From a virus, in IMG/VR virus record IMGVR_UViG_3300006917_000051, positions 1 through 43,500 of that record: a DNA stretch of 43,500 nucleotides; one strand, given 5' to 3'. The notes beneath the pieces were generated by a model. It did no database searches. It saw nothing but the letters and a program-made list of their open reading frames with translations, and was not told the DNA's origin. A program made the translations under genes and the position numbers. This document shows, piece by piece, positions 1 through 43,500 of this stretch (its first letter is position 1; every line of letters begins with the position of its first letter).

Positions 1-76
1 CATATCTATGATATGATAGATATACTACAACATCAGCAAAACTTACAGGATTAGTATAGTGGGGCAGCAAAGTCGG

Positions 77-135
77 GTAGGGGTATTTGACTTGCGTAAG
101 TCCCCATATTATAATATAAATAATGATACCCCTAC
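77..135 (+). promoter_or_regulatory. Late promoter inside an inverted repeat upstream of GIY-YIG gene 1
   Basis: Perfect 10-bp inverted repeat: GTAGGGGTAT (77-86) and ATACCCCTAC (126-135). The loop holds a small hairpin (GACTT 89-93 with AAGTC 98-102) and an exact T4-type late promoter TATAAATA (115-122). A late transcript would start at about 128, inside the right arm, so it could not form the long stem, while read-through RNA could. The start codon at 146 lies 11 nt past the right arm. The same layout precedes the endonuclease genes at 4177 and 6333. Confidence 0.7.
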
Positions 136-145
136 TAAAAGAATA

Positions 146-745
146 ATGTATTATACTTACGCATATTTGCGTGAAGATGGAACTCCTTACTATATTGGAA
201 AAGGTAAAGGTAAAAGAGTTTATAGCAATAACGGAAAACCCTGTGTAGTTCCAAAAAATAAGAATCAAATAATATTTTTAAAACAAAATTTAACAGAAGA
301 AGAGGCATATATTCACGAAATTTATATGATTAGTATACTTGGTAGAATTGATATAGGAACAGGTATTCTTCGTAATAAATCTAATGGCGGAGAAGGAAAA
401 AGTGGTTATATTCATACGCAAGAAACAAAAAATAAAATAAGTCAAGCAGTAAAGGGTAAAAATCACCCTCTATATGGATGTTCTCCATCGTCAGAAACAA
501 GAAGAAAAATGAGTGACTCTCTTAAAGGTAGAATAATAACTGACGAATGTAGAGCAAAAATGAGTGAATCCCATAAAGGTAGACCACCAACTTATGGATT
601 TAAAGGAAAAACTCATACAGAAGAAACACTACAAAATATGAGGAATAGAAAATGGTGGAATAATGGACAAATCAATAAAACTTCTGTAGAATGTCCTGGT
701 GTCGGTTGGGTTCGTGGTATGCTTAAAGAGAGTAAAGGGAGGTGA
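146..745 (+). CDS. GIY-YIG homing endonuclease 1
   Basis: Free-standing homing endonuclease that would cut a target site and spread its own gene by repair. The N-terminus has the GIY-YIG core: YTYAYL, then PYYIGKGKGKR, the catalytic-type Glu in EEEAYIHEIYMI, and NGGEG. Residues about 90-170 carry NUMOD3-like Ser/Lys/Gly DNA-binding repeats (KISQAVKGK, KMSESHKGR). The end has a WWNNG...CPGVGW tail common in phage endonucleases. The ATG at 146 aligns with the starts of the two paralogs (4177, 6333); the frame stays open upstream to 59, but that part has no similarity to them. It is AT-rich with AGA/AAA codons, unlike the CGT-rich genes nearby. The stop lies directly before the next gene. Confidence 0.9.
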   Translation: MYYTYAYLREDGTPYYIGKGKGKRVYSNNGKPCVVPKNKNQIIFLKQNLTEEEAYIHEIYMISILGRIDIGTGILRNKSNGGEGKSGYIHTQETKNKISQAVKGKNHPLYGCSPSSETRRKMSDSLKGRIITDECRAKMSESHKGRPPTYGFKGKTHTEETLQNMRNRKWWNNGQINKTSVECPGVGWVRGMLKESKGR

Positions 746-751
746 TTGAAA

Positions 752-1147
752 TTGGGAATGTTTGATTGGGTTCGCAGTAGTTATGACTTAGGCCCTCAAT
801 TTACGAATACAATTTTACAAACAAAAGACATAGAAGAAGGTTATAGTGGCACTATGACACACTTTTGGATTGACCCGAAAGGTGTTTTGTGGTGCCCTGA
901 TTATACCGGCACAAATACCTTTGAGATTATTGAAGAAGATGACCCACGATATAACCCTAAACATCTATTCTTGAACTATGAGTGGATACCTACAGGACAA
1001 CGCGGAAGGTATCAAGTTCATCCAATCACAAAATATATTGAAGTATACCCAGAAAGATGGAAAGGTGAATGGGAAGATTGGCCCCGATTGAAACTACATT
1101 TTAAGAAAGGTGTTCTTCAAGATTATGAGGATGTGACTGGACGATGA
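752..1147 (+). CDS. Conserved cyanophage hypothetical protein with TTG start
   Basis: About 131 residues, rich in Trp, Tyr, Asp and Glu, with no recognised catalytic motif. I recall similar cyanophage proteins that begin M-G-M-F-D. Here that methionine would be TTG at 752, with GGGAGG (737-742) 9 nt upstream. TTG 746 is too close to that site and ATG 758 is a further alternative. The gene sits immediately after GIY-YIG gene 1 and overlaps the next start by ATGA. Function unknown. Confidence 0.75.
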   Translation: MGMFDWVRSSYDLGPQFTNTILQTKDIEEGYSGTMTHFWIDPKGVLWCPDYTGTNTFEIIEEDDPRYNPKHLFLNYEWIPTGQRGRYQVHPITKYIEVYPERWKGEWEDWPRLKLHFKKGVLQDYEDVTGR

Positions 1148-1464
1148 TTGATACCTCTTTGTTTCCTTATGAAAAGTTCCCTGTGCGATTGCAGTTTGGT
1201 GAAAAGAAAGAGATTTCAGTTTGTTGGTTTGAGTGTGATGAGCACTTGCAAAAATACCTGAATAGGTATAAACTGGACAAGAGAACTATTAAGATTGATT
1301 ATCGTGATGGAGAACCCACTAAGCCTAGTAAAGCAAACAAGAACAGTGTGGAATCGGGAACTAGAAAGACCAGTAGTAGAAGTTCAAGTGGAAGTAAACG
1401 GAGCACCAAAAAGTTGGATTCCCCTGGAACTGTTAGTCGCACTCGCAAACCTAAATCAAAATGA
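1144..1464 (+). CDS. Small protein with basic Ser/Lys-rich tail
   Basis: 106 residues. The first 58 look like a compact folded domain (FPVRLQFG, CWFECDEHLQKYL). The rest is a low-complexity Ser/Lys/Arg/Thr tail, which suggests nucleic-acid or acidic-partner binding. It starts by ATGA overlap with the gene before and ends by ATGA overlap with the gene after, which supports this frame to the end. Another frame is open across the tail (1307-1504). Function unknown. Confidence 0.75.
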   Translation: MIDTSLFPYEKFPVRLQFGEKKEISVCWFECDEHLQKYLNRYKLDKRTIKIDYRDGEPTKPSKANKNSVESGTRKTSSRSSSGSKRSTKKLDSPGTVSRTRKPKSK

Positions 1465-1622
1465 ACGAAGCAACGAAACTGTTGTTAGCACTACAACAGA
1501 TTGATAATCTTACCAGTTTGTTAGAAGGTAACGAGTATCAAACATTTTTATATTCACATCTAAACTCATTAAACGTAGAACTCAAGAGGCAATTAAGTCA
1601 TTATGGAAAAACAACTGATTGA
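1461..1622 (+). CDS. Small conserved hypothetical protein (53 aa)
   Basis: Begins MNEATKLLLALQQIDNLTSL and is predicted mostly helical, with leucine spacing that could support a coiled coil. Coupled to its neighbours by an ATGA overlap upstream and a 20-nt overlap with the next gene. It resembles small cyanophage proteins I recall, without known function. Confidence 0.7.
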   Translation: MNEATKLLLALQQIDNLTSLLEGNEYQTFLYSHLNSLNVELKRQLSHYGKTTD

Positions 1623-1818
1623 TGATGCCTTCTATGTTGAGGAAAAAAGTTGGGGAACTTGGCAATCTCATCATCCTGATGGAAAAGGTATCATCACCGC
1701 TCTTACAGAAGAGGAATGTATTAGAGCAACACGTTGGTATTTGAAAGCAAAACAAGAAGGTGAGTTTGACAAATCACCCGAAAAAACATATGATAGCACT
1801 ATTGGAGGAAAACTATGA
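1603..1818 (+). CDS. Conserved cyanophage hypothetical protein (71 aa)
   Basis: Contains GTWQSHHPDGKGIITALTEE, then ATRWYLKAKQEG, and ends GGKL, a pattern I associate with small cyanophage proteins of unknown function. It overlaps the gene before by 20 nt and the gene after by ATGA, so translation is probably coupled. No membrane segment or catalytic motif. Confidence 0.75.
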   Translation: MEKQLIDDAFYVEEKSWGTWQSHHPDGKGIITALTEEECIRATRWYLKAKQEGEFDKSPEKTYDSTIGGKL

Positions 1819-1976
1819 CAACACGTACATTTGTAGACAAAAATGGTAATAGTTGGTTTTGGGAAGAAACTCCTGAGGTTCTAGAAGTTCTTAAGAACTT
1901 TCACGCAGGAAACTATGAAGGTCCATTGTATGCTCCTCATCCTGATTTGAATAATGAAACTCCGTCTAACACCTAA
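1815..1976 (+). CDS. Small hypothetical protein (53 aa)
   Basis: Starts MTTRTFVDKNGNSWFWEETP. Overlaps the upstream stop by ATGA with GGAGG (1804-1808) 6 nt upstream, a good ribosome site. Acidic C-terminal half ending in PHPDLNNETPSNT. It overlaps the next gene by 23 nt. Function unknown. Confidence 0.65.
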   Translation: MTTRTFVDKNGNSWFWEETPEVLEVLKNFHAGNYEGPLYAPHPDLNNETPSNT

Positions 1977-2127
1977 GCAACAATTGTGGGCAGATGTATT
2001 TTGTTGTGCTGTAGAAAGGTCAAATCTCTATTTTGCAGATAAAGACCTTGACCGACACGCAAGGGAGCATACTACAGTTGTTTTAGCACTACAGAAAGGC
2101 GATGAGTTCTGGAGAGAAATACTGTGA
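1954..2127 (+). CDS. Small hypothetical protein (57 aa)
   Basis: Starts MKLRLTPKQQLWADVFCCAV and looks largely helical with mixed charge. Its start lies inside the previous gene and its stop overlaps the following GTG start, the coupling style of the whole run. No recognised domain. Confidence 0.6.
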   Translation: MKLRLTPKQQLWADVFCCAVERSNLYFADKDLDRHAREHTTVVLALQKGDEFWREIL

Positions 2128-2273
2128 AATATCACGTTTATGATGAAACAACTCCTTGGTATGATTTTCTTCAGTATTGTGAAATATGTTATCAGTTAAA
2201 TGTACCAGGACAACCAAATCTCACTAGATTTATGAGATATAGGCAATATTTGAAAGAAGTTGGAGTTTTGTGA
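2124..2273 (+). CDS. Small hypothetical protein with GTG start (49 aa)
   Basis: The GTG at 2124 overlaps the previous stop (CTGTGA) and the TGA overlaps the next ATG (TGATG). About 12 of 49 residues are aromatic (KYHVYDETTPWYDFLQYCEI). Support is coupling and position only; no family recognised. Confidence 0.5.
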   Translation: MKYHVYDETTPWYDFLQYCEICYQLNVPGQPNLTRFMRYRQYLKEVGVL

Positions 2274-2497
2274 TGTTTAAGTTTATCAAGTGGTTTATTT
2301 CACCCTCAAAACGACCTATTGTATGTGAAGATGTTGATGTTTATGAAAAATTGATTGAGTTGCAAAAAAGAATTGAAAAACTTGAAGAAGAAAATGTAGA
2401 GACAACAAACTGCATTTATGAGTTAGGAAACTCTGTTAATGCAGTAGATGCACGAATTGATATTATTCTAAATACTCCAAACATTACTGAATTTTAA
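2273..2497 (+). CDS. Coiled-coil hypothetical protein (74 aa)
   Basis: Residues about 22-50 (VYEKLIELQKRIEKLEEENV) have heptad-like leucine/isoleucine spacing with many Glu/Lys, so a short coiled coil is likely and the protein may oligomerise. The ATG at 2273 overlaps the previous stop. The basic, hydrophobic N-terminus (FKFIKWFI) could be a membrane-surface anchor. Function unknown. Confidence 0.65.
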   Translation: MFKFIKWFISPSKRPIVCEDVDVYEKLIELQKRIEKLEEENVETTNCIYELGNSVNAVDARIDIILNTPNITEF

Positions 2498-2506
2498 TAA
2501 ACTATT

Positions 2507-2797
2507 ATGACTTATTCTATTACTCTCCGTTCTGCTGATGGCACTGAAGAAGTAATCCAATGCGAAGAAGACCAATATATTCTTGATGCTGCTGAATATG
2601 CGGGTATTGACCTTCCTTCTAGTTGTCGTGCTGGTGCTTGCAGTGCTTGTGCTGGTAAAGTGATTGAGGGTGAGGTTGATAATGAGGATCAAACTTTCCT
2701 TGATGATGACCAAATGGAACAAGGATTTTCTCTGTTATGTGTAGCATATCCTAAGAGTGATTGTGTGATTCTCACTGAGCAAGAAGAGAACCTCTGA
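2507..2797 (+). CDS. petF: 2Fe-2S ferredoxin, plant/cyanobacterial type
   Basis: Small soluble electron carrier. Cys40, Cys45, Cys48 and Cys78 give the CxxxxCxxC...C ligand pattern ([13 protein letters not shown], then LLC) of the [2Fe-2S] plant-type family, and the 96-residue length is normal for it. In the host such proteins take electrons from photosystem I. A phage copy is an auxiliary metabolic gene that may feed electrons to ribonucleotide reduction or bilin-synthesis enzymes; neither partner is in this window. The protein is very acidic, as usual for PetF. It overlaps the next gene by TGATG. Confidence 0.95.
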
Positions 2798-2979
2798 TGT
2801 ATGAAGATTTAAACAACTTTGAAAAAGCACTATCACATTTTGGTACTAGAGTTGATATAATCTGTTCTTTGGAACTTGGAGGAAAGATTGATGCTGAGAC
2901 AGCTTATCAGAACATTAAAGACGAACTTAAAGACCTCAAAAAAGCACGAAAGCGACAGAGAAAAGACGAGGAGGTGTGA
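2797..2979 (+). CDS. Small helical protein (60 aa), possibly frameshift-linked to the next frame
   Basis: Starts [20 protein letters not shown] and ends in a charged helix (DELKDLKKARKRQRKDEEV). Coupled to ferredoxin by TGATG. The stop follows a purine-rich GAGGAGG, and the +1 frame continues straight into a zinc-ribbon sequence that lacks an obvious start of its own. Function unknown. Confidence 0.65.
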   Translation: MYEDLNNFEKALSHFGTRVDIICSLELGGKIDAETAYQNIKDELKDLKKARKRQRKDEEV

Positions 2980-3094
2980 TAAGTGTGGTGAAGAGAAACC
3001 TCTTGACGAAAACCACTATCAGGTGGTAAAGTATTTTCGTCAGGGGTTCTCTTACTACTGCAACGACTGTAACAAACCAAAACCCAAAGATTGA
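2891..3094 (+). CDS. Zinc-ribbon-like small protein, start uncertain
   Basis: The C-terminal 40 residues hold CDKCGEEKP and, 26 residues on, CNDCNKPKPKD: two CxxC pairs typical of a small zinc ribbon. The only ATG in frame is 2891, deep inside the previous gene, and it has no ribosome site. The sequence before the first CxxC is a shadow of that gene. The true product may start near 2970 by a non-standard route, or be made by +1 frameshift from the upstream gene. The stop is followed by TTATG of the next gene. Confidence 0.55.
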   Translation: MLRQLIRTLKTNLKTSKKHESDREKTRRCDKCGEEKPLDENHYQVVKYFRQGFSYYCNDCNKPKPKD

Positions 3095-3096
3095 TT

Positions 3097-3615
3097 ATGG
3101 ACTTTGATTACAAAAAGTATTCGCTTGATAAGTTGAATGAATGGATGCACGATGCACTCTCCTGCAGTGAAGCAACACCGCAGGAGATTTATGATGTGAT
3201 TAAAGATGTGGTGAGTGAGAACTATTACACTTACAAGATTGAAACTGAAAAGTGTTATGAACTTCTTTGCCTACTGAATGGTAACGGTATCGGTCATATT
3301 CAAGCATATGATGATTATGTTACTGACCCCAAAGGTAATCAAGTGAAAGTTTGCAGTAAAGATGACCCATCACCTGAATGTCAAGGTGCTTGGAATGATT
3401 TTTGGGAAGAGAACTATTACCCAGAAGAATATAAAGAGGATAAAGTAGTTAAGTGGCAACTTCCTGTTGAAGTTGATGGATTAACTGGGGATTGTTTTGT
3501 TAACTTTCCTGATGATTTGTTGGAAGCAGCAAATCTTAAAGAAGGAGATATGGTAGAGTGGGTAGATAATAATGATGGTAGTTTTACACTGAGGAAAGTT
3601 AATGGCACTAAGTAA
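3097..3615 (+). CDS. Conserved cyanophage protein with AbrB-like C-terminal domain
   Basis: 172 residues. The N-terminal two thirds (LDKLNEWMHDALS, YELLCLLNGNG) match a cyanophage hypothetical I recall. The C-terminal 50 residues (WQLPVEVDGLTGDCFVNFPD, then LKEGDMVEW) have the swapped-hairpin AbrB/MazE pattern, which suggests DNA binding. Start chosen at the ATG of a TGATTATG junction; TTG 3091 is less likely. Possibly a transcription regulator, but no target is visible. Confidence 0.75.
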   Translation: MDFDYKKYSLDKLNEWMHDALSCSEATPQEIYDVIKDVVSENYYTYKIETEKCYELLCLLNGNGIGHIQAYDDYVTDPKGNQVKVCSKDDPSPECQGAWNDFWEENYYPEEYKEDKVVKWQLPVEVDGLTGDCFVNFPDDLLEAANLKEGDMVEWVDNNDGSFTLRKVNGTK

Positions 3616-3829
3616 ACAAACACTAGAACACCTATTAGAGGCTGAAAGTCATCTGAGAGCAGCAATTAAATCTGCTGCCACAAATGAGAAACCACTTGTA
3701 GTTAAACAACTCTCACAACTTCTTCTTGATATTGAACAATGTAAGAAGTTTGAAGAGATTATGGATATGCTTGAAGACCGTAAACCTGGAAGCAAAGGTA
3801 ACTTTGGTTCTTTCTTTGATAATAATTAA
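3602..3829 (+). CDS. Small helical hypothetical protein (75 aa)
   Basis: Overlaps the previous gene by 14 nt. Residues 5-60 are strongly helical with regular leucines (LEHLLEAESHLRAAI, VKQLSQLLLDIEQ) and the end is a flexible Gly/Ser/Asn tail. Function unknown. Confidence 0.7.
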   Translation: MALSKQTLEHLLEAESHLRAAIKSAATNEKPLVVKQLSQLLLDIEQCKKFEEIMDMLEDRKPGSKGNFGSFFDNN

Positions 3830-3919
3830 GTTTTGTAACGACACTCTAAAGACATCATTAAGGAATCGCACTTATCTCTTAAATAATGTTAGGATTTAAA
3901 GATATATGGGAGCAAAATG

Positions 3920-4084
3920 ATGACTTATTCCAAGAAGAATACCAGTGAACTCACACAAACTGAATGGGATGAAATGGTTGCTCTTAAGAAAGCTATAAAC
4001 TATGATATTACTCAAGTTCATCCAGAGAAGATGGAACAATTCACTGAGTATCTTGTTCGTAGTTTGAAGGAGAAGGGTGGTTGA
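3920..4084 (+). CDS. Conserved small cyanophage protein (54 aa)
   Basis: Starts MTYSKKNTSELTQTEWDEMV and ends YLVRSLKEKGG, a pattern I recall from cyanomyoviruses. GGAG at 3909-3912 is 7 nt before ATG 3920, which favours it over ATG 3917. TTAAATAATG at 3878 could be a weak late-promoter-like box. The stop sits inside GATAAATA (4083-4090), another late-promoter-like box. Function unknown. Confidence 0.7.
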   Translation: MTYSKKNTSELTQTEWDEMVALKKAINYDITQVHPEKMEQFTEYLVRSLKEKGG

Positions 4085-4100
4085 TAAATAATGATGCTTA

Positions 4101-4168
4101 TTCGTGGTTGTTTAAGCAGAAAGGGGTCTTTGTGACCCCTTTCTTATATAAATAGACATAACCACGGA
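4101..4168 (+). promoter_or_regulatory. Late promoter inside an inverted repeat upstream of GIY-YIG gene 2
   Basis: Left arm TTCGTGGTTGT (4101-4111) pairs with right arm ATAACCACGGA (4158-4168) over 11 bp with two G-U pairs. Between them lie a terminator-like hairpin and an exact TATAAATA late promoter (4147-4154). Late initiation at about 4160 would fall in the right arm and leave the start codon at 4177 free. Read-through RNA would carry both arms. Confidence 0.65.
4118..4144 (+). terminator. Hairpin terminator between small-gene run and GIY-YIG gene 2
   Basis: An 11-bp perfect stem, AGAAAGGGGTC (4118-4128) with GACCCCTTTCT (4134-4144), loop TTTGT, with T-rich sequence in the 3' arm. It ends 2 nt before the TATAAATA box, so upstream transcription would stop just where late transcription begins. 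Confidence 0.7.
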
Positions 4169-4176
4169 TAAAGCAG

Positions 4177-4869
4177 ATGGAATACTATACTTACGCTTAT
4201 TTGCGTGAAGATGGCTCACCTTATTATATTGGTAAGGGGAAAGGTGATAGGGCATATAGAAAAAAAAGGAAGAATGGAAAACCTCCAATAGATAAATCTA
4301 GAATATTAATTTTAAAGCAAAATTTAACTGAAGAAGAAGCATTTAAGCACGAAATCTATATGATTGCAGTCTTTGGTAGAAAAGACTTGCGGACAGGTAT
4401 TCTTCATAATAGAACTAATGGTGGTGATGGAACAAGCGGACATAAAATGAGTGAGATTGGTAGGCATAAATTAAGTAACCTAAAAAAAGGTGTAAAATTA
4501 CCAGAAAGTCATATAAAAAATATTGCAAAATCAGTTAAAAAAAGATGGGAAGACCCAGAATATAAAGAAAAAATGTCACTTTTACAGAAAGGTAAAAAGA
4601 AAAGTGAGGAACATAAGAAAAAAATTGGAGAAGCAAATAGAGGAAAATCTGTTAATAAAGGGTTGTTTTCTAAAATATGGGAAATAACTTATGAAAATGG
4701 AAATGTTGAAATTGTTTATGATGGTCTTCCACTTTGGTGTGAAAAAAATGGTTATTTCTGGAGTAAAATAAGAGATTTATCAAGAGGAAGGGCAAAGAGG
4801 TCAAGTGGTCTTGTGTCAGTTAGGGAAGTGTCACATGGAAAGTGGCAAAGACGCTTGGATGCCCTATAA
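4177..4869 (+). CDS. GIY-YIG homing endonuclease 2
   Basis: 230 residues. The core MEYYTYAYLREDGSPYYIGK, EEEAFKHEIYMI and NGGDG are shared almost word for word with the genes at 146 and 6333. Residues about 95-160 are NUMOD3-type repeats (KMSLLQKGKKKSEEHKKKI, EANRGKSV). The C-terminal 60 residues have the NUMOD1-like recognition pattern (LPLWCEKNGYFWSKIRDLSR). AT-rich, late-promoter driven, and inserted directly upstream of a gene that lacks an ATG start. Mobility is inferred from family and position. Confidence 0.9.
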   Translation: MEYYTYAYLREDGSPYYIGKGKGDRAYRKKRKNGKPPIDKSRILILKQNLTEEEAFKHEIYMIAVFGRKDLRTGILHNRTNGGDGTSGHKMSEIGRHKLSNLKKGVKLPESHIKNIAKSVKKRWEDPEYKEKMSLLQKGKKKSEEHKKKIGEANRGKSVNKGLFSKIWEITYENGNVEIVYDGLPLWCEKNGYFWSKIRDLSRGRAKRSSGLVSVREVSHGKWQRRLDAL

Positions 4870-4896
4870 TACAGTTGTTGATTTGAGGAACCTCCC

Positions 4897-5304
4897 ATAG
4901 CGACTCGTGGAAGAATTGGAATTGAATTGAAAGATGGTTCGATATTGAGCATCTATTCACACTACGATAATTATCCCGAATACAACGGTAGGATTCTTCG
5001 CACTCACTACAATACCCGTGAAAAAGTTGCGGAACTTGTAGATGGGGGGGATGTGAGTTGCCTTTGGACTGATGATCGCTGGGATAATAGTGGGGATGGT
5101 TCTTATGGACCTAACTATTACTCCTATCGTGGTGATAATTGCCCTCCTCGCCTTGATGCAAACAAGTACGATTACCTTGCTGAAGGTGAAGAGTACGCTT
5201 ATCTCTACACTCTGAAAGGTGAGTGGGTGTGCTATAATCGTAATGAGTTTGGTAGTAAAATGCCTGAAATTTGTGAAATCCCCTCTGGAGCACTTGCTGT
5301 TTAA
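4897..5304 (+). CDS. Conserved cyanophage hypothetical protein with apparent ATA start
   Basis: Related cyanophage proteins, as I recall them, begin M-A-T-R-G-R-I-G-I-E-L. Here the frame reads ATA-GCG-ACT-CGT from 4897, with GAGGA (4885-4889) 7 nt upstream, so the initiator seems to be AUA. The first standard alternative is TTG 4927, which would drop ten conserved-looking residues. The body has YSHYDNYPEYNGRILRTHYN and RGDNCPPRLD. It follows GIY-YIG gene 2 by 27 nt. Function unknown. Confidence 0.75.
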   Translation: MATRGRIGIELKDGSILSIYSHYDNYPEYNGRILRTHYNTREKVAELVDGGDVSCLWTDDRWDNSGDGSYGPNYYSYRGDNCPPRLDANKYDYLAEGEEYAYLYTLKGEWVCYNRNEFGSKMPEICEIPSGALAV

Positions 5305-5306
5305 TT

Positions 5307-5528
5307 ATGAAACCTAAGTATCTTGCTGCTGGACTGATTGCTTTCTCTGCTGTGATTGGATGGAATGTATTCCTAGTGCAGCGTGATGATGCAATGTATA
5401 AAGAATACTATCGTCGTCAAGCAATAGAGAACCTCAAACGACCACCAAGCAAAGATATTGCATATTCTCCCAAAGAACAATTTTGTCAGTCTCAAGCGCA
5501 CTGGCATCCTGATTGTGATGTAGAATGA
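5307..5528 (+). CDS. Small membrane-anchored protein (73 aa)
   Basis: Residues 5-25 (YLAAGLIAFSAVIGWNVFLV) form one membrane segment or uncleaved signal. The rest is polar with two Cys near the end (FCQSQAHWHPDC). The start is in a TAATTATG junction. Overlaps the next gene by ATGA. Probably inner or thylakoid membrane; role unknown. Confidence 0.7.
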   Translation: MKPKYLAAGLIAFSAVIGWNVFLVQRDDAMYKEYYRRQAIENLKRPPSKDIAYSPKEQFCQSQAHWHPDCDVE

Positions 5529-5656
5529 GTTTATCACTTGCAATCGCAATCTACTGTGCTATGATTGCTGTGGTCTCATCACTTCTCACTTATTATTTCA
5601 AGGTGATGAGACCTAGAGAAGAAGAACAACTTAAAGGAGGAAAAACTCTTGATTGA
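5525..5656 (+). CDS. Single-pass membrane mini-protein (43 aa)
   Basis: Residues 3-25 (LSLAIAIYCAMIAVVSSLLT) are hydrophobic and are followed by a short charged tail. Two adjacent genes encode one-segment membrane proteins, so they may act together. The next start (TTG 5649) and its ribosome site lie inside this gene's end. Confidence 0.65.
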   Translation: MSLSLAIAIYCAMIAVVSSLLTYYFKVMRPREEEQLKGGKTLD

Positions 5657-5786
5657 TTATAACAAAGACCGCAAAGACCTTCAGATTGATAGGACTGCTG
5701 ATGATTTCTGTATGTGGGCAGAAGAACAAGCAGCAAAGTTTGAAATCACGGTTGATTATTTCTTTGAGGAGTTTCTTCTGGATTGA
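5649..5786 (+). CDS. Conserved small protein with TTG start (45 aa)
   Basis: TTG at 5649 is preceded by AAAGGAGG (5633-5640) with an 8-nt spacer, one of the best ribosome sites in the window, which decides this non-ATG start. The product (LIDYNKDRKDLQIDRTADDF) resembles small cyanophage proteins I recall. Acidic; function unknown. Confidence 0.65.
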   Translation: MIDYNKDRKDLQIDRTADDFCMWAEEQAAKFEITVDYFFEEFLLD

Positions 5787-5834
5787 CAATCAAACCAAAA
5801 AACATTAAACTAAAGGAGTAACTTACACAAACAA

Positions 5835-6068
5835 ATGAAGTATCTGTATATTGTTGATTTCTGGGTTCCTTTTCCTTCTTCGGAATATGGTGGACTAATC
5901 AATGTTATTGCTAAAGATGACATTGAATGTCACGATATTCTGAGGGATAGTGAAATCTCTTATGATTCTTCCTATGACAATAAGATTATGGAGCGTGTAG
6001 TTGCTGCTCCACGTTTTGCTCTTGCTGAAGAAGAAGAGTCCCGCGTTGTTGAATCCTTTACGACCTGA
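5835..6068 (+). CDS. Conserved cyanophage hypothetical protein (77 aa)
   Basis: Starts MKYLYIVDFWVPFPSSEYGG and ends VVESFTT, both typical of a cyanophage family I recall without function. AAAGGAG (5812-5818) lies 16 nt upstream, longer than usual. TGATG overlap with the next gene. Confidence 0.75.
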   Translation: MKYLYIVDFWVPFPSSEYGGLINVIAKDDIECHDILRDSEISYDSSYDNKIMERVVAAPRFALAEEEESRVVESFTT

Positions 6069-6229
6069 TGAGTAATCCTGAAATGAATCGTCTTGCGTTT
6101 GATTTGAAACAACAATACCAAGACCGCATAGAAGATTTGCAACAAAAGATTACAGAACAGCAGAAAGAAATCCTAAAACTCCAAGAACAGATTAAACTGC
6201 TATCATACGACAAATACTACGATTGTTGA
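6068..6229 (+). CDS. Coiled-coil mini-protein (53 aa)
   Basis: Residues 10-48 (QQYQDRIEDLQQKITEQQKE, ILKLQEQIKLL) are an almost uninterrupted heptad pattern, so a parallel coiled coil is likely. Coupled to the previous gene by TGATG. The stop is followed by GATAAATA (6228-6235), a late-promoter-like box, then by the next endonuclease switch. Confidence 0.7.
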   Translation: MSNPEMNRLAFDLKQQYQDRIEDLQQKITEQQKEILKLQEQIKLLSYDKYYDC

Positions 6230-6245
6230 TAAATACTAATGCCTG

Positions 6246-6321
6246 AGTTGGGTGCAATCTTCACAGGTAGAGAGGGAGCAGAAATGCTCCTTTTCTTTTA
6301 TAAATACTATTGCACCCAACT
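6246..6321 (+). promoter_or_regulatory. Late promoter inside a 13-bp inverted repeat upstream of GIY-YIG gene 3
   Basis: Perfect arms AGTTGGGTGCAAT (6246-6258) and ATTGCACCCAACT (6309-6321) enclose a terminator-like hairpin and an exact TATAAATA box (6299-6306). Late RNA would start at about 6312 inside the right arm. AAAGAG (6322-6327), the likely ribosome site, abuts the right arm and would be masked in read-through RNA. Confidence 0.75.
6274..6299 (+). terminator. Hairpin terminator before GIY-YIG gene 3
   Basis: GGAGCA (6275-6280), GAAA loop, TGCTCC (6285-6290), extended by flanking pairs and followed by TTTTCTTTT. A classic tetraloop stem with a T-run, ending exactly at the TATAAATA late box. 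Confidence 0.8.
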
Positions 6322-6332
6322 AAAGAGCAGTT

Positions 6333-6947
6333 ATGGAAAATCCTAAGAGATTTTACACTTACGCATATTTGCGTGAAGATGGAACACCTTATTATGTTGG
6401 AAAAGGAAGTAAGTATAGAGCATATTATAAAAAAAGAAATGAAGTAAAACCGCCGAAAGACAAATCTAAAATTATATTTTTAAAGAAAAATTTAAGCGAA
6501 GAAGAAGCATTTAAACACGAAATTTATATGATTAATGTGTTTGGTAGAAAAGATTTGGGAACGGGTATTTTGCGTAATAAAACTGATGGTGGCGATGGAA
6601 TATTCAATTTGATAAGAACAAAAGAACATATGGATGCTCTACGCAGAGGTAGATTAAGTTATTCTTTTACTGATAAAGTTAAAAATAAAATCAGTAATAC
6701 CTTAAAGGAAAAAAATATTAAACCACCATCAAGAAAAGGTATAAAACACAAAGAAGAATATTTCAATAAAAGATGTAAAAAAACATATAAAATTATAAAT
6801 CCAGATGGAAAAATCTTTATCACAAATAGATTAAAGAATTTCTGTAAGATCAATAATTTGACTTGTAGTTGTATGTGTGATGTTGCTAATGGAAAATACA
6901 AACAATATAAGGGGTGGACAGTTAAAATACTGGAACAGAAACCTTGA
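6333..6947 (+). CDS. GIY-YIG homing endonuclease 3
   Basis: 204 residues. The first 100 residues closely match the other two copies (YTYAYLREDGTPYYVGKGSK, EEEAFKHEIYMINVFGRKDL, DGGDG). A lysine-rich linker follows. The C-terminus (FITNRLKNFCKINNLTCSCM, GKYKQYKGWTVK) is a NUMOD1/HTH-like recognition segment that also resembles the tail of the HNH enzyme at 15220-15717. AT-rich and late-promoter driven. Confidence 0.9.
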   Translation: MENPKRFYTYAYLREDGTPYYVGKGSKYRAYYKKRNEVKPPKDKSKIIFLKKNLSEEEAFKHEIYMINVFGRKDLGTGILRNKTDGGDGIFNLIRTKEHMDALRRGRLSYSFTDKVKNKISNTLKEKNIKPPSRKGIKHKEEYFNKRCKKTYKIINPDGKIFITNRLKNFCKINNLTCSCMCDVANGKYKQYKGWTVKILEQKP

Positions 6948-6995
6948 CTTTTGCTTGATTTTTTCTTATAGTGTCTTTGTTGAGTAAAACTTAGT

Positions 6996-7280
6996 TTGGA
7001 ACTTCCACCTCTACCTTATTCTGCCCCCGATGGATATTATTATGAATGTGAAGAATTCAAGAGGAATGTTGTTCGTATTTGGTTATGCAACACTCATAAG
7101 TTTGACTACAATAATGGTGCTCCAACGAAAACAATTCATTCATTTTATAACACCAAAACCAGAGAATACTTTGCCCCAATCAATAGTAAGACCATCGGTG
7201 TTCGTGTAAATATTAAAGATACACGAAATTATACAACGATGCCGATTAAACAATCTCCATTAGATAAGTTTTTCGTATGA
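6996..7280 (+). CDS. Conserved cyanophage hypothetical protein with TTG start
   Basis: TTG 6996 is the only usable start after the in-frame TGA at 6981. Relatives I recall begin M-E/T-E-L-P-P-L-P, so the initiator ATG appears replaced by TTG. The body has PLPYSAPDGYYYECEEFKRN and KTIHSFYN, a pattern also seen in the gene at 14030 (APDGYFYEL...IHAFI), so the two are probably distant paralogs. Directly downstream of GIY-YIG gene 3. Confidence 0.75.
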   Translation: MELPPLPYSAPDGYYYECEEFKRNVVRIWLCNTHKFDYNNGAPTKTIHSFYNTKTREYFAPINSKTIGVRVNIKDTRNYTTMPIKQSPLDKFFV

Positions 7281-7456
7281 TTTTCTCTGAAGGCACAGCA
7301 GTCATCTACAAAGAAATGTGTGGTGTGATTGATTTTGTATGTGACCACTATGTGGTTATACAACTTCCAGCACATCCTAATCGCAACTCTCCGAGATTGT
7401 TGGTATTCAGAGAATATTATAAGAATATTACAATACAAAAAGCATCAACTAAATGA
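7277..7456 (+). CDS. Conserved small cyanophage protein (59 aa)
   Basis: Starts MIFSEGTAVIYKEMCGVIDF, then VCDHYVVIQL: a small beta-rich protein of a type I recall from cyanomyoviruses. ATGA overlaps on both sides, so it is translated with its neighbours. Function unknown. Confidence 0.7.
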   Translation: MIFSEGTAVIYKEMCGVIDFVCDHYVVIQLPAHPNRNSPRLLVFREYYKNITIQKASTK

Positions 7457-7668
7457 AACAAAAGAAAACTGTTTGGAGGTTAATAGCAAAATCTCTTGGG
7501 GAAAAATCAGGTAAAAATGATGCAGAGGCGGATAGGATTGCTCTTATCCGTCTTTTGATGTTTCTTTCTATTTTTATTACAAACGCATTTATTATCTTTA
7601 ATGCTGTAAGAACTCATATCGTACCAGCAGAACCTAAACCAGTGAAGTGTATCATTCTAAATACATAA
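7453..7668 (+). CDS. Small membrane protein (71 aa)
   Basis: Basic N-terminus, then a hydrophobic segment at about residues 31-52 (LLMFLSIFITNAFIIFNAV). One membrane pass, orientation unknown. Coupled by ATGA to the gene before. The late-promoter-like box at 7657 lies in its last codons. Confidence 0.7.
   Translation: MKQKKTVWRLIAKSLGEKSGKNDAEADRIALIRLLMFLSIFITNAFIIFNAVRTHIVPAEPKPVKCIILNT
7657..7663 (+). promoter_or_regulatory. Late-promoter-like box CTAAATA
   Basis: CTAAATA followed by CATAAAATAC, 20 nt before ATG 7683. It differs from the T4 late box TATAAATA at the start. An identical CTAAATAC lies 17 nt before the related gene at 8710/8716, which supports shared late timing. Confidence 0.5.
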
Positions 7669-7682
7669 AATACGCTAGACAA

Positions 7683-8093
7683 ATGAGAACTTTTAGAGAG
7701 TTTATTCATATTTGCGAAGGAAAGAAAGCACCTCCTGGTGCAGTAAAGGGAACATATAAAGAGAAAGATGGTGTGAAAACTTATACTCTTGCTCCTTATG
7801 AAGGTCCATCGGGACCATTGGGAAGTGAGAAGAAAGTGATGAAAACTCTTGATAAGCAAGGTGGAATTGGTGGTGGTGCGATTAAGAAAGCAAAGAAGAA
7901 AGCGAAGAAAATTGAGAAGATTGAAGAGCAAGATCCACATATGACTCCAACAACTTTCAATGTTGTAAAAGCAAGAGAGCAGGCAAAGGGTGGGATTCAA
8001 CATAGAAAACACGTTCACGGAGAACTTGCAAGAGAAGCAGGGGCACAACAAGCAGCAAAACAAGCAAGAATTAAAGCTATTATGAGTCGCTAA
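7683..8093 (+). CDS. Basic protein with T4-internal-protein-like capsid-targeting peptide
   Basis: 136 residues, Lys/Gly/Ala-rich, with KKAKKKAKKIEKIEE in the middle. The N-terminus MRTFREFIHICEGKK resembles the T4 internal-protein targeting peptide MKTYQEFIAEA, and I-C-E before Gly fits the T4 prohead protease pattern (I/L)-X-E followed by A/G. The gene at 8716 starts the same way. Likely role: packed into the prohead, trimmed, and injected with DNA (inference). Start at ATG 7683 because the frame before it has no such signal. Confidence 0.7.
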   Translation: MRTFREFIHICEGKKAPPGAVKGTYKEKDGVKTYTLAPYEGPSGPLGSEKKVMKTLDKQGGIGGGAIKKAKKKAKKIEKIEEQDPHMTPTTFNVVKAREQAKGGIQHRKHVHGELAREAGAQQAAKQARIKAIMSR

Positions 8094-8128
8094 TAAAATA
8101 GCTCACCTCCAAAGTGTCCTAATAATGT
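8094..8128 (+). repeat. Intergenic element, copy 1
   Basis: TAAAATAGCTCACCTCC then AAAGTGTCCTAATAATGT. First of about 14 copies. Here a 16-nt leader separates it from ATG 8145, so the element need not include the start codon. Confidence 0.8.
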
Positions 8129-8144
8129 AAGCAACCATTCTTAG

Positions 8145-8282
8145 ATGGATCCTTTCAACGACAACTATCAAATTGAAGAGGAAGGTTACTTCAACTTTGT
8201 TGATGAAGATGACATCTTTATTGATGAAGAGTTTGATGACCAATCCTTCAACGAATACCTCAACTCTACGCAAGATTTCTGA
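8145..8282 (+). CDS. Extremely acidic mini-protein (45 aa)
   Basis: 16 of 45 residues are Asp or Glu and there is no Lys, Arg or His, giving a net charge near -16. Aromatic residues are interspersed (FVDEDDIFIDEEFDDQSF). Such composition is known from DNA-mimic inhibitors, but no fold can be assigned. Follows repeat copy 1. The stop is in a TGATTATG junction. Confidence 0.65.
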   Translation: MDPFNDNYQIEEEGYFNFVDEDDIFIDEEFDDQSFNEYLNSTQDF

Positions 8283-8284
8283 TT

Positions 8285-8473
8285 ATGACGCCCGAAACTT
8301 ATACTTTCAGTGGTGATGCTGTTACCTTCCTTGGTTTGGTTGGTGTTGCTTCAACGCTTCTTATTGTTGTTACTTCTTTCCGTAGGTTCTTCAATAGTCC
8401 TTACAATGTTCGTGTGACACCTAAACAAGTGACCACCGAACCTACCACTGAAACCGAAACTCCTGTATCCTGA
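8285..8473 (+). CDS. Small membrane protein (62 aa)
   Basis: Residues 11-30 (AVTFLGLVGVASTLLIVVTS) span the membrane once, followed by RRFF and a Thr/Glu/Pro-rich tail (TTEPTTETETPVS). Starts two bases after the previous stop. Function unknown. Confidence 0.7.
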   Translation: MTPETYTFSGDAVTFLGLVGVASTLLIVVTSFRRFFNSPYNVRVTPKQVTTEPTTETETPVS

Positions 8474-8477
8474 ACAA

Positions 8478-8690
8478 ATGACTGAAACTGTGAACGTGCT
8501 GCCTCATCTGAACGAACTCAAAGAGATTTGGCGCAAGCAAGATTTCACCTTTACTAAACAACAACAGGAGGAATACGACCTTTTGCTTGCTGCACGTCGT
8601 GAACGTGTGAAATACTTTTACGATAATGATATGGTGTGTAAGATTAGTAAATCTGCTCAAGATAAACTTCGTGATGCTGAAGATAACTAA
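8478..8690 (+). CDS. Conserved small cyanophage protein (70 aa)
   Basis: Core FTFTKQQQEEYDLLLAARRE and VKYFYDNDMV, a helical protein pattern I recall from cyanomyoviruses. The gene's last codons carry the CTAAATA box for the next gene. Function unknown. Confidence 0.7.
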   Translation: MTETVNVLPHLNELKEIWRKQDFTFTKQQQEEYDLLLAARRERVKYFYDNDMVCKISKSAQDKLRDAEDN

Positions 8691-8693
8691 ATA
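8687..8693 (+). promoter_or_regulatory. Late-promoter-like box CTAAATA
   Basis: CTAAATAC 17 nt before ATG 8710, matching the box before the related gene at 7683. Probable late expression of a packaged protein. Confidence 0.5.
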
Positions 8694-8715
8694 CTAGAAA
8701 AGTGTTTAGATGACG

Positions 8716-9369
8716 ATGAAGACCTTTCAGGAGTTTATGTCTATTTGCGAAGCGTCTGATGCTGATGCTGCCAAGCAACTTGGTTGGGGTGGTGGCGCCT
8801 CAATTAAGAAAACTGGAGAAGGTGGAAGAATCGGAAGAGAGCGTAAAAAGACAACTCCCGAAAGGCGTCGTATGAGAGCAGTCGGTGGGGGTAAAATGGA
8901 ACCCGTTGACTATAAACCACGCAAGGATATTGGTCAGCAAAGAACAGCATCTGAGCGCCAACAACAACCAGAACAAGAGCGTGGAAGTGCTGAAGTAAAG
9001 CAATCTTATGCTGAAAAGGTAAAAGCAGAACGTAGAGCAGCAGCGCAAGCAAGAATTGCTGCTAAGAAAGGTGGTGGAGAAGCACCATCAGCAGCAAAAC
9101 CAAAGGCAAAGGAAGCATCAGCAACTGCAACAAAACTTTTATCTAAAAAGAAAGAAGAAAAACCAGCGCATCCTGACTATAAACCTCAGCAAGCGTCTGG
9201 TATGACTAGAGCAGAAAGAGATAGAGCAAGAAATAAGGCAAAAAGTGAAATGCTAAAGCAAAGAAAAGCAAAACTCTTCGCAGATTTTAAGGAAACTCAC
9301 GGTCGTTCACCAACTGCAAAAGAAAGAACTAAGTTGCTTGGTTTAGCTCATCAATCAATGAAAGGTTGA
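8716..9369 (+). CDS. Large basic protein with capsid-targeting-like N-terminus
   Basis: 217 residues. MKTFQEFMSICEASD matches the T4 internal-protein peptide (MKTYQEFIAEA) and has I-C-E before Ala as a likely prohead-protease site. The rest is low-complexity, Lys/Arg/Ala/Gln-rich (KAERRAAAQARIAAKKGGG, MTRAERDRARNKAKSEM), so it is strongly basic and probably disordered or helical on DNA. ATG 8710 would add only Met-Thr. Likely an internal capsid protein. The sharing of the first 12 residues with the gene at 7683 suggests one class of packaged proteins. Confidence 0.7.
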   Translation: MKTFQEFMSICEASDADAAKQLGWGGGASIKKTGEGGRIGRERKKTTPERRRMRAVGGGKMEPVDYKPRKDIGQQRTASERQQQPEQERGSAEVKQSYAEKVKAERRAAAQARIAAKKGGGEAPSAAKPKAKEASATATKLLSKKKEEKPAHPDYKPQQASGMTRAERDRARNKAKSEMLKQRKAKLFADFKETHGRSPTAKERTKLLGLAHQSMKG

Positions 9370-9375
9370 TTGAAT

Positions 9376-9412
9376 TAAAATATCTCACCTCCAAAGTGTC
9401 CCTATAGTATAG
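9376..9412 (+). repeat. Intergenic element, copy 2
   Basis: TAAAATATCTCACCTCC then AAAGTGTCCCTATAGTATAG. The start codon is 14 nt further on (9426), with GCACAACCACATT between. Confidence 0.8.
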
Positions 9413-9425
9413 GCACAACCACATT

Positions 9426-9623
9426 ATGAACCGAATTGAAATCCAAAGAGCACTTTATGATGCTCGCAATGAGTATCTGAAGGCAAAGAAATCTGTAGAG
9501 TTCTGGACTCGTGAGATTGCTTTCCTGAAAGAATGTGAGGATAATCTGGACAAACCTGCTGATTGGTTGTATAATGAAATGTTTGGTGATACTCCTATCG
9601 CTGAAGAAGTTTACGGAGGTTGA
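9426..9623 (+). CDS. Small helical hypothetical protein (65 aa)
   Basis: Mostly charged helix (MNRIEIQRALYDARNEYLKA, then KSVEFWTREIAFLKECEDNL). Preceded by repeat copy 2 and ends at a TGATGATG junction with GGAGG (9615-9619) serving the next gene. Confidence 0.7.
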   Translation: MNRIEIQRALYDARNEYLKAKKSVEFWTREIAFLKECEDNLDKPADWLYNEMFGDTPIAEEVYGG

Positions 9624-9625
9624 TG

Positions 9626-9940
9626 ATGGCAACTTGGAGAGCAGAAGTATTTGTCAACTCACAAGTTGGCAGGATTACAACGGAAGTAGAGGCAGCAACT
9701 GCATCTGGAGCACAGCAACAGATTTATGCTAAGCACGGAAATGTTCAGCAGATTGTTAATCTTCGCCAAGTAAGTTCTGGTGGTGGAGGTTCTTCATTCA
9801 GTTCTGGAGATACTGAAGGACTTGTGTGGTTGCTTGGAATTGGATTTGTACTCTATTTGCTTGTAACTTACTGGTATATTGCTATTCCTGTCGCAGTTGT
9901 TCTTGGTATTCTCCTTTTTATGGGAATGTCAGAGGATTAA
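9626..9940 (+). CDS. Membrane protein with Gly/Ser linker (104 aa)
   Basis: N-terminal 45 residues (MATWRAEVFVNSQVGRITTE) form a small soluble domain I recall from cyanophages. A Gly/Ser linker (SSGGGGSSFSSG) follows, then two adjacent membrane segments at about 64-80 and 83-100. ATG 9626 sits 6 nt after GGAGG; ATG 9623 is the alternative. The TAA stop is the first triplet of repeat copy 3. Confidence 0.75.
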   Translation: MATWRAEVFVNSQVGRITTEVEAATASGAQQQIYAKHGNVQQIVNLRQVSSGGGGSSFSSGDTEGLVWLLGIGFVLYLLVTYWYIAIPVAVVLGILLFMGMSED

Positions 9941-9975
9941 AATAGCTCACCTCCAAAGTGTCCTAATACTAGATA
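9938..9975 (+). repeat. Intergenic element, copy 3
   Basis: TAAAATAGCTCACCTCC then AAAGTGTCCTAATACTAGAT. Its first three bases are the upstream stop. The next gene's ATG follows at once. Confidence 0.8.
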
Positions 9976-11217
9976 ATGCAACTTATGAACATTCAACTCC
10001 GTCCCCATCAAGAACGTGGCGTTGCTGCTATGCAACAGCATAACAAAGGTCAAATCATTGTTCCTACTGGTGGTGGAAAGACGCTCAAGATGATCTATGA
10101 TGCTCTGCGCGAGTTTCAATCTGAAACTCCTCAGACCATTGTTGTAGTCGCTCCGCGTATTCTTCTTGCTGAGCAACTCTCTGCTGAGTTTCTGGAGTTT
10201 ATTACTAACGCTAAGGTTTTTCACGTTCACAGTGGTGAGACGCATCACGAAAGTTCTACTCGTCCCCGTGAGATTTACAACTGGGTTAATGCTAATGCCG
10301 ACAATCACAAACTGATTGTAACCACCTACAACTCTCTGTCACGTCTTCAAGTGGCACAGATTGATGTGGATACCATCTACTTTGACGAAGCACATAACAG
10401 CGTTCAGCGTCACTTTTTCCCTGCGACTGAGCACTTCTCTGCTAACGCACGACGCTGCTATTTCTTCACTGCTACCCCCAAACATTCTCTTGCTGTGGGT
10501 AAACCTGGAATGAATGATGTTGCTGTTTATGGTCAGGTCATCTGCAAAGTTCCTGCTCCTGAACTTGTTGAAGGTGGTTACATTGTGCCCCCTAAAGTTA
10601 TCGTCAAGCAACTGCCGATGGTAACTGGAAAGCAGACCAACTATGACCGCGATGCAGAGAACCTGCTGGAAACGATTGATGAGAACAGCGTCGGTAAGAT
10701 CCTGATCTGTGCTAAGGCAACCAAGCAAATCGTTTCGCTTGTGTCTGAAACTGATTTCTGCTCTGAACTAGAGGATCGCGGTTACTCTTGGATGTATATC
10801 ACCTCCAAGACGGGTGCTATCATTGATGGTCAGAAAGTGAACCGCGAGGTATTCTTTGACACCCTATCTGCTTGGGGTAAGGATAACGACAAGAAGTTCG
10901 TTGTTCTACACCATAGCATCCTCGCTGAGGGTATCAACGTCAGCGGTCTGGAAGCGGTACTCTTCCTTCGCAATATGGACTTCATTGGTATCTCTCAGAC
11001 CATCGGACGTTGCATCCGTTTGCATCACGATGATGCGAAAGGTATGCGCGATGGACGTATCCAACCTGGCAACCTTGCTCAGTATAGCAAATCGTTCGGT
11101 CTGGTTTGTGTACCTGTGTACTCTAAGGTTGGTATCAGCACCGCCCGTGCAGTTCAGTCGGTTGTTGATACGATTTTCCAGAAGGGGGAACCTGCCGTGT
11201 CGGTGGTTCGCAGGTGA
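9976..11217 (+). CDS. Superfamily 2 DEAH-box helicase
   Basis: 413 residues with the SF2 motif set: Walker A PTGGGKT (30-36), motif Ia VAPRILLAEQL, DEAH (137-140), FTATP (164-168), motif V region HHSILAEGINV and motif VI QTIGRCIR (about 330). The type III restriction/UvsW-like helicase fold is likely: ATP-driven remodelling of branched DNA or RNA. It is followed by an endonuclease VII-like gene and a methyltransferase, fitting recombination or DNA processing. Rich in CGT/CGC codons and more GC-rich than the structural genes. ATG 9985 is an alternative start. Confidence 0.9.
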   Translation: MQLMNIQLRPHQERGVAAMQQHNKGQIIVPTGGGKTLKMIYDALREFQSETPQTIVVVAPRILLAEQLSAEFLEFITNAKVFHVHSGETHHESSTRPREIYNWVNANADNHKLIVTTYNSLSRLQVAQIDVDTIYFDEAHNSVQRHFFPATEHFSANARRCYFFTATPKHSLAVGKPGMNDVAVYGQVICKVPAPELVEGGYIVPPKVIVKQLPMVTGKQTNYDRDAENLLETIDENSVGKILICAKATKQIVSLVSETDFCSELEDRGYSWMYITSKTGAIIDGQKVNREVFFDTLSAWGKDNDKKFVVLHHSILAEGINVSGLEAVLFLRNMDFIGISQTIGRCIRLHHDDAKGMRDGRIQPGNLAQYSKSFGLVCVPVYSKVGISTARAVQSVVDTIFQKGEPAVSVVRR

Positions 11218-11220
11218 GAC

Positions 11221-11327
11221 CCGCTGAGAACCCAGTCCCCATCAGGGTTCAAACCCTGATTTTTCTGTAATTTCACCACAACCGACCTAGAACCCATCCG
11301 CCGCAACCAAATCAACGATTTTTTCAA
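11221..11327 (+). repeat. 110-bp dispersed repeat, copy A
   Basis: Shares CGCTGAGAACCC, CCTGATTTTTCTG, AATTTCACC, CATC-GC-GCA and AACGATTTTTTC in the same order with 18880-18988. Both copies lie just after a gene and before a small downstream gene. Read on the minus strand, copy A has stops where copy B is open, so these may be remnants of a lost coding segment. Confidence 0.7.
11241..11264 (+). terminator. Terminator after the helicase gene
   Basis: ATCAGGGT (11241-11248) pairs with ACCCTGAT (11253-11260), loop TCAA, followed by TTTTC: a perfect 8-bp stem with a T-run 24 nt after the helicase stop. The equivalent position in repeat copy B has lost the left arm. Confidence 0.75.
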
Positions 11328-11334
11328 AAGTGTA

Positions 11335-11865
11335 ATGAACAACGAAACTTTTCTATGTCCTTGTTGTAGTTCTGAGAAAACATCAGACCATTTTGTGCTA
11401 TCAGGCAGAAAGTTTCCTCTCATTTCAGTATGCAATGAGTGTTCTGATGAGCACTTCGTTGAGAAGGTTGATTGCACTTGTTCCGTATGCAAAAGGAAAC
11501 TACCTCACACCTATTTTCAACACTATCGCACAAGATTCAAGAAGAATGGTATGCGATTGCGAGTAAATACAAATTGTAAGGATTGCTCACGGAAAGAAAG
11601 TTCTATCGTTTCTAAACTCAAGAGGGACAATCCTCCACCATCTTACTTGACTTCCTGCCCACAATGTAGTAAAGTTTGTTATGAAAAGGTAGAGGACATT
11701 CCTGAGGGTGTTGATGGTACAAATGGACCTTGGCAATGTGACCACGATCATAAAACAAAACAGTTTCGTGGATATTTGTGCAAGCGTTGCAATACAGGAA
11801 CTGGACTAATCGGTGATAATGTAGAATACTTCCAAATTGCATTAGAGAATAAAAAAGAACGATGA
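11335..11865 (+). CDS. Endonuclease VII-like nuclease with zinc-binding N-terminus
   Basis: 176 residues. Residues about 132-160 (CDHDHKTKQFRGYLCKRCN, then GTGLIGDN) are the recombination endonuclease VII/HNH signature: His-rich catalytic strand, then Cys pair and GLGxxxDN. The N-terminal half has four further CxxC-type pairs (CPCC, CNEC, CSVC, CKDC) suggesting zinc fingers, longer than plain T4 gp49. Role: cutting of branched DNA, or a free-standing homing relative. It overlaps the methyltransferase by ATGA, so they are co-translated. Confidence 0.85.
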   Translation: MNNETFLCPCCSSEKTSDHFVLSGRKFPLISVCNECSDEHFVEKVDCTCSVCKRKLPHTYFQHYRTRFKKNGMRLRVNTNCKDCSRKESSIVSKLKRDNPPPSYLTSCPQCSKVCYEKVEDIPEGVDGTNGPWQCDHDHKTKQFRGYLCKRCNTGTGLIGDNVEYFQIALENKKER

Positions 11866-12707
11866 ATCTCAATCAAATTATTACATCTGATAACGTTGAG
11901 TATCTAAAAACTCTTCCTGATGAATGTATTGATTTGATTGTAACTTCCCCTCCCTATGATGAACTCAGAGATTACAATGGATATACTCTAGACCTTCACA
12001 GTTTGGGTGAGCAACTTCTTCGCGTCTTGAAGGATGGTGGAATCTGTGTGATGGTAATACAAGATTCTACGAAAGATTTTGCTAAATCTCTAACGTCATT
12101 TCGCACGATTGTTGATTGGTGCGATAACATTGGATTTCGTTTGTTTGAGTGCAACATATATCACAGACAAGGAACTGAGGGTGCTTGGTGGACTAAAAGG
12201 TTTAGAGTGGATCATGAATATATGCCCATATTCTTGAAGGGTAGGAGACCACAATACTTTGACAAAGAGAATATCAAAATACCATCAAAGCACGCCAATA
12301 AGGTTATGACTGGTGCTAACATTCGCACTAAAAATGGTAAAACTGGTTCTCGCAAAGTTAAAATCAATCCAACAAAATGCCCAGGAACTGTGATGACATT
12401 TGGTAATACTTGTGGTGGAGAAAGTAAGTTAAAAAGTCAGCATCCCGCAGTATTTCCCAATATGTTAGCGTATGATATGATAGAATGTTTCTGTCCACCA
12501 AACGGTGTGGTTCTTGATCCATTCAATGGAAGCGGCACTACAACTCTAGCAGCAAAGTGTCTAGGTAGAAACTATATTGGAATAGACATTTCTGAAGAGT
12601 ATTGTAACATTGCTGTTCAGAGATTGCACACTGAAACGATAACCAGAAAAAAGGTAGAAACTACAAATCAACTTATAGGATTGGAGCAATTTATTAGTTA
12701 TGATTGA
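11862..12707 (+). CDS. DNA methyltransferase, beta class (N4C or N6A)
   Basis: 281 residues. Motif IV (VTSPPYDELRDYNGY, about residue 26) comes before motif I (DPFNGSGTTT, about residue 222), the beta-class order. SPPY is most often N4-cytosine but occurs in N6-adenine enzymes. It uses S-adenosylmethionine to modify DNA. Coupled to the endonuclease VII-like gene upstream. It may protect phage DNA from host restriction. Confidence 0.9.
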   Translation: MNLNQIITSDNVEYLKTLPDECIDLIVTSPPYDELRDYNGYTLDLHSLGEQLLRVLKDGGICVMVIQDSTKDFAKSLTSFRTIVDWCDNIGFRLFECNIYHRQGTEGAWWTKRFRVDHEYMPIFLKGRRPQYFDKENIKIPSKHANKVMTGANIRTKNGKTGSRKVKINPTKCPGTVMTFGNTCGGESKLKSQHPAVFPNMLAYDMIECFCPPNGVVLDPFNGSGTTTLAAKCLGRNYIGIDISEEYCNIAVQRLHTETITRKKVETTNQLIGLEQFISYD

Positions 12708-12876
12708 AGGATTCATTATTGGTAAAGGTGACTATGCTGCCGTTCCTTTCGGTGAGCAACTGATGATAATCTATCAGGGTGAGCAACTCAAAGTATGCAA
12801 GACCGAAGCATCAGCACGAAAGTTTATTGTGGATCATAAAAAGGGTAAATCCCAGGCACAACTTCCTATAGAATAA
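12700..12876 (+). CDS. Small conserved hypothetical protein (58 aa)
   Basis: Begins MIEGFIIGKGDYAAVPFGEQ and has a basic C-terminus (EASARKFIVDHKKGKSQ). Overlaps the methyltransferase end by 8 nt, and its TAA is part of repeat copy 4. Function unknown. Confidence 0.65.
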   Translation: MIEGFIIGKGDYAAVPFGEQLMIIYQGEQLKVCKTEASARKFIVDHKKGKSQAQLPIE

Positions 12877-12909
12877 AATAGCTCACCTCCAAAGTGTCCT
12901 AATAGTATG
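12874..12909 (+). repeat. Intergenic element, copy 4
   Basis: TAAAATAGCTCACCTCC then AAAGTGTCCTAATAGTATG. It runs exactly from the upstream TAA to the downstream ATG with nothing else between the two genes. Confidence 0.85.
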
Positions 12910-13830
12910 ACGACCAAACAAATGCAGAACAAACATCTAGAGCACCCTGAAGATTGTATCCTGACTGGTGATCTGTCAGTTCTGGATTGGTTCTCTGAAT
13001 CTGATAGTTCTATCAGCATCAAGATGGATGGTGCTCCTGCTATTGTGTGGGGAACAAATCCTCAGAATGGTAAGTTTTTTGTTTGTACAAAAGCAGCATT
13101 TAACAAGCAAAAGATTCGTCTTTGCTATAATGAGGATGACATCTTCACACATTTCGGTGGACAACCTCGCGTAACGCAAATCCTCATTTTCTGTCTGGAT
13201 TTCCTTCCTCGCACTAATCAAGTGTTGCAAGGTGATTGGATTGGTTTCGGCAGTGGGTTGGATACATTTACTCCGAACACGATTACCTACAAGTTTCCTG
13301 CACCAGTTCGTCAGGATATTATCATTGCACCTCACACAATCTACAGCGGTGCTGATGATATTCGTGAGATGACTGCTGCTCCTTTGATGAGCAAACTCAT
13401 CAGCACTAAGCATTGTCTTTTCGTGCAACCTCAGGTCTCTCTTAATCCTTTCCGTGAGGATTTGGAGGATGTGTGTAACTTTGCAAAGCAAATGTCTACG
13501 CTGTGTGAGTTTGTGAGCGACAAGAAAGCATCACAAATTAAAAAAGAGATCAACGCTTGCATCCGTGAGCAAAAGGTCATTGATGAGGATGAAATTGCAG
13601 AAAAATGTGATTGTGATGTGAATGTCCTGCGTCTTTGGAAGTTGGTTAAATCTATCAAGGATGATTTGTTCCTGTTCATTCACGAAGAGGATGACATTGA
13701 GTGTTACATTCACGATGAGCAATCATTCCACGAAGGTTATGTGATTTCCAACAAGTATGGGACACTTAAAGTAGTGGACCGCGAAGTATTCTCTCACGCC
13801 AACTTCACCGTCAGCAAGAATTGGGGTTGA
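12907..13830 (+). CDS. Ligase-like covalent nucleotidyltransferase
   Basis: 307 residues. K39-M-D-G (SIKMDGAPAIVWG) fits the KxDG adenylation lysine of DNA/RNA ligases and capping enzymes, followed by NGKFFVCTKAAFNK. QGDWIGFG could be the motif III position. EGYVISNKYGTLKVV near residue 275 fits motifs IV-V (EGxV...K). So an ATP-dependent ligase or end-modifying enzyme is likely, of a phage family without known substrate. No C-terminal OB fold is obvious. The in-frame ATG 12922 is an alternative start if the repeat element is a promoter. Confidence 0.7.
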   Translation: MTTKQMQNKHLEHPEDCILTGDLSVLDWFSESDSSISIKMDGAPAIVWGTNPQNGKFFVCTKAAFNKQKIRLCYNEDDIFTHFGGQPRVTQILIFCLDFLPRTNQVLQGDWIGFGSGLDTFTPNTITYKFPAPVRQDIIIAPHTIYSGADDIREMTAAPLMSKLISTKHCLFVQPQVSLNPFREDLEDVCNFAKQMSTLCEFVSDKKASQIKKEINACIREQKVIDEDEIAEKCDCDVNVLRLWKLVKSIKDDLFLFIHEEDDIECYIHDEQSFHEGYVISNKYGTLKVVDREVFSHANFTVSKNWG

Positions 13831-13832
13831 GA

Positions 13833-13868
13833 TAAAATAGCTCACCTCTAAAGTGTCCTAGTAGTATG
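13833..13868 (+). repeat. Intergenic element, copy 5
   Basis: TAAAATAGCTCACCTCT then AAAGTGTCCTAGTAGTATG, ending in the next gene's ATG. A second in-frame ATG is 15 nt downstream (13881). Confidence 0.85.
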
Positions 13869-14027
13869 AGCACAACCAAAATGACTGAAACTGATCTCCT
13901 CACTCTCCGTGAGCAACTTCAGGAAGATTTGATGTCTTGGCGTGATGTAAATGATCTGCCCGAGTTTGTTGATGAAGAACTCTGCGACATCGTTGTTTAT
14001 GCTTTCTCCAAGTTCCTGAATAAGTGA
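13866..14027 (+). CDS. Small acidic hypothetical protein (53 aa)
   Basis: Helical, acidic (LREQLQEDLMSWRDVNDLPE). ATG 13866 is inside the repeat element; ATG 13881 would leave a 48-residue product with a leader. Ends in a TGATTATG junction. Confidence 0.65.
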   Translation: MSTTKMTETDLLTLREQLQEDLMSWRDVNDLPEFVDEELCDIVVYAFSKFLNK

Positions 14028-14029
14028 TT

Positions 14030-14383
14030 ATGACTATCACTCTCGCTGAATACGCTGCACAGAAAGATGCAAGCAACACAATTTACCTTAACATCGTTAA
14101 GTATGGTTTGATGCTGTGTGATGCTCTCCAGCAAGATGCACCCGATGGTTACTTCTATGAACTGGATAGTTCTGGTCGCAAGTATCATAAAATCTGGATG
14201 CACATTGGAGACCGTCGTGATAGCATCCACGCCTTTATTGATAAGAAAACTGGTTCAGTATTGAAACCTGCAAGTGTAAAGGCACCTGCGAAGGGTGAGC
14301 GTTACAATCTGCTCTCTATTCCTTCCCGTGAGAAGTGTTTTGAGAACGCAACCTGGCACGGTTCTTATTTGTACGCTCGTTGA
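14030..14383 (+). CDS. Conserved cyanophage hypothetical protein (117 aa)
   Basis: Contains APDGYFYELDSSGRKYHKIW, DSIHAFIDKKTGSVLKPASV and ENATWHGSYLYAR, a set I recall from many cyanomyoviruses. Middle part resembles the gene at 6996. Starts in a TGATTATG junction with no ribosome site. Function unknown. Confidence 0.8.
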   Translation: MTITLAEYAAQKDASNTIYLNIVKYGLMLCDALQQDAPDGYFYELDSSGRKYHKIWMHIGDRRDSIHAFIDKKTGSVLKPASVKAPAKGERYNLLSIPSREKCFENATWHGSYLYAR

Positions 14384-14389
14384 TTGAAA

Positions 14390-14420
14390 GGGGGGACGCT
14401 GAAAGTGTCCTAGTAGTATG
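14390..14420 (+). repeat. Intergenic element, divergent copy 6
   Basis: The right half is kept (GAAAGTGTCCTAGTAGTATG) but the left half is replaced by AGGGGGGACGCT. It shows that the right half with its ATG is kept more strictly than the TCACCTCC part. Confidence 0.7.
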
Positions 14421-14537
14421 AACACTCCAAACTGGAAACACAACTCTGGTAAGCATAAACGAACCAAGGGTATGTGTAAGGGTAAAATCAAATCCCGCAA
14501 GCAATCTCTTCAATCACTCAAACTGAAACTGAAATGA
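14418..14537 (+). CDS. Highly basic mini-protein (39 aa)
   Basis: 13 Lys/Arg and 2 His in 39 residues (MNTPNWKHNSGKHKRTKGMC, then KIKSRKQSLQSLKLKLK). Likely binds nucleic acid or an acidic partner. Starts in the divergent repeat copy and overlaps the next gene by ATGA. Confidence 0.55.
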   Translation: MNTPNWKHNSGKHKRTKGMCKGKIKSRKQSLQSLKLKLK

Positions 14538-14698
14538 CCCTCACGCACATTAACGGCAAAAAACTCAAACAGTTTGCTATTACTGCCCCTGGATTTGAGT
14601 TTCCTGATTATGTTTATGCAGAAACAAGAGAGCAAGCAATTCTAGAGTGGGCAGATACTATTGTTTCTGTTGATGTAACTGAAATTGAAGAAGATTGA
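14534..14698 (+). CDS. Small hypothetical protein (54 aa)
   Basis: Begins MTLTHINGKKLKQFAITAPG, with a helix (ETREQAILEWADTI) and an acidic tail. Coupled by ATGA to the basic mini-protein. No family recognised. Confidence 0.65.
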   Translation: MTLTHINGKKLKQFAITAPGFEFPDYVYAETREQAILEWADTIVSVDVTEIEED

Positions 14699-14699
14699 A

Positions 14700-14927
14700 A
14701 TGACTATTCCTAACTACAACGCCATTTCTTTTCATTCTGAAGAAGAACATCAGGCAGCACTTTATGATGCTTGTTTGTTGATTGTCAATACCTACAACCA
14801 AACAGATATGCTGGATGGTTATTGTTTTGACCACGGAAAAAATGAAACTATTACTTCATACGATTTTATGAAGTTTGCGCGTCGTATTATCAACAATTAT
14901 GATTGCAACCCAAATGACTGTACCTAA
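14700..14927 (+). CDS. Small hypothetical protein (75 aa)
   Basis: Starts one base after the previous stop (TGAAATG). Helical, with HSEEEHQAALYDACLLIVNT and FMKFARRIINNYDCNPNDCT. No recognised domain. Overlaps the next gene by 14 nt. Confidence 0.65.
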   Translation: MTIPNYNAISFHSEEEHQAALYDACLLIVNTYNQTDMLDGYCFDHGKNETITSYDFMKFARRIINNYDCNPNDCT

Positions 14928-15063
14928 TCTCACAAGTCAGCACATAGATTTTAATGCTTGGTTGGAAGAATGTCCTGTTGAATGGTTCAAAAGTGCAAAA
15001 CCAAGTGTAAATGGTTCTGCAACTTATGAGTTCTTTTTTGATGCTGTGACTGAGGAAGAATGA
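14914..15063 (+). CDS. Small hypothetical protein (49 aa)
   Basis: MTVPNLTSQHIDFNAWLEEC, acidic end DAVTEEE. Overlaps both neighbours (14 nt upstream, ATGA downstream), the only support besides an open frame. Confidence 0.55.
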   Translation: MTVPNLTSQHIDFNAWLEECPVEWFKSAKPSVNGSATYEFFFDAVTEEE

Positions 15064-15218
15064 CCTACTCAAATTTCACACATAAAGAACTAAATGCTCT
15101 TTGTTCGGTATTTTTAGATCAAGTTGATTGGGGTGATAAGGAATTGACTGGTCTTGAAAGTGAAGAGTGTTTAGTTTTGTATCATAAACTTACTAAAATG
15201 CGAGAGGAACTTAAATGA
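15060..15218 (+). CDS. Small acidic hypothetical protein (52 aa)
   Basis: MTYSNFTHKELNALCSVFLD, helical. Its first 15 bases recur right after its own end (15214-15229), where they would start a second MTYSNLSTFT reading frame that stops after 10 codons at the HNH gene's 3' end. That suggests a duplicated or truncated gene at the HNH insertion point. Confidence 0.6.
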   Translation: MTYSNFTHKELNALCSVFLDQVDWGDKELTGLESEECLVLYHKLTKMREELK

Positions 15219-15219
15219 C

Positions 15220-15717
15220 CTACTCAAATCTCTCCACCTTTACATAACCCTTATGCGACTTTCTATCACCTTTTGCTACATTGCATAGATGTGACTTTGA
15301 AAGATTATTCTCACGACAATACTTCGCAAGATTAGTAACTTCAATAACTTCTCCAGTTTCTTTAGTTAAAATCCAACTTTTTTCTGCGATTGTTCTACCT
15401 TCACTCTCAAACTTTTCTCTTTGAGATTTGTTGCCTTTCACTCCATTCTCTTTAACCTTATCTGGATTTTGTTCTCTCCACTTTCTTCCACCTTCTAGGA
15501 TAACATTCATAAATGCTCTATTTCTTGCTTTTCTAAACTCTGGATTTTTTACATCACCTAAAATCATTTTGTAAGCACAAAAATCTTTATAATCTCCCCA
15601 CAATCTCCACTCACAATAATGAAACATTGCGTGTTGAGTTGGTGTTACTTCAACAAGATTTGTTGGGTCGTCAGTTCCACCTCTGTGTTTGGGAATAATG
15701 TGGTGTTTGTGTTTCAT
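15220..15717 (-). CDS. HNH homing endonuclease (minus strand)
   Basis: 165 residues. The N-terminus MKHKHHIIPKHRGGTDDPTN with NLVEVTPTQHAMFHYCEWRL is the HNH signature (HHIIP, N, H). The C-terminal 50 residues (KETGEVIEVTNLAKYCRENN, GDRKSHKGY) are a NUMOD1-type recognition helix-turn-helix, alike in style to the end of GIY-YIG gene 3. One of only two credible minus-strand genes. AT-rich. A late-promoter-like box lies 22 nt upstream. Probably a selfish insert. Confidence 0.9.
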   Translation of the reverse strand: MKHKHHIIPKHRGGTDDPTNLVEVTPTQHAMFHYCEWRLWGDYKDFCAYKMILGDVKNPEFRKARNRAFMNVILEGGRKWREQNPDKVKENGVKGNKSQREKFESEGRTIAEKSWILTKETGEVIEVTNLAKYCRENNLSKSHLCNVAKGDRKSHKGYVKVERFE

Positions 15718-15739
15718 CTTTAACCAAAGTTACCAGTAT

Positions 15740-15746
15740 TATTTAG
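15740..15746 (-). promoter_or_regulatory. Late-promoter-like box CTAAATA for the HNH gene
   Basis: CTAAATA on the minus strand, 22 nt before the HNH start codon. GTAACTT between box and start can pair with AAGTTGC upstream of the box (7 bp, one G-U), a weaker version of the hairpin device seen at the GIY-YIG genes. Confidence 0.45.
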
Positions 15747-15750
15747 CGTA

Positions 15751-16014
15751 ATGACTAATGATTTTGCAACTTCCAATCTATCAAAAATCAAAACAAAGTT
15801 TAGGACTTCTGGTGCTATTTCACAACCACGAAGAAAGGCAGGTTCTACACTCAACGACATCGGAATGAGCACCAAAGAAACTATCAAATGTGCTACACAA
15901 GATGAGTATCTCAATCGTCTGTATTATGCTTTTGACAATAGCACAGATGATAAACTGCGTCGGTTCATTTATGCTGAGATCCGCAAGATCCACATTCAGA
16001 GAGGCACTTGGTAA
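15751..16014 (+). CDS. Hypothetical protein (87 aa)
   Basis: Basic N-terminal half (LSKIKTKFRTSGAISQPRRK) then a helical part (DEYLNRLYYAFDNSTDDKLR, RRFIYAEIRKI). Divergent from the HNH gene and followed by repeat copy 7. Family not recognised beyond a cyanophage flavour. Confidence 0.7.
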   Translation: MTNDFATSNLSKIKTKFRTSGAISQPRRKAGSTLNDIGMSTKETIKCATQDEYLNRLYYAFDNSTDDKLRRFIYAEIRKIHIQRGTW

Positions 16015-16022
16015 CTGAGAGA

Positions 16023-16060
16023 TAAAATAGCTCACCTCCAAAGTGTCTCAATAATATAAA
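16023..16060 (+). repeat. Intergenic element, copy 7
   Basis: TAAAATAGCTCACCTCC then AAAGTGTCTCAATAATATAA, followed by a short leader (GGCAACTATTCAAC) and a GTG start at 16075. Clear case where the TAATAT part could act as a -10 box with a leader. Confidence 0.8.
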
Positions 16061-16074
16061 GGCAACTATTCAAC

Positions 16075-16614
16075 GTGTTTGTTTCTATTTTTGAGGACGG
16101 ATCTCTCCAAGATTACATCAATCAAAATGCACAAGATCCTTGGATTGGTACACCTTTCCAGGGTTATGTGTTTATGTCTCCCAAGCAAAAGGGGGAGTTT
16201 GGTGAGCGTTTCGTCTCTAAGTTCTTTGAGAATGTATTGTTGTGTGATGTAAAACGTGCCAAAACATCTACAGCAGGGCACGATCGTGTGATTGATAACA
16301 TTCGCACAGAAATCAAGTTCTCTCTTGCTACCCGTGACAAAAAAGGTGGCACAAAGAAAGATCAATTTATCATCAATCACGTTTCTAAAGATAAAGATTG
16401 GGAACGTCTTGTGTTCTTTGGTATCAACCAAGATGAGAAAGATTGTCGCCTGTTTTGGTTCAGTAAAGAGGATTTCCTGAATCATCTTGAGTCGGAAGAT
16501 TGTCTGTTTGCACCACAACAAGGTGGAAAATCTATCGGCAATGATGATTACATTTGCACAAAAGTTGATCGTCTGGTAGAATGTTCCTTTGTGAAGAGCA
16601 TAACCGAATGGTGA
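16075..16614 (+). CDS. Putative PD-(D/E)XK restriction-type endonuclease
   Basis: 179 residues with GTG start. KGEFGERFVSKFF (39-51) supplies the leading helix with Glu41/Glu44. GHDRVIDNIRTEIKFS (68-83) places Asp70 or Asp74 before E79-I-K81, the metal-binding D...ExK of the restriction-endonuclease fold. The stop overlaps the start of a DNA methyltransferase gene, the usual arrangement of a type II restriction-modification pair. A role in degrading unmodified host or rival DNA is inferred. Alternative: a non-specific or repair nuclease of the same fold. Confidence 0.6.
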   Translation: MFVSIFEDGSLQDYINQNAQDPWIGTPFQGYVFMSPKQKGEFGERFVSKFFENVLLCDVKRAKTSTAGHDRVIDNIRTEIKFSLATRDKKGGTKKDQFIINHVSKDKDWERLVFFGINQDEKDCRLFWFSKEDFLNHLESEDCLFAPQQGGKSIGNDDYICTKVDRLVECSFVKSITEW

Positions 16615-17336
16615 ATCTATTTCACGGCGATTGTTTAGACATTCTGCCAACACTTGCAGACAACTCTGTAGATCTGGTGTTGGTAGATTTGCCATACGGT
16701 ACAACAGCGTGTAAATGGGATTCTATCATTCCTCTGGACAAATTGTGGGAGCAATATAACAGAATCTGTAAGGAAGATGGTGCAATGGTATTCACTGCAG
16801 CACAACCTTTCACCACTATACTTGCAGCATCAAATCTTGAGAACCTTCGTTATGAATGGATTTGGGAAAAACCGCAAGGAACTAATCCTATGAACGCGAA
16901 AGTTATGCCTCTCAAGTCACACGAAAACATCCTGGTCTTTTATAGAAAGAAACCCACATACAATCCTCAGATGTGGTACTCTACACCTTACAGTGGTTTC
17001 TCATCAGAAACCAGTAAGATTGGTGAGGTTTATGGTAAAGCAAAGAGCAAGCATAGGGATAATCCTGATGGATCAAGATACCCTAAGACAGTATTGCGAT
17101 TCAAGCAAGAAAAGGGTCTGCATCCTACACAAAAACCTGTTGATTTGATGGAGTATCTAATCAAAACGTACACTAACGAAGGTGATACTGTGCTAGACAA
17201 TACGATGGGATCAGGTACAACTGGTGTAGCATGTGTGAACACCAACAGAAACTTTGTGGGTATTGAGAGTGATGAGAAATACTACAAGATCGCTGAGGAA
17301 AGGATCAACAACCCACTCTTAAATGCTATGAATTAA
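16608..17336 (+). CDS. DNA adenine methyltransferase, beta class
   Basis: 242 residues. MVNLFHGDCLDILPTLADNS, then motif IV VDLPYGTTACKWD, later LHPTQKPVDLMEYLI and motif I DNTMGSGTTGVAC: beta-class DNA methyltransferase of the DLPY (N6-adenine) type. Start ATG 16608 overlaps the nuclease stop (GAATGGTGA); GTG 16611 is also possible. Coupled expression with the nuclease suggests protection of phage DNA. The TAA stop opens repeat copy 8. Confidence 0.9.
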   Translation: MVNLFHGDCLDILPTLADNSVDLVLVDLPYGTTACKWDSIIPLDKLWEQYNRICKEDGAMVFTAAQPFTTILAASNLENLRYEWIWEKPQGTNPMNAKVMPLKSHENILVFYRKKPTYNPQMWYSTPYSGFSSETSKIGEVYGKAKSKHRDNPDGSRYPKTVLRFKQEKGLHPTQKPVDLMEYLIKTYTNEGDTVLDNTMGSGTTGVACVNTNRNFVGIESDEKYYKIAEERINNPLLNAMN

Positions 17337-17369
17337 AATAGCTCACCTCCAAAGTGTCCTAGTAGTATG
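17334..17369 (+). repeat. Intergenic element, copy 8
   Basis: TAAAATAGCTCACCTCC then AAAGTGTCCTAGTAGTATG, exactly spanning the methyltransferase TAA to the next ATG. Confidence 0.85.
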
Positions 17370-17606
17370 AGCAACAACATCGTTTCCGAAATCTACTCCT
17401 ACCACACAAACTGGAAGGAGGGTAAAGTCAACCAGATGTGGATTGAGCAATCTGGTGATGAGAACAAAGGTTATTCTTTCGTCGCTGTAGCACACAATCC
17501 CCGCAATGGTAAGACGATGGAAATGTCTAACCCTCGCACATCTTACCGTGAAACTCTAGAATGGGTTCGTGGTTGGTGTGGTACTTTTTGTGTTCTTCCT
17601 GTTTGA
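17367..17606 (+). CDS. Small hypothetical protein (79 aa)
   Basis: MSNNIVSEIYSYHTNWKEGK, with Trp-rich C-terminus (ETLEWVRGWCGTFCVLPV). The ATG is the end of the repeat element and no in-frame ATG follows until codon 24, so the element really seems to carry the start. Function unknown. Confidence 0.7.
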   Translation: MSNNIVSEIYSYHTNWKEGKVNQMWIEQSGDENKGYSFVAVAHNPRNGKTMEMSNPRTSYRETLEWVRGWCGTFCVLPV

Positions 17607-17640
17607 TTTCTTACACTCAACTCAACAACTTTAACTCTTT

Positions 17641-17844
17641 GTGACTGATAAAGAACAACAAATCCCTAAAGATGGCGAACGTTGCATTAACGTGCGTCGT
17701 CAAGATAATGGTTTGTGGGAGGTTCACATCCAAGTTTTCAAGTTCAACAAACTTCGAGGTGATTCTTATTGGAACACTTTGGCGTATAGGACATATCAAA
17801 AAAAATCTGATGCTGAACGTTATGCTGCAAGATTTGTGAACTGA
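17641..17844 (+). CDS. Small hypothetical protein with GTG start (67 aa)
   Basis: GTG 17641 after a T/C-rich leader. Residues KKSDAERYAARFVN form a C-terminal helix; the middle looks like a small beta sheet (CINVRRQDNGLWEVHIQVF). Overlaps a 13-codon frame (17844-17885) by TGATG. That tiny frame ends in a TGATTATG junction and might be a coupling relay. Confidence 0.65.
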   Translation: MTDKEQQIPKDGERCINVRRQDNGLWEVHIQVFKFNKLRGDSYWNTLAYRTYQKKSDAERYAARFVN

Positions 17845-17887
17845 TGAACAAAACCTTCGGTTCTTCTGCTATTCAAGTTTCCTGATT

Positions 17888-18016
17888 ATGAAAACCAACT
17901 CTAACTCTTCTTGGATTGATGAACTGATTAAATGGGAAAATGCTCATCCTGAGTATCAACCATTTGAGGAGGATGAAAACTCTCAACGCCGACAAAACCA
18001 GAAAGAAGATTATTGA
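17888..18016 (+). CDS. Small acidic hypothetical protein (42 aa)
   Basis: MKTNSNSSWIDELIKWENAH, then an acidic, Gln-rich, probably disordered tail. TGATTATG junctions on both sides. Supported mostly by that junction pattern. Confidence 0.5.
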   Translation: MKTNSNSSWIDELIKWENAHPEYQPFEEDENSQRRQNQKEDY

Positions 18017-18018
18017 TT

Positions 18019-18213
18019 ATGACTACTGATTTACTCAAACTCTATAAACTTTGCATCCTTGATTTACTGATTGCGATTGATGAGGATGTAGTAGATTGGA
18101 GGAACTATCCTAAACTTTGGGAAGCAATCCGATTTGCTGATACTACTCTTGACCTCTGGGCAGGAGATAATCTCAAACAGATGAAAGAACAACTTTGGAA
18201 TGAACTGAAATGA
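18019..18213 (+). CDS. Small helical hypothetical protein (64 aa)
   Basis: Leu-rich helices (MTTDLLKLYKLCILDLLIAI, DTTLDLWAGDNLKQMKEQLW). Starts in a TGATTATG junction and overlaps the next gene by ATGA. Confidence 0.65.
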   Translation: MTTDLLKLYKLCILDLLIAIDEDVVDWRNYPKLWEAIRFADTTLDLWAGDNLKQMKEQLWNELK

Positions 18214-18371
18214 AAAACTATCGCGTGATGGTTGAAACTAAAGATGGATGTTGTACTATTTGGTATGAGAAATCCAACGCAAAGACCGCAGACAAACTTA
18301 TCCTAAATCGCGTCTATAATCAACTCTGCGGTCTCAACATTAAAGAAATCTCTGTTATTCCTTCTGTTTGA
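18210..18371 (+). CDS. Small hypothetical protein (53 aa)
   Basis: MKNYRVMVETKDGCCTIWYE, SNAKTADKLILNRVYNQL: strand-strand-helix pattern of a tiny alpha/beta protein. Coupled on both sides (ATGA, TGATTATG). Confidence 0.6.
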   Translation: MKNYRVMVETKDGCCTIWYEKSNAKTADKLILNRVYNQLCGLNIKEISVIPSV

Positions 18372-18373
18372 TT

Positions 18374-18640
18374 ATGTACCGCACACTTTCTGAACTTCGC
18401 AACAGCATTAACAAACTGATTGAGCAACAAGGTGAAGACGCACCTTGCGCTGCATTTGTATTCACCAAAGAAGATGTTTTTGAGTTTGGTGAGAATGATG
18501 AGGAAAATCATTTTCCTATTGTTTTCACTCAAGATGTTCTCTGTGATGTAGGAGGATGTTCCTACATTTACGAACAGGTTGGTGAAATGATTGACGATTC
18601 AATCCGCCTTCGTAAGAAACTCCCACTCTACGCTAACTGA
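18374..18640 (+). CDS. Conserved cyanophage hypothetical protein (88 aa)
   Basis: MYRTLSELRNSINKLIEQQG, EDAPCAAFVFTKEDVF and DDSIRLRKK: a pattern I recall in several cyanomyoviruses. TGATTATG junctions on both sides. Function unknown. Confidence 0.7.
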   Translation: MYRTLSELRNSINKLIEQQGEDAPCAAFVFTKEDVFEFGENDEENHFPIVFTQDVLCDVGGCSYIYEQVGEMIDDSIRLRKKLPLYAN

Positions 18641-18642
18641 TT

Positions 18643-18885
18643 ATGTCTGACCTGCAAGAGTTCTACGATTATGTTCTCTCTTTCTATGGTGCTGATGGAT
18701 TGTATCCTATGGGTGCAACTCTGAGCGTCATCAAGCAAGCAACATCCACACACATTAAGATACTTAAACTGAAAGGAAATGAGTTCTGTGGTGATAGTAT
18801 TGACCGCGAATGTGTGCGGGATTTGTTAATCTCAAAATATGGTCTGACCTTCCCAACTGCTCCCGTCTCACTTGCGTCTCGCTGA
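18643..18885 (+). CDS. Small hypothetical protein (80 aa)
   Basis: MSDLQEFYDYVLSFYGADGL, soluble and mixed alpha/beta by eye. Its last codons run into repeat copy B. Function unknown. Confidence 0.7.
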   Translation: MSDLQEFYDYVLSFYGADGLYPMGATLSVIKQATSTHIKILKLKGNEFCGDSIDRECVRDLLISKYGLTFPTAPVSLASR

Positions 18886-18988
18886 GAACCCTGTCCACCA
18901 CTAGACCAAAAACCTGATTTTTCTGCAATTTCACCTGACAGACCCCATAGGTCATCTGCTGCAGAGAAATTAACGATTTTTTCCAAAC
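18880..18988 (+). repeat. 110-bp dispersed repeat, copy B
   Basis: Homologous to 11221-11327. Read on the minus strand it is open and gives EKIVNFSAADDLWGLSGEIA, EKSGFWSSGGQGSQRD. The matching frame in copy A keeps several of these residues but has TAG and TGA. Substitutions partly fall on third positions, hinting at former coding. The left arm of the copy A terminator is not kept here. Confidence 0.65.
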
Positions 18989-19001
18989 TCTAAACAATCC
19001 A

Positions 19002-19145
19002 ATGAAATACATCGTTCAACTCTATCAAGGTGGCAAAGTGTTCACTGAGGAAGTGTATGCTAGCACACCCAAAGATGCCCGTGAAACTGCACTCATTCGC
19101 AACCCAACTTGTAAGGTAGTTGGAGTGAACGCAAAGTTCAACTGA
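19002..19145 (+). CDS. Small hypothetical protein (47 aa)
   Basis: MKYIVQLYQGGKVFTEEVYA, STPKDARETALIRNPTCKVV: strand-strand-helix-strand, basic. Leader carries repeat copy B. Followed by repeat copy 9. Confidence 0.6.
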   Translation: MKYIVQLYQGGKVFTEEVYASTPKDARETALIRNPTCKVVGVNAKFN

Positions 19146-19146
19146 T

Positions 19147-19182
19147 TAAAATAGCTCACCTCTAAAGTGTCCTAGTAGTATG
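19147..19182 (+). repeat. Intergenic element, copy 9
   Basis: TAAAATAGCTCACCTCT then AAAGTGTCCTAGTAGTATG ending in the next ATG. Confidence 0.85.
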
Positions 19183-19350
19183 ACTGACACTTTCACCGTT
19201 CGTTTCTGGTCTGAATCTCTTGATTCTCCAGAATACATTGGACCTTTCTACTCTGAAGAAGATGCCCAAGATTATTGCGATGCCCGCAACGGTTCGCTAT
19301 CTCTAAGCGGTATTCCTTCCTGGGTTGCAAACTACTCTATCGTTGACTGA
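19180..19350 (+). CDS. Small hypothetical protein (56 aa)
   Basis: MTDTFTVRFWSESLDSPEYI, GPFYSEEDAQDYCDARNGSL. Short beta/helix fold, acidic. Resembles the gene at 21099 in layout (strand, YVTETEAQ-like helix). Ends in a TGATTATG junction. Confidence 0.65.
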   Translation: MTDTFTVRFWSESLDSPEYIGPFYSEEDAQDYCDARNGSLSLSGIPSWVANYSIVD

Positions 19351-19352
19351 TT

Positions 19353-19556
19353 ATGCTCTTCCAAGTTACTGAAATTGAGTTTGATTTTGAGATGGAGGAT
19401 GATGAATATCCTTCAGATGATTATCAACAAGCACTCACAGAAGAAACAATCGGTCAAATCTGGGAAGCAGATGATGAGGATGATCTAGTTGAAGAGATTA
19501 CCTGTGCGACAGGTTGGTGCATTAAATCCATTGATTATCGTCACATTCTGAAATGA
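19353..19556 (+). CDS. Acidic hypothetical protein (67 aa)
   Basis: About 22 Asp/Glu in 67 residues (EFDFEMEDDEYPSDDYQQ, WEADDEDDLVEEI) against 3 Lys/Arg. Two Cys near the end. A second strongly acidic small protein of the window. Function unknown. Confidence 0.65.
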   Translation: MLFQVTEIEFDFEMEDDEYPSDDYQQALTEETIGQIWEADDEDDLVEEITCATGWCIKSIDYRHILK

Positions 19557-19693
19557 GAATTGTCCTTCTCTTCGCTACACTTTTCGTTGGTATTCAGTTC
19601 GGAGCAAATGCTATCGCAACCGTGAGTGAGTATCAAGAACAGCAAGCAGATCGCTTCTGTGAAATCAACCCCAACTACTGCAACGCAAAATGA
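19553..19693 (+). CDS. Secreted or periplasmic mini-protein (46 aa)
   Basis: MRIVLLFATLFVGIQFGANA is a signal-peptide-like N-terminus with a likely cleavage after A-N-A. The remaining ~25 residues are acidic with two Cys (FCEINPNYCNAK), which may form a disulfide. ATGA overlaps on both sides. Possibly an envelope-acting protein, for example in superinfection exclusion; this is a guess. Confidence 0.65.
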   Translation: MRIVLLFATLFVGIQFGANAIATVSEYQEQQADRFCEINPNYCNAK

Positions 19694-19908
19694 ACATTAC
19701 TCAAGAACAATACGATCTACTGGTTGCAAAATACGCCAGCGACATTGTAGAAGGAATGGATATGGACAGTTTGATAGAGTTTGCGTGTGATACGATTGAA
19801 GAAAATCTCCGCAAGATGCACCCCAATTCTGATGAACTTCTCCAAGAGATTTCAGAGGTTTATGGTGAAGATTATGCGGAAGAGTTCGTGCAAAGTGTAA
19901 TTGAATGA
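19690..19908 (+). CDS. Acidic helical hypothetical protein (72 aa)
   Basis: MNITQEQYDLLVAKYASDIV, DSLIEFACDTIEENL, YGEDYAEEFVQSVIE: three amphipathic helices, very acidic. Coupled by ATGA to both neighbours. Confidence 0.7.
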   Translation: MNITQEQYDLLVAKYASDIVEGMDMDSLIEFACDTIEENLRKMHPNSDELLQEISEVYGEDYAEEFVQSVIE

Positions 19909-20054
19909 CACGCAGAAGTTTAACACTCAAACCGCCTTGCAAAGTGAAAACAATTCTCCTGATTTTCACCGTTGCGTTTATACTCTCGCCAGGAGTTCGT
20001 AACGTTACCGCTAACACATTGCACACCGTCGCTGATATTATTCAACCACAATGA
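19905..20054 (+). CDS. Small membrane-anchored or exported protein (49 aa)
   Basis: Basic start (MTRRSLTLKPPCKVK), hydrophobic stretch TILLIFTVAFILS, then GVRNVTANTLHT. Looks like a signal anchor or signal peptide with a short exported part. Second such gene within 500 bp. Confidence 0.6.
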   Translation: MTRRSLTLKPPCKVKTILLIFTVAFILSPGVRNVTANTLHTVADIIQPQ

Positions 20055-20191
20055 TTGAAACTGATTTCTTTATTCTCTCACAAGAACAGTATCAGCAAAC
20101 TCTCCAAGATGCTGCCATTGAAGGTGTATCTGTTGACTACTATTTGCTGGAGTTTTGTACTGTTGAAGGTGAGTGGGTTACAGTGGAATAA
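20051..20191 (+). CDS. Small acidic hypothetical protein (46 aa)
   Basis: MIETDFFILSQEQYQQTLQD. Coupled by ATGA, and its TAA is the first triplet of repeat copy 10. No family recognised. Confidence 0.6.
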   Translation: MIETDFFILSQEQYQQTLQDAAIEGVSVDYYLLEFCTVEGEWVTVE

Positions 20192-20224
20192 AATAGCTCA
20201 CCTCTAAAGTGTCCCAATAGTATG
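20189..20224 (+). repeat. Intergenic element, copy 10
   Basis: TAAAATAGCTCACCTCT then AAAGTGTCCCAATAGTATG, exactly stop to start. Confidence 0.85.
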
Positions 20225-20470
20225 AACGACCAAACCTCCTACACTTCTCCTCACACTGGTAACATTTATCAGTGTATTGTTGAGAAGAATTGGCGTCAAT
20301 CTTGGGACGCAAATGGTAATGCTTTCAAGAAGTATTACAACACTTATAGTTTCTTTCTGAATGGAGAGTTTATCACTAAAACTCTTCACAATGATGAAAA
20401 GACTCTAAGCACAACGTTTGGAGAGTTGGAGGGAGTTTATACTCCTTGGATGACATCTGCAAGGGATTAA
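20222..20470 (+). CDS. Small hypothetical protein (82 aa)
   Basis: MNDQTSYTSPHTGNIYQCIV, FLNGEFITKTLHNDE: beta-rich, aromatic. Flanked on both sides by the repeat element, so it looks like a complete cassette. Function unknown. Confidence 0.7.
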   Translation: MNDQTSYTSPHTGNIYQCIVEKNWRQSWDANGNAFKKYYNTYSFFLNGEFITKTLHNDEKTLSTTFGELEGVYTPWMTSARD

Positions 20471-20503
20471 AATTACTCACCTCCAAAGCGTCCTAGTAGT
20501 ATG
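20468..20503 (+). repeat. Intergenic element, copy 11
   Basis: TAAAATTACTCACCTCC then AAAGCGTCCTAGTAGTATG, exactly stop to start. It differs at a few positions (TTACT for TAGCT, GCG for GTG). Confidence 0.8.
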
Positions 20504-20788
20504 AACACAAACGATCTCCTAGACAGCATCAAACTCTCTGAGCAACTGGCGCTGGAAAACTATCAACAACGCAACGGTGTTGTTGATTATCGCCTTGACG
20601 GAGTTTGCAATCATTACTTCGCAAAGTATGATTGGAATGGTAAGCGTGACGGTGAGATTTGTCTCACTTGTAAAGTTTCCAAAACCGTAAAAGGTTCGCT
20701 CCGTTACACTTTCCAGATTGACGGTAAGCGTATCGCATACAAAGAGATTTGGACTAAGTTTAACTCTCTTGGTGCATTTCGCATCTGA
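20501..20788 (+). CDS. Hypothetical protein (95 aa)
   Basis: MNTNDLLDSIKLSEQLALEN, then a basic beta-rich part with two Cys (DGEICLTCKVSKTVKGSLRY). An additional Cys-His (VCNHYFAKY) upstream could complete a zinc site, but the spacing is unusual. Starts at the repeat's ATG. Confidence 0.7.
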   Translation: MNTNDLLDSIKLSEQLALENYQQRNGVVDYRLDGVCNHYFAKYDWNGKRDGEICLTCKVSKTVKGSLRYTFQIDGKRIAYKEIWTKFNSLGAFRI

Positions 20789-20825
20789 TTTTTCTCACAA
20801 ACTCATTCATTCTTAAGTAACACAA

Positions 20826-21092
20826 ATGACGATGACTTCTCAAACGATTACTCTTGAACAGTTCCACGATTTGCTTTCTGATGCTTATGCTGTGAGTGTG
20901 AACGATACTCTATACTTTGTAGGGTATGATACAGATGACAATCCTTACATTTCCGACAATGATGGGCAGGATTATGTTGACCTTTCTACTGTAGATGGTG
21001 ATATTGAAGTTCACAAAAACTATGTGTTCTTTCATGTGAACGGTGAACCTCTTCAGATGGTTTTTCTCAACATTAAACCGCTTAATTTCTGA
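20826..21092 (+). CDS. Acidic hypothetical protein (88 aa)
   Basis: MTMTSQTITLEQFHDLLSDA, TLYFVGYDTDDNPYISDNDG. Beta-rich, acidic. ATG 20832 is an alternative start. A 37-nt pyrimidine-rich leader precedes it and no ribosome site is seen. Confidence 0.7.
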   Translation: MTMTSQTITLEQFHDLLSDAYAVSVNDTLYFVGYDTDDNPYISDNDGQDYVDLSTVDGDIEVHKNYVFFHVNGEPLQMVFLNIKPLNF

Positions 21093-21098
21093 ACTGAA

Positions 21099-21278
21099 AT
21101 GACTAGCACTTTTTATCTTGTTCGCGCTGAGAATCGCCGTGAACCTGAATCATATGTTTGCGGTCTTTATGTAACAGAAACTGAAGCACAAGAGCGAGTT
21201 GATTCTCTAAAAGAAGAATACGATTTTGCCTGGTTTGATGACATTCAAGTCGGTGATCTAGATCTCTGTAATCGCTGA
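21099..21278 (+). CDS. Small hypothetical protein (59 aa)
   Basis: MTSTFYLVRAENRREPESYV, LYVTETEAQERVDSLKEEYD: a strand followed by a helix that begins with a TE-EAQ turn, as in the genes at 19180 and 22003, so these three may be one family of tiny alpha/beta proteins. Confidence 0.65.
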   Translation: MTSTFYLVRAENRREPESYVCGLYVTETEAQERVDSLKEEYDFAWFDDIQVGDLDLCNR

Positions 21279-21291
21279 AATCTCCAAGCGA

Positions 21292-21329
21292 TTAAAGTTA
21301 CTCACCTCCAAAGTGTCCCAGTAGTATAA
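21292..21329 (+). repeat. Intergenic element, copy 12
   Basis: TTAAAGTTACTCACCTCC then AAAGTGTCCCAGTAGTATAA, followed by a 24-nt C/A-rich leader to ATG 21354. Confidence 0.8.
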
Positions 21330-21353
21330 CCACCACACTTTCCCAACCACAAA

Positions 21354-21665
21354 ATGCGTAAGATTGAAGCACAAATGAACCGCGCAATCTCCCAAGAGAT
21401 TGATTGGCAAAAAGACAACACTCAAGTTATCAACATTGAAGGCGTAAGTTTCGTCTATCTGTATAGCAATCTGATTGCTATGGTTGGTGATACTTGGTTG
21501 GAACTGTTTGATGGCGGACATCAAACAAATACCACCAAATCGCGTCTCAATGCTATTCTTGCAGAGCACGGAACTGGTGAGCGTGTTTATCAAAAAGATT
21601 TCACTTGGTTTGTATCAACATCCAACGGTGAAGTTCCTTTCAACAATGGTATCAAACTTTCCTGA
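21354..21665 (+). CDS. Conserved cyanophage hypothetical protein (103 aa)
   Basis: MRKIEAQMNRAISQEIDWQK, DNTQVINIEGVSFVYLYSN, TTKSRLNAILAEHG, YQKDFTWFV: a family I recall from many cyanophages, of unknown function. Overlaps the next gene by TGATG. Confidence 0.8.
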   Translation: MRKIEAQMNRAISQEIDWQKDNTQVINIEGVSFVYLYSNLIAMVGDTWLELFDGGHQTNTTKSRLNAILAEHGTGERVYQKDFTWFVSTSNGEVPFNNGIKLS

Positions 21666-21862
21666 TGACTGAATCTCAAATCCTTCAACTTCGTTTTCTT
21701 TGTAGTGATGTGATTTTCGATTTTGAGTTTACACAATTCCTGATTGATAATCCACAAGACAAAGACAAAATCAAACAAAAAGCGCAACAATACTACAACA
21801 AACTTCAAGCAATTCTTGGTGATGCCTATGTCCCTGATTCTGAAATGTCTCTCCCGTGCTGA
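21665..21862 (+). CDS. Small helical hypothetical protein (65 aa)
   Basis: MTESQILQLRFLCSDVIFDF, QDKDKIKQKAQQYYNKLQAI. Helical. Overlaps the next gene by 35 nt in another frame. Confidence 0.65.
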   Translation: MTESQILQLRFLCSDVIFDFEFTQFLIDNPQDKDKIKQKAQQYYNKLQAILGDAYVPDSEMSLPC

Positions 21863-22001
21863 GGAGTTAGCAAACGAAATCAATGGTGATTTGTTCTATG
21901 TACCTGAAGAAGATGTCCAACAACTTATCTCCAAACTCACCGAAGATAATGTAGAAGAGATTGCATCAGAACTCGCAGATTTAGCATACTGGTTTAACTA
22001 A
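21828..22001 (+). CDS. Small helical acidic protein (57 aa)
   Basis: MSLILKCLSRAEELANEING, YVPEEDVQQLISKLTEDNVE: strongly helical. The long overlap with the previous gene could mean the start is later, but no in-frame ATG remains. ATG 21822 is an alternative. Confidence 0.6.
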   Translation: MSLILKCLSRAEELANEINGDLFYVPEEDVQQLISKLTEDNVEEIASELADLAYWFN

Positions 22002-22002
22002 A

Positions 22003-22134
22003 ATGTTCGTTATTCGTTACTTCCGTCCTTATACTCAAGAATGGAATACTCAGTCATTCAGTACACTTGAAGAAGCACAATCTATGATTGACTTCTATCG
22101 TTCTTGCGGTTCCCCTGCTAATCTTATCAAATGA
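22003..22134 (+). CDS. Small hypothetical protein (43 aa)
   Basis: MFVIRYFRPYTQEWNTQSFS, TLEEAQSMIDFYRSCGSP: strand-then-helix layout as in the genes at 19180 and 21099. ATGA overlap with the next gene. Confidence 0.65.
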   Translation: MFVIRYFRPYTQEWNTQSFSTLEEAQSMIDFYRSCGSPANLIK

Positions 22135-22406
22135 AAGTCGCTCCAATTTCTTTCGCCAAAGCGTCCAATCGTTCCAACTATTATTGTACTTTAATCAACA
22201 ATCTGTATAAGAAAGGTTATACGACTCAACAGATTGCAGATGAGTTAGGTATGGGAAAGACATCAGTTCGTTATTACTATTATGGTCTACATAACTGTTC
22301 TGAAGCACAGTATCATTGGAAAAATGCTTTCAATGCAAATAAAGAACTCGGATACATTCAGCACAGTTTAACACAAATTCGCGTCGGTACTTCTGTTCCT
22401 ATTTGA
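22131..22406 (+). CDS. Small helix-turn-helix DNA-binding protein (91 aa)
   Basis: Residues about 24-54 (LYKKGYTTQQIADELGMGKT, SVRYYYYGL) form a clear helix-turn-helix of the Hin/resolvase-sigma type, with a Gly at the turn and Ser-Val-Arg starting the recognition helix. No dimerisation domain is obvious. A phage transcription regulator is likely. The 16-bp palindrome at 23247 would be a candidate target. Confidence 0.75.
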   Translation: MKVAPISFAKASNRSNYYCTLINNLYKKGYTTQQIADELGMGKTSVRYYYYGLHNCSEAQYHWKNAFNANKELGYIQHSLTQIRVGTSVPI

Positions 22407-22410
22407 TGTT

Positions 22411-22569
22411 ATGACAATCACAAGTTTCTATAACGGAGAATCGTATTCTAAGTTTGATTCGTATTATGAACCAGAGCACGATGATGTAATGGATGCAGAT
22501 GATTATGAACGTAGAGAGTATTATCGTAATGGATGGAATGAAGAGCAATACGATAGACAAAGGTTCTGA
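22411..22569 (+). CDS. Tyr/Asp-rich small protein (52 aa)
   Basis: MTITSFYNGESYSKFDSYYE, DDYERREYYRNGWNEEQYDR: very rich in Tyr, Asp and Arg, probably disordered or partner-dependent. Its last codons contain the -35 box of the promoter at 22554. Confidence 0.65.
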   Translation: MTITSFYNGESYSKFDSYYEPEHDDVMDADDYERREYYRNGWNEEQYDRQRF

Positions 22570-22582
22570 GTTATGATATAAT
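22554..22582 (+). promoter_or_regulatory. Consensus sigma-70-type promoter for a putative small RNA
   Basis: TAGACA (22554-22559), 17-bp spacer, TATAAT (22577-22582). It matches the bacterial consensus at 11 of 12 positions. Expected RNA start about 22589. Host RNA polymerase alone should read it, so early expression is likely. Confidence 0.75.
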
Positions 22583-22588
22583 GAAGAG

Positions 22589-22702
22589 GAAGGGAGTTTG
22601 CCTCTATTCAGTAAACAAAGTGACTTCCGTAGAGTATAGATAATTTCCAATAAAAGGTGGTTGGGTGTATAAGAGAGGGACTGGTAATCCCTCTCTTTTT
22701 TT
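22589..22702 (+). ncRNA. Putative phage small RNA (about 114 nt)
   Basis: A short unit bounded by a consensus promoter and a strong terminator with no credible gene inside. The only ATG frame (22581) overlaps the -10 box. Predicted 5' fold: GGAAG (22588-22592) with CTTCC (22624-22628) enclosing GTTT/AAAC. A single-stranded A-rich middle follows, then the terminator hairpin. Layout is that of a trans-acting small RNA. Alternative: a 5' leader whose gene was replaced by the adjacent HNH insertion. Confidence 0.55.
22671..22702 (+). terminator. Strong intrinsic terminator
   Basis: 10-bp perfect stem AAGAGAGGGA (22671-22680) with TCCCTCTCTT (22688-22697), 7-nt loop, then a run of seven T (22696-22702). 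Reads on the plus strand. It meets the stop codon of the minus-strand HNH gene. Confidence 0.9.
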
Positions 22703-23204
22703 ATGTCAACAAACGACGTAATCCGTATTGCATAATGTAACTGTCTAATGCACTTTCAATGATAGTATTGAAGAATGTATTGTTATCAGGAACTGGTAAT
22801 CCTTTTCTTATAGAAGCAGAGTAAACGTTCTTTATTTTTTCTGCTACAAAATCGTCAACAATATAACCATCAAACTGCTTTTGTTTCTTATCCTCTTTCC
22901 ATTCAATGTTCTCTAATCTGTTATCACTTTTATCACCATTCTTATGTTCAACATCGCGTGAAATGTTGTCAGTAGGAATGAAAGCAAGTGCCATCAATCT
23001 ATGAACAGAAAAGTTCTTTAATCGTCCTGTATTATCCGTTAATCTTACAAATCTATCTGCTGATGTTTTGCTCTTCCAACCAGGAGAAAGTTTCTTTGAT
23101 TTGTTATTCTTAAAGGACCAAACATTACCCTCTGTGTCTATACCATAATCAGGGTAACATTTCAGTGCTTCAACATTAGAGAAGTGCTTGATTCTTGTCT
23201 CCAT
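22701..23204 (-). CDS. NUMOD4-HNH homing endonuclease (minus strand)
   Basis: 167 residues. Residues 14-40 (YPDYGIDTEGNVWSFKNNKS) are the NUMOD4 motif. HRLMALAFIP and DVEHKNGDKSDNRLENIEW are the HNH core (H...N...N, with H-K-N-G-D-K). Free-standing, AT-rich, convergent with the small-RNA unit. AGGA lies 11 nt before the start and can pair in a hairpin that holds a late-promoter-like box. Confidence 0.9.
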   Translation of the reverse strand: METRIKHFSNVEALKCYPDYGIDTEGNVWSFKNNKSKKLSPGWKSKTSADRFVRLTDNTGRLKNFSVHRLMALAFIPTDNISRDVEHKNGDKSDNRLENIEWKEDKKQKQFDGYIVDDFVAEKIKNVYSASIRKGLPVPDNNTFFNTIIESALDSYIMQYGLRRLLT

Positions 23205-23246
23205 TTGTGTGTTTTTTCCTGTCTGATTTATGTAGGGAAAAAGAGA

Positions 23247-23281
23247 TTTCCACTTGTGGAAAACGTGAAATGAGTTATAAT
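23247..23281 (+). promoter_or_regulatory. Palindrome overlapping a candidate promoter
   Basis: TTTCCAC TT GTGGAAA (23247-23262) is an operator-like palindrome. TATAAT (23276-23281) lies downstream, and TTGTGG (23254-23259) in the palindrome is a weak -35 with a 16-bp spacer. Binding of a repressor there would block the promoter. On the minus strand the same hairpin is followed by TCTCTTTTT and could act as a weak terminator. Confidence 0.45.
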
Positions 23282-23475
23282 GCGTGAAATAAAGGTGTTG
23301 TGAAAAGTGTATAGAATGTGAGGGTATTCTCTCTGTATTCTTATAAATGTGCTGAGACCTTGTTATCTAAGCGAGCATACACAAAGGAACGCGATTTGTC
23401 AACCCCCAAAGTCACAAAATCCTCACAAGACCCCCGCAAAATCCCCCGGAGCGCCCCTAAATACTCCTCAGGTAC

Positions 23476-23504
23476 TTGACACTTACCCCAAGACATTATA
23501 GAAT
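23476..23504 (+). promoter_or_regulatory. Consensus sigma-70-type promoter
   Basis: TTGACA (23476-23481), 17-bp spacer, TAGAAT (23499-23504). RNA would start at about 23511 and lead into the gene at 23532, which has AGGAG 6 nt before its ATG region. Perfect -35 box. Confidence 0.75.
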
Positions 23505-23531
23505 GTTTCCATAGCACACAGGAGCGTACTT

Positions 23532-23705
23532 ATGTCAGTTGTGTATCACCAGGCACAGAAGCAGCGTTATAGGGTAACTCTAGAACTCAATGTCCTATCC
23601 GACTTCGATCCACACCAAATTGACTGGGAGAAACTATTCAAATTGGAACCTGCAGAGAGGTGTGAAGCATACGTGGAGGATCTAGATTGCCCCTCTAAGT
23701 GGTAA
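23532..23705 (+). CDS. Conserved small cyanophage protein (57 aa)
   Basis: MSVVYHQAQKQRYRVTLELN, VLSDFDPHQIDWEKLFKLEP, AYVEDL: a family I recall from cyanomyoviruses. Preceded by AGGAG (23519-23523) and the promoter at 23476. First gene of the block that follows the gene-free stretch. Function unknown. Confidence 0.75.
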   Translation: MSVVYHQAQKQRYRVTLELNVLSDFDPHQIDWEKLFKLEPAERCEAYVEDLDCPSKW

Positions 23706-23717
23706 AATAGGCACTTT

Positions 23718-23771
23718 TAGTTTTGATAGCATAACCCCCCCTAAATACCCCTAGTTATGCTATCAAAACTA
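23718..23771 (+). promoter_or_regulatory. 18-bp perfect inverted repeat enclosing a late-promoter-like box
   Basis: TAGTTTTGATAGCATAAC (23718-23735) and GTTATGCTATCAAAACTA (23754-23771) pair perfectly. The 18-nt loop CCCCCCTAAATACCCCTA holds CTAAATA (23741-23747). The last base of the right arm is the A of the next ATG. Late initiation at about 23753 would remove the left arm; longer RNA would bury the start codon. No Shine-Dalgarno sequence is seen. Confidence 0.7.
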
Positions 23772-23950
23772 TGAGACCATTAAAGTATAAGAATTTGGGC
23801 AATGGAGTGATGATTCGCGTCCCTGAAATCGTCACCACAATTCTACCACAACTGCAAGACGTTATGCAACAGTTAGAGGATAACGGTGAGGATACTCGTG
23901 AGGTGATAATGCAGATTCTCAGTGATGTTGAGGATCGCATCAATTCATAG
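23771..23950 (+). CDS. Small hypothetical protein behind the 18-bp hairpin (59 aa)
   Basis: MRPLKYKNLGNGVMIRVPEI, TTILPQLQDVMQQLEDNGED: short basic strand region, then two acidic helices. Its start codon touches the large inverted repeat, so its translation is probably gated by it. Followed by repeat copy 13. Function unknown. Confidence 0.65.
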   Translation: MRPLKYKNLGNGVMIRVPEIVTTILPQLQDVMQQLEDNGEDTREVIMQILSDVEDRINS

Positions 23951-23953
23951 TAT

Positions 23954-23990
23954 TATAATAGCTCACCTCTAAAGTGTCTCAGTAGTATAA
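23954..23990 (+). repeat. Intergenic element, copy 13
   Basis: TTATAATAGCTCACCTCT then AAAGTGTCTCAGTAGTATAA, followed by a 55-nt leader to ATG 24046. TATAAT replaces TAAAAT at the left end. Confidence 0.8.
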
Positions 23991-24045
23991 GGGCGCCACA
24001 CTCTACACGGCGTTCTTATCACAAACACTTTCACTTTTCGTTGTT

Positions 24046-24390
24046 ATGAATTCCGCCCAAATCCTGACGTTCACTGAAGCATTTCCTCCCGCTCATAAGT
24101 TGACTGAAACTCTGATGAACATTGACTATAAAAAGCACCTGAACACCTATATGGATGGTGTTATGAATGTCTGTGCATTTATCGCTGTGATCGCTACTCT
24201 GATCGCCTCTAAGTGGCAGGAGAATGATGTTACTGAGCGTCTGCAAATCGCTGCTCTGAACGTTATCACCTGGACCCGCAACGTTGCAGTCCCCGCTGTG
24301 AAGAACGCAGCAACTGTAACTTATAACGCAGGTCAGAAAGTGCGTGAGGTTTATGATGTGATCTCTTCGCCTCTGTTCATTACTCTTTGA
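24046..24390 (+). CDS. Membrane protein (114 aa)
   Basis: MNSAQILTFTEAFPPAHKLT; a membrane segment at about 40-56 (VMNVCAFIAVIATLIAS); then an amphipathic, charged C-terminal half (LNVITWTRNVAVPAVKNAAT). GC-richer, with CGC/CGT codons. Long leader with no ribosome site. Function unknown. Confidence 0.75.
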   Translation: MNSAQILTFTEAFPPAHKLTETLMNIDYKKHLNTYMDGVMNVCAFIAVIATLIASKWQENDVTERLQIAALNVITWTRNVAVPAVKNAATVTYNAGQKVREVYDVISSPLFITL

Positions 24391-24400
24391 GTTGTAAGCA

Positions 24401-24438
24401 TTATAATATCTCACCTCTAAAGTGTCTCAGTAGTATAA
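24401..24438 (+). repeat. Intergenic element, copy 14
   Basis: TTATAATATCTCACCTCT then AAAGTGTCTCAGTAGTATAA, followed by a 46-nt C/A-rich leader to ATG 24484. Confidence 0.8.
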
Positions 24439-24483
24439 GGGGCACACCCCAAACATCACAAACCAACCACAAATCTCCGACAA

Positions 24484-24657
24484 ATGACTAACACTTTCCG
24501 CGTTGTAATCCCTACCGCTGATGGTATACAAGTCGCTGGAGAGTTTCCTACTTGGTTGAATGCATCTCTGTTCCAGCAAGTTATTCTCACTGACCGCAAT
24601 CTTAAGTGTTCGGTTGAATCGTTCTGTAACGGGATGTGGTTAAGCGAATGTGATTGA
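24484..24657 (+). CDS. Small hypothetical protein (57 aa)
   Basis: MTNTFRVVIPTADGIQVAGE, FPTWLNASLFQQVIL. Start preceded by an A/C-rich leader (CTCCGACAA) without a ribosome site. No domain recognised. Confidence 0.65.
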   Translation: MTNTFRVVIPTADGIQVAGEFPTWLNASLFQQVILTDRNLKCSVESFCNGMWLSECD

Positions 24658-24703
24658 TTCTCTCTATTCTCATTAACACTTTTCACCCTACACTTTGCAC
24701 CAA

Positions 24704-24952
24704 ATGACTATCGCTTTCCAACGCAATGCTCTTGACGTTTCCTATAACGGTTGGGAGAATTATGAGACCTGGAATGTTGCACTCTGGATTAACAATGATG
24801 AGGGTTTGTATAACCTTGCCCGTGAGTGTGGTTCGTATCAGGATTTCGTTGAATATATCAGCGAGTTCATGACACAAACTCCTGATGGTGTTCGCTATGA
24901 TGATCCTGCTGTAAATGCGATCCAAATCAATAGCGATGTGTTTGACTTCTAA
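24704..24952 (+). CDS. Conserved cyanophage protein with GWENYETWNVALW motif (82 aa)
   Basis: Residues 16-31 carry GWENYETWNVALWINND, a strongly conserved motif of small phage and bacterial proteins of unknown function. Helical remainder (YQDFVEYISEFMTQ). ATG 24704 follows a GCACCAA leader; TTG 24695 is less likely. Confidence 0.8.
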   Translation: MTIAFQRNALDVSYNGWENYETWNVALWINNDEGLYNLARECGSYQDFVEYISEFMTQTPDGVRYDDPAVNAIQINSDVFDF

Positions 24953-25065
24953 GTAACACAAAAGGGAATGAGATGCGCCCTAAAGACACTCACCAAACAC
25001 GCCACAACGGGGGAGGTAGTGGCACCCCACCAAACACACAGTTTCTTACACTTTTCTTCTTCATT

Positions 25066-25206
25066 ATGTCCAAGCAAGTGATGATTTCCATGCTCAAGCA
25101 AGGTAACACTGGCGCTGAGATTCTGTCCATTCTGGATGCACTCACCGCTGATAATGTTTCGGAGGTTTCTGATAACGAACCCACTGCAGATGTGATTGAG
25201 TTCTGA
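25066..25206 (+). CDS. Conserved small cyanophage protein (46 aa)
   Basis: MSKQVMISMLKQGNTGAEIL, SILDALTADN: a helical protein of a type I recall in many cyanomyoviruses. The frame is open upstream to 24973 but that part is Pro/Thr-rich and unlike coding sequence. Leader of about 110 nt; the gene is followed by an inverted repeat and a promoter. Confidence 0.75.
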   Translation: MSKQVMISMLKQGNTGAEILSILDALTADNVSEVSDNEPTADVIEF

Positions 25207-25226
25207 TAACACAGAGGGCACAGGGT

Positions 25227-25256
25227 TTGACACTCTGTGCCCTTGAATGTTATGAT
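25227..25256 (+). promoter_or_regulatory. Sigma-70-type promoter in the loop of an inverted repeat
   Basis: TTGACA (25227-25232), 18-bp spacer, TATGAT (25251-25256). The -35 lies in the loop of AGGGCACAG (25215-25223) and CTGTGCCCT (25235-25243), 9 bp perfect. CACAGAG/CTCTGTG gives a competing pairing. The repeat may end the upstream gene, act as an operator, or both. Confidence 0.7.
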
Positions 25257-25261
25257 AGATT

Positions 25262-25351
25262 GGTGACACTGGCGGGCAGTTAAATGCGGTTGGTTTGTTA
25301 TAGCGCGGCGCGGCGTTGTCCCGTATATAAAAACTTCGGGTCCCAGTGACC
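25262..25351 (+). other. GC-rich, probably structured leader RNA
   Basis: The predicted RNA starts at about 25263. GGT-(GA)-CACTGG (25262-25272) can pair with CCAGTGACC (25343-25351) and close a 70-nt domain with CCCG/CGGG and a GCGCGGCGCGGCG tract. Such a closed, GC-rich leader in an AT-rich genome is unusual. No known riboswitch consensus was recognised; glutamine riboswitch motifs were looked for and not found. Confidence 0.4.
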
Positions 25352-25412
25352 TCCAGAGGTGACAAAACGCGAGAGAAATATCAATCTCATAAAAAAATCC
25401 CGGAAGTATAAG

Positions 25413-25556
25413 ATGAGAAAAAAATCCCGCCCCTATTGGAATTTCTGGAAGGTTGTCTTTGCGGGATGGATGATCCGATATCCTGGAAAGATGTTTAGAA
25501 TTATCGGAGTTCCTCTTGGAATACTGATAGTGGTAATATATAATGCAGTGAAATAA
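25413..25556 (+). CDS. Basic single-pass membrane mini-protein (47 aa)
   Basis: MRKKSRPYWNFWKVVFAGWM, then a hydrophobic segment (IIGVPLGILIVVIYNAV). Positive-inside pattern. GGAAG lies 6 nt before ATG 25413; the GTG at 25359 would add 18 basic residues. Downstream of the structured leader. Confidence 0.65.
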   Translation: MRKKSRPYWNFWKVVFAGWMIRYPGKMFRIIGVPLGILIVVIYNAVK

Positions 25557-25578
25557 AAAAATTCCGGAAAAAATTTTT

Positions 25579-25779
25579 ATGGAAAAATATGAAAAGGTAT
25601 ATCACATCTACGCAAAACGCGAGTGCATTTATCACAGCCTTTCAGAGGAAAAATTCTCTGAAATCTGGGATATGTTACACAAGATGATTGAACTACTTGA
25701 TAGTAATTTCTCAGAAGAAGATTTACAGTATGAAGAAGTAATTGTAAATAAACTAATCACACAAAACGCTTCATATTGA
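25579..25779 (+). CDS. Conserved small cyanophage protein (66 aa)
   Basis: MEKYEKVYHIYAKRECIYHS, LSEEKFSEIWDMLHKMIELL, YEEV: typical of a family I recall as near-universal in cyanomyoviruses, of unknown function. Helical, mixed charge. Confidence 0.8.
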   Translation: MEKYEKVYHIYAKRECIYHSLSEEKFSEIWDMLHKMIELLDSNFSEEDLQYEEVIVNKLITQNASY

Positions 25780-25804
25780 CAAACACTAAATAGAACGATA
25801 AAAT
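25776..25804 (+). promoter_or_regulatory. Sigma-70-type promoter with an overlapping late-promoter-like box
   Basis: TTGACA (25776-25781), 17-bp spacer, TAAAAT (25799-25804). CTAAATA (25786-25792) lies in the spacer. The next gene could thus be read both early and late. Its start is 25 nt after the -10 box. Confidence 0.65.
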
Positions 25805-25828
25805 TGAGTTTGAAGGTTTATTCAACTT

Positions 25829-26596
25829 ATGGCAAAAGGATTCACTGTAAAAGCAGCAGCACCAAAGAAATCCACTGAAGATTGGGATTATGATGCGATT
25901 AAAGAAAGAATGCGTGGAAAATCAATTGTATTCTGTCTTCCAGGTCGCGGGTGCTCGTTTATTTTTCTAAAGGCATTTGTACAACTTTGTTTTGACATTG
26001 TACAAAATGGAATGAGTATTCAAATCTCTCAAGATTACTCATCAATGGTAAACTTTGCACGTTGTAAGTGTCTTGGTGCAAATGTACTTCGTGGTCCCAA
26101 GCAAGTTCCTTGGGACGGAAAACTAGAATATGATTATCAACTTTGGATTGATAGTGATATTGTTTTTGATTCTAACAAATTCTGGCAACTCTGTGATCTT
26201 GCTTTTCCTGCTGAAGGAGAAGAACGTGAGGTTGCAGCAGGATGGTATGCTACAGAAGATGGTCACACAACCTCTGTCGCACACTGGTTAGAAGAAGATG
26301 ATTTCCGTAAGAATGGTGGTGTGATGAATCACGAAACTGTGGAGAGCATCTCAAAGCGTCGTAAACCATTCACAGTTGACTACACTGGTTTTGGTTGGGT
26401 TCTTATTAAGAAAGGTGTCTTTGAGAATCTTGAGTATCCTTGGTTTGCTCCAAAGATGCAAGTTTTTGAATCCGGAGCTGTTCAGGATATGTGCGGTGAA
26501 GATGTTTCATTCTGTCTTGATGCAAAAGAAGCAGGATTTGAAATCTGGTGCGATCCTCGTATTAGAGTGGGTCATGAGAAAACTCGTATTATCTGA
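25829..26596 (+). CDS. Glycosyltransferase-like protein (GT-A fold)
   Basis: 255 residues. KSIVFCLPGRGCSFIFLKAF is the start of the nucleotide-sugar fold, LWIDSDIVFD (106-114) holds the DxD metal motif, and GEDVSFCLDAKEAGFEIWCD is the usual late acidic motif. It would transfer a sugar from a nucleotide donor to an unknown acceptor. In T4-like cyanophages similar genes lie near the baseplate module. Possible roles are decoration of virion or host surface. Confidence 0.8.
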   Translation: MAKGFTVKAAAPKKSTEDWDYDAIKERMRGKSIVFCLPGRGCSFIFLKAFVQLCFDIVQNGMSIQISQDYSSMVNFARCKCLGANVLRGPKQVPWDGKLEYDYQLWIDSDIVFDSNKFWQLCDLAFPAEGEEREVAAGWYATEDGHTTSVAHWLEEDDFRKNGGVMNHETVESISKRRKPFTVDYTGFGWVLIKKGVFENLEYPWFAPKMQVFESGAVQDMCGEDVSFCLDAKEAGFEIWCDPRIRVGHEKTRII

Positions 26597-26748
26597 TGGA
26601 AAGAACTTACAATCTTTTATATAAAGGTCGTAAAATTTATACAAATCTCACTACAGAAGAGTGTAGTGAGATTCTTCAAGATTTCTCTGAGCGTTATTTC
26701 TCGGGAGAAGACATTGATCCTAATTTAATTGAACTGGAGGAAATTTAA
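26596..26748 (+). CDS. Conserved small cyanophage protein (50 aa)
   Basis: MERTYNLLYKGRKIYTNLTT, EECSEILQDFSERYF. TGATG overlap with the glycosyltransferase. YxGrxIYTNLT resembles a motif of cyanophage hypotheticals I recall. AGGAG-type site for the next gene lies in its last codons. Confidence 0.7.
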   Translation: MERTYNLLYKGRKIYTNLTTEECSEILQDFSERYFSGEDIDPNLIELEEI

Positions 26749-26749
26749 A

Positions 26750-26890
26750 ATGGCTAAAGGTGGTAACAACAAGACTCTTTTTGAACCTGGAGCACCAAAG
26801 AAAACCCGTCAAGGACGTTCTGCTCGCACACTACTAAGTGCAACCTCTCGTAATGGACGTAAAAAGAAGTACAGGGGACAAGGTAAGTAA
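26750..26890 (+). CDS. Basic conserved mini-protein (46 aa)
   Basis: MAKGGNNKTLFEPGAPKKTR, TLLSATSRNGRKKKYRGQGK: very basic and probably disordered, with GGAGG 8 nt upstream. Overlaps the next gene by TAATG. Possibly a nucleic-acid-binding or structural accessory protein. Confidence 0.7.
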   Translation: MAKGGNNKTLFEPGAPKKTRQGRSARTLLSATSRNGRKKKYRGQGK

Positions 26891-27492
26891 TGTCTTATTT
26901 CCTAGATGTCAACGAAGAATGGAATCAAATCAATCCTAAAGACATCTGGGCATACAATAAATTATCACTAAGTCGGATTTTGGAGTATAATTGTGGTCCT
27001 GCAGGAACCACAGTTCCAAAATCCGACTTTTATATTGTTCGTCCATGCATCAATTTAATGGGGATGGGACGTTTTGCTCGCAAAGAATGGATAGAAGACA
27101 AAACAGAACACTTTCATCCATCAGAATTTTGGTGCGAAATCTTTCAAGGACCTCATTTGAGTGTTGATTATCACGAAAAGAAGTCAAATTTGGTCGTTTT
27201 AGGTGAAAAGAACGCAGATGACCCCTACTACAAGTGGAGAAAATGGTCAAAAATTGAAGTTGAAGTTGATTTCCCTTCAATTTTGAATGATTTAGTTGGT
27301 AATTATGAGTGGATTAACTGTGAATTTATAGGAAATAAGTTAATAGAAGTTCAATTTCGCCAAAATCCAGATTTTCGTTATAATAATAGTGTTGCTATTC
27401 CAGTTTGGGATGAAAAAATAAATAAAAATATAAAAGATTATCGTTATATAGAAGATTTTGATTACTTAAGAAAAGGATTTTATGTTGATTAA
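26890..27492 (+). CDS. Conserved cyanophage hypothetical protein (200 aa)
   Basis: Contains YNCGPAGTTVPKSDFYIVRP, GRFARKEWIED and FWCEIFQGPHLSVDY. The VRP-GR-E-GPHLSVD spacing is loosely like an ATP-grasp ligase, but the nucleotide loop is not clear, so no function is assigned. Coupled to the gene before by TAATG. AT-rich in its last third. Confidence 0.7.
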   Translation: MSYFLDVNEEWNQINPKDIWAYNKLSLSRILEYNCGPAGTTVPKSDFYIVRPCINLMGMGRFARKEWIEDKTEHFHPSEFWCEIFQGPHLSVDYHEKKSNLVVLGEKNADDPYYKWRKWSKIEVEVDFPSILNDLVGNYEWINCEFIGNKLIEVQFRQNPDFRYNNSVAIPVWDEKINKNIKDYRYIEDFDYLRKGFYVD

Positions 27493-27542
27493 GGGATAGT
27501 AACCCCTTAAAAAGTTCTGATTTTATCAATCAGGAGTTAAAA

Positions 27543-27704
27543 ATGGAGCAAAAAATGCTTAGAGAGATCTTCAATGATGATCTAACACCAAAAAAGCATA
27601 ATTTTCAAGTTCAAAATGAAATTCATGAGTTAATTCGTAATGATGATGACTATGATGATTGGGAATACGGTACAGAACCACTCTATGAATCAAAAAATCC
27701 CTAA
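27543..27704 (+). CDS. Small acidic hypothetical protein (53 aa)
   Basis: MEQKMLREIFNDDLTPKKHN, DDDYDDWEYGTEPLYE. AGGAG (27531-27535) lies 7 nt before ATG. Acidic C-terminus. Directly before the late box of gp25. Function unknown. Confidence 0.65.
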   Translation: MEQKMLREIFNDDLTPKKHNFQVQNEIHELIRNDDDYDDWEYGTEPLYESKNP

Positions 27705-27710
27705 TAAATA
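27703..27710 (+). promoter_or_regulatory. Late-promoter-like box before gp25
   Basis: AATAAATA overlapping the previous stop, 20 nt before the gp25 start. One mismatch to the T4 late box TATAAATA. Probably drives the baseplate genes. Confidence 0.55.
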
Positions 27711-27730
27711 AGATAGAATTATATAAGTAA

Positions 27731-28132
27731 ATGCCTTTAGAAAGGGTAAGTAAAGGTTTTAAAGATATTAGTATGACCTTTCAGAGTAATCCTCTGAATG
27801 ATGACTTGATTGCATTGAAAGATGCCTCTGCAATTGCAAGATCAGTGCGTAATATTGTCTTTACTTTGCCTGGAGAAAAGTTTTTTAATCCAACTTTTGG
27901 GTCAAAAGTCAGTAAATCATTATTTGAGAACATTGATGGAATTGCGGCATCTATATTAAATGATGAAATTCGTAATTCCATCATAAATTATGAACCAAGA
28001 GTGTCTTTAATTGATGTGCAAACTGTTCCCGATTTTGACAATAATGCTTTTAATGTTACTATAATTTACAGAATAATAGGTATTGATGTTTCAGCACAAC
28101 AATTACAGTTCGTTTTGCAGTCAGTAAGATAA
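27731..28132 (+). CDS. gp25: Baseplate wedge protein gp25
   Basis: 133 residues, the normal length of the gpW/gp25 lysozyme-like family that forms part of the wedge around the tail tube. ARSVRNIVFTLPGEKFFNPT with FGSKVSKSLFENID is the family signature (RNIL...PGER...P.FG). Ends directly at the gp6 ATG (TAAATG), so they are co-translated. Confidence 0.92.
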   Translation: MPLERVSKGFKDISMTFQSNPLNDDLIALKDASAIARSVRNIVFTLPGEKFFNPTFGSKVSKSLFENIDGIAASILNDEIRNSIINYEPRVSLIDVQTVPDFDNNAFNVTIIYRIIGIDVSAQQLQFVLQSVR

Positions 28133-30061
28133 ATGCCATTAGCAAACTTCTCAAATCTGGACTTTGACCAGATTAAAACATCTCTAAAAGATTACTTAAG
28201 ATCCAACTCAAACTTCACTGATTATGACTTTGAGGGATCTAATCTTTCAACAATTCTTGATATTTTGGCATATAATACTTACATCACTTCATATAATGCA
28301 AATATGGTTGCAAATGAAGTGTTTATTGACAGTGCAACATTAAGAGAAAATGTGGTTGCTCTCGCAAGAAACATAGGATATATACCAAAATCAAGAAAAG
28401 CAGCGATCGCAACTGTAACATTTTTTGTAAATACAAGCAATTTCCCACAAACTCCATCTTCATTAACTCTAAAAAAAGGAGTAGTTGCAAGTTCATCCGG
28501 AAGTTTTGCCAATCAATCATTCATATTCTCAATTTTAGAGGATATTACAGTACCAGTAGTTAATAATATAGCTTCTTTTAATGATGTCAAGATCTATGAG
28601 GGTGTTCTTTTAACATCTAACTTCACAGTTAATACAAATAATCCAAACCAAAGATTTATTTTGCCTAATCCCGGAGTTGATACATCTTTAATATCTGTAA
28701 GAGTGAGAGATATTCAAGGAGACACATCTTCAGTAAAGTATTCCCTTCAAGATAGTGTTTTTGGCGTAAATAAAGAATCTAAAGTTTATTATATACAAGA
28801 AATAGAAGATGAAAGATATGAATTGATATTTGGTGACGGAGTTCTTTTTGGTAAAAAATTAGAAAATAATAATTATATTGAAGTTGATTATATTATATCA
28901 AATGGTAGTAGTGGAAATGGTATAAGTCAATTTAATTTCTCTGGTAGATTAACTTATACAAAAAATGGTATAGAAAGTACAGTAACTTCTGGAATATCAC
29001 TACTAACCACTGGCGTTTCATCTCAAGGTGGAGAAAACATAGAAACTGTAGAATCTATTAAGAGATATGCTCCAAGAATTTACGCTTCCCAAAACAGGGC
29101 TCTGAGTGCAAATGATTATGAAACACTGATACCAAGTAAAATATACCCAGAAACAGAGTCAATATCAGTTTTTGGTGGAGAAGAATTGATTCCTCCACAA
29201 TATGGAAAAGTTTTTATTAGTATAAAACCAAGAACTGGCGATTTTATTCCAAATTTAATAAAGCAAGACATTAAAAGGGAACTAAAAAAATACTCTGTTG
29301 CAGGAATTATTCCAGAAATTTTAGATCTAAAATATCTTTACATTGAAGTAGATTCAAAAATTTATTATAATACAAATCTGACTACAAGTTCTGCTTATGT
29401 TTCAAGTATTATTCAGGGAAATGCAAATAAATATGCAGAATCCTCAGATTTAAATAAGTATGGAGCAAGATTTAAATATAGTAAATTTCTTAAAACTATA
29501 GATGATAGTCACGAATCAGTAACTTCAAATATTACAAAAATACAAATAAGAAGAGATCTTAGAGTTACATTAAATACATTTGCAGAATATCAGATTGGAT
29601 TTGGAAATGCATTCTATATTAAGAGTATGAGTGGATTCAATATCAAATCTTCTGGATTTAAAACTTCAGAATTTCAACAAACAGTATATCTTTCAGATAT
29701 ACCAGATAGTAATAGAATAACTGGATCAATATTTTTATTTTCAATTGAAAATGAGAATTCTACAGATTCCACAATCTTAAAGAGAAATGTTGGTAAAATT
29801 GACTATGAAAATGGAATAATTACTTTAAATCCGATTAATATAATCTCAGGAAAAGTAAAAAATGGACAATCAATCATTGAAATTTCCGCAATTCCAAAAT
29901 CAAATGATGTTATTGGATTACAGGATTTATATTTGCAACTAGATATTAATAACAGTTCGTTTGAAATGATCCCAGATTCCATAGCATCTGGGGCAGATCC
30001 TTCACCATCTAATTACACTATAACTTCAAGTTACAGCAACGGAAACCTAGTAAGATCGTAA
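28133..30061 (+). CDS. gp6: Baseplate wedge protein gp6
   Basis: 642 residues against 660 in T4. N-terminal FSNLDFDQIKTSLKDYLRSN, ILDILAYNTYITSYNANMVA and ATLRENVVALARNIGYIPKS are typical of the gp6/J-type baseplate family. It dimerises to join neighbouring wedges. The order gp25-gp6-giant-gp8 supports the call. Starts with its ATG after the gp25 TAA. Confidence 0.92.
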   Translation: MPLANFSNLDFDQIKTSLKDYLRSNSNFTDYDFEGSNLSTILDILAYNTYITSYNANMVANEVFIDSATLRENVVALARNIGYIPKSRKAAIATVTFFVNTSNFPQTPSSLTLKKGVVASSSGSFANQSFIFSILEDITVPVVNNIASFNDVKIYEGVLLTSNFTVNTNNPNQRFILPNPGVDTSLISVRVRDIQGDTSSVKYSLQDSVFGVNKESKVYYIQEIEDERYELIFGDGVLFGKKLENNNYIEVDYIISNGSSGNGISQFNFSGRLTYTKNGIESTVTSGISLLTTGVSSQGGENIETVESIKRYAPRIYASQNRALSANDYETLIPSKIYPETESISVFGGEELIPPQYGKVFISIKPRTGDFIPNLIKQDIKRELKKYSVAGIIPEILDLKYLYIEVDSKIYYNTNLTTSSAYVSSIIQGNANKYAESSDLNKYGARFKYSKFLKTIDDSHESVTSNITKIQIRRDLRVTLNTFAEYQIGFGNAFYIKSMSGFNIKSSGFKTSEFQQTVYLSDIPDSNRITGSIFLFSIENENSTDSTILKRNVGKIDYENGIITLNPINIISGKVKNGQSIIEISAIPKSNDVIGLQDLYLQLDINNSSFEMIPDSIASGADPSPSNYTITSSYSNGNLVRS

Positions 30062-30062
30062 A

Positions 30063-33000
30063 ATGACAGAAAATAGAATCAAATTTAATAATATACTGCA
30101 AAATCAACTTCCTCAGTATGTTAGAGAAGAGTTTCCATTAGTTGCTGAATTTTTAAAGCAGTATTATGTTTCCAAGGAGTTTCAGAGTGCTCCTGATGAT
30201 ATTATTCAGAATATAGATCGTTATATTAAATTAGATACAATAAAATCAAATCAAGATTCAACAGAACTAACTCAAGATGTTTCATTCTTAGATGAAACTA
30301 TATTTGTATCCTCAACAATCGGATTTCCAGATTCTTATGGTTTGATTCAAATTGATGATGAAATTATCACATATACAGGAAAAACAAATACATCTTTTAC
30401 TGGATGTATACGGGGATTTAGTGGTGTTACTTCTTATGATAATCCGAATCAACAGGATGAATTAACATTTAATTCATCGGAATCATCCGATCACAGTGAA
30501 AATACTTTAGTAATTAATTTAAGTTCTCTTTTCCTTAAAGAATTTTTTGATAAAATTAAATATCAGTTATCTCCAGGTTTTGAGAATAGGGAATTTTATA
30601 GTGGTCTTGACAAATATTTGTTTATTAAACAATCAAAGGATTTTTACTCAACAAGAGGAACAGATCTCTCATTTAAAATTTTATTTAAAGCCTTATACGG
30701 AGAAGATGTTAAGGTTATAAAACCCCAAGATTACTTAATTAAACCTTCAGATGCTGAATATCAGATTACCAATGATTTAGTTGTTCTTCCCGTATCTGGA
30801 GATCCTTATGATTTAGTTAGATCAACTCTTAGACAAGATGAGTATAATAATATTCCGACTGGATATGCTCCAATTTCAAAGGTCCAACAAATAACATCAA
30901 AATCTAACAAATCATATTATAAAATAAGTTTTGATGCTGGTTATAATAAAGATATTGGATTTGATGGATCTCTTTACGGGAATTTTTCAGTTCATCCTAA
31001 AACTAGAAATATAGGAGAAATATCTTCTGGTGCAGATACTATTGATGTAGATTCAACAGTTGGATTTCCTTCTGAAGGTGAATTATCAGTAACTTATGCC
31101 GATGGTACTGAAGGTATTATAACATACACCTCAAAGAATTTGAATCAATTTTTTGGATGTAGTAATATTTCAAATACAATATTAGATGCATCTGATATAT
31201 GGTTAAATGTTTTTGCATATGGAATATCTAATAAAAATTCAAACGAAACAATAAAAGTTAGAATTACTGCCGTCCTTAGAGACACAAATATTATAGGTGA
31301 TACTTATTACCAAGGAGTCGGTGATAATGGAATAGTAAAAACACTTGGAGTAAATGATGAAAGTGTTGTTTATGATAATTGGTTCTATAATGTATCAACA
31401 ATTATTGATATTGATTCTGTAGAACTTGTTGATTCTTCAAACTTTACCTATTCATTAACTTCAAAAATAAATCATAATTTTAAGTTGGGAGATACATTAG
31501 AAATAACTTCAAGTGATTCCACAAAAATACTATCCACAGTAACAAGAATTAATTCTGATACAAATTTTGAAATAAGTGATCAGGGAACTCTTGGTGATGT
31601 GGAAGTTTTATATTACTCTGTTAGGAGAATACTGTCAAAAGCAACTTCTTCAAGTTATTCCACAATATCGAATCAGATTTCTAATGTTCAAAGTGTTTAT
31701 AAAGACGGTCAAAAAACTTTAATAGCAGCATCTTCTTTACCTTATTATTATGAAACCCCATTAAATCCTTCAAACCGATCAGTAACATTTAATGTTGGTG
31801 TGGGAATTACTGATACATTTTTAATTCAGAATCACGGATTTTATACCGGAGATTCTGTTTACTATACCTCAAGTGAAAATATAGATGACGGTTCTTTATT
31901 TAATAATGGAGTTTATTTTGTATACAGAGTAACTAAAGACAAATTAAAATTTTCGCAAAGTAGATCAAATTTATATAATTCAATTTTTATAGAAGTAGAA
32001 AATATTTTAGAAGTAAAAAATAATAAAATACAGGATGTCAATTTACATTCAAAAAATTTAAGTTCACAAAATATTTTAAGAGAAATTTCTCCAACAATAA
32101 ATGATGGAAATGAATATGTTACAAATTCTGGTCATGTTGGATTATTAATTAATGGTGTTGAAATTTTAAATTATAAATCATCAGATAAAATTTATTATGG
32201 TCCAATTGAAAGTATTGATATAGTTTCCGGTGGAGTAAATTATGATGTTATTAATCCGCCAGAATTAGTCATTTCAGATTCTGTTGGAACTGGAGCTACT
32301 GGATATTGTTCTGTACTTGGATCTTTGCAAGAGATTAAAATAATAGATCCGGGTTTTGATTACCTAGAAACTCCAACGATAAAGATCAGTGGTGGAAATG
32401 GAGAAGGAGCTAAAGCAAGTGCTTCATTAAAGTTAATTGATCATCAAGTTACGTTTAGTTCAGAATCTAAATCAAATCTAGTAAATATATCTAATGATAG
32501 TATAGGATTTTCAACATATCATAAGTTTAGAAATGCTGAAAAAATAATTTATAAAACAAATGGGCAGCAGGCGATAGGAGGAATAGTAACTAATTCTTCT
32601 TACTACGTATCAATACCAGATTTGTATACAGTAAAATTACATAACACTTATGATGATGCCCTATCGGGAATTAATACCGTTTCTTTAACGTCATATGGTA
32701 AAGGAAATCATGTTATTGAGGCATATATTAAAAAATCAGTAATATCTCAAATTAATGTAGAAGATTCTGGATCTGGTTATGAGAATAAAAGAAGAACTAC
32801 TGATACTACTGGGATAAGCACATCACTATGTCAAGTCAATATAAAAGACCATGACTTTAAATCAGGAGAGATTATTACATATTCAACTACTGGAAGTGCA
32901 ATAGGAGGACTTCAAAATAACAAAAATTACTACATTACAAAAGTTGATAATGACAATTTTAAATTATCAACTGTTGGTATAAGTACTGGCAATGAAGATT

Positions 33001-36000
33001 TTTATTATAAAACTAAACAATATATACAATTTAGCTCTTTTGGAACAGGAACTCATACTTTCAATTATCCAAACATTTCAGTAGAAGTTATTGGTAAAGT
33101 TGGAACTTATTCCACAAATGACTTATTATTTAAAGCACAAATACAACCAATTTTTAGAGGAGAGATAACTTCTATACACTTAAAATCTGGTGGTATTGGT
33201 TATGGTTCTTCGGAAGTTATTAATTTTAATAGGGAACCTTCTATAGATTTAAGTAGTGGATCAAATGCTCAGTTAATACCGATAATTAATAATGGAAAAA
33301 TTGAAGAAGTATTTGTAAATAATCCCGGTCAAGATTATAATTCTCCACCAAGATTAAGAATTTTAACCGCAGGAAATGGTTCTGGGGCTATTTTAACACC
33401 AATAATAGAGGATGGAGAAATTAAATCGGTTAAAATTGTAGAAAGTGGTGTTAGTTATGATAAAAATAATACTTCTATTGAGGTAACTTCTGCTGGCAAT
33501 GGAGTAAAGTTTAGTACAAAATTAAAAACTTGGACTATTAATTTATTTGAAAGATATAAAAATAATTTCTTAAATGGATTAGATGATGGATTTATTTACA
33601 ATAATCCAAGATCAAAATATGGTCTACAATATAGTCATTTATATGCACCAAGAAAATTAAGAGAATCTGTATATGGAAAGGATTCTTTAGGAAAAACATT
33701 TTACGAATTTTCAGATCTAAAGAAAGTTAATGGTAGTGAGGTAAATTCAGATAAACATTCACCTATTATTGGATGGGCTTATGATGGGAATCCAATATAT
33801 GGCCCATATGGATATGAGAAAAAAGATGGAACTGGAAATATAGTACAATTAAAATCCGGGTATTCCACTAAGACGGGAACAAATCTATTAAAAAATAGAC
33901 CACCATTGAATATTTTTCCCTCAGGATTTTTTATAGAGGATTATGAATTTAAAAATAAAGATAGTGAAAATATTTTAGATGAGTATAATGGAAGATTTTG
34001 CATAACTCCAGAATTCCCAAATGGAACTTATGCATATTTCTCAACTTTTGAAGAAACCTCTTCAAATAATTTTTCAAAATATAAACTACCCAAATTTCCG
34101 TATATTATAGGAAATAAATTTAGATCAAAACCAAATGATTTTAATTATAAGAGATCATCAAATCAAAATGATATTGATTTAAATAATACAAATTGGATAA
34201 GAAATACTAAACCATATAATTTACTTGAGAAGTATTCATCTTATTCATATCTATCTCTGCCCAATTCATTAAATCAAACTATTGATATTAAATCAATTTC
34301 TCCTGGTTATGTAGAAACTATTGAAATAATATCTGGGGGAAATAATTATAAAGTAAATGACAATATTATTTTTGATAATGAGGGGACTGGTGGTTTTGGA
34401 TTATTTTCAAAAGTATCAAGAATAGCAGGTAAAACTATTAACACTATAAGTGTTGCAAGTAGTAGTATTTTTAATACAGAAATTTATAAAAATGGATTTG
34501 AAACTATAGTCCAATCTTCTTCTCCACATAATTTATTGAATCAAGACATTGTTTCTATATCTGGATTAAATACAACTTCTTCTCTTTTAAATGGATTTTA
34601 TAATATTAATGTAAGGTCAAATACTCTTGCAATTTCAAGTCCATCTGGAATTAGCAGCTCTTTAACTACTGGAATAGTAACTTTTATTTCTGTTTTCGGA
34701 AATATATCAGCAGTATCTGTAAATGATATCTATAAAGTTGGAGATGAAAAAGTTAAGGTACTCAATATTGATAAAGATTCTTCTAGAATTAGAGTTTTAA
34801 GAGGTATTGACAATACTGTAGGTACATCTCACAGTTATACGGATATTTTATATGAGATTCCAAGAAGGTTTTCTATTAATTCTACGATTGATTTACCGCA
34901 TCCATCCAATAAACAAATATATTTTATCCCCAACGAATCTCTTGGAATTGGAACTGTTTCTGGGGTAGGAATAGGAACTACTATTAAATTTTCAAATCCC
35001 GGAGTTGGAATAACTCAAATTTTTATTCCGACAAGATCAATATATTTACCAAATCATAATTTAAATACTGGAGATGAAATAATATATTCATCTAATGGAG
35101 GAACTGAAATTTCAATTTCAATTGATGGAATTACTTCATTATCTTTACAGAATGATGAAAGATTGTATGCGGCAAAAATTTCAAACGATTTAATAGGAAT
35201 ATCAACAGTAAAAGTTGGTATTGGTACAACAGGATCTTTCGTTGGAATTGGAAGTACTTTAAGTTCATCAAGATTATTATATTTAACTGGTATAGGAACA
35301 GGACTATATCATTCATTTACTACTAACTATCAAACTTTATCCGGAAAAGTTTTAAAAAATATAGTAACAGTTTCAACCGCAGAAACTCATGGATTGACAA
35401 ATAATGATGTTGTTTATATGAATGTCAATCCTGGTATTTCTACAACATATGTAATTAAATATAACGATTACAACAGAAAATTATTGGTAAATCCAAGAGA
35501 ATTTGAGTCAACACAAGTTAATATTGATACTGATTTAGTTAATATTCCAAATCATAATTTTAAAAATGGTCAAAAGGTTGTTTATACTCAAACATCATCA
35601 TTTAATGGTTTAACGAATAATAAAATTTATTATGTTGTTGTATATGATGAGAATAATATCAGATTATCTTCTTCATATTATTCCTCAAAATCTCTATATC
35701 CAGAAATTGTAGGTATAACTTCTACTCATGGGGGAATATTATCTCCAATAAATCCTCAAATTAAAGCTTATAAAGATTCAACTATAGTTTTTGATGTTTC
35801 AGATCCTACACTTTCATACGTCACAAATTCTGAAATTTATTCAGCATTTAAACTTGATTTTTATCAAGATTCTAACTTTACACAAATTTTCGAGAGTACC
35901 AAAAAAGATGATACTTTTGAAGTTAGAAGAGAAGGAATTGTTGGAACATCAAATGCAAAAGTTTATTTAACTATTAATCAAGATATTCCCGAAAAACTAT

Positions 36001-39000
36001 ATTATAAATTAAATCCCATTTACAACAGCACTTTACCTAAGGTAAAGCAAGAAATAAATGTAGATAATGAAATAGAATTTAATAATCAAATTGAAGTTGT
36101 TTCAAGTAAATATAATGGAAAGCATACTATTGTTAGCATTTCATCCTCTTCATTTACTTACAGTTTACCAGACATTCCTGAAAAAAATTCATATGATTCA
36201 TCTTCTAGTTTAAGTTATGAAACAACATCTTTGAGTGCTTTTGGACCTATTTCCAAAATTGACATTTCATCAAAAGGTCAAAATTATAAAAATCAACCAA
36301 AATTTTTAAATATTTTATCCGAAAGTGGAAGTAATGCTATTTTAGAGTCATTTGGAAAATCAATAGGAAAAATAAAGAAAACGGAAATTAATGATATTGG
36401 TTTTGATTTTTCTTCAGATTTTACAGTTAAGCCATCACTTTCTTTACCACAGATTTTAAAAATTGAACCCCTTAATTCCATAGAATCAATAAGAATAGAA
36501 TTTAATGGTAGAGGTTATTTAGTTCCACCAAAACTGATAGTAATTGATGGATTTACGGAAGATGTTTTATCTGAAGTTGATCTAAAATATTCTCTTGGTG
36601 ATAATTATGTTACGATATTAAACAATACTTATCGTCTTAATGACGTAGAACCAACCATACTACCATTACAAAATTCAAATGGTGTTCCAATTGATACTAT
36701 TGAATATGACTCAATTACCAAAGATGTTATAGTAACATTAGCAGTTGGATTTAGTACAGGTAATACATTCCCATTTGTTATTGGTGATGAAGTATTGATT
36801 GAAAGCGTAAGTATAGGTGCTGGTTCAACCGGTAAAGGATATAACTCAGAAAATTATAACTATAAGTTATTTACAGTTACTTCAACTGATGAAAATATTG
36901 GAGGAATTGGGTCTGTAACTTATAATATGTCAGAATTTTTAGGTGGTGGGGAAGAACCTGGAATTTTTGATGCCTCCAATTCTTCCGCAGCAAGAATTAT
37001 TCCCAAAAAATATTTCCCAACATTTAAAACCACATTATCTCCAAATAATTTCTTAGAAAAAGAATCTGTTAAGTATGTCGGAGAATCAGATATATTAGGT
37101 TTAGTTGAAAATTGGGACGAAAAAACAAAATATTTGAGAGTTTCTTCTAGAAAAACTTTGAAAGAAGGTAAAACAATACAAGGAGTATCTTCAAAGACTC
37201 AAGGTATAATAAATTCTTCTTATTCCACGGAAGCATTCTTTGATGTTGGAAGTTATTCAAAAGTTGAAAGTGGGTGGATTACAGATACTGGCATATTAAA
37301 TACCGAATTGCAAAGAATTCAGGATAGTTTTTATTACCAAAACTTCTCATATTCATTAAGTTCAAGAGTTCCTTACGATACTTGGGATAATGCTGTAGGG
37401 TCTTTAAATCACACTGCAGGATTTAAAAAATTTAGTGATTATCAACTAGAATCTTCAAGTTATGCTGGTATAAAAACCGACACGACTAGAAATGTAGATG
37501 TGACTGTTGATATTGATGGATTTGGAAGTTTAAATTGCACATATGATTTTGATTTGGCAAGTGAAAACGCTTTATTTGTTGGTCAAAATGTTATATCCGA
37601 TGAAATAACATTTTCTAGCAGGATACTTACCGATTATTATGAATCAGTAAGTAATAGAGTTTTAACAATTGATGACATTAGCGGACAGTTTAATAGCAAT
37701 CCAAGGTCAACTCGTTACTCAATTGTCCATAGATTTCCTTTAACTGATGCGAGGGCTCAAAAATATGTTTCTTATGTAAATGATAGGAGATTTACAAAGC
37801 AAAGACAAGTGATGATCTTTACTTTACTCCATGATAATGTTGATGGATATCTAAATCAGTATGGAAGAGTAGAAACTGTAAACGAATTGGGTACATTTGA
37901 TTTTACAATTGAAGGTAATGAAGGATTAATATTATTCTATCCACAAAAATATAGAGTAAATGATTATAATATAACCACACTTTCTTATAACATAAAAGAT
38001 GATTTTACTGGAATTGGAAGCACTAATCTTGGTGGAATTATTGATTTATATACAAAAACAACTTCATCTTCTTCGTCACAAACAAATATAGTTTCAATAG
38101 GAAAAACGTATACTTCTGCAAAAGTATTGCTAGAAATTTCATCAGATGATAATCAGTATCAATTTGACGAATTAAATATTGTCCATGATAATACAAATAT
38201 AGAATTCATTTCCTATGGACAACTAACAAACCATTCTGTGGATTCTTTTTCAAGTTCTGGATTGGGTACATATTATCCATATTTTTCTGGAGATACTTTA
38301 AATATTGATTTTATTCCTAATCCAGGAATTGCTGCTTCTGTAAGTACTATACAGGTAGCAATTTCAGATAATTCTAGAACAGGTATTGGAACTTTTGATT
38401 TGAAATATGTTAGGTTGGAAGCAAGAACTACATCAATAGGATCTTCAACTTCTCCAGTATCAACACAAGTTGGAAAGTATCTTAATAGTTATTATGGTTC
38501 ATATTTTATAGTTCAAATTTCAGATTTAACTAATAACAGATATCAATTATCAGAAGTTGTTGTTGTTGATGATGGTACTAATGCATATTTTACAGAATAT
38601 GCCAATATAGAAACTTATTCAACACTTGGAGAAATAGGGGCAGCAAAAACCACGGGATATACTGAATTAACTTTTACACCATTACCAAATATTGATGTTG
38701 AAGTAAAAGTTCTGTCTCATACATTAACTTCATATGATTCATCAAATTTGCCTACTCAGTATAATAATAACACTTTAACATCTGACTATGGAATTTATTA
38801 TGGAACAGAAAGAGATGTTAGAAGATCATTTGAACTTAAACATAAAGGGGATCCAATATTCCAGAAATACTTTGATGCTTCCGATTCTAACATAGTAAGT
38901 ATCGGATCAAGCACTATAAAAATAAAAAATCATTTCCTGACAACTGGAGAAAAAGTTATTTACACACCAGGAGACATCTCTGGAATTTCTTCTGCTATTG

Positions 39001-42000
39001 GTATTGGAAGTACTTATTTTGGAGTTGGAATAGGGACCACTAATAAATTACCATCTGAGGTATATGTAATTAAAATTGACGAGAATACTATTAAATTGGC
39101 AAGAAATGCCGAAGATGCTCTTAGATTAATACCAAAAGCATTAGAAATTACTTCAGTTGGAATTGGTTCTAGTCATTTATTAACCTCAATTAAACAAAAT
39201 GCAAAATCTTTAATTGCAATAGATAATGTAATTCAATCTCCGGTTGTTGGAACTTCAATTACCTCAAAATTAGTTTCTAATTTAACAATTGAAGAAGATC
39301 TTTTATATTCAAGCTCAGTAAATGAATTCTTTATTAACGATTTAATTAAAATTGATGATGAAATAATGAGAGTTGAATCCGTTGGTATTGGAAGTACTAA
39401 CGCAGTTAGAGTGGTCAGACCTTGGGTTGGAACTGCTCTAAGTGACCATTCATCAAATTCAGTTATTACTAAACTGTATGGAAATTATAATATAGTTGAC
39501 AATATTTTGAATTTTGTTGATGCTCCATATGGAAATATTCCATTAGGAACATCAACAAATCCCCCAGATGAGCGAGATTGGACTGGTATTTCTACCAGTT
39601 CATCATTCCACGGAAGAACATTTATGAGATCTGGTGTTGAAGATTCGTCTAATGAGGCATATTATAAAAATTATATTTTTGACGATATTTCGCATCAATT
39701 TACCACGGGAATTGGAAAAACATTCACAATAACAAGTGAAGGATCAAATATTGAAGATATTTCTTCCGAAAATGCAGTAGTATTAATTAATGAAATATTC
39801 CAGGAACCGGGACTGAATAATAATTATTCTCTATCAGAGTCCGGTGGAATTATTTCTATTTCTTTTGTGGGATCCGGAACTTCTTTATCTACTGATATTA
39901 ATACATCGGATTTTCCATCAGGTGGTATTATTGTTTCGGTAGGTTCCACCGAAGGATTTGGATATCAACCTTTAGTATCTGCTGGAGGAACTGCTACTGT
40001 ATCAATAGCAGGAACTATATCTGCGATTAGTATTGGAAATAGTGGTTCTGGATATAGAACAGCAATCCAAACTCCATCAGGAATAACTCCAGTTACAGTT
40101 AGAGTTGGTGTTGCATCAACTACAGTAGGAGTTCCTTCAATTGAATTTATTGGAACCGCATCTGTCAATAATGGAAATATTGTAAGTATTGCCATTACAA
40201 ATCCAGGAACCGGATACACTTCAACAAATCCTCCTTATGTAGTTATTGATCAACCTCTATCATATTCAGATATTCCATTGATTTATAGTTCTTCGTCTAT
40301 TGCAGGAATTGGAACTAAAGCAACGGTTGATATAGTAGTAAGTCAAGATTCAAGTGTTATTGACTTTGAAATAAAAAATCTTGGTTATGGGTATAAAGTT
40401 GGAGATATTCTTACAGTTCCATTATCTGGAATTGCAGGAATACCCACAGTTTTCAATTCTACTTTAAGTGAGTTTCAAATTACAGTACAAAGTATATTTA
40501 ATGATAAGTTTTCTGGATGGTCATTAGGAGAATTACAAGTATTAGATAGTATAGAAAATCTATTTGATGGTAGAAGATCTGTTTTTACTTTGAAAAATTC
40601 TACGGGTCAAATAGTTTCAATATACGCTAAGAAAGGTTCTCCAATTACTATCCAAGATACTCTTCTTGTATTTGTAAATGATATACTTCAAATTCCGGGA
40701 GAAGGATACATTTTCAACGGAGGAAGTAAAATTCAGTTTACAGAGCCCCTTAAGCAGGGAGATACTTGCAAAATATTATTCTATAAAGGAAGTGGAGAGG
40801 GAGTTGACGTAATATTCAGAGATGTAATAGAAACTGTAAAACCGGGAGATGATTTGACTCTAGGTTATGACTCTTATATTGGACAACCTTCTTACTTATT
40901 AGAAGATCCAAGAGTAGTTACTGATATACTCTCAATAGATACTGTTGAAACTACTCCATACTTTGGTCCCGGAAATACTCCAGATGAAAATCTGAAGAGA
41001 CCTGTAGTTTGGTGCCGTCAAACTGAAGATACTTTTATAAATGAACTTGATGTCACTAAAGATAGAATGTTATATGAACCACAAATATACCCATCAACTT
41101 ATCTTATAAAATCTGTTGGTATAGGTTCTTCTGTAATTTTTGTAGAGAGTATAAGACCTTTCTTCAACCCACTAAATGAAAACTATAGTTCTTTAGATTT
41201 CCAAAATAAAGTTACTTTTATTTCACAAAATGAAAGAGTATCTGCAAGTGCAACAGCAGTAGTATCTGCTGCAGGAACTATAAGTTCAATTGTAATTTCT
41301 GATGGTGGTAGTGGTTATTTGACAGCACCAAAAGTATCAATTCAAAATCCAGTCGGTGTTGGTACAACAAATACTACGGCGGTTTCTTTCATAACTTCCG
41401 GAATAGTTACATCAATAGTAATCACTGGTGTAACGACTGGATATTCTTCAGAAAACCCACCAATGGTATTAGTAGAACCTCCTTCATTTGAAATTGAGCA
41501 AACCAATGTTAGAACTTATTCTGGGGATTTTGGTATTATTAGTGGAATTAAAACTACTTCTGTAGGAGTTGCTCCAACTGGAATAATATTTGAATTTGCA
41601 ATTCCAAATGATTCTTATTTGAGGAATAGTTTAGTATCTTCTTTTACAAATGTAAGTGGAATTCAAACTGGTTATTATTTCACTATTTCTAATTCTAATG
41701 TTGGAAATGGTGTTACTTCCCTGGATTCTTCTGGAAATATTGTTGGAACCTCAAAGAGTTTCCTTGATGGGGTTTATCAAGTTGCTGCAGTTTCTATTGC
41801 ACAAACATCCGTGATTGGACTTGGTATTACTGATGTTGCTAGAGTTACTGTTAGCGTATCTGGATACAATGGTTTATCTGGAATTGGTTATAGTTCTTAT
41901 TATGGAAACTACAGTTGGGGTAGAATTGTTCTCAAATCAAGATCTAAGCAAATAGAATATGATGCTTATACTAATGATGGATACGTTGGAATTTCTACAG

Positions 42001-42053
42001 GAACAATCTTAAACAGAAGCGTTCCTCTCAAATACTTAAATTACAGTTCATAA
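30063..42053 (+). CDS. gp7: Giant baseplate/tail protein in the gp7 position (3,996 aa)
   Basis: Lies between gp6 and gp8, where T4 has gp7 (1,032 residues), so it is about four times longer. Residues about 13-35 (QLPQYVREEFPLVAEFLKQY) match the start of cyanophage baseplate proteins I recall. A YHYH-like motif (IIGWAYDGNPIYGPYGYE) lies near residue 1236. Much of the rest is beta-repeat: recurring V-G-G-x-x-Y-x-x-P-P-x-I and G-I-G-S/T-T units, with clusters near residues 720-780, 1040-1120 and 3300-3400. Probably a long wedge or fibre-like scaffold. The gp7 label rests on position and N-terminus. Confidence 0.8.
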   Translation: MTENRIKFNNILQNQLPQYVREEFPLVAEFLKQYYVSKEFQSAPDDIIQNIDRYIKLDTIKSNQDSTELTQDVSFLDETIFVSSTIGFPDSYGLIQIDDEIITYTGKTNTSFTGCIRGFSGVTSYDNPNQQDELTFNSSESSDHSENTLVINLSSLFLKEFFDKIKYQLSPGFENREFYSGLDKYLFIKQSKDFYSTRGTDLSFKILFKALYGEDVKVIKPQDYLIKPSDAEYQITNDLVVLPVSGDPYDLVRSTLRQDEYNNIPTGYAPISKVQQITSKSNKSYYKISFDAGYNKDIGFDGSLYGNFSVHPKTRNIGEISSGADTIDVDSTVGFPSEGELSVTYADGTEGIITYTSKNLNQFFGCSNISNTILDASDIWLNVFAYGISNKNSNETIKVRITAVLRDTNIIGDTYYQGVGDNGIVKTLGVNDESVVYDNWFYNVSTIIDIDSVELVDSSNFTYSLTSKINHNFKLGDTLEITSSDSTKILSTVTRINSDTNFEISDQGTLGDVEVLYYSVRRILSKATSSSYSTISNQISNVQSVYKDGQKTLIAASSLPYYYETPLNPSNRSVTFNVGVGITDTFLIQNHGFYTGDSVYYTSSENIDDGSLFNNGVYFVYRVTKDKLKFSQSRSNLYNSIFIEVENILEVKNNKIQDVNLHSKNLSSQNILREISPTINDGNEYVTNSGHVGLLINGVEILNYKSSDKIYYGPIESIDIVSGGVNYDVINPPELVISDSVGTGATGYCSVLGSLQEIKIIDPGFDYLETPTIKISGGNGEGAKASASLKLIDHQVTFSSESKSNLVNISNDSIGFSTYHKFRNAEKIIYKTNGQQAIGGIVTNSSYYVSIPDLYTVKLHNTYDDALSGINTVSLTSYGKGNHVIEAYIKKSVISQINVEDSGSGYENKRRTTDTTGISTSLCQVNIKDHDFKSGEIITYSTTGSAIGGLQNNKNYYITKVDNDNFKLSTVGISTGNEDFYYKTKQYIQFSSFGTGTHTFNYPNISVEVIGKVGTYSTNDLLFKAQIQPIFRGEITSIHLKSGGIGYGSSEVINFNREPSIDLSSGSNAQLIPIINNGKIEEVFVNNPGQDYNSPPRLRILTAGNGSGAILTPIIEDGEIKSVKIVESGVSYDKNNTSIEVTSAGNGVKFSTKLKTWTINLFERYKNNFLNGLDDGFIYNNPRSKYGLQYSHLYAPRKLRESVYGKDSLGKTFYEFSDLKKVNGSEVNSDKHSPIIGWAYDGNPIYGPYGYEKKDGTGNIVQLKSGYSTKTGTNLLKNRPPLNIFPSGFFIEDYEFKNKDSENILDEYNGRFCITPEFPNGTYAYFSTFEETSSNNFSKYKLPKFPYIIGNKFRSKPNDFNYKRSSNQNDIDLNNTNWIRNTKPYNLLEKYSSYSYLSLPNSLNQTIDIKSISPGYVETIEIISGGNNYKVNDNIIFDNEGTGGFGLFSKVSRIAGKTINTISVASSSIFNTEIYKNGFETIVQSSSPHNLLNQDIVSISGLNTTSSLLNGFYNINVRSNTLAISSPSGISSSLTTGIVTFISVFGNISAVSVNDIYKVGDEKVKVLNIDKDSSRIRVLRGIDNTVGTSHSYTDILYEIPRRFSINSTIDLPHPSNKQIYFIPNESLGIGTVSGVGIGTTIKFSNPGVGITQIFIPTRSIYLPNHNLNTGDEIIYSSNGGTEISISIDGITSLSLQNDERLYAAKISNDLIGISTVKVGIGTTGSFVGIGSTLSSSRLLYLTGIGTGLYHSFTTNYQTLSGKVLKNIVTVSTAETHGLTNNDVVYMNVNPGISTTYVIKYNDYNRKLLVNPREFESTQVNIDTDLVNIPNHNFKNGQKVVYTQTSSFNGLTNNKIYYVVVYDENNIRLSSSYYSSKSLYPEIVGITSTHGGILSPINPQIKAYKDSTIVFDVSDPTLSYVTNSEIYSAFKLDFYQDSNFTQIFESTKKDDTFEVRREGIVGTSNAKVYLTINQDIPEKLYYKLNPIYNSTLPKVKQEINVDNEIEFNNQIEVVSSKYNGKHTIVSISSSSFTYSLPDIPEKNSYDSSSSLSYETTSLSAFGPISKIDISSKGQNYKNQPKFLNILSESGSNAILESFGKSIGKIKKTEINDIGFDFSSDFTVKPSLSLPQILKIEPLNSIESIRIEFNGRGYLVPPKLIVIDGFTEDVLSEVDLKYSLGDNYVTILNNTYRLNDVEPTILPLQNSNGVPIDTIEYDSITKDVIVTLAVGFSTGNTFPFVIGDEVLIESVSIGAGSTGKGYNSENYNYKLFTVTSTDENIGGIGSVTYNMSEFLGGGEEPGIFDASNSSAARIIPKKYFPTFKTTLSPNNFLEKESVKYVGESDILGLVENWDEKTKYLRVSSRKTLKEGKTIQGVSSKTQGIINSSYSTEAFFDVGSYSKVESGWITDTGILNTELQRIQDSFYYQNFSYSLSSRVPYDTWDNAVGSLNHTAGFKKFSDYQLESSSYAGIKTDTTRNVDVTVDIDGFGSLNCTYDFDLASENALFVGQNVISDEITFSSRILTDYYESVSNRVLTIDDISGQFNSNPRSTRYSIVHRFPLTDARAQKYVSYVNDRRFTKQRQVMIFTLLHDNVDGYLNQYGRVETVNELGTFDFTIEGNEGLILFYPQKYRVNDYNITTLSYNIKDDFTGIGSTNLGGIIDLYTKTTSSSSSQTNIVSIGKTYTSAKVLLEISSDDNQYQFDELNIVHDNTNIEFISYGQLTNHSVDSFSSSGLGTYYPYFSGDTLNIDFIPNPGIAASVSTIQVAISDNSRTGIGTFDLKYVRLEARTTSIGSSTSPVSTQVGKYLNSYYGSYFIVQISDLTNNRYQLSEVVVVDDGTNAYFTEYANIETYSTLGEIGAAKTTGYTELTFTPLPNIDVEVKVLSHTLTSYDSSNLPTQYNNNTLTSDYGIYYGTERDVRRSFELKHKGDPIFQKYFDASDSNIVSIGSSTIKIKNHFLTTGEKVIYTPGDISGISSAIGIGSTYFGVGIGTTNKLPSEVYVIKIDENTIKLARNAEDALRLIPKALEITSVGIGSSHLLTSIKQNAKSLIAIDNVIQSPVVGTSITSKLVSNLTIEEDLLYSSSVNEFFINDLIKIDDEIMRVESVGIGSTNAVRVVRPWVGTALSDHSSNSVITKLYGNYNIVDNILNFVDAPYGNIPLGTSTNPPDERDWTGISTSSSFHGRTFMRSGVEDSSNEAYYKNYIFDDISHQFTTGIGKTFTITSEGSNIEDISSENAVVLINEIFQEPGLNNNYSLSESGGIISISFVGSGTSLSTDINTSDFPSGGIIVSVGSTEGFGYQPLVSAGGTATVSIAGTISAISIGNSGSGYRTAIQTPSGITPVTVRVGVASTTVGVPSIEFIGTASVNNGNIVSIAITNPGTGYTSTNPPYVVIDQPLSYSDIPLIYSSSSIAGIGTKATVDIVVSQDSSVIDFEIKNLGYGYKVGDILTVPLSGIAGIPTVFNSTLSEFQITVQSIFNDKFSGWSLGELQVLDSIENLFDGRRSVFTLKNSTGQIVSIYAKKGSPITIQDTLLVFVNDILQIPGEGYIFNGGSKIQFTEPLKQGDTCKILFYKGSGEGVDVIFRDVIETVKPGDDLTLGYDSYIGQPSYLLEDPRVVTDILSIDTVETTPYFGPGNTPDENLKRPVVWCRQTEDTFINELDVTKDRMLYEPQIYPSTYLIKSVGIGSSVIFVESIRPFFNPLNENYSSLDFQNKVTFISQNERVSASATAVVSAAGTISSIVISDGGSGYLTAPKVSIQNPVGVGTTNTTAVSFITSGIVTSIVITGVTTGYSSENPPMVLVEPPSFEIEQTNVRTYSGDFGIISGIKTTSVGVAPTGIIFEFAIPNDSYLRNSLVSSFTNVSGIQTGYYFTISNSNVGNGVTSLDSSGNIVGTSKSFLDGVYQVAAVSIAQTSVIGLGITDVARVTVSVSGYNGLSGIGYSSYYGNYSWGRIVLKSRSKQIEYDAYTNDGYVGISTGTILNRSVPLKYLNYSS

Positions 42054-42060
42054 ATAAATA
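42050..42060 (+). promoter_or_regulatory. Late-promoter-like box before gp8
   Basis: ATAAATAAATA overlaps the end of the giant gene and lies 13 nt before the gp8 ATG; two overlapping registers of ATAAATA. Confidence 0.5.
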
Positions 42061-42073
42061 AAAAACTTAGAAA

Positions 42074-43500
42074 ATGTCAGCAATTATAACTGATCAAATT
42101 AGAATTTTAAACGCCAAAAATTTTATTTCTGGCGTTACAACTTCTTCAAATTCGTATTATGTATTTGTAGGATTACCTAACTCTAATGAGGTTAGTGAAG
42201 ATTGGGATACTTCTCCTCCTTCTCCAAGAGATAGTTTTGACGAGGAGAATGGTTATTGGGATACTATGATTGCTTTAAAAAAAATTAAGTCATCTGATGT
42301 TTGTCAGGTAGTTCCAAAGAGAATTTGGGAGTCCGGCAATAAGTATGATTATTATCGCCATGATTATAGCAGATCAAATCTAGCAGGAATTTCAAGCGCA
42401 ACTAGCTTGTATTCGTCAACATATTATGTAATGAATAGTGATTATAGAGTTTATATTTGCCTCCAAAATGGTACTGATCCGGATAACCAATCCGGCAAAC
42501 CTTCTTTGGATGAACCAACTTTTGTTGATTTAGAACCAAGAGCTGCTGGAACAAGTGGAGATGGATATATATGGAAATATCTTTACACTATTAAACCAAG
42601 TGATGTTGTTAAATTTGAATCAACTGATTTTATGCCAGTTCCTTTAAATTGGGAAACTAGCGTTGAGCACTCTGCAATAAGAAATAATGCAGTTGATGGT
42701 TCGATTAAAACAATAATTATTAAAAATAGAGGTGTTGGCGTAGGAGATGCAAATAAAACTTATACAAGGATACCAATCAAAGGAGATGGTACTGGTGCGG
42801 AATGTACAATAGTAATAAACAATGATCAACAAGTAGAATCTATTACAGTATCTAATCAAGGTTCTGGATACACTTATGGTAGTGTTGATCTATCTGCGAT
42901 ACCAACAGGATCAACTCAACCATCATTTGATGTAATAATTTCACCTAAAGGTGGACACGGATATGACATTTATAGAGAACTTGGTGCATATCACGTATTA
43001 CTTTATTCTAGGTTAGAAAATGACGTAGAAAATCCAGATTTTATAACGGGAAATCAAATTTCCAGAATAGGAATAGTAGAAAATCCAAAGGCATACGAAT
43101 CTTCGCAGATACTGAATATTGATAAGGCAAGTGCTGCATATGCAATAAGATTAACAGGAGCAGGATATAGTTCTGCATCTTTTTCTCCCGATTCTCTGAT
43201 TACGCAAACAATAGGAACAGGAATAACCGCTTCCGGTAAAGTAATTAGTTATGATTCAAATACTGGAGTTTTAAAATATTGGCAGGATAGATCTTTGGCA
43301 GGATTTAACACAGTAGGAGTTGCAATAACTAATCCTCAATTTGGATATGATTTGATAGAATTTACTTCAACCCCGTCTACTGGTGGTAGTTTAGTAATTA
43401 CAGGGAATACCGGTGCAACATTATCAATAAGTACTTCATTTTCAGGTATATCCACAGTAATAAATAATAGAACATACTACCTTGGACAATGTTGCACCGG
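42074..43500 (+). CDS. gp8: Baseplate wedge protein gp8, 5' part
   Basis: Open for 475 codons to the window edge. MSAIITDQIRILNAKNFISG, YVFVGLPN, ALKKIKSSDVCQVVPKRIWE, YDYYRHDY and GDGYIWKYLYTIKPSDVVKF follow T4 gp8 in order (FGR, VIPRRDW, GDGYVWEYLFEI). T4 gp8 has 334 residues, so this one is longer. From about residue 215 it carries the same G-x-G-Y beta-repeat type as the giant protein. It would join gp7 and gp10 in the wedge. Confidence 0.9.
   Translation, partial: MSAIITDQIRILNAKNFISGVTTSSNSYYVFVGLPNSNEVSEDWDTSPPSPRDSFDEENGYWDTMIALKKIKSSDVCQVVPKRIWESGNKYDYYRHDYSRSNLAGISSATSLYSSTYYVMNSDYRVYICLQNGTDPDNQSGKPSLDEPTFVDLEPRAAGTSGDGYIWKYLYTIKPSDVVKFESTDFMPVPLNWETSVEHSAIRNNAVDGSIKTIIIKNRGVGVGDANKTYTRIPIKGDGTGAECTIVINNDQQVESITVSNQGSGYTYGSVDLSAIPTGSTQPSFDVIISPKGGHGYDIYRELGAYHVLLYSRLENDVENPDFITGNQISRIGIVENPKAYESSQILNIDKASAAYAIRLTGAGYSSASFSPDSLITQTIGTGITASGKVISYDSNTGVLKYWQDRSLAGFNTVGVAITNPQFGYDLIEFTSTPSTGGSLVITGNTGATLSISTSFSGISTVINNRTYYLGQCCT

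Follow-up and report, generated by a model that had tools for sequence, protein, structure and literature searches.

A repeated two-module element of T4-like cyanophages and a candidate virion-borne factor that co-varies with its phage-specific word

In the middle promoters of bacteriophage T4 the -35 box gives way to a sequence-specific phage element, the TGCTT-like MotA box, which stands ahead of a sigma70-like -10; the MotA protein itself is synthesised in the course of infection. Cluster K mycobacteriophages reportedly carry start-associated sequences, a short conserved sequence repeated beside start codons, for which we know of no word-and-factor structure of the kind described below. In 2016 Doron et al. 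are said to have found a novel element ahead of the early genes of cyanophage Syn9, which belongs to the same phage family as the phages considered here. Cluster A mycobacteriophages carry stoperators, which are many short asymmetric sites, mostly in one orientation and group-specific, and the immunity repressor co-varies with them (PMC6550527, PMC9283540). T4 proteins with a capsid-targeting sequence (CTS), and Alt, are packaged and then ejected, the first 10 residues of the CTS being enough for packaging; head-packaged Alt acts on the host RNA polymerase directly after injection and biases it toward T4 promoters (PMC9026906).

The window analysed here, a 43.5-kb fragment (G000), comes from a T4-like cyanophage near the Kyanoviridae S-SM2 and SynMITS9220M01. 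Its repeat region, at 8-24.5 kb, consists of small genes preceding the gp25/gp6 baseplate genes. The element has the form TAAAATAGCTCACCTC-Y-AAAGTGTCC..TAGTATG in the window, and the original prediction of about 14 copies was borne out by 13 full copies and a 14th with another word, all on the + strand (Table 1). A shuffled-sequence control gave 0.07 copies against 10 found, and the reversed pattern had no matches. The TAA was indeed the stop of the preceding gene in all five copies for which this had been claimed. The ATG was predicted to start the next gene in eight copies; this holds for seven, while in the eighth, which is a derived copy, the ATG is shifted. At the 12874 copy the start of the orthologues equates to ATG 12922. 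The 'half' copy reported at 14390 turned out to be complete, with a different 5' word, AAAGGGGGGACGCTG, of the type found in the cultured phage S-SM2.

Table 1. Element copies, candidate factor gene and upstream motif in the window. Full-copy coordinates are counted from the first base of the TAAAATAG part.
Feature	Position	Strand	Description
Element copy	8094..8133	+	word A, class B (leader, then ATG)
Late-promoter-like motif CTAAATACT	8689..8697 (approximate)	+	precedes factor gene
Candidate cognate factor, 217 aa	8716..9369	+	CTS-like N-terminus MKTFQEFMSICE; C-terminal helix GMTRAERDRARNKAK, word-A type
Element copy	9376..9415	+	word A, class B
Element copy	9938..9977	+	word A, derived -10 (TAATACTAG), precedes helicase gene; TAA is upstream stop; shifted ATG 9976
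Element copy	12874..12913	+	word A, class A, ATG 12907 (position 25); TAA is upstream stop
Element copy	13833..13872	+	word A, class A, ATG 13866
Element copy	14387..14424	+	complete, foreign word D (AAAGGGGGGACGCTG) and core; ATG 14418
Element copy	16023..16062	+	word A, class B
Element copy	17334..17373	+	word A, class A, ATG 17367; TAA is upstream stop
Element copy	19147..19186	+	word A, class A, ATG 19180
Element copy	20189..20228	+	word A, class A, ATG 20222; TAA is upstream stop
Element copy	20468..20507	+	word A, class A, ATG 20501; TAA is upstream stop
Element copy	21293..21332	+	word A, class B
Element copy	23954..23993	+	word A, class B
Element copy	24402..24441	+	word A, class B

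Viral contigs were scanned with each half of the element, and depending on the mismatches allowed there were at least 1,129-1,284 distinct copies. In these relatives (at least about 1,200 copies) a fixed core, AAAGYGTCYYNNTAGTRTR, is preceded by a word of 9-12 nt, and the copies likewise lie together on a single strand, within about 10-20 kb. S-SM2 has 12 copies of the AAAGGGGGGACGCTG form, and the corresponding region of SynMITS9220M01 contains the window's form 12 times. With the C of CTCACCTC numbered 0, C4, AAAG.GT (9-15), TAGT.T (21-26) and A28 are fixed in all loci among the matches listed. Agreement at positions -4 to 3 is 0.79-0.97 within loci and 0.33-0.52 between them, while the core agrees in both. 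The words fall into classes A (CTCACC), B (GGGCCC), C (GAAGCC), C2 (GAGCC), D (GGGGGG-ACG), E (GGGGCC), F (TTGGATC), G (GGATCGTC), I (GGAGCC) and T (GTAACC), which were set by hand rules, and many threshold choices were made during the analysis. Judged by these alignments, half of the element is common to the whole ocean cyanophage group and the other half is a phage-specific word.

Copies in the same genome carry a uniform word. Across the 133 loci that had four or more copies among the matches listed, the majority word of the locus was carried by 867 of 886 copies (shuffles: mean 389, at most 407), and 120 of the 133 loci were pure for one word, compared with 1.2 in shuffles; foreign-word copies occurred in the other 13. 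The roughly ten word forms differ between phages even ahead of the same gene. Each of the 10 words is found ahead of the DUF6267 gene, and a single gene family can follow up to 10. The gene after the window's foreign copy is 91-95% identical to relatives' genes behind words E, B or C2. Since the same genes stand behind different words while the word is uniform per genome, the genes move and the word belongs to the genome. The cassette exchange that had been raised for consideration is thus supported as an exchange of genes between phages, but not as an element that travels with its gene: in the motif search among relatives, genes changed between words and the word remained bound to the genome. 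Motif enrichment found no similar element in Syn9, P-TIM40, S-TIM4 or S-PM2, and bacterial genomes gave 19 scattered single matches in unrelated species, which we took as chance.

Among the roles originally put forward, a promoter with TAGTAT as its -10 is best supported, by the spacing, the fade of conservation and the start codons from position 40. The word occupies the -35 position, 17 nt upstream of the -10-like TAGTRT (16 nt in RN05-S), within the 16-18 nt range. The hexamer follows TANNNT, with T99, A95 and T96 at positions 21, 22 and 26. Conservation fades after A31, just past the expected +1, and this fade and the spacing fit a promoter that would start near positions 31-33. No TTGACA-like -35 was found, the word being variable and unlike TTGACA, and a sigma70 consensus scan paired no copy's TAGTAT with a -35. 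The element resembles T4 middle promoters in having a phage-specific sequence in the -35 place and a sigma70-like -10, but the copy alignments hold no MotA box (TGCTT-type near -30) and the word differs among relatives. The TATAAATA-type -10 of T4 late promoters is absent from the element consensus; the factor gene described below carries one. An upstream TAAARTT was ruled out as the -10 because it is missing in S-SM2, and a T7-type single-subunit promoter was ruled out with the word too far upstream. The stop of the preceding gene falls at -16 to -5 in about 70% of copies, so the element does not seem to require any sequence 5' of the word.

The conflict between the ATG and the RNA start that had been pointed out is real, as about half of the roughly 1,175 copies (among the matches listed) have an in-frame ATG inside the -10. 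Start codons lie exactly at position 25 or at 40 and beyond (mode 42-44, with a sharp onset at 40) and rarely between. At position 25 there are 549 in-frame ATG, 23 out-of-frame ATG and 7 in-frame GTG starts, and the same orthologue starts at either position in different phages. Where the ATG is at 25, about half of the copies offer another in-frame ATG at positions 40-49 and about 40% have no second ATG in codons 2-15. With the ATG 5' of the proposed +1, a promoter in these 40% would express its first gene only through read-through; such copies probably rely on read-through RNA or on an initiation site further 5'.

Neither a cognate protein nor the genome-specific word could have been seen in the original prediction. 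Presence/absence profiling and genome-level identity gave no clear factor candidate before a family-by-family scan, in which we scored, for 107 gene families with enough members, how often the nearest relative protein shares the word of the phage. A family of basic proteins, represented in the window by an A-type member (GMTRAERDRARN), scored best of the 107, with 0.84 where 0.25 was expected (n=93, 10 words). The runner-up, a small family (n=15), scored 0.73, and the remaining families at most 0.61. The last 60 residues of the factor predict the word at 0.94 (chance 23%), compared with 0.69 for the first 60, 0.64 for the core and 0.72 for the middle. Related phages are not independent, though the N- and C-terminal parts of the factor behave differently, and linkage alone would not produce such a contrast within one gene. 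There were five misses with the last 60 residues, including L070 (a single copy) and L072 (mixed). With these two loci left out, C-terminal clusters at 70% identity were pure for one word in 32 of 32 cases, and the residue X1 that follows E-R/E-K carried 0.82 of the word entropy. X1 is D for word A, L for F, N for G and M for T; the A-type factors form seven separate clusters, all with ERD and then R or K two residues on.

The co-occurrence of factor and element was consistent with this pairing: among 12 cultured phages both were present in 2 and both absent in 10. Syn9 differs in that our comparison found neither the element nor the factor in it. No factor was found on one partial contig with four element copies (G006). 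A tblastn search with the factor gave further phages, in which helix type and word were matched by eye and corresponded in five of five records, four of them independent, since the near-identical factors of RN05-S and S-B05 (A-type, word TTACTCACC) were counted as one test. P-TIM68 has a T-type helix and the word GTTAGTTACC, which is still class T although the core has drifted to AAATTGA..TAATGTA; AG-345-O18 has a D-type helix with GGGGGGTCG, and AG-345-E15 a C-type helix with CTGAAGC. The window's helix-turn-helix (HTH) protein at 22131-22406 was ruled out as the cognate, as it occurs in few loci only. Searches with HTH_3, HTH_23 and Sigma70_r4_2 had no match in S-SM2 or SynMITS9220M01, and a sigma or HTH family was rejected as the cognate there.

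The N-termini across the factor family are of the MK/RTFxxF type, for example MKTFQEF..E|A, and are like the T4 capsid-targeting sequence (a similarity only). A gp21-like [LI]xE site lies in residues 6-20 of 58 of 81 factors. TAAATA occurs within 60 nt upstream of all 81 factor genes, compared with 150 of 1612 other genes (9%). In its CTS-like N-terminus, its frequent gp21-like (L/I)xE site, its basic character and its late-type motif the factor resembles T4 Alt and IPI-III (PMC9026906). Alt, however, is an enzyme that is not known to read specific DNA sequences, whereas the factor's C-terminus co-varies with a DNA word. AlphaFold (14 sequences) modelled the factor at a mean pLDDT of 68; the predicted C-terminal helices at 165-195 and 201-216 reach 80-94 in 10-residue blocks, and the first begins at the word-specific motif. 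Pfam gave no match, PHROGs only a weak one to Ref endonuclease (E 0.017) and Foldseek none below E 2; none of the three recognised a known DNA-binding fold in the factor.

The best reading of these observations, all of which come from sequence comparison, and in our judgement a fairly probable one, is that the copies are early promoters, with an injected virion protein reading the word at their -35 position. The element would be an early (prereplicative) promoter in one T4-like cyanophage group, with two modules. The fixed 3' module, AAAGYGTCC..TAGTRT..CA, would provide the -10 (TAGTRT) and the start region, and the 5' module would place a word of 9-12 nt, uniform per phage and of about ten kinds overall, at -35. 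The factor would be made late, from a TAAATA-type promoter, and brought into the prohead by its T4-like N-terminus. Injected with the DNA, it would read the word through its basic helical C-terminus and direct the host RNA polymerase to the early promoters of its own phage. We give about even chances to the more specific proposal of a virion-delivered, sequence-specific transcription factor, a phage counterpart of herpesvirus VP16, in which a short basic helix reads the phage-specific -35 word, with about ten mutually exclusive classes in one ocean phage group, each a key to a phage's own early promoters and not to a competitor's.

The same factor might read the word of a promoter whose RNA starts at the purine at position 25, so that the ATG copies would be leaderless and the others have leaders of 15-19 nt. 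In nearly all copies T24 is followed by A or G at position 25, and the start-codon pattern (exactly 25 or at least 40, few GTG starts, one orthologue at either position) would suit such a start. We nevertheless hold it unlikely: the sequence 7 nt upstream (TGTCCY) is no -10-like hexamer, an ATG at 25 that is out of frame is not avoided in favour of GTG, and the word-to-TAGTRT spacing suits a start at 31-33. A factor that binds the word and represses initiation or blocks elongation, for instance to fend off a superinfecting phage, is quite unlikely, even though the element shares with the stoperators of Cluster A mycobacteriophages its short, asymmetric, intergenic sites, many per genome and mostly in one orientation, its phage specificity and a co-varying protein (PMC6550527). 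The element differs from them in its full-promoter geometry, with a fixed core that holds the -10 at the proper spacing. No HTH was detected in the factor, which, unlike the Cluster A repressor, looks virion-packaged and late-expressed; such a repressor would, on entry, hold down the early genes of the very phage that brought it. The hosts and phages are also unrelated.

Stop-to-start placement, and an internal ATG that is truly used in half of the copies, could also point to a site for translation, processing or an RNA-binding protein in a polycistronic mRNA. This RNA-level role, raised in the original prediction, received no positive support and we regard it as very unlikely: the distance to the start codon is not fixed but ranges from 25 to more than 100, and Rfam gave no match within the window. 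The S-SM2 hairpin GGGUCGC-CUAAA-GCGUCCC was ruled out because, by inspection, other words lack the potential to form it. Mimicry of the anti-Shine-Dalgarno by CTCACCTCC, which we take to resemble the 16S 3' end, was ruled out because other words do not resemble that end. The repeat beside start codons recalls the Cluster K sequences. That the element serves mainly for recombination, or as a cassette boundary, is highly improbable. Nearly identical genes behind words B, C2, D and E and the foreign-word copies speak for exchange, and the fixed core could be a crossover anchor, but the uniformity of the word per genome and its co-variation with a protein would be left unexplained, and exchange is better seen as a by-product.

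If the reading as early promoters with an injected factor is true, it would explain how these phages start their early genes and account for a repeat that is widespread but unannotated, and for a protein so far listed as 'hypothetical'. The pairs of words and helices, about ten in number, would form a natural protein-DNA recognition code that can be read from sequence. Co-infecting phages would keep their early programmes apart while freely swapping genes, with the factor as a specificity switch carried by the particle.

Many relatives also carry the second intergenic repeat (about 130 nt), within which a terminator-like hairpin lies at 11241-11260 in the window. The second methyltransferase gene is preceded by a gene at 16075-16614, whose product had no Pfam match and which could encode a nuclease. 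The copies of the coding repeat are possibly homing-endonuclease paralogues. The HTH-like protein is carried by few relatives, and no PHROG match was obtained for the second basic protein (7683-8093).

Further features of the window
Feature	Positions	Remarks
Second intergenic repeat, ~130 nt	11208-11335; 18866-18993	two copies
N6/N4 DNA methyltransferases	11862-12707; 16581-17336	
Coding repeat, 247 nt	152-398; 4186-4432; 6354-6600	three diverged copies
DUF6267 protein	12907-13830	Pfam E 1e-79
Small HTH-like protein, TTQQIADELGMGKTSVRYYYYG	22131-22406	Pfam HTH_23 E 0.0005, below cut-off
Second basic protein	7683-8093	CTS-like start MRTFREFIHICEGKK

The element lies upstream of the DUF6267 gene in more than 100 relatives, with all ten words represented. 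In P-TIM68 (locus L474, 19059-22961) the core is changed to AAATTGA..TAATGTA and the leader contains AAGGA, although the word is still of class T. The majority of element copies in phage record G014 (loci L452-L454) have AAAGTGCATC in place of AAAGTGTCC, which indicates that the core itself can drift across a whole genome.
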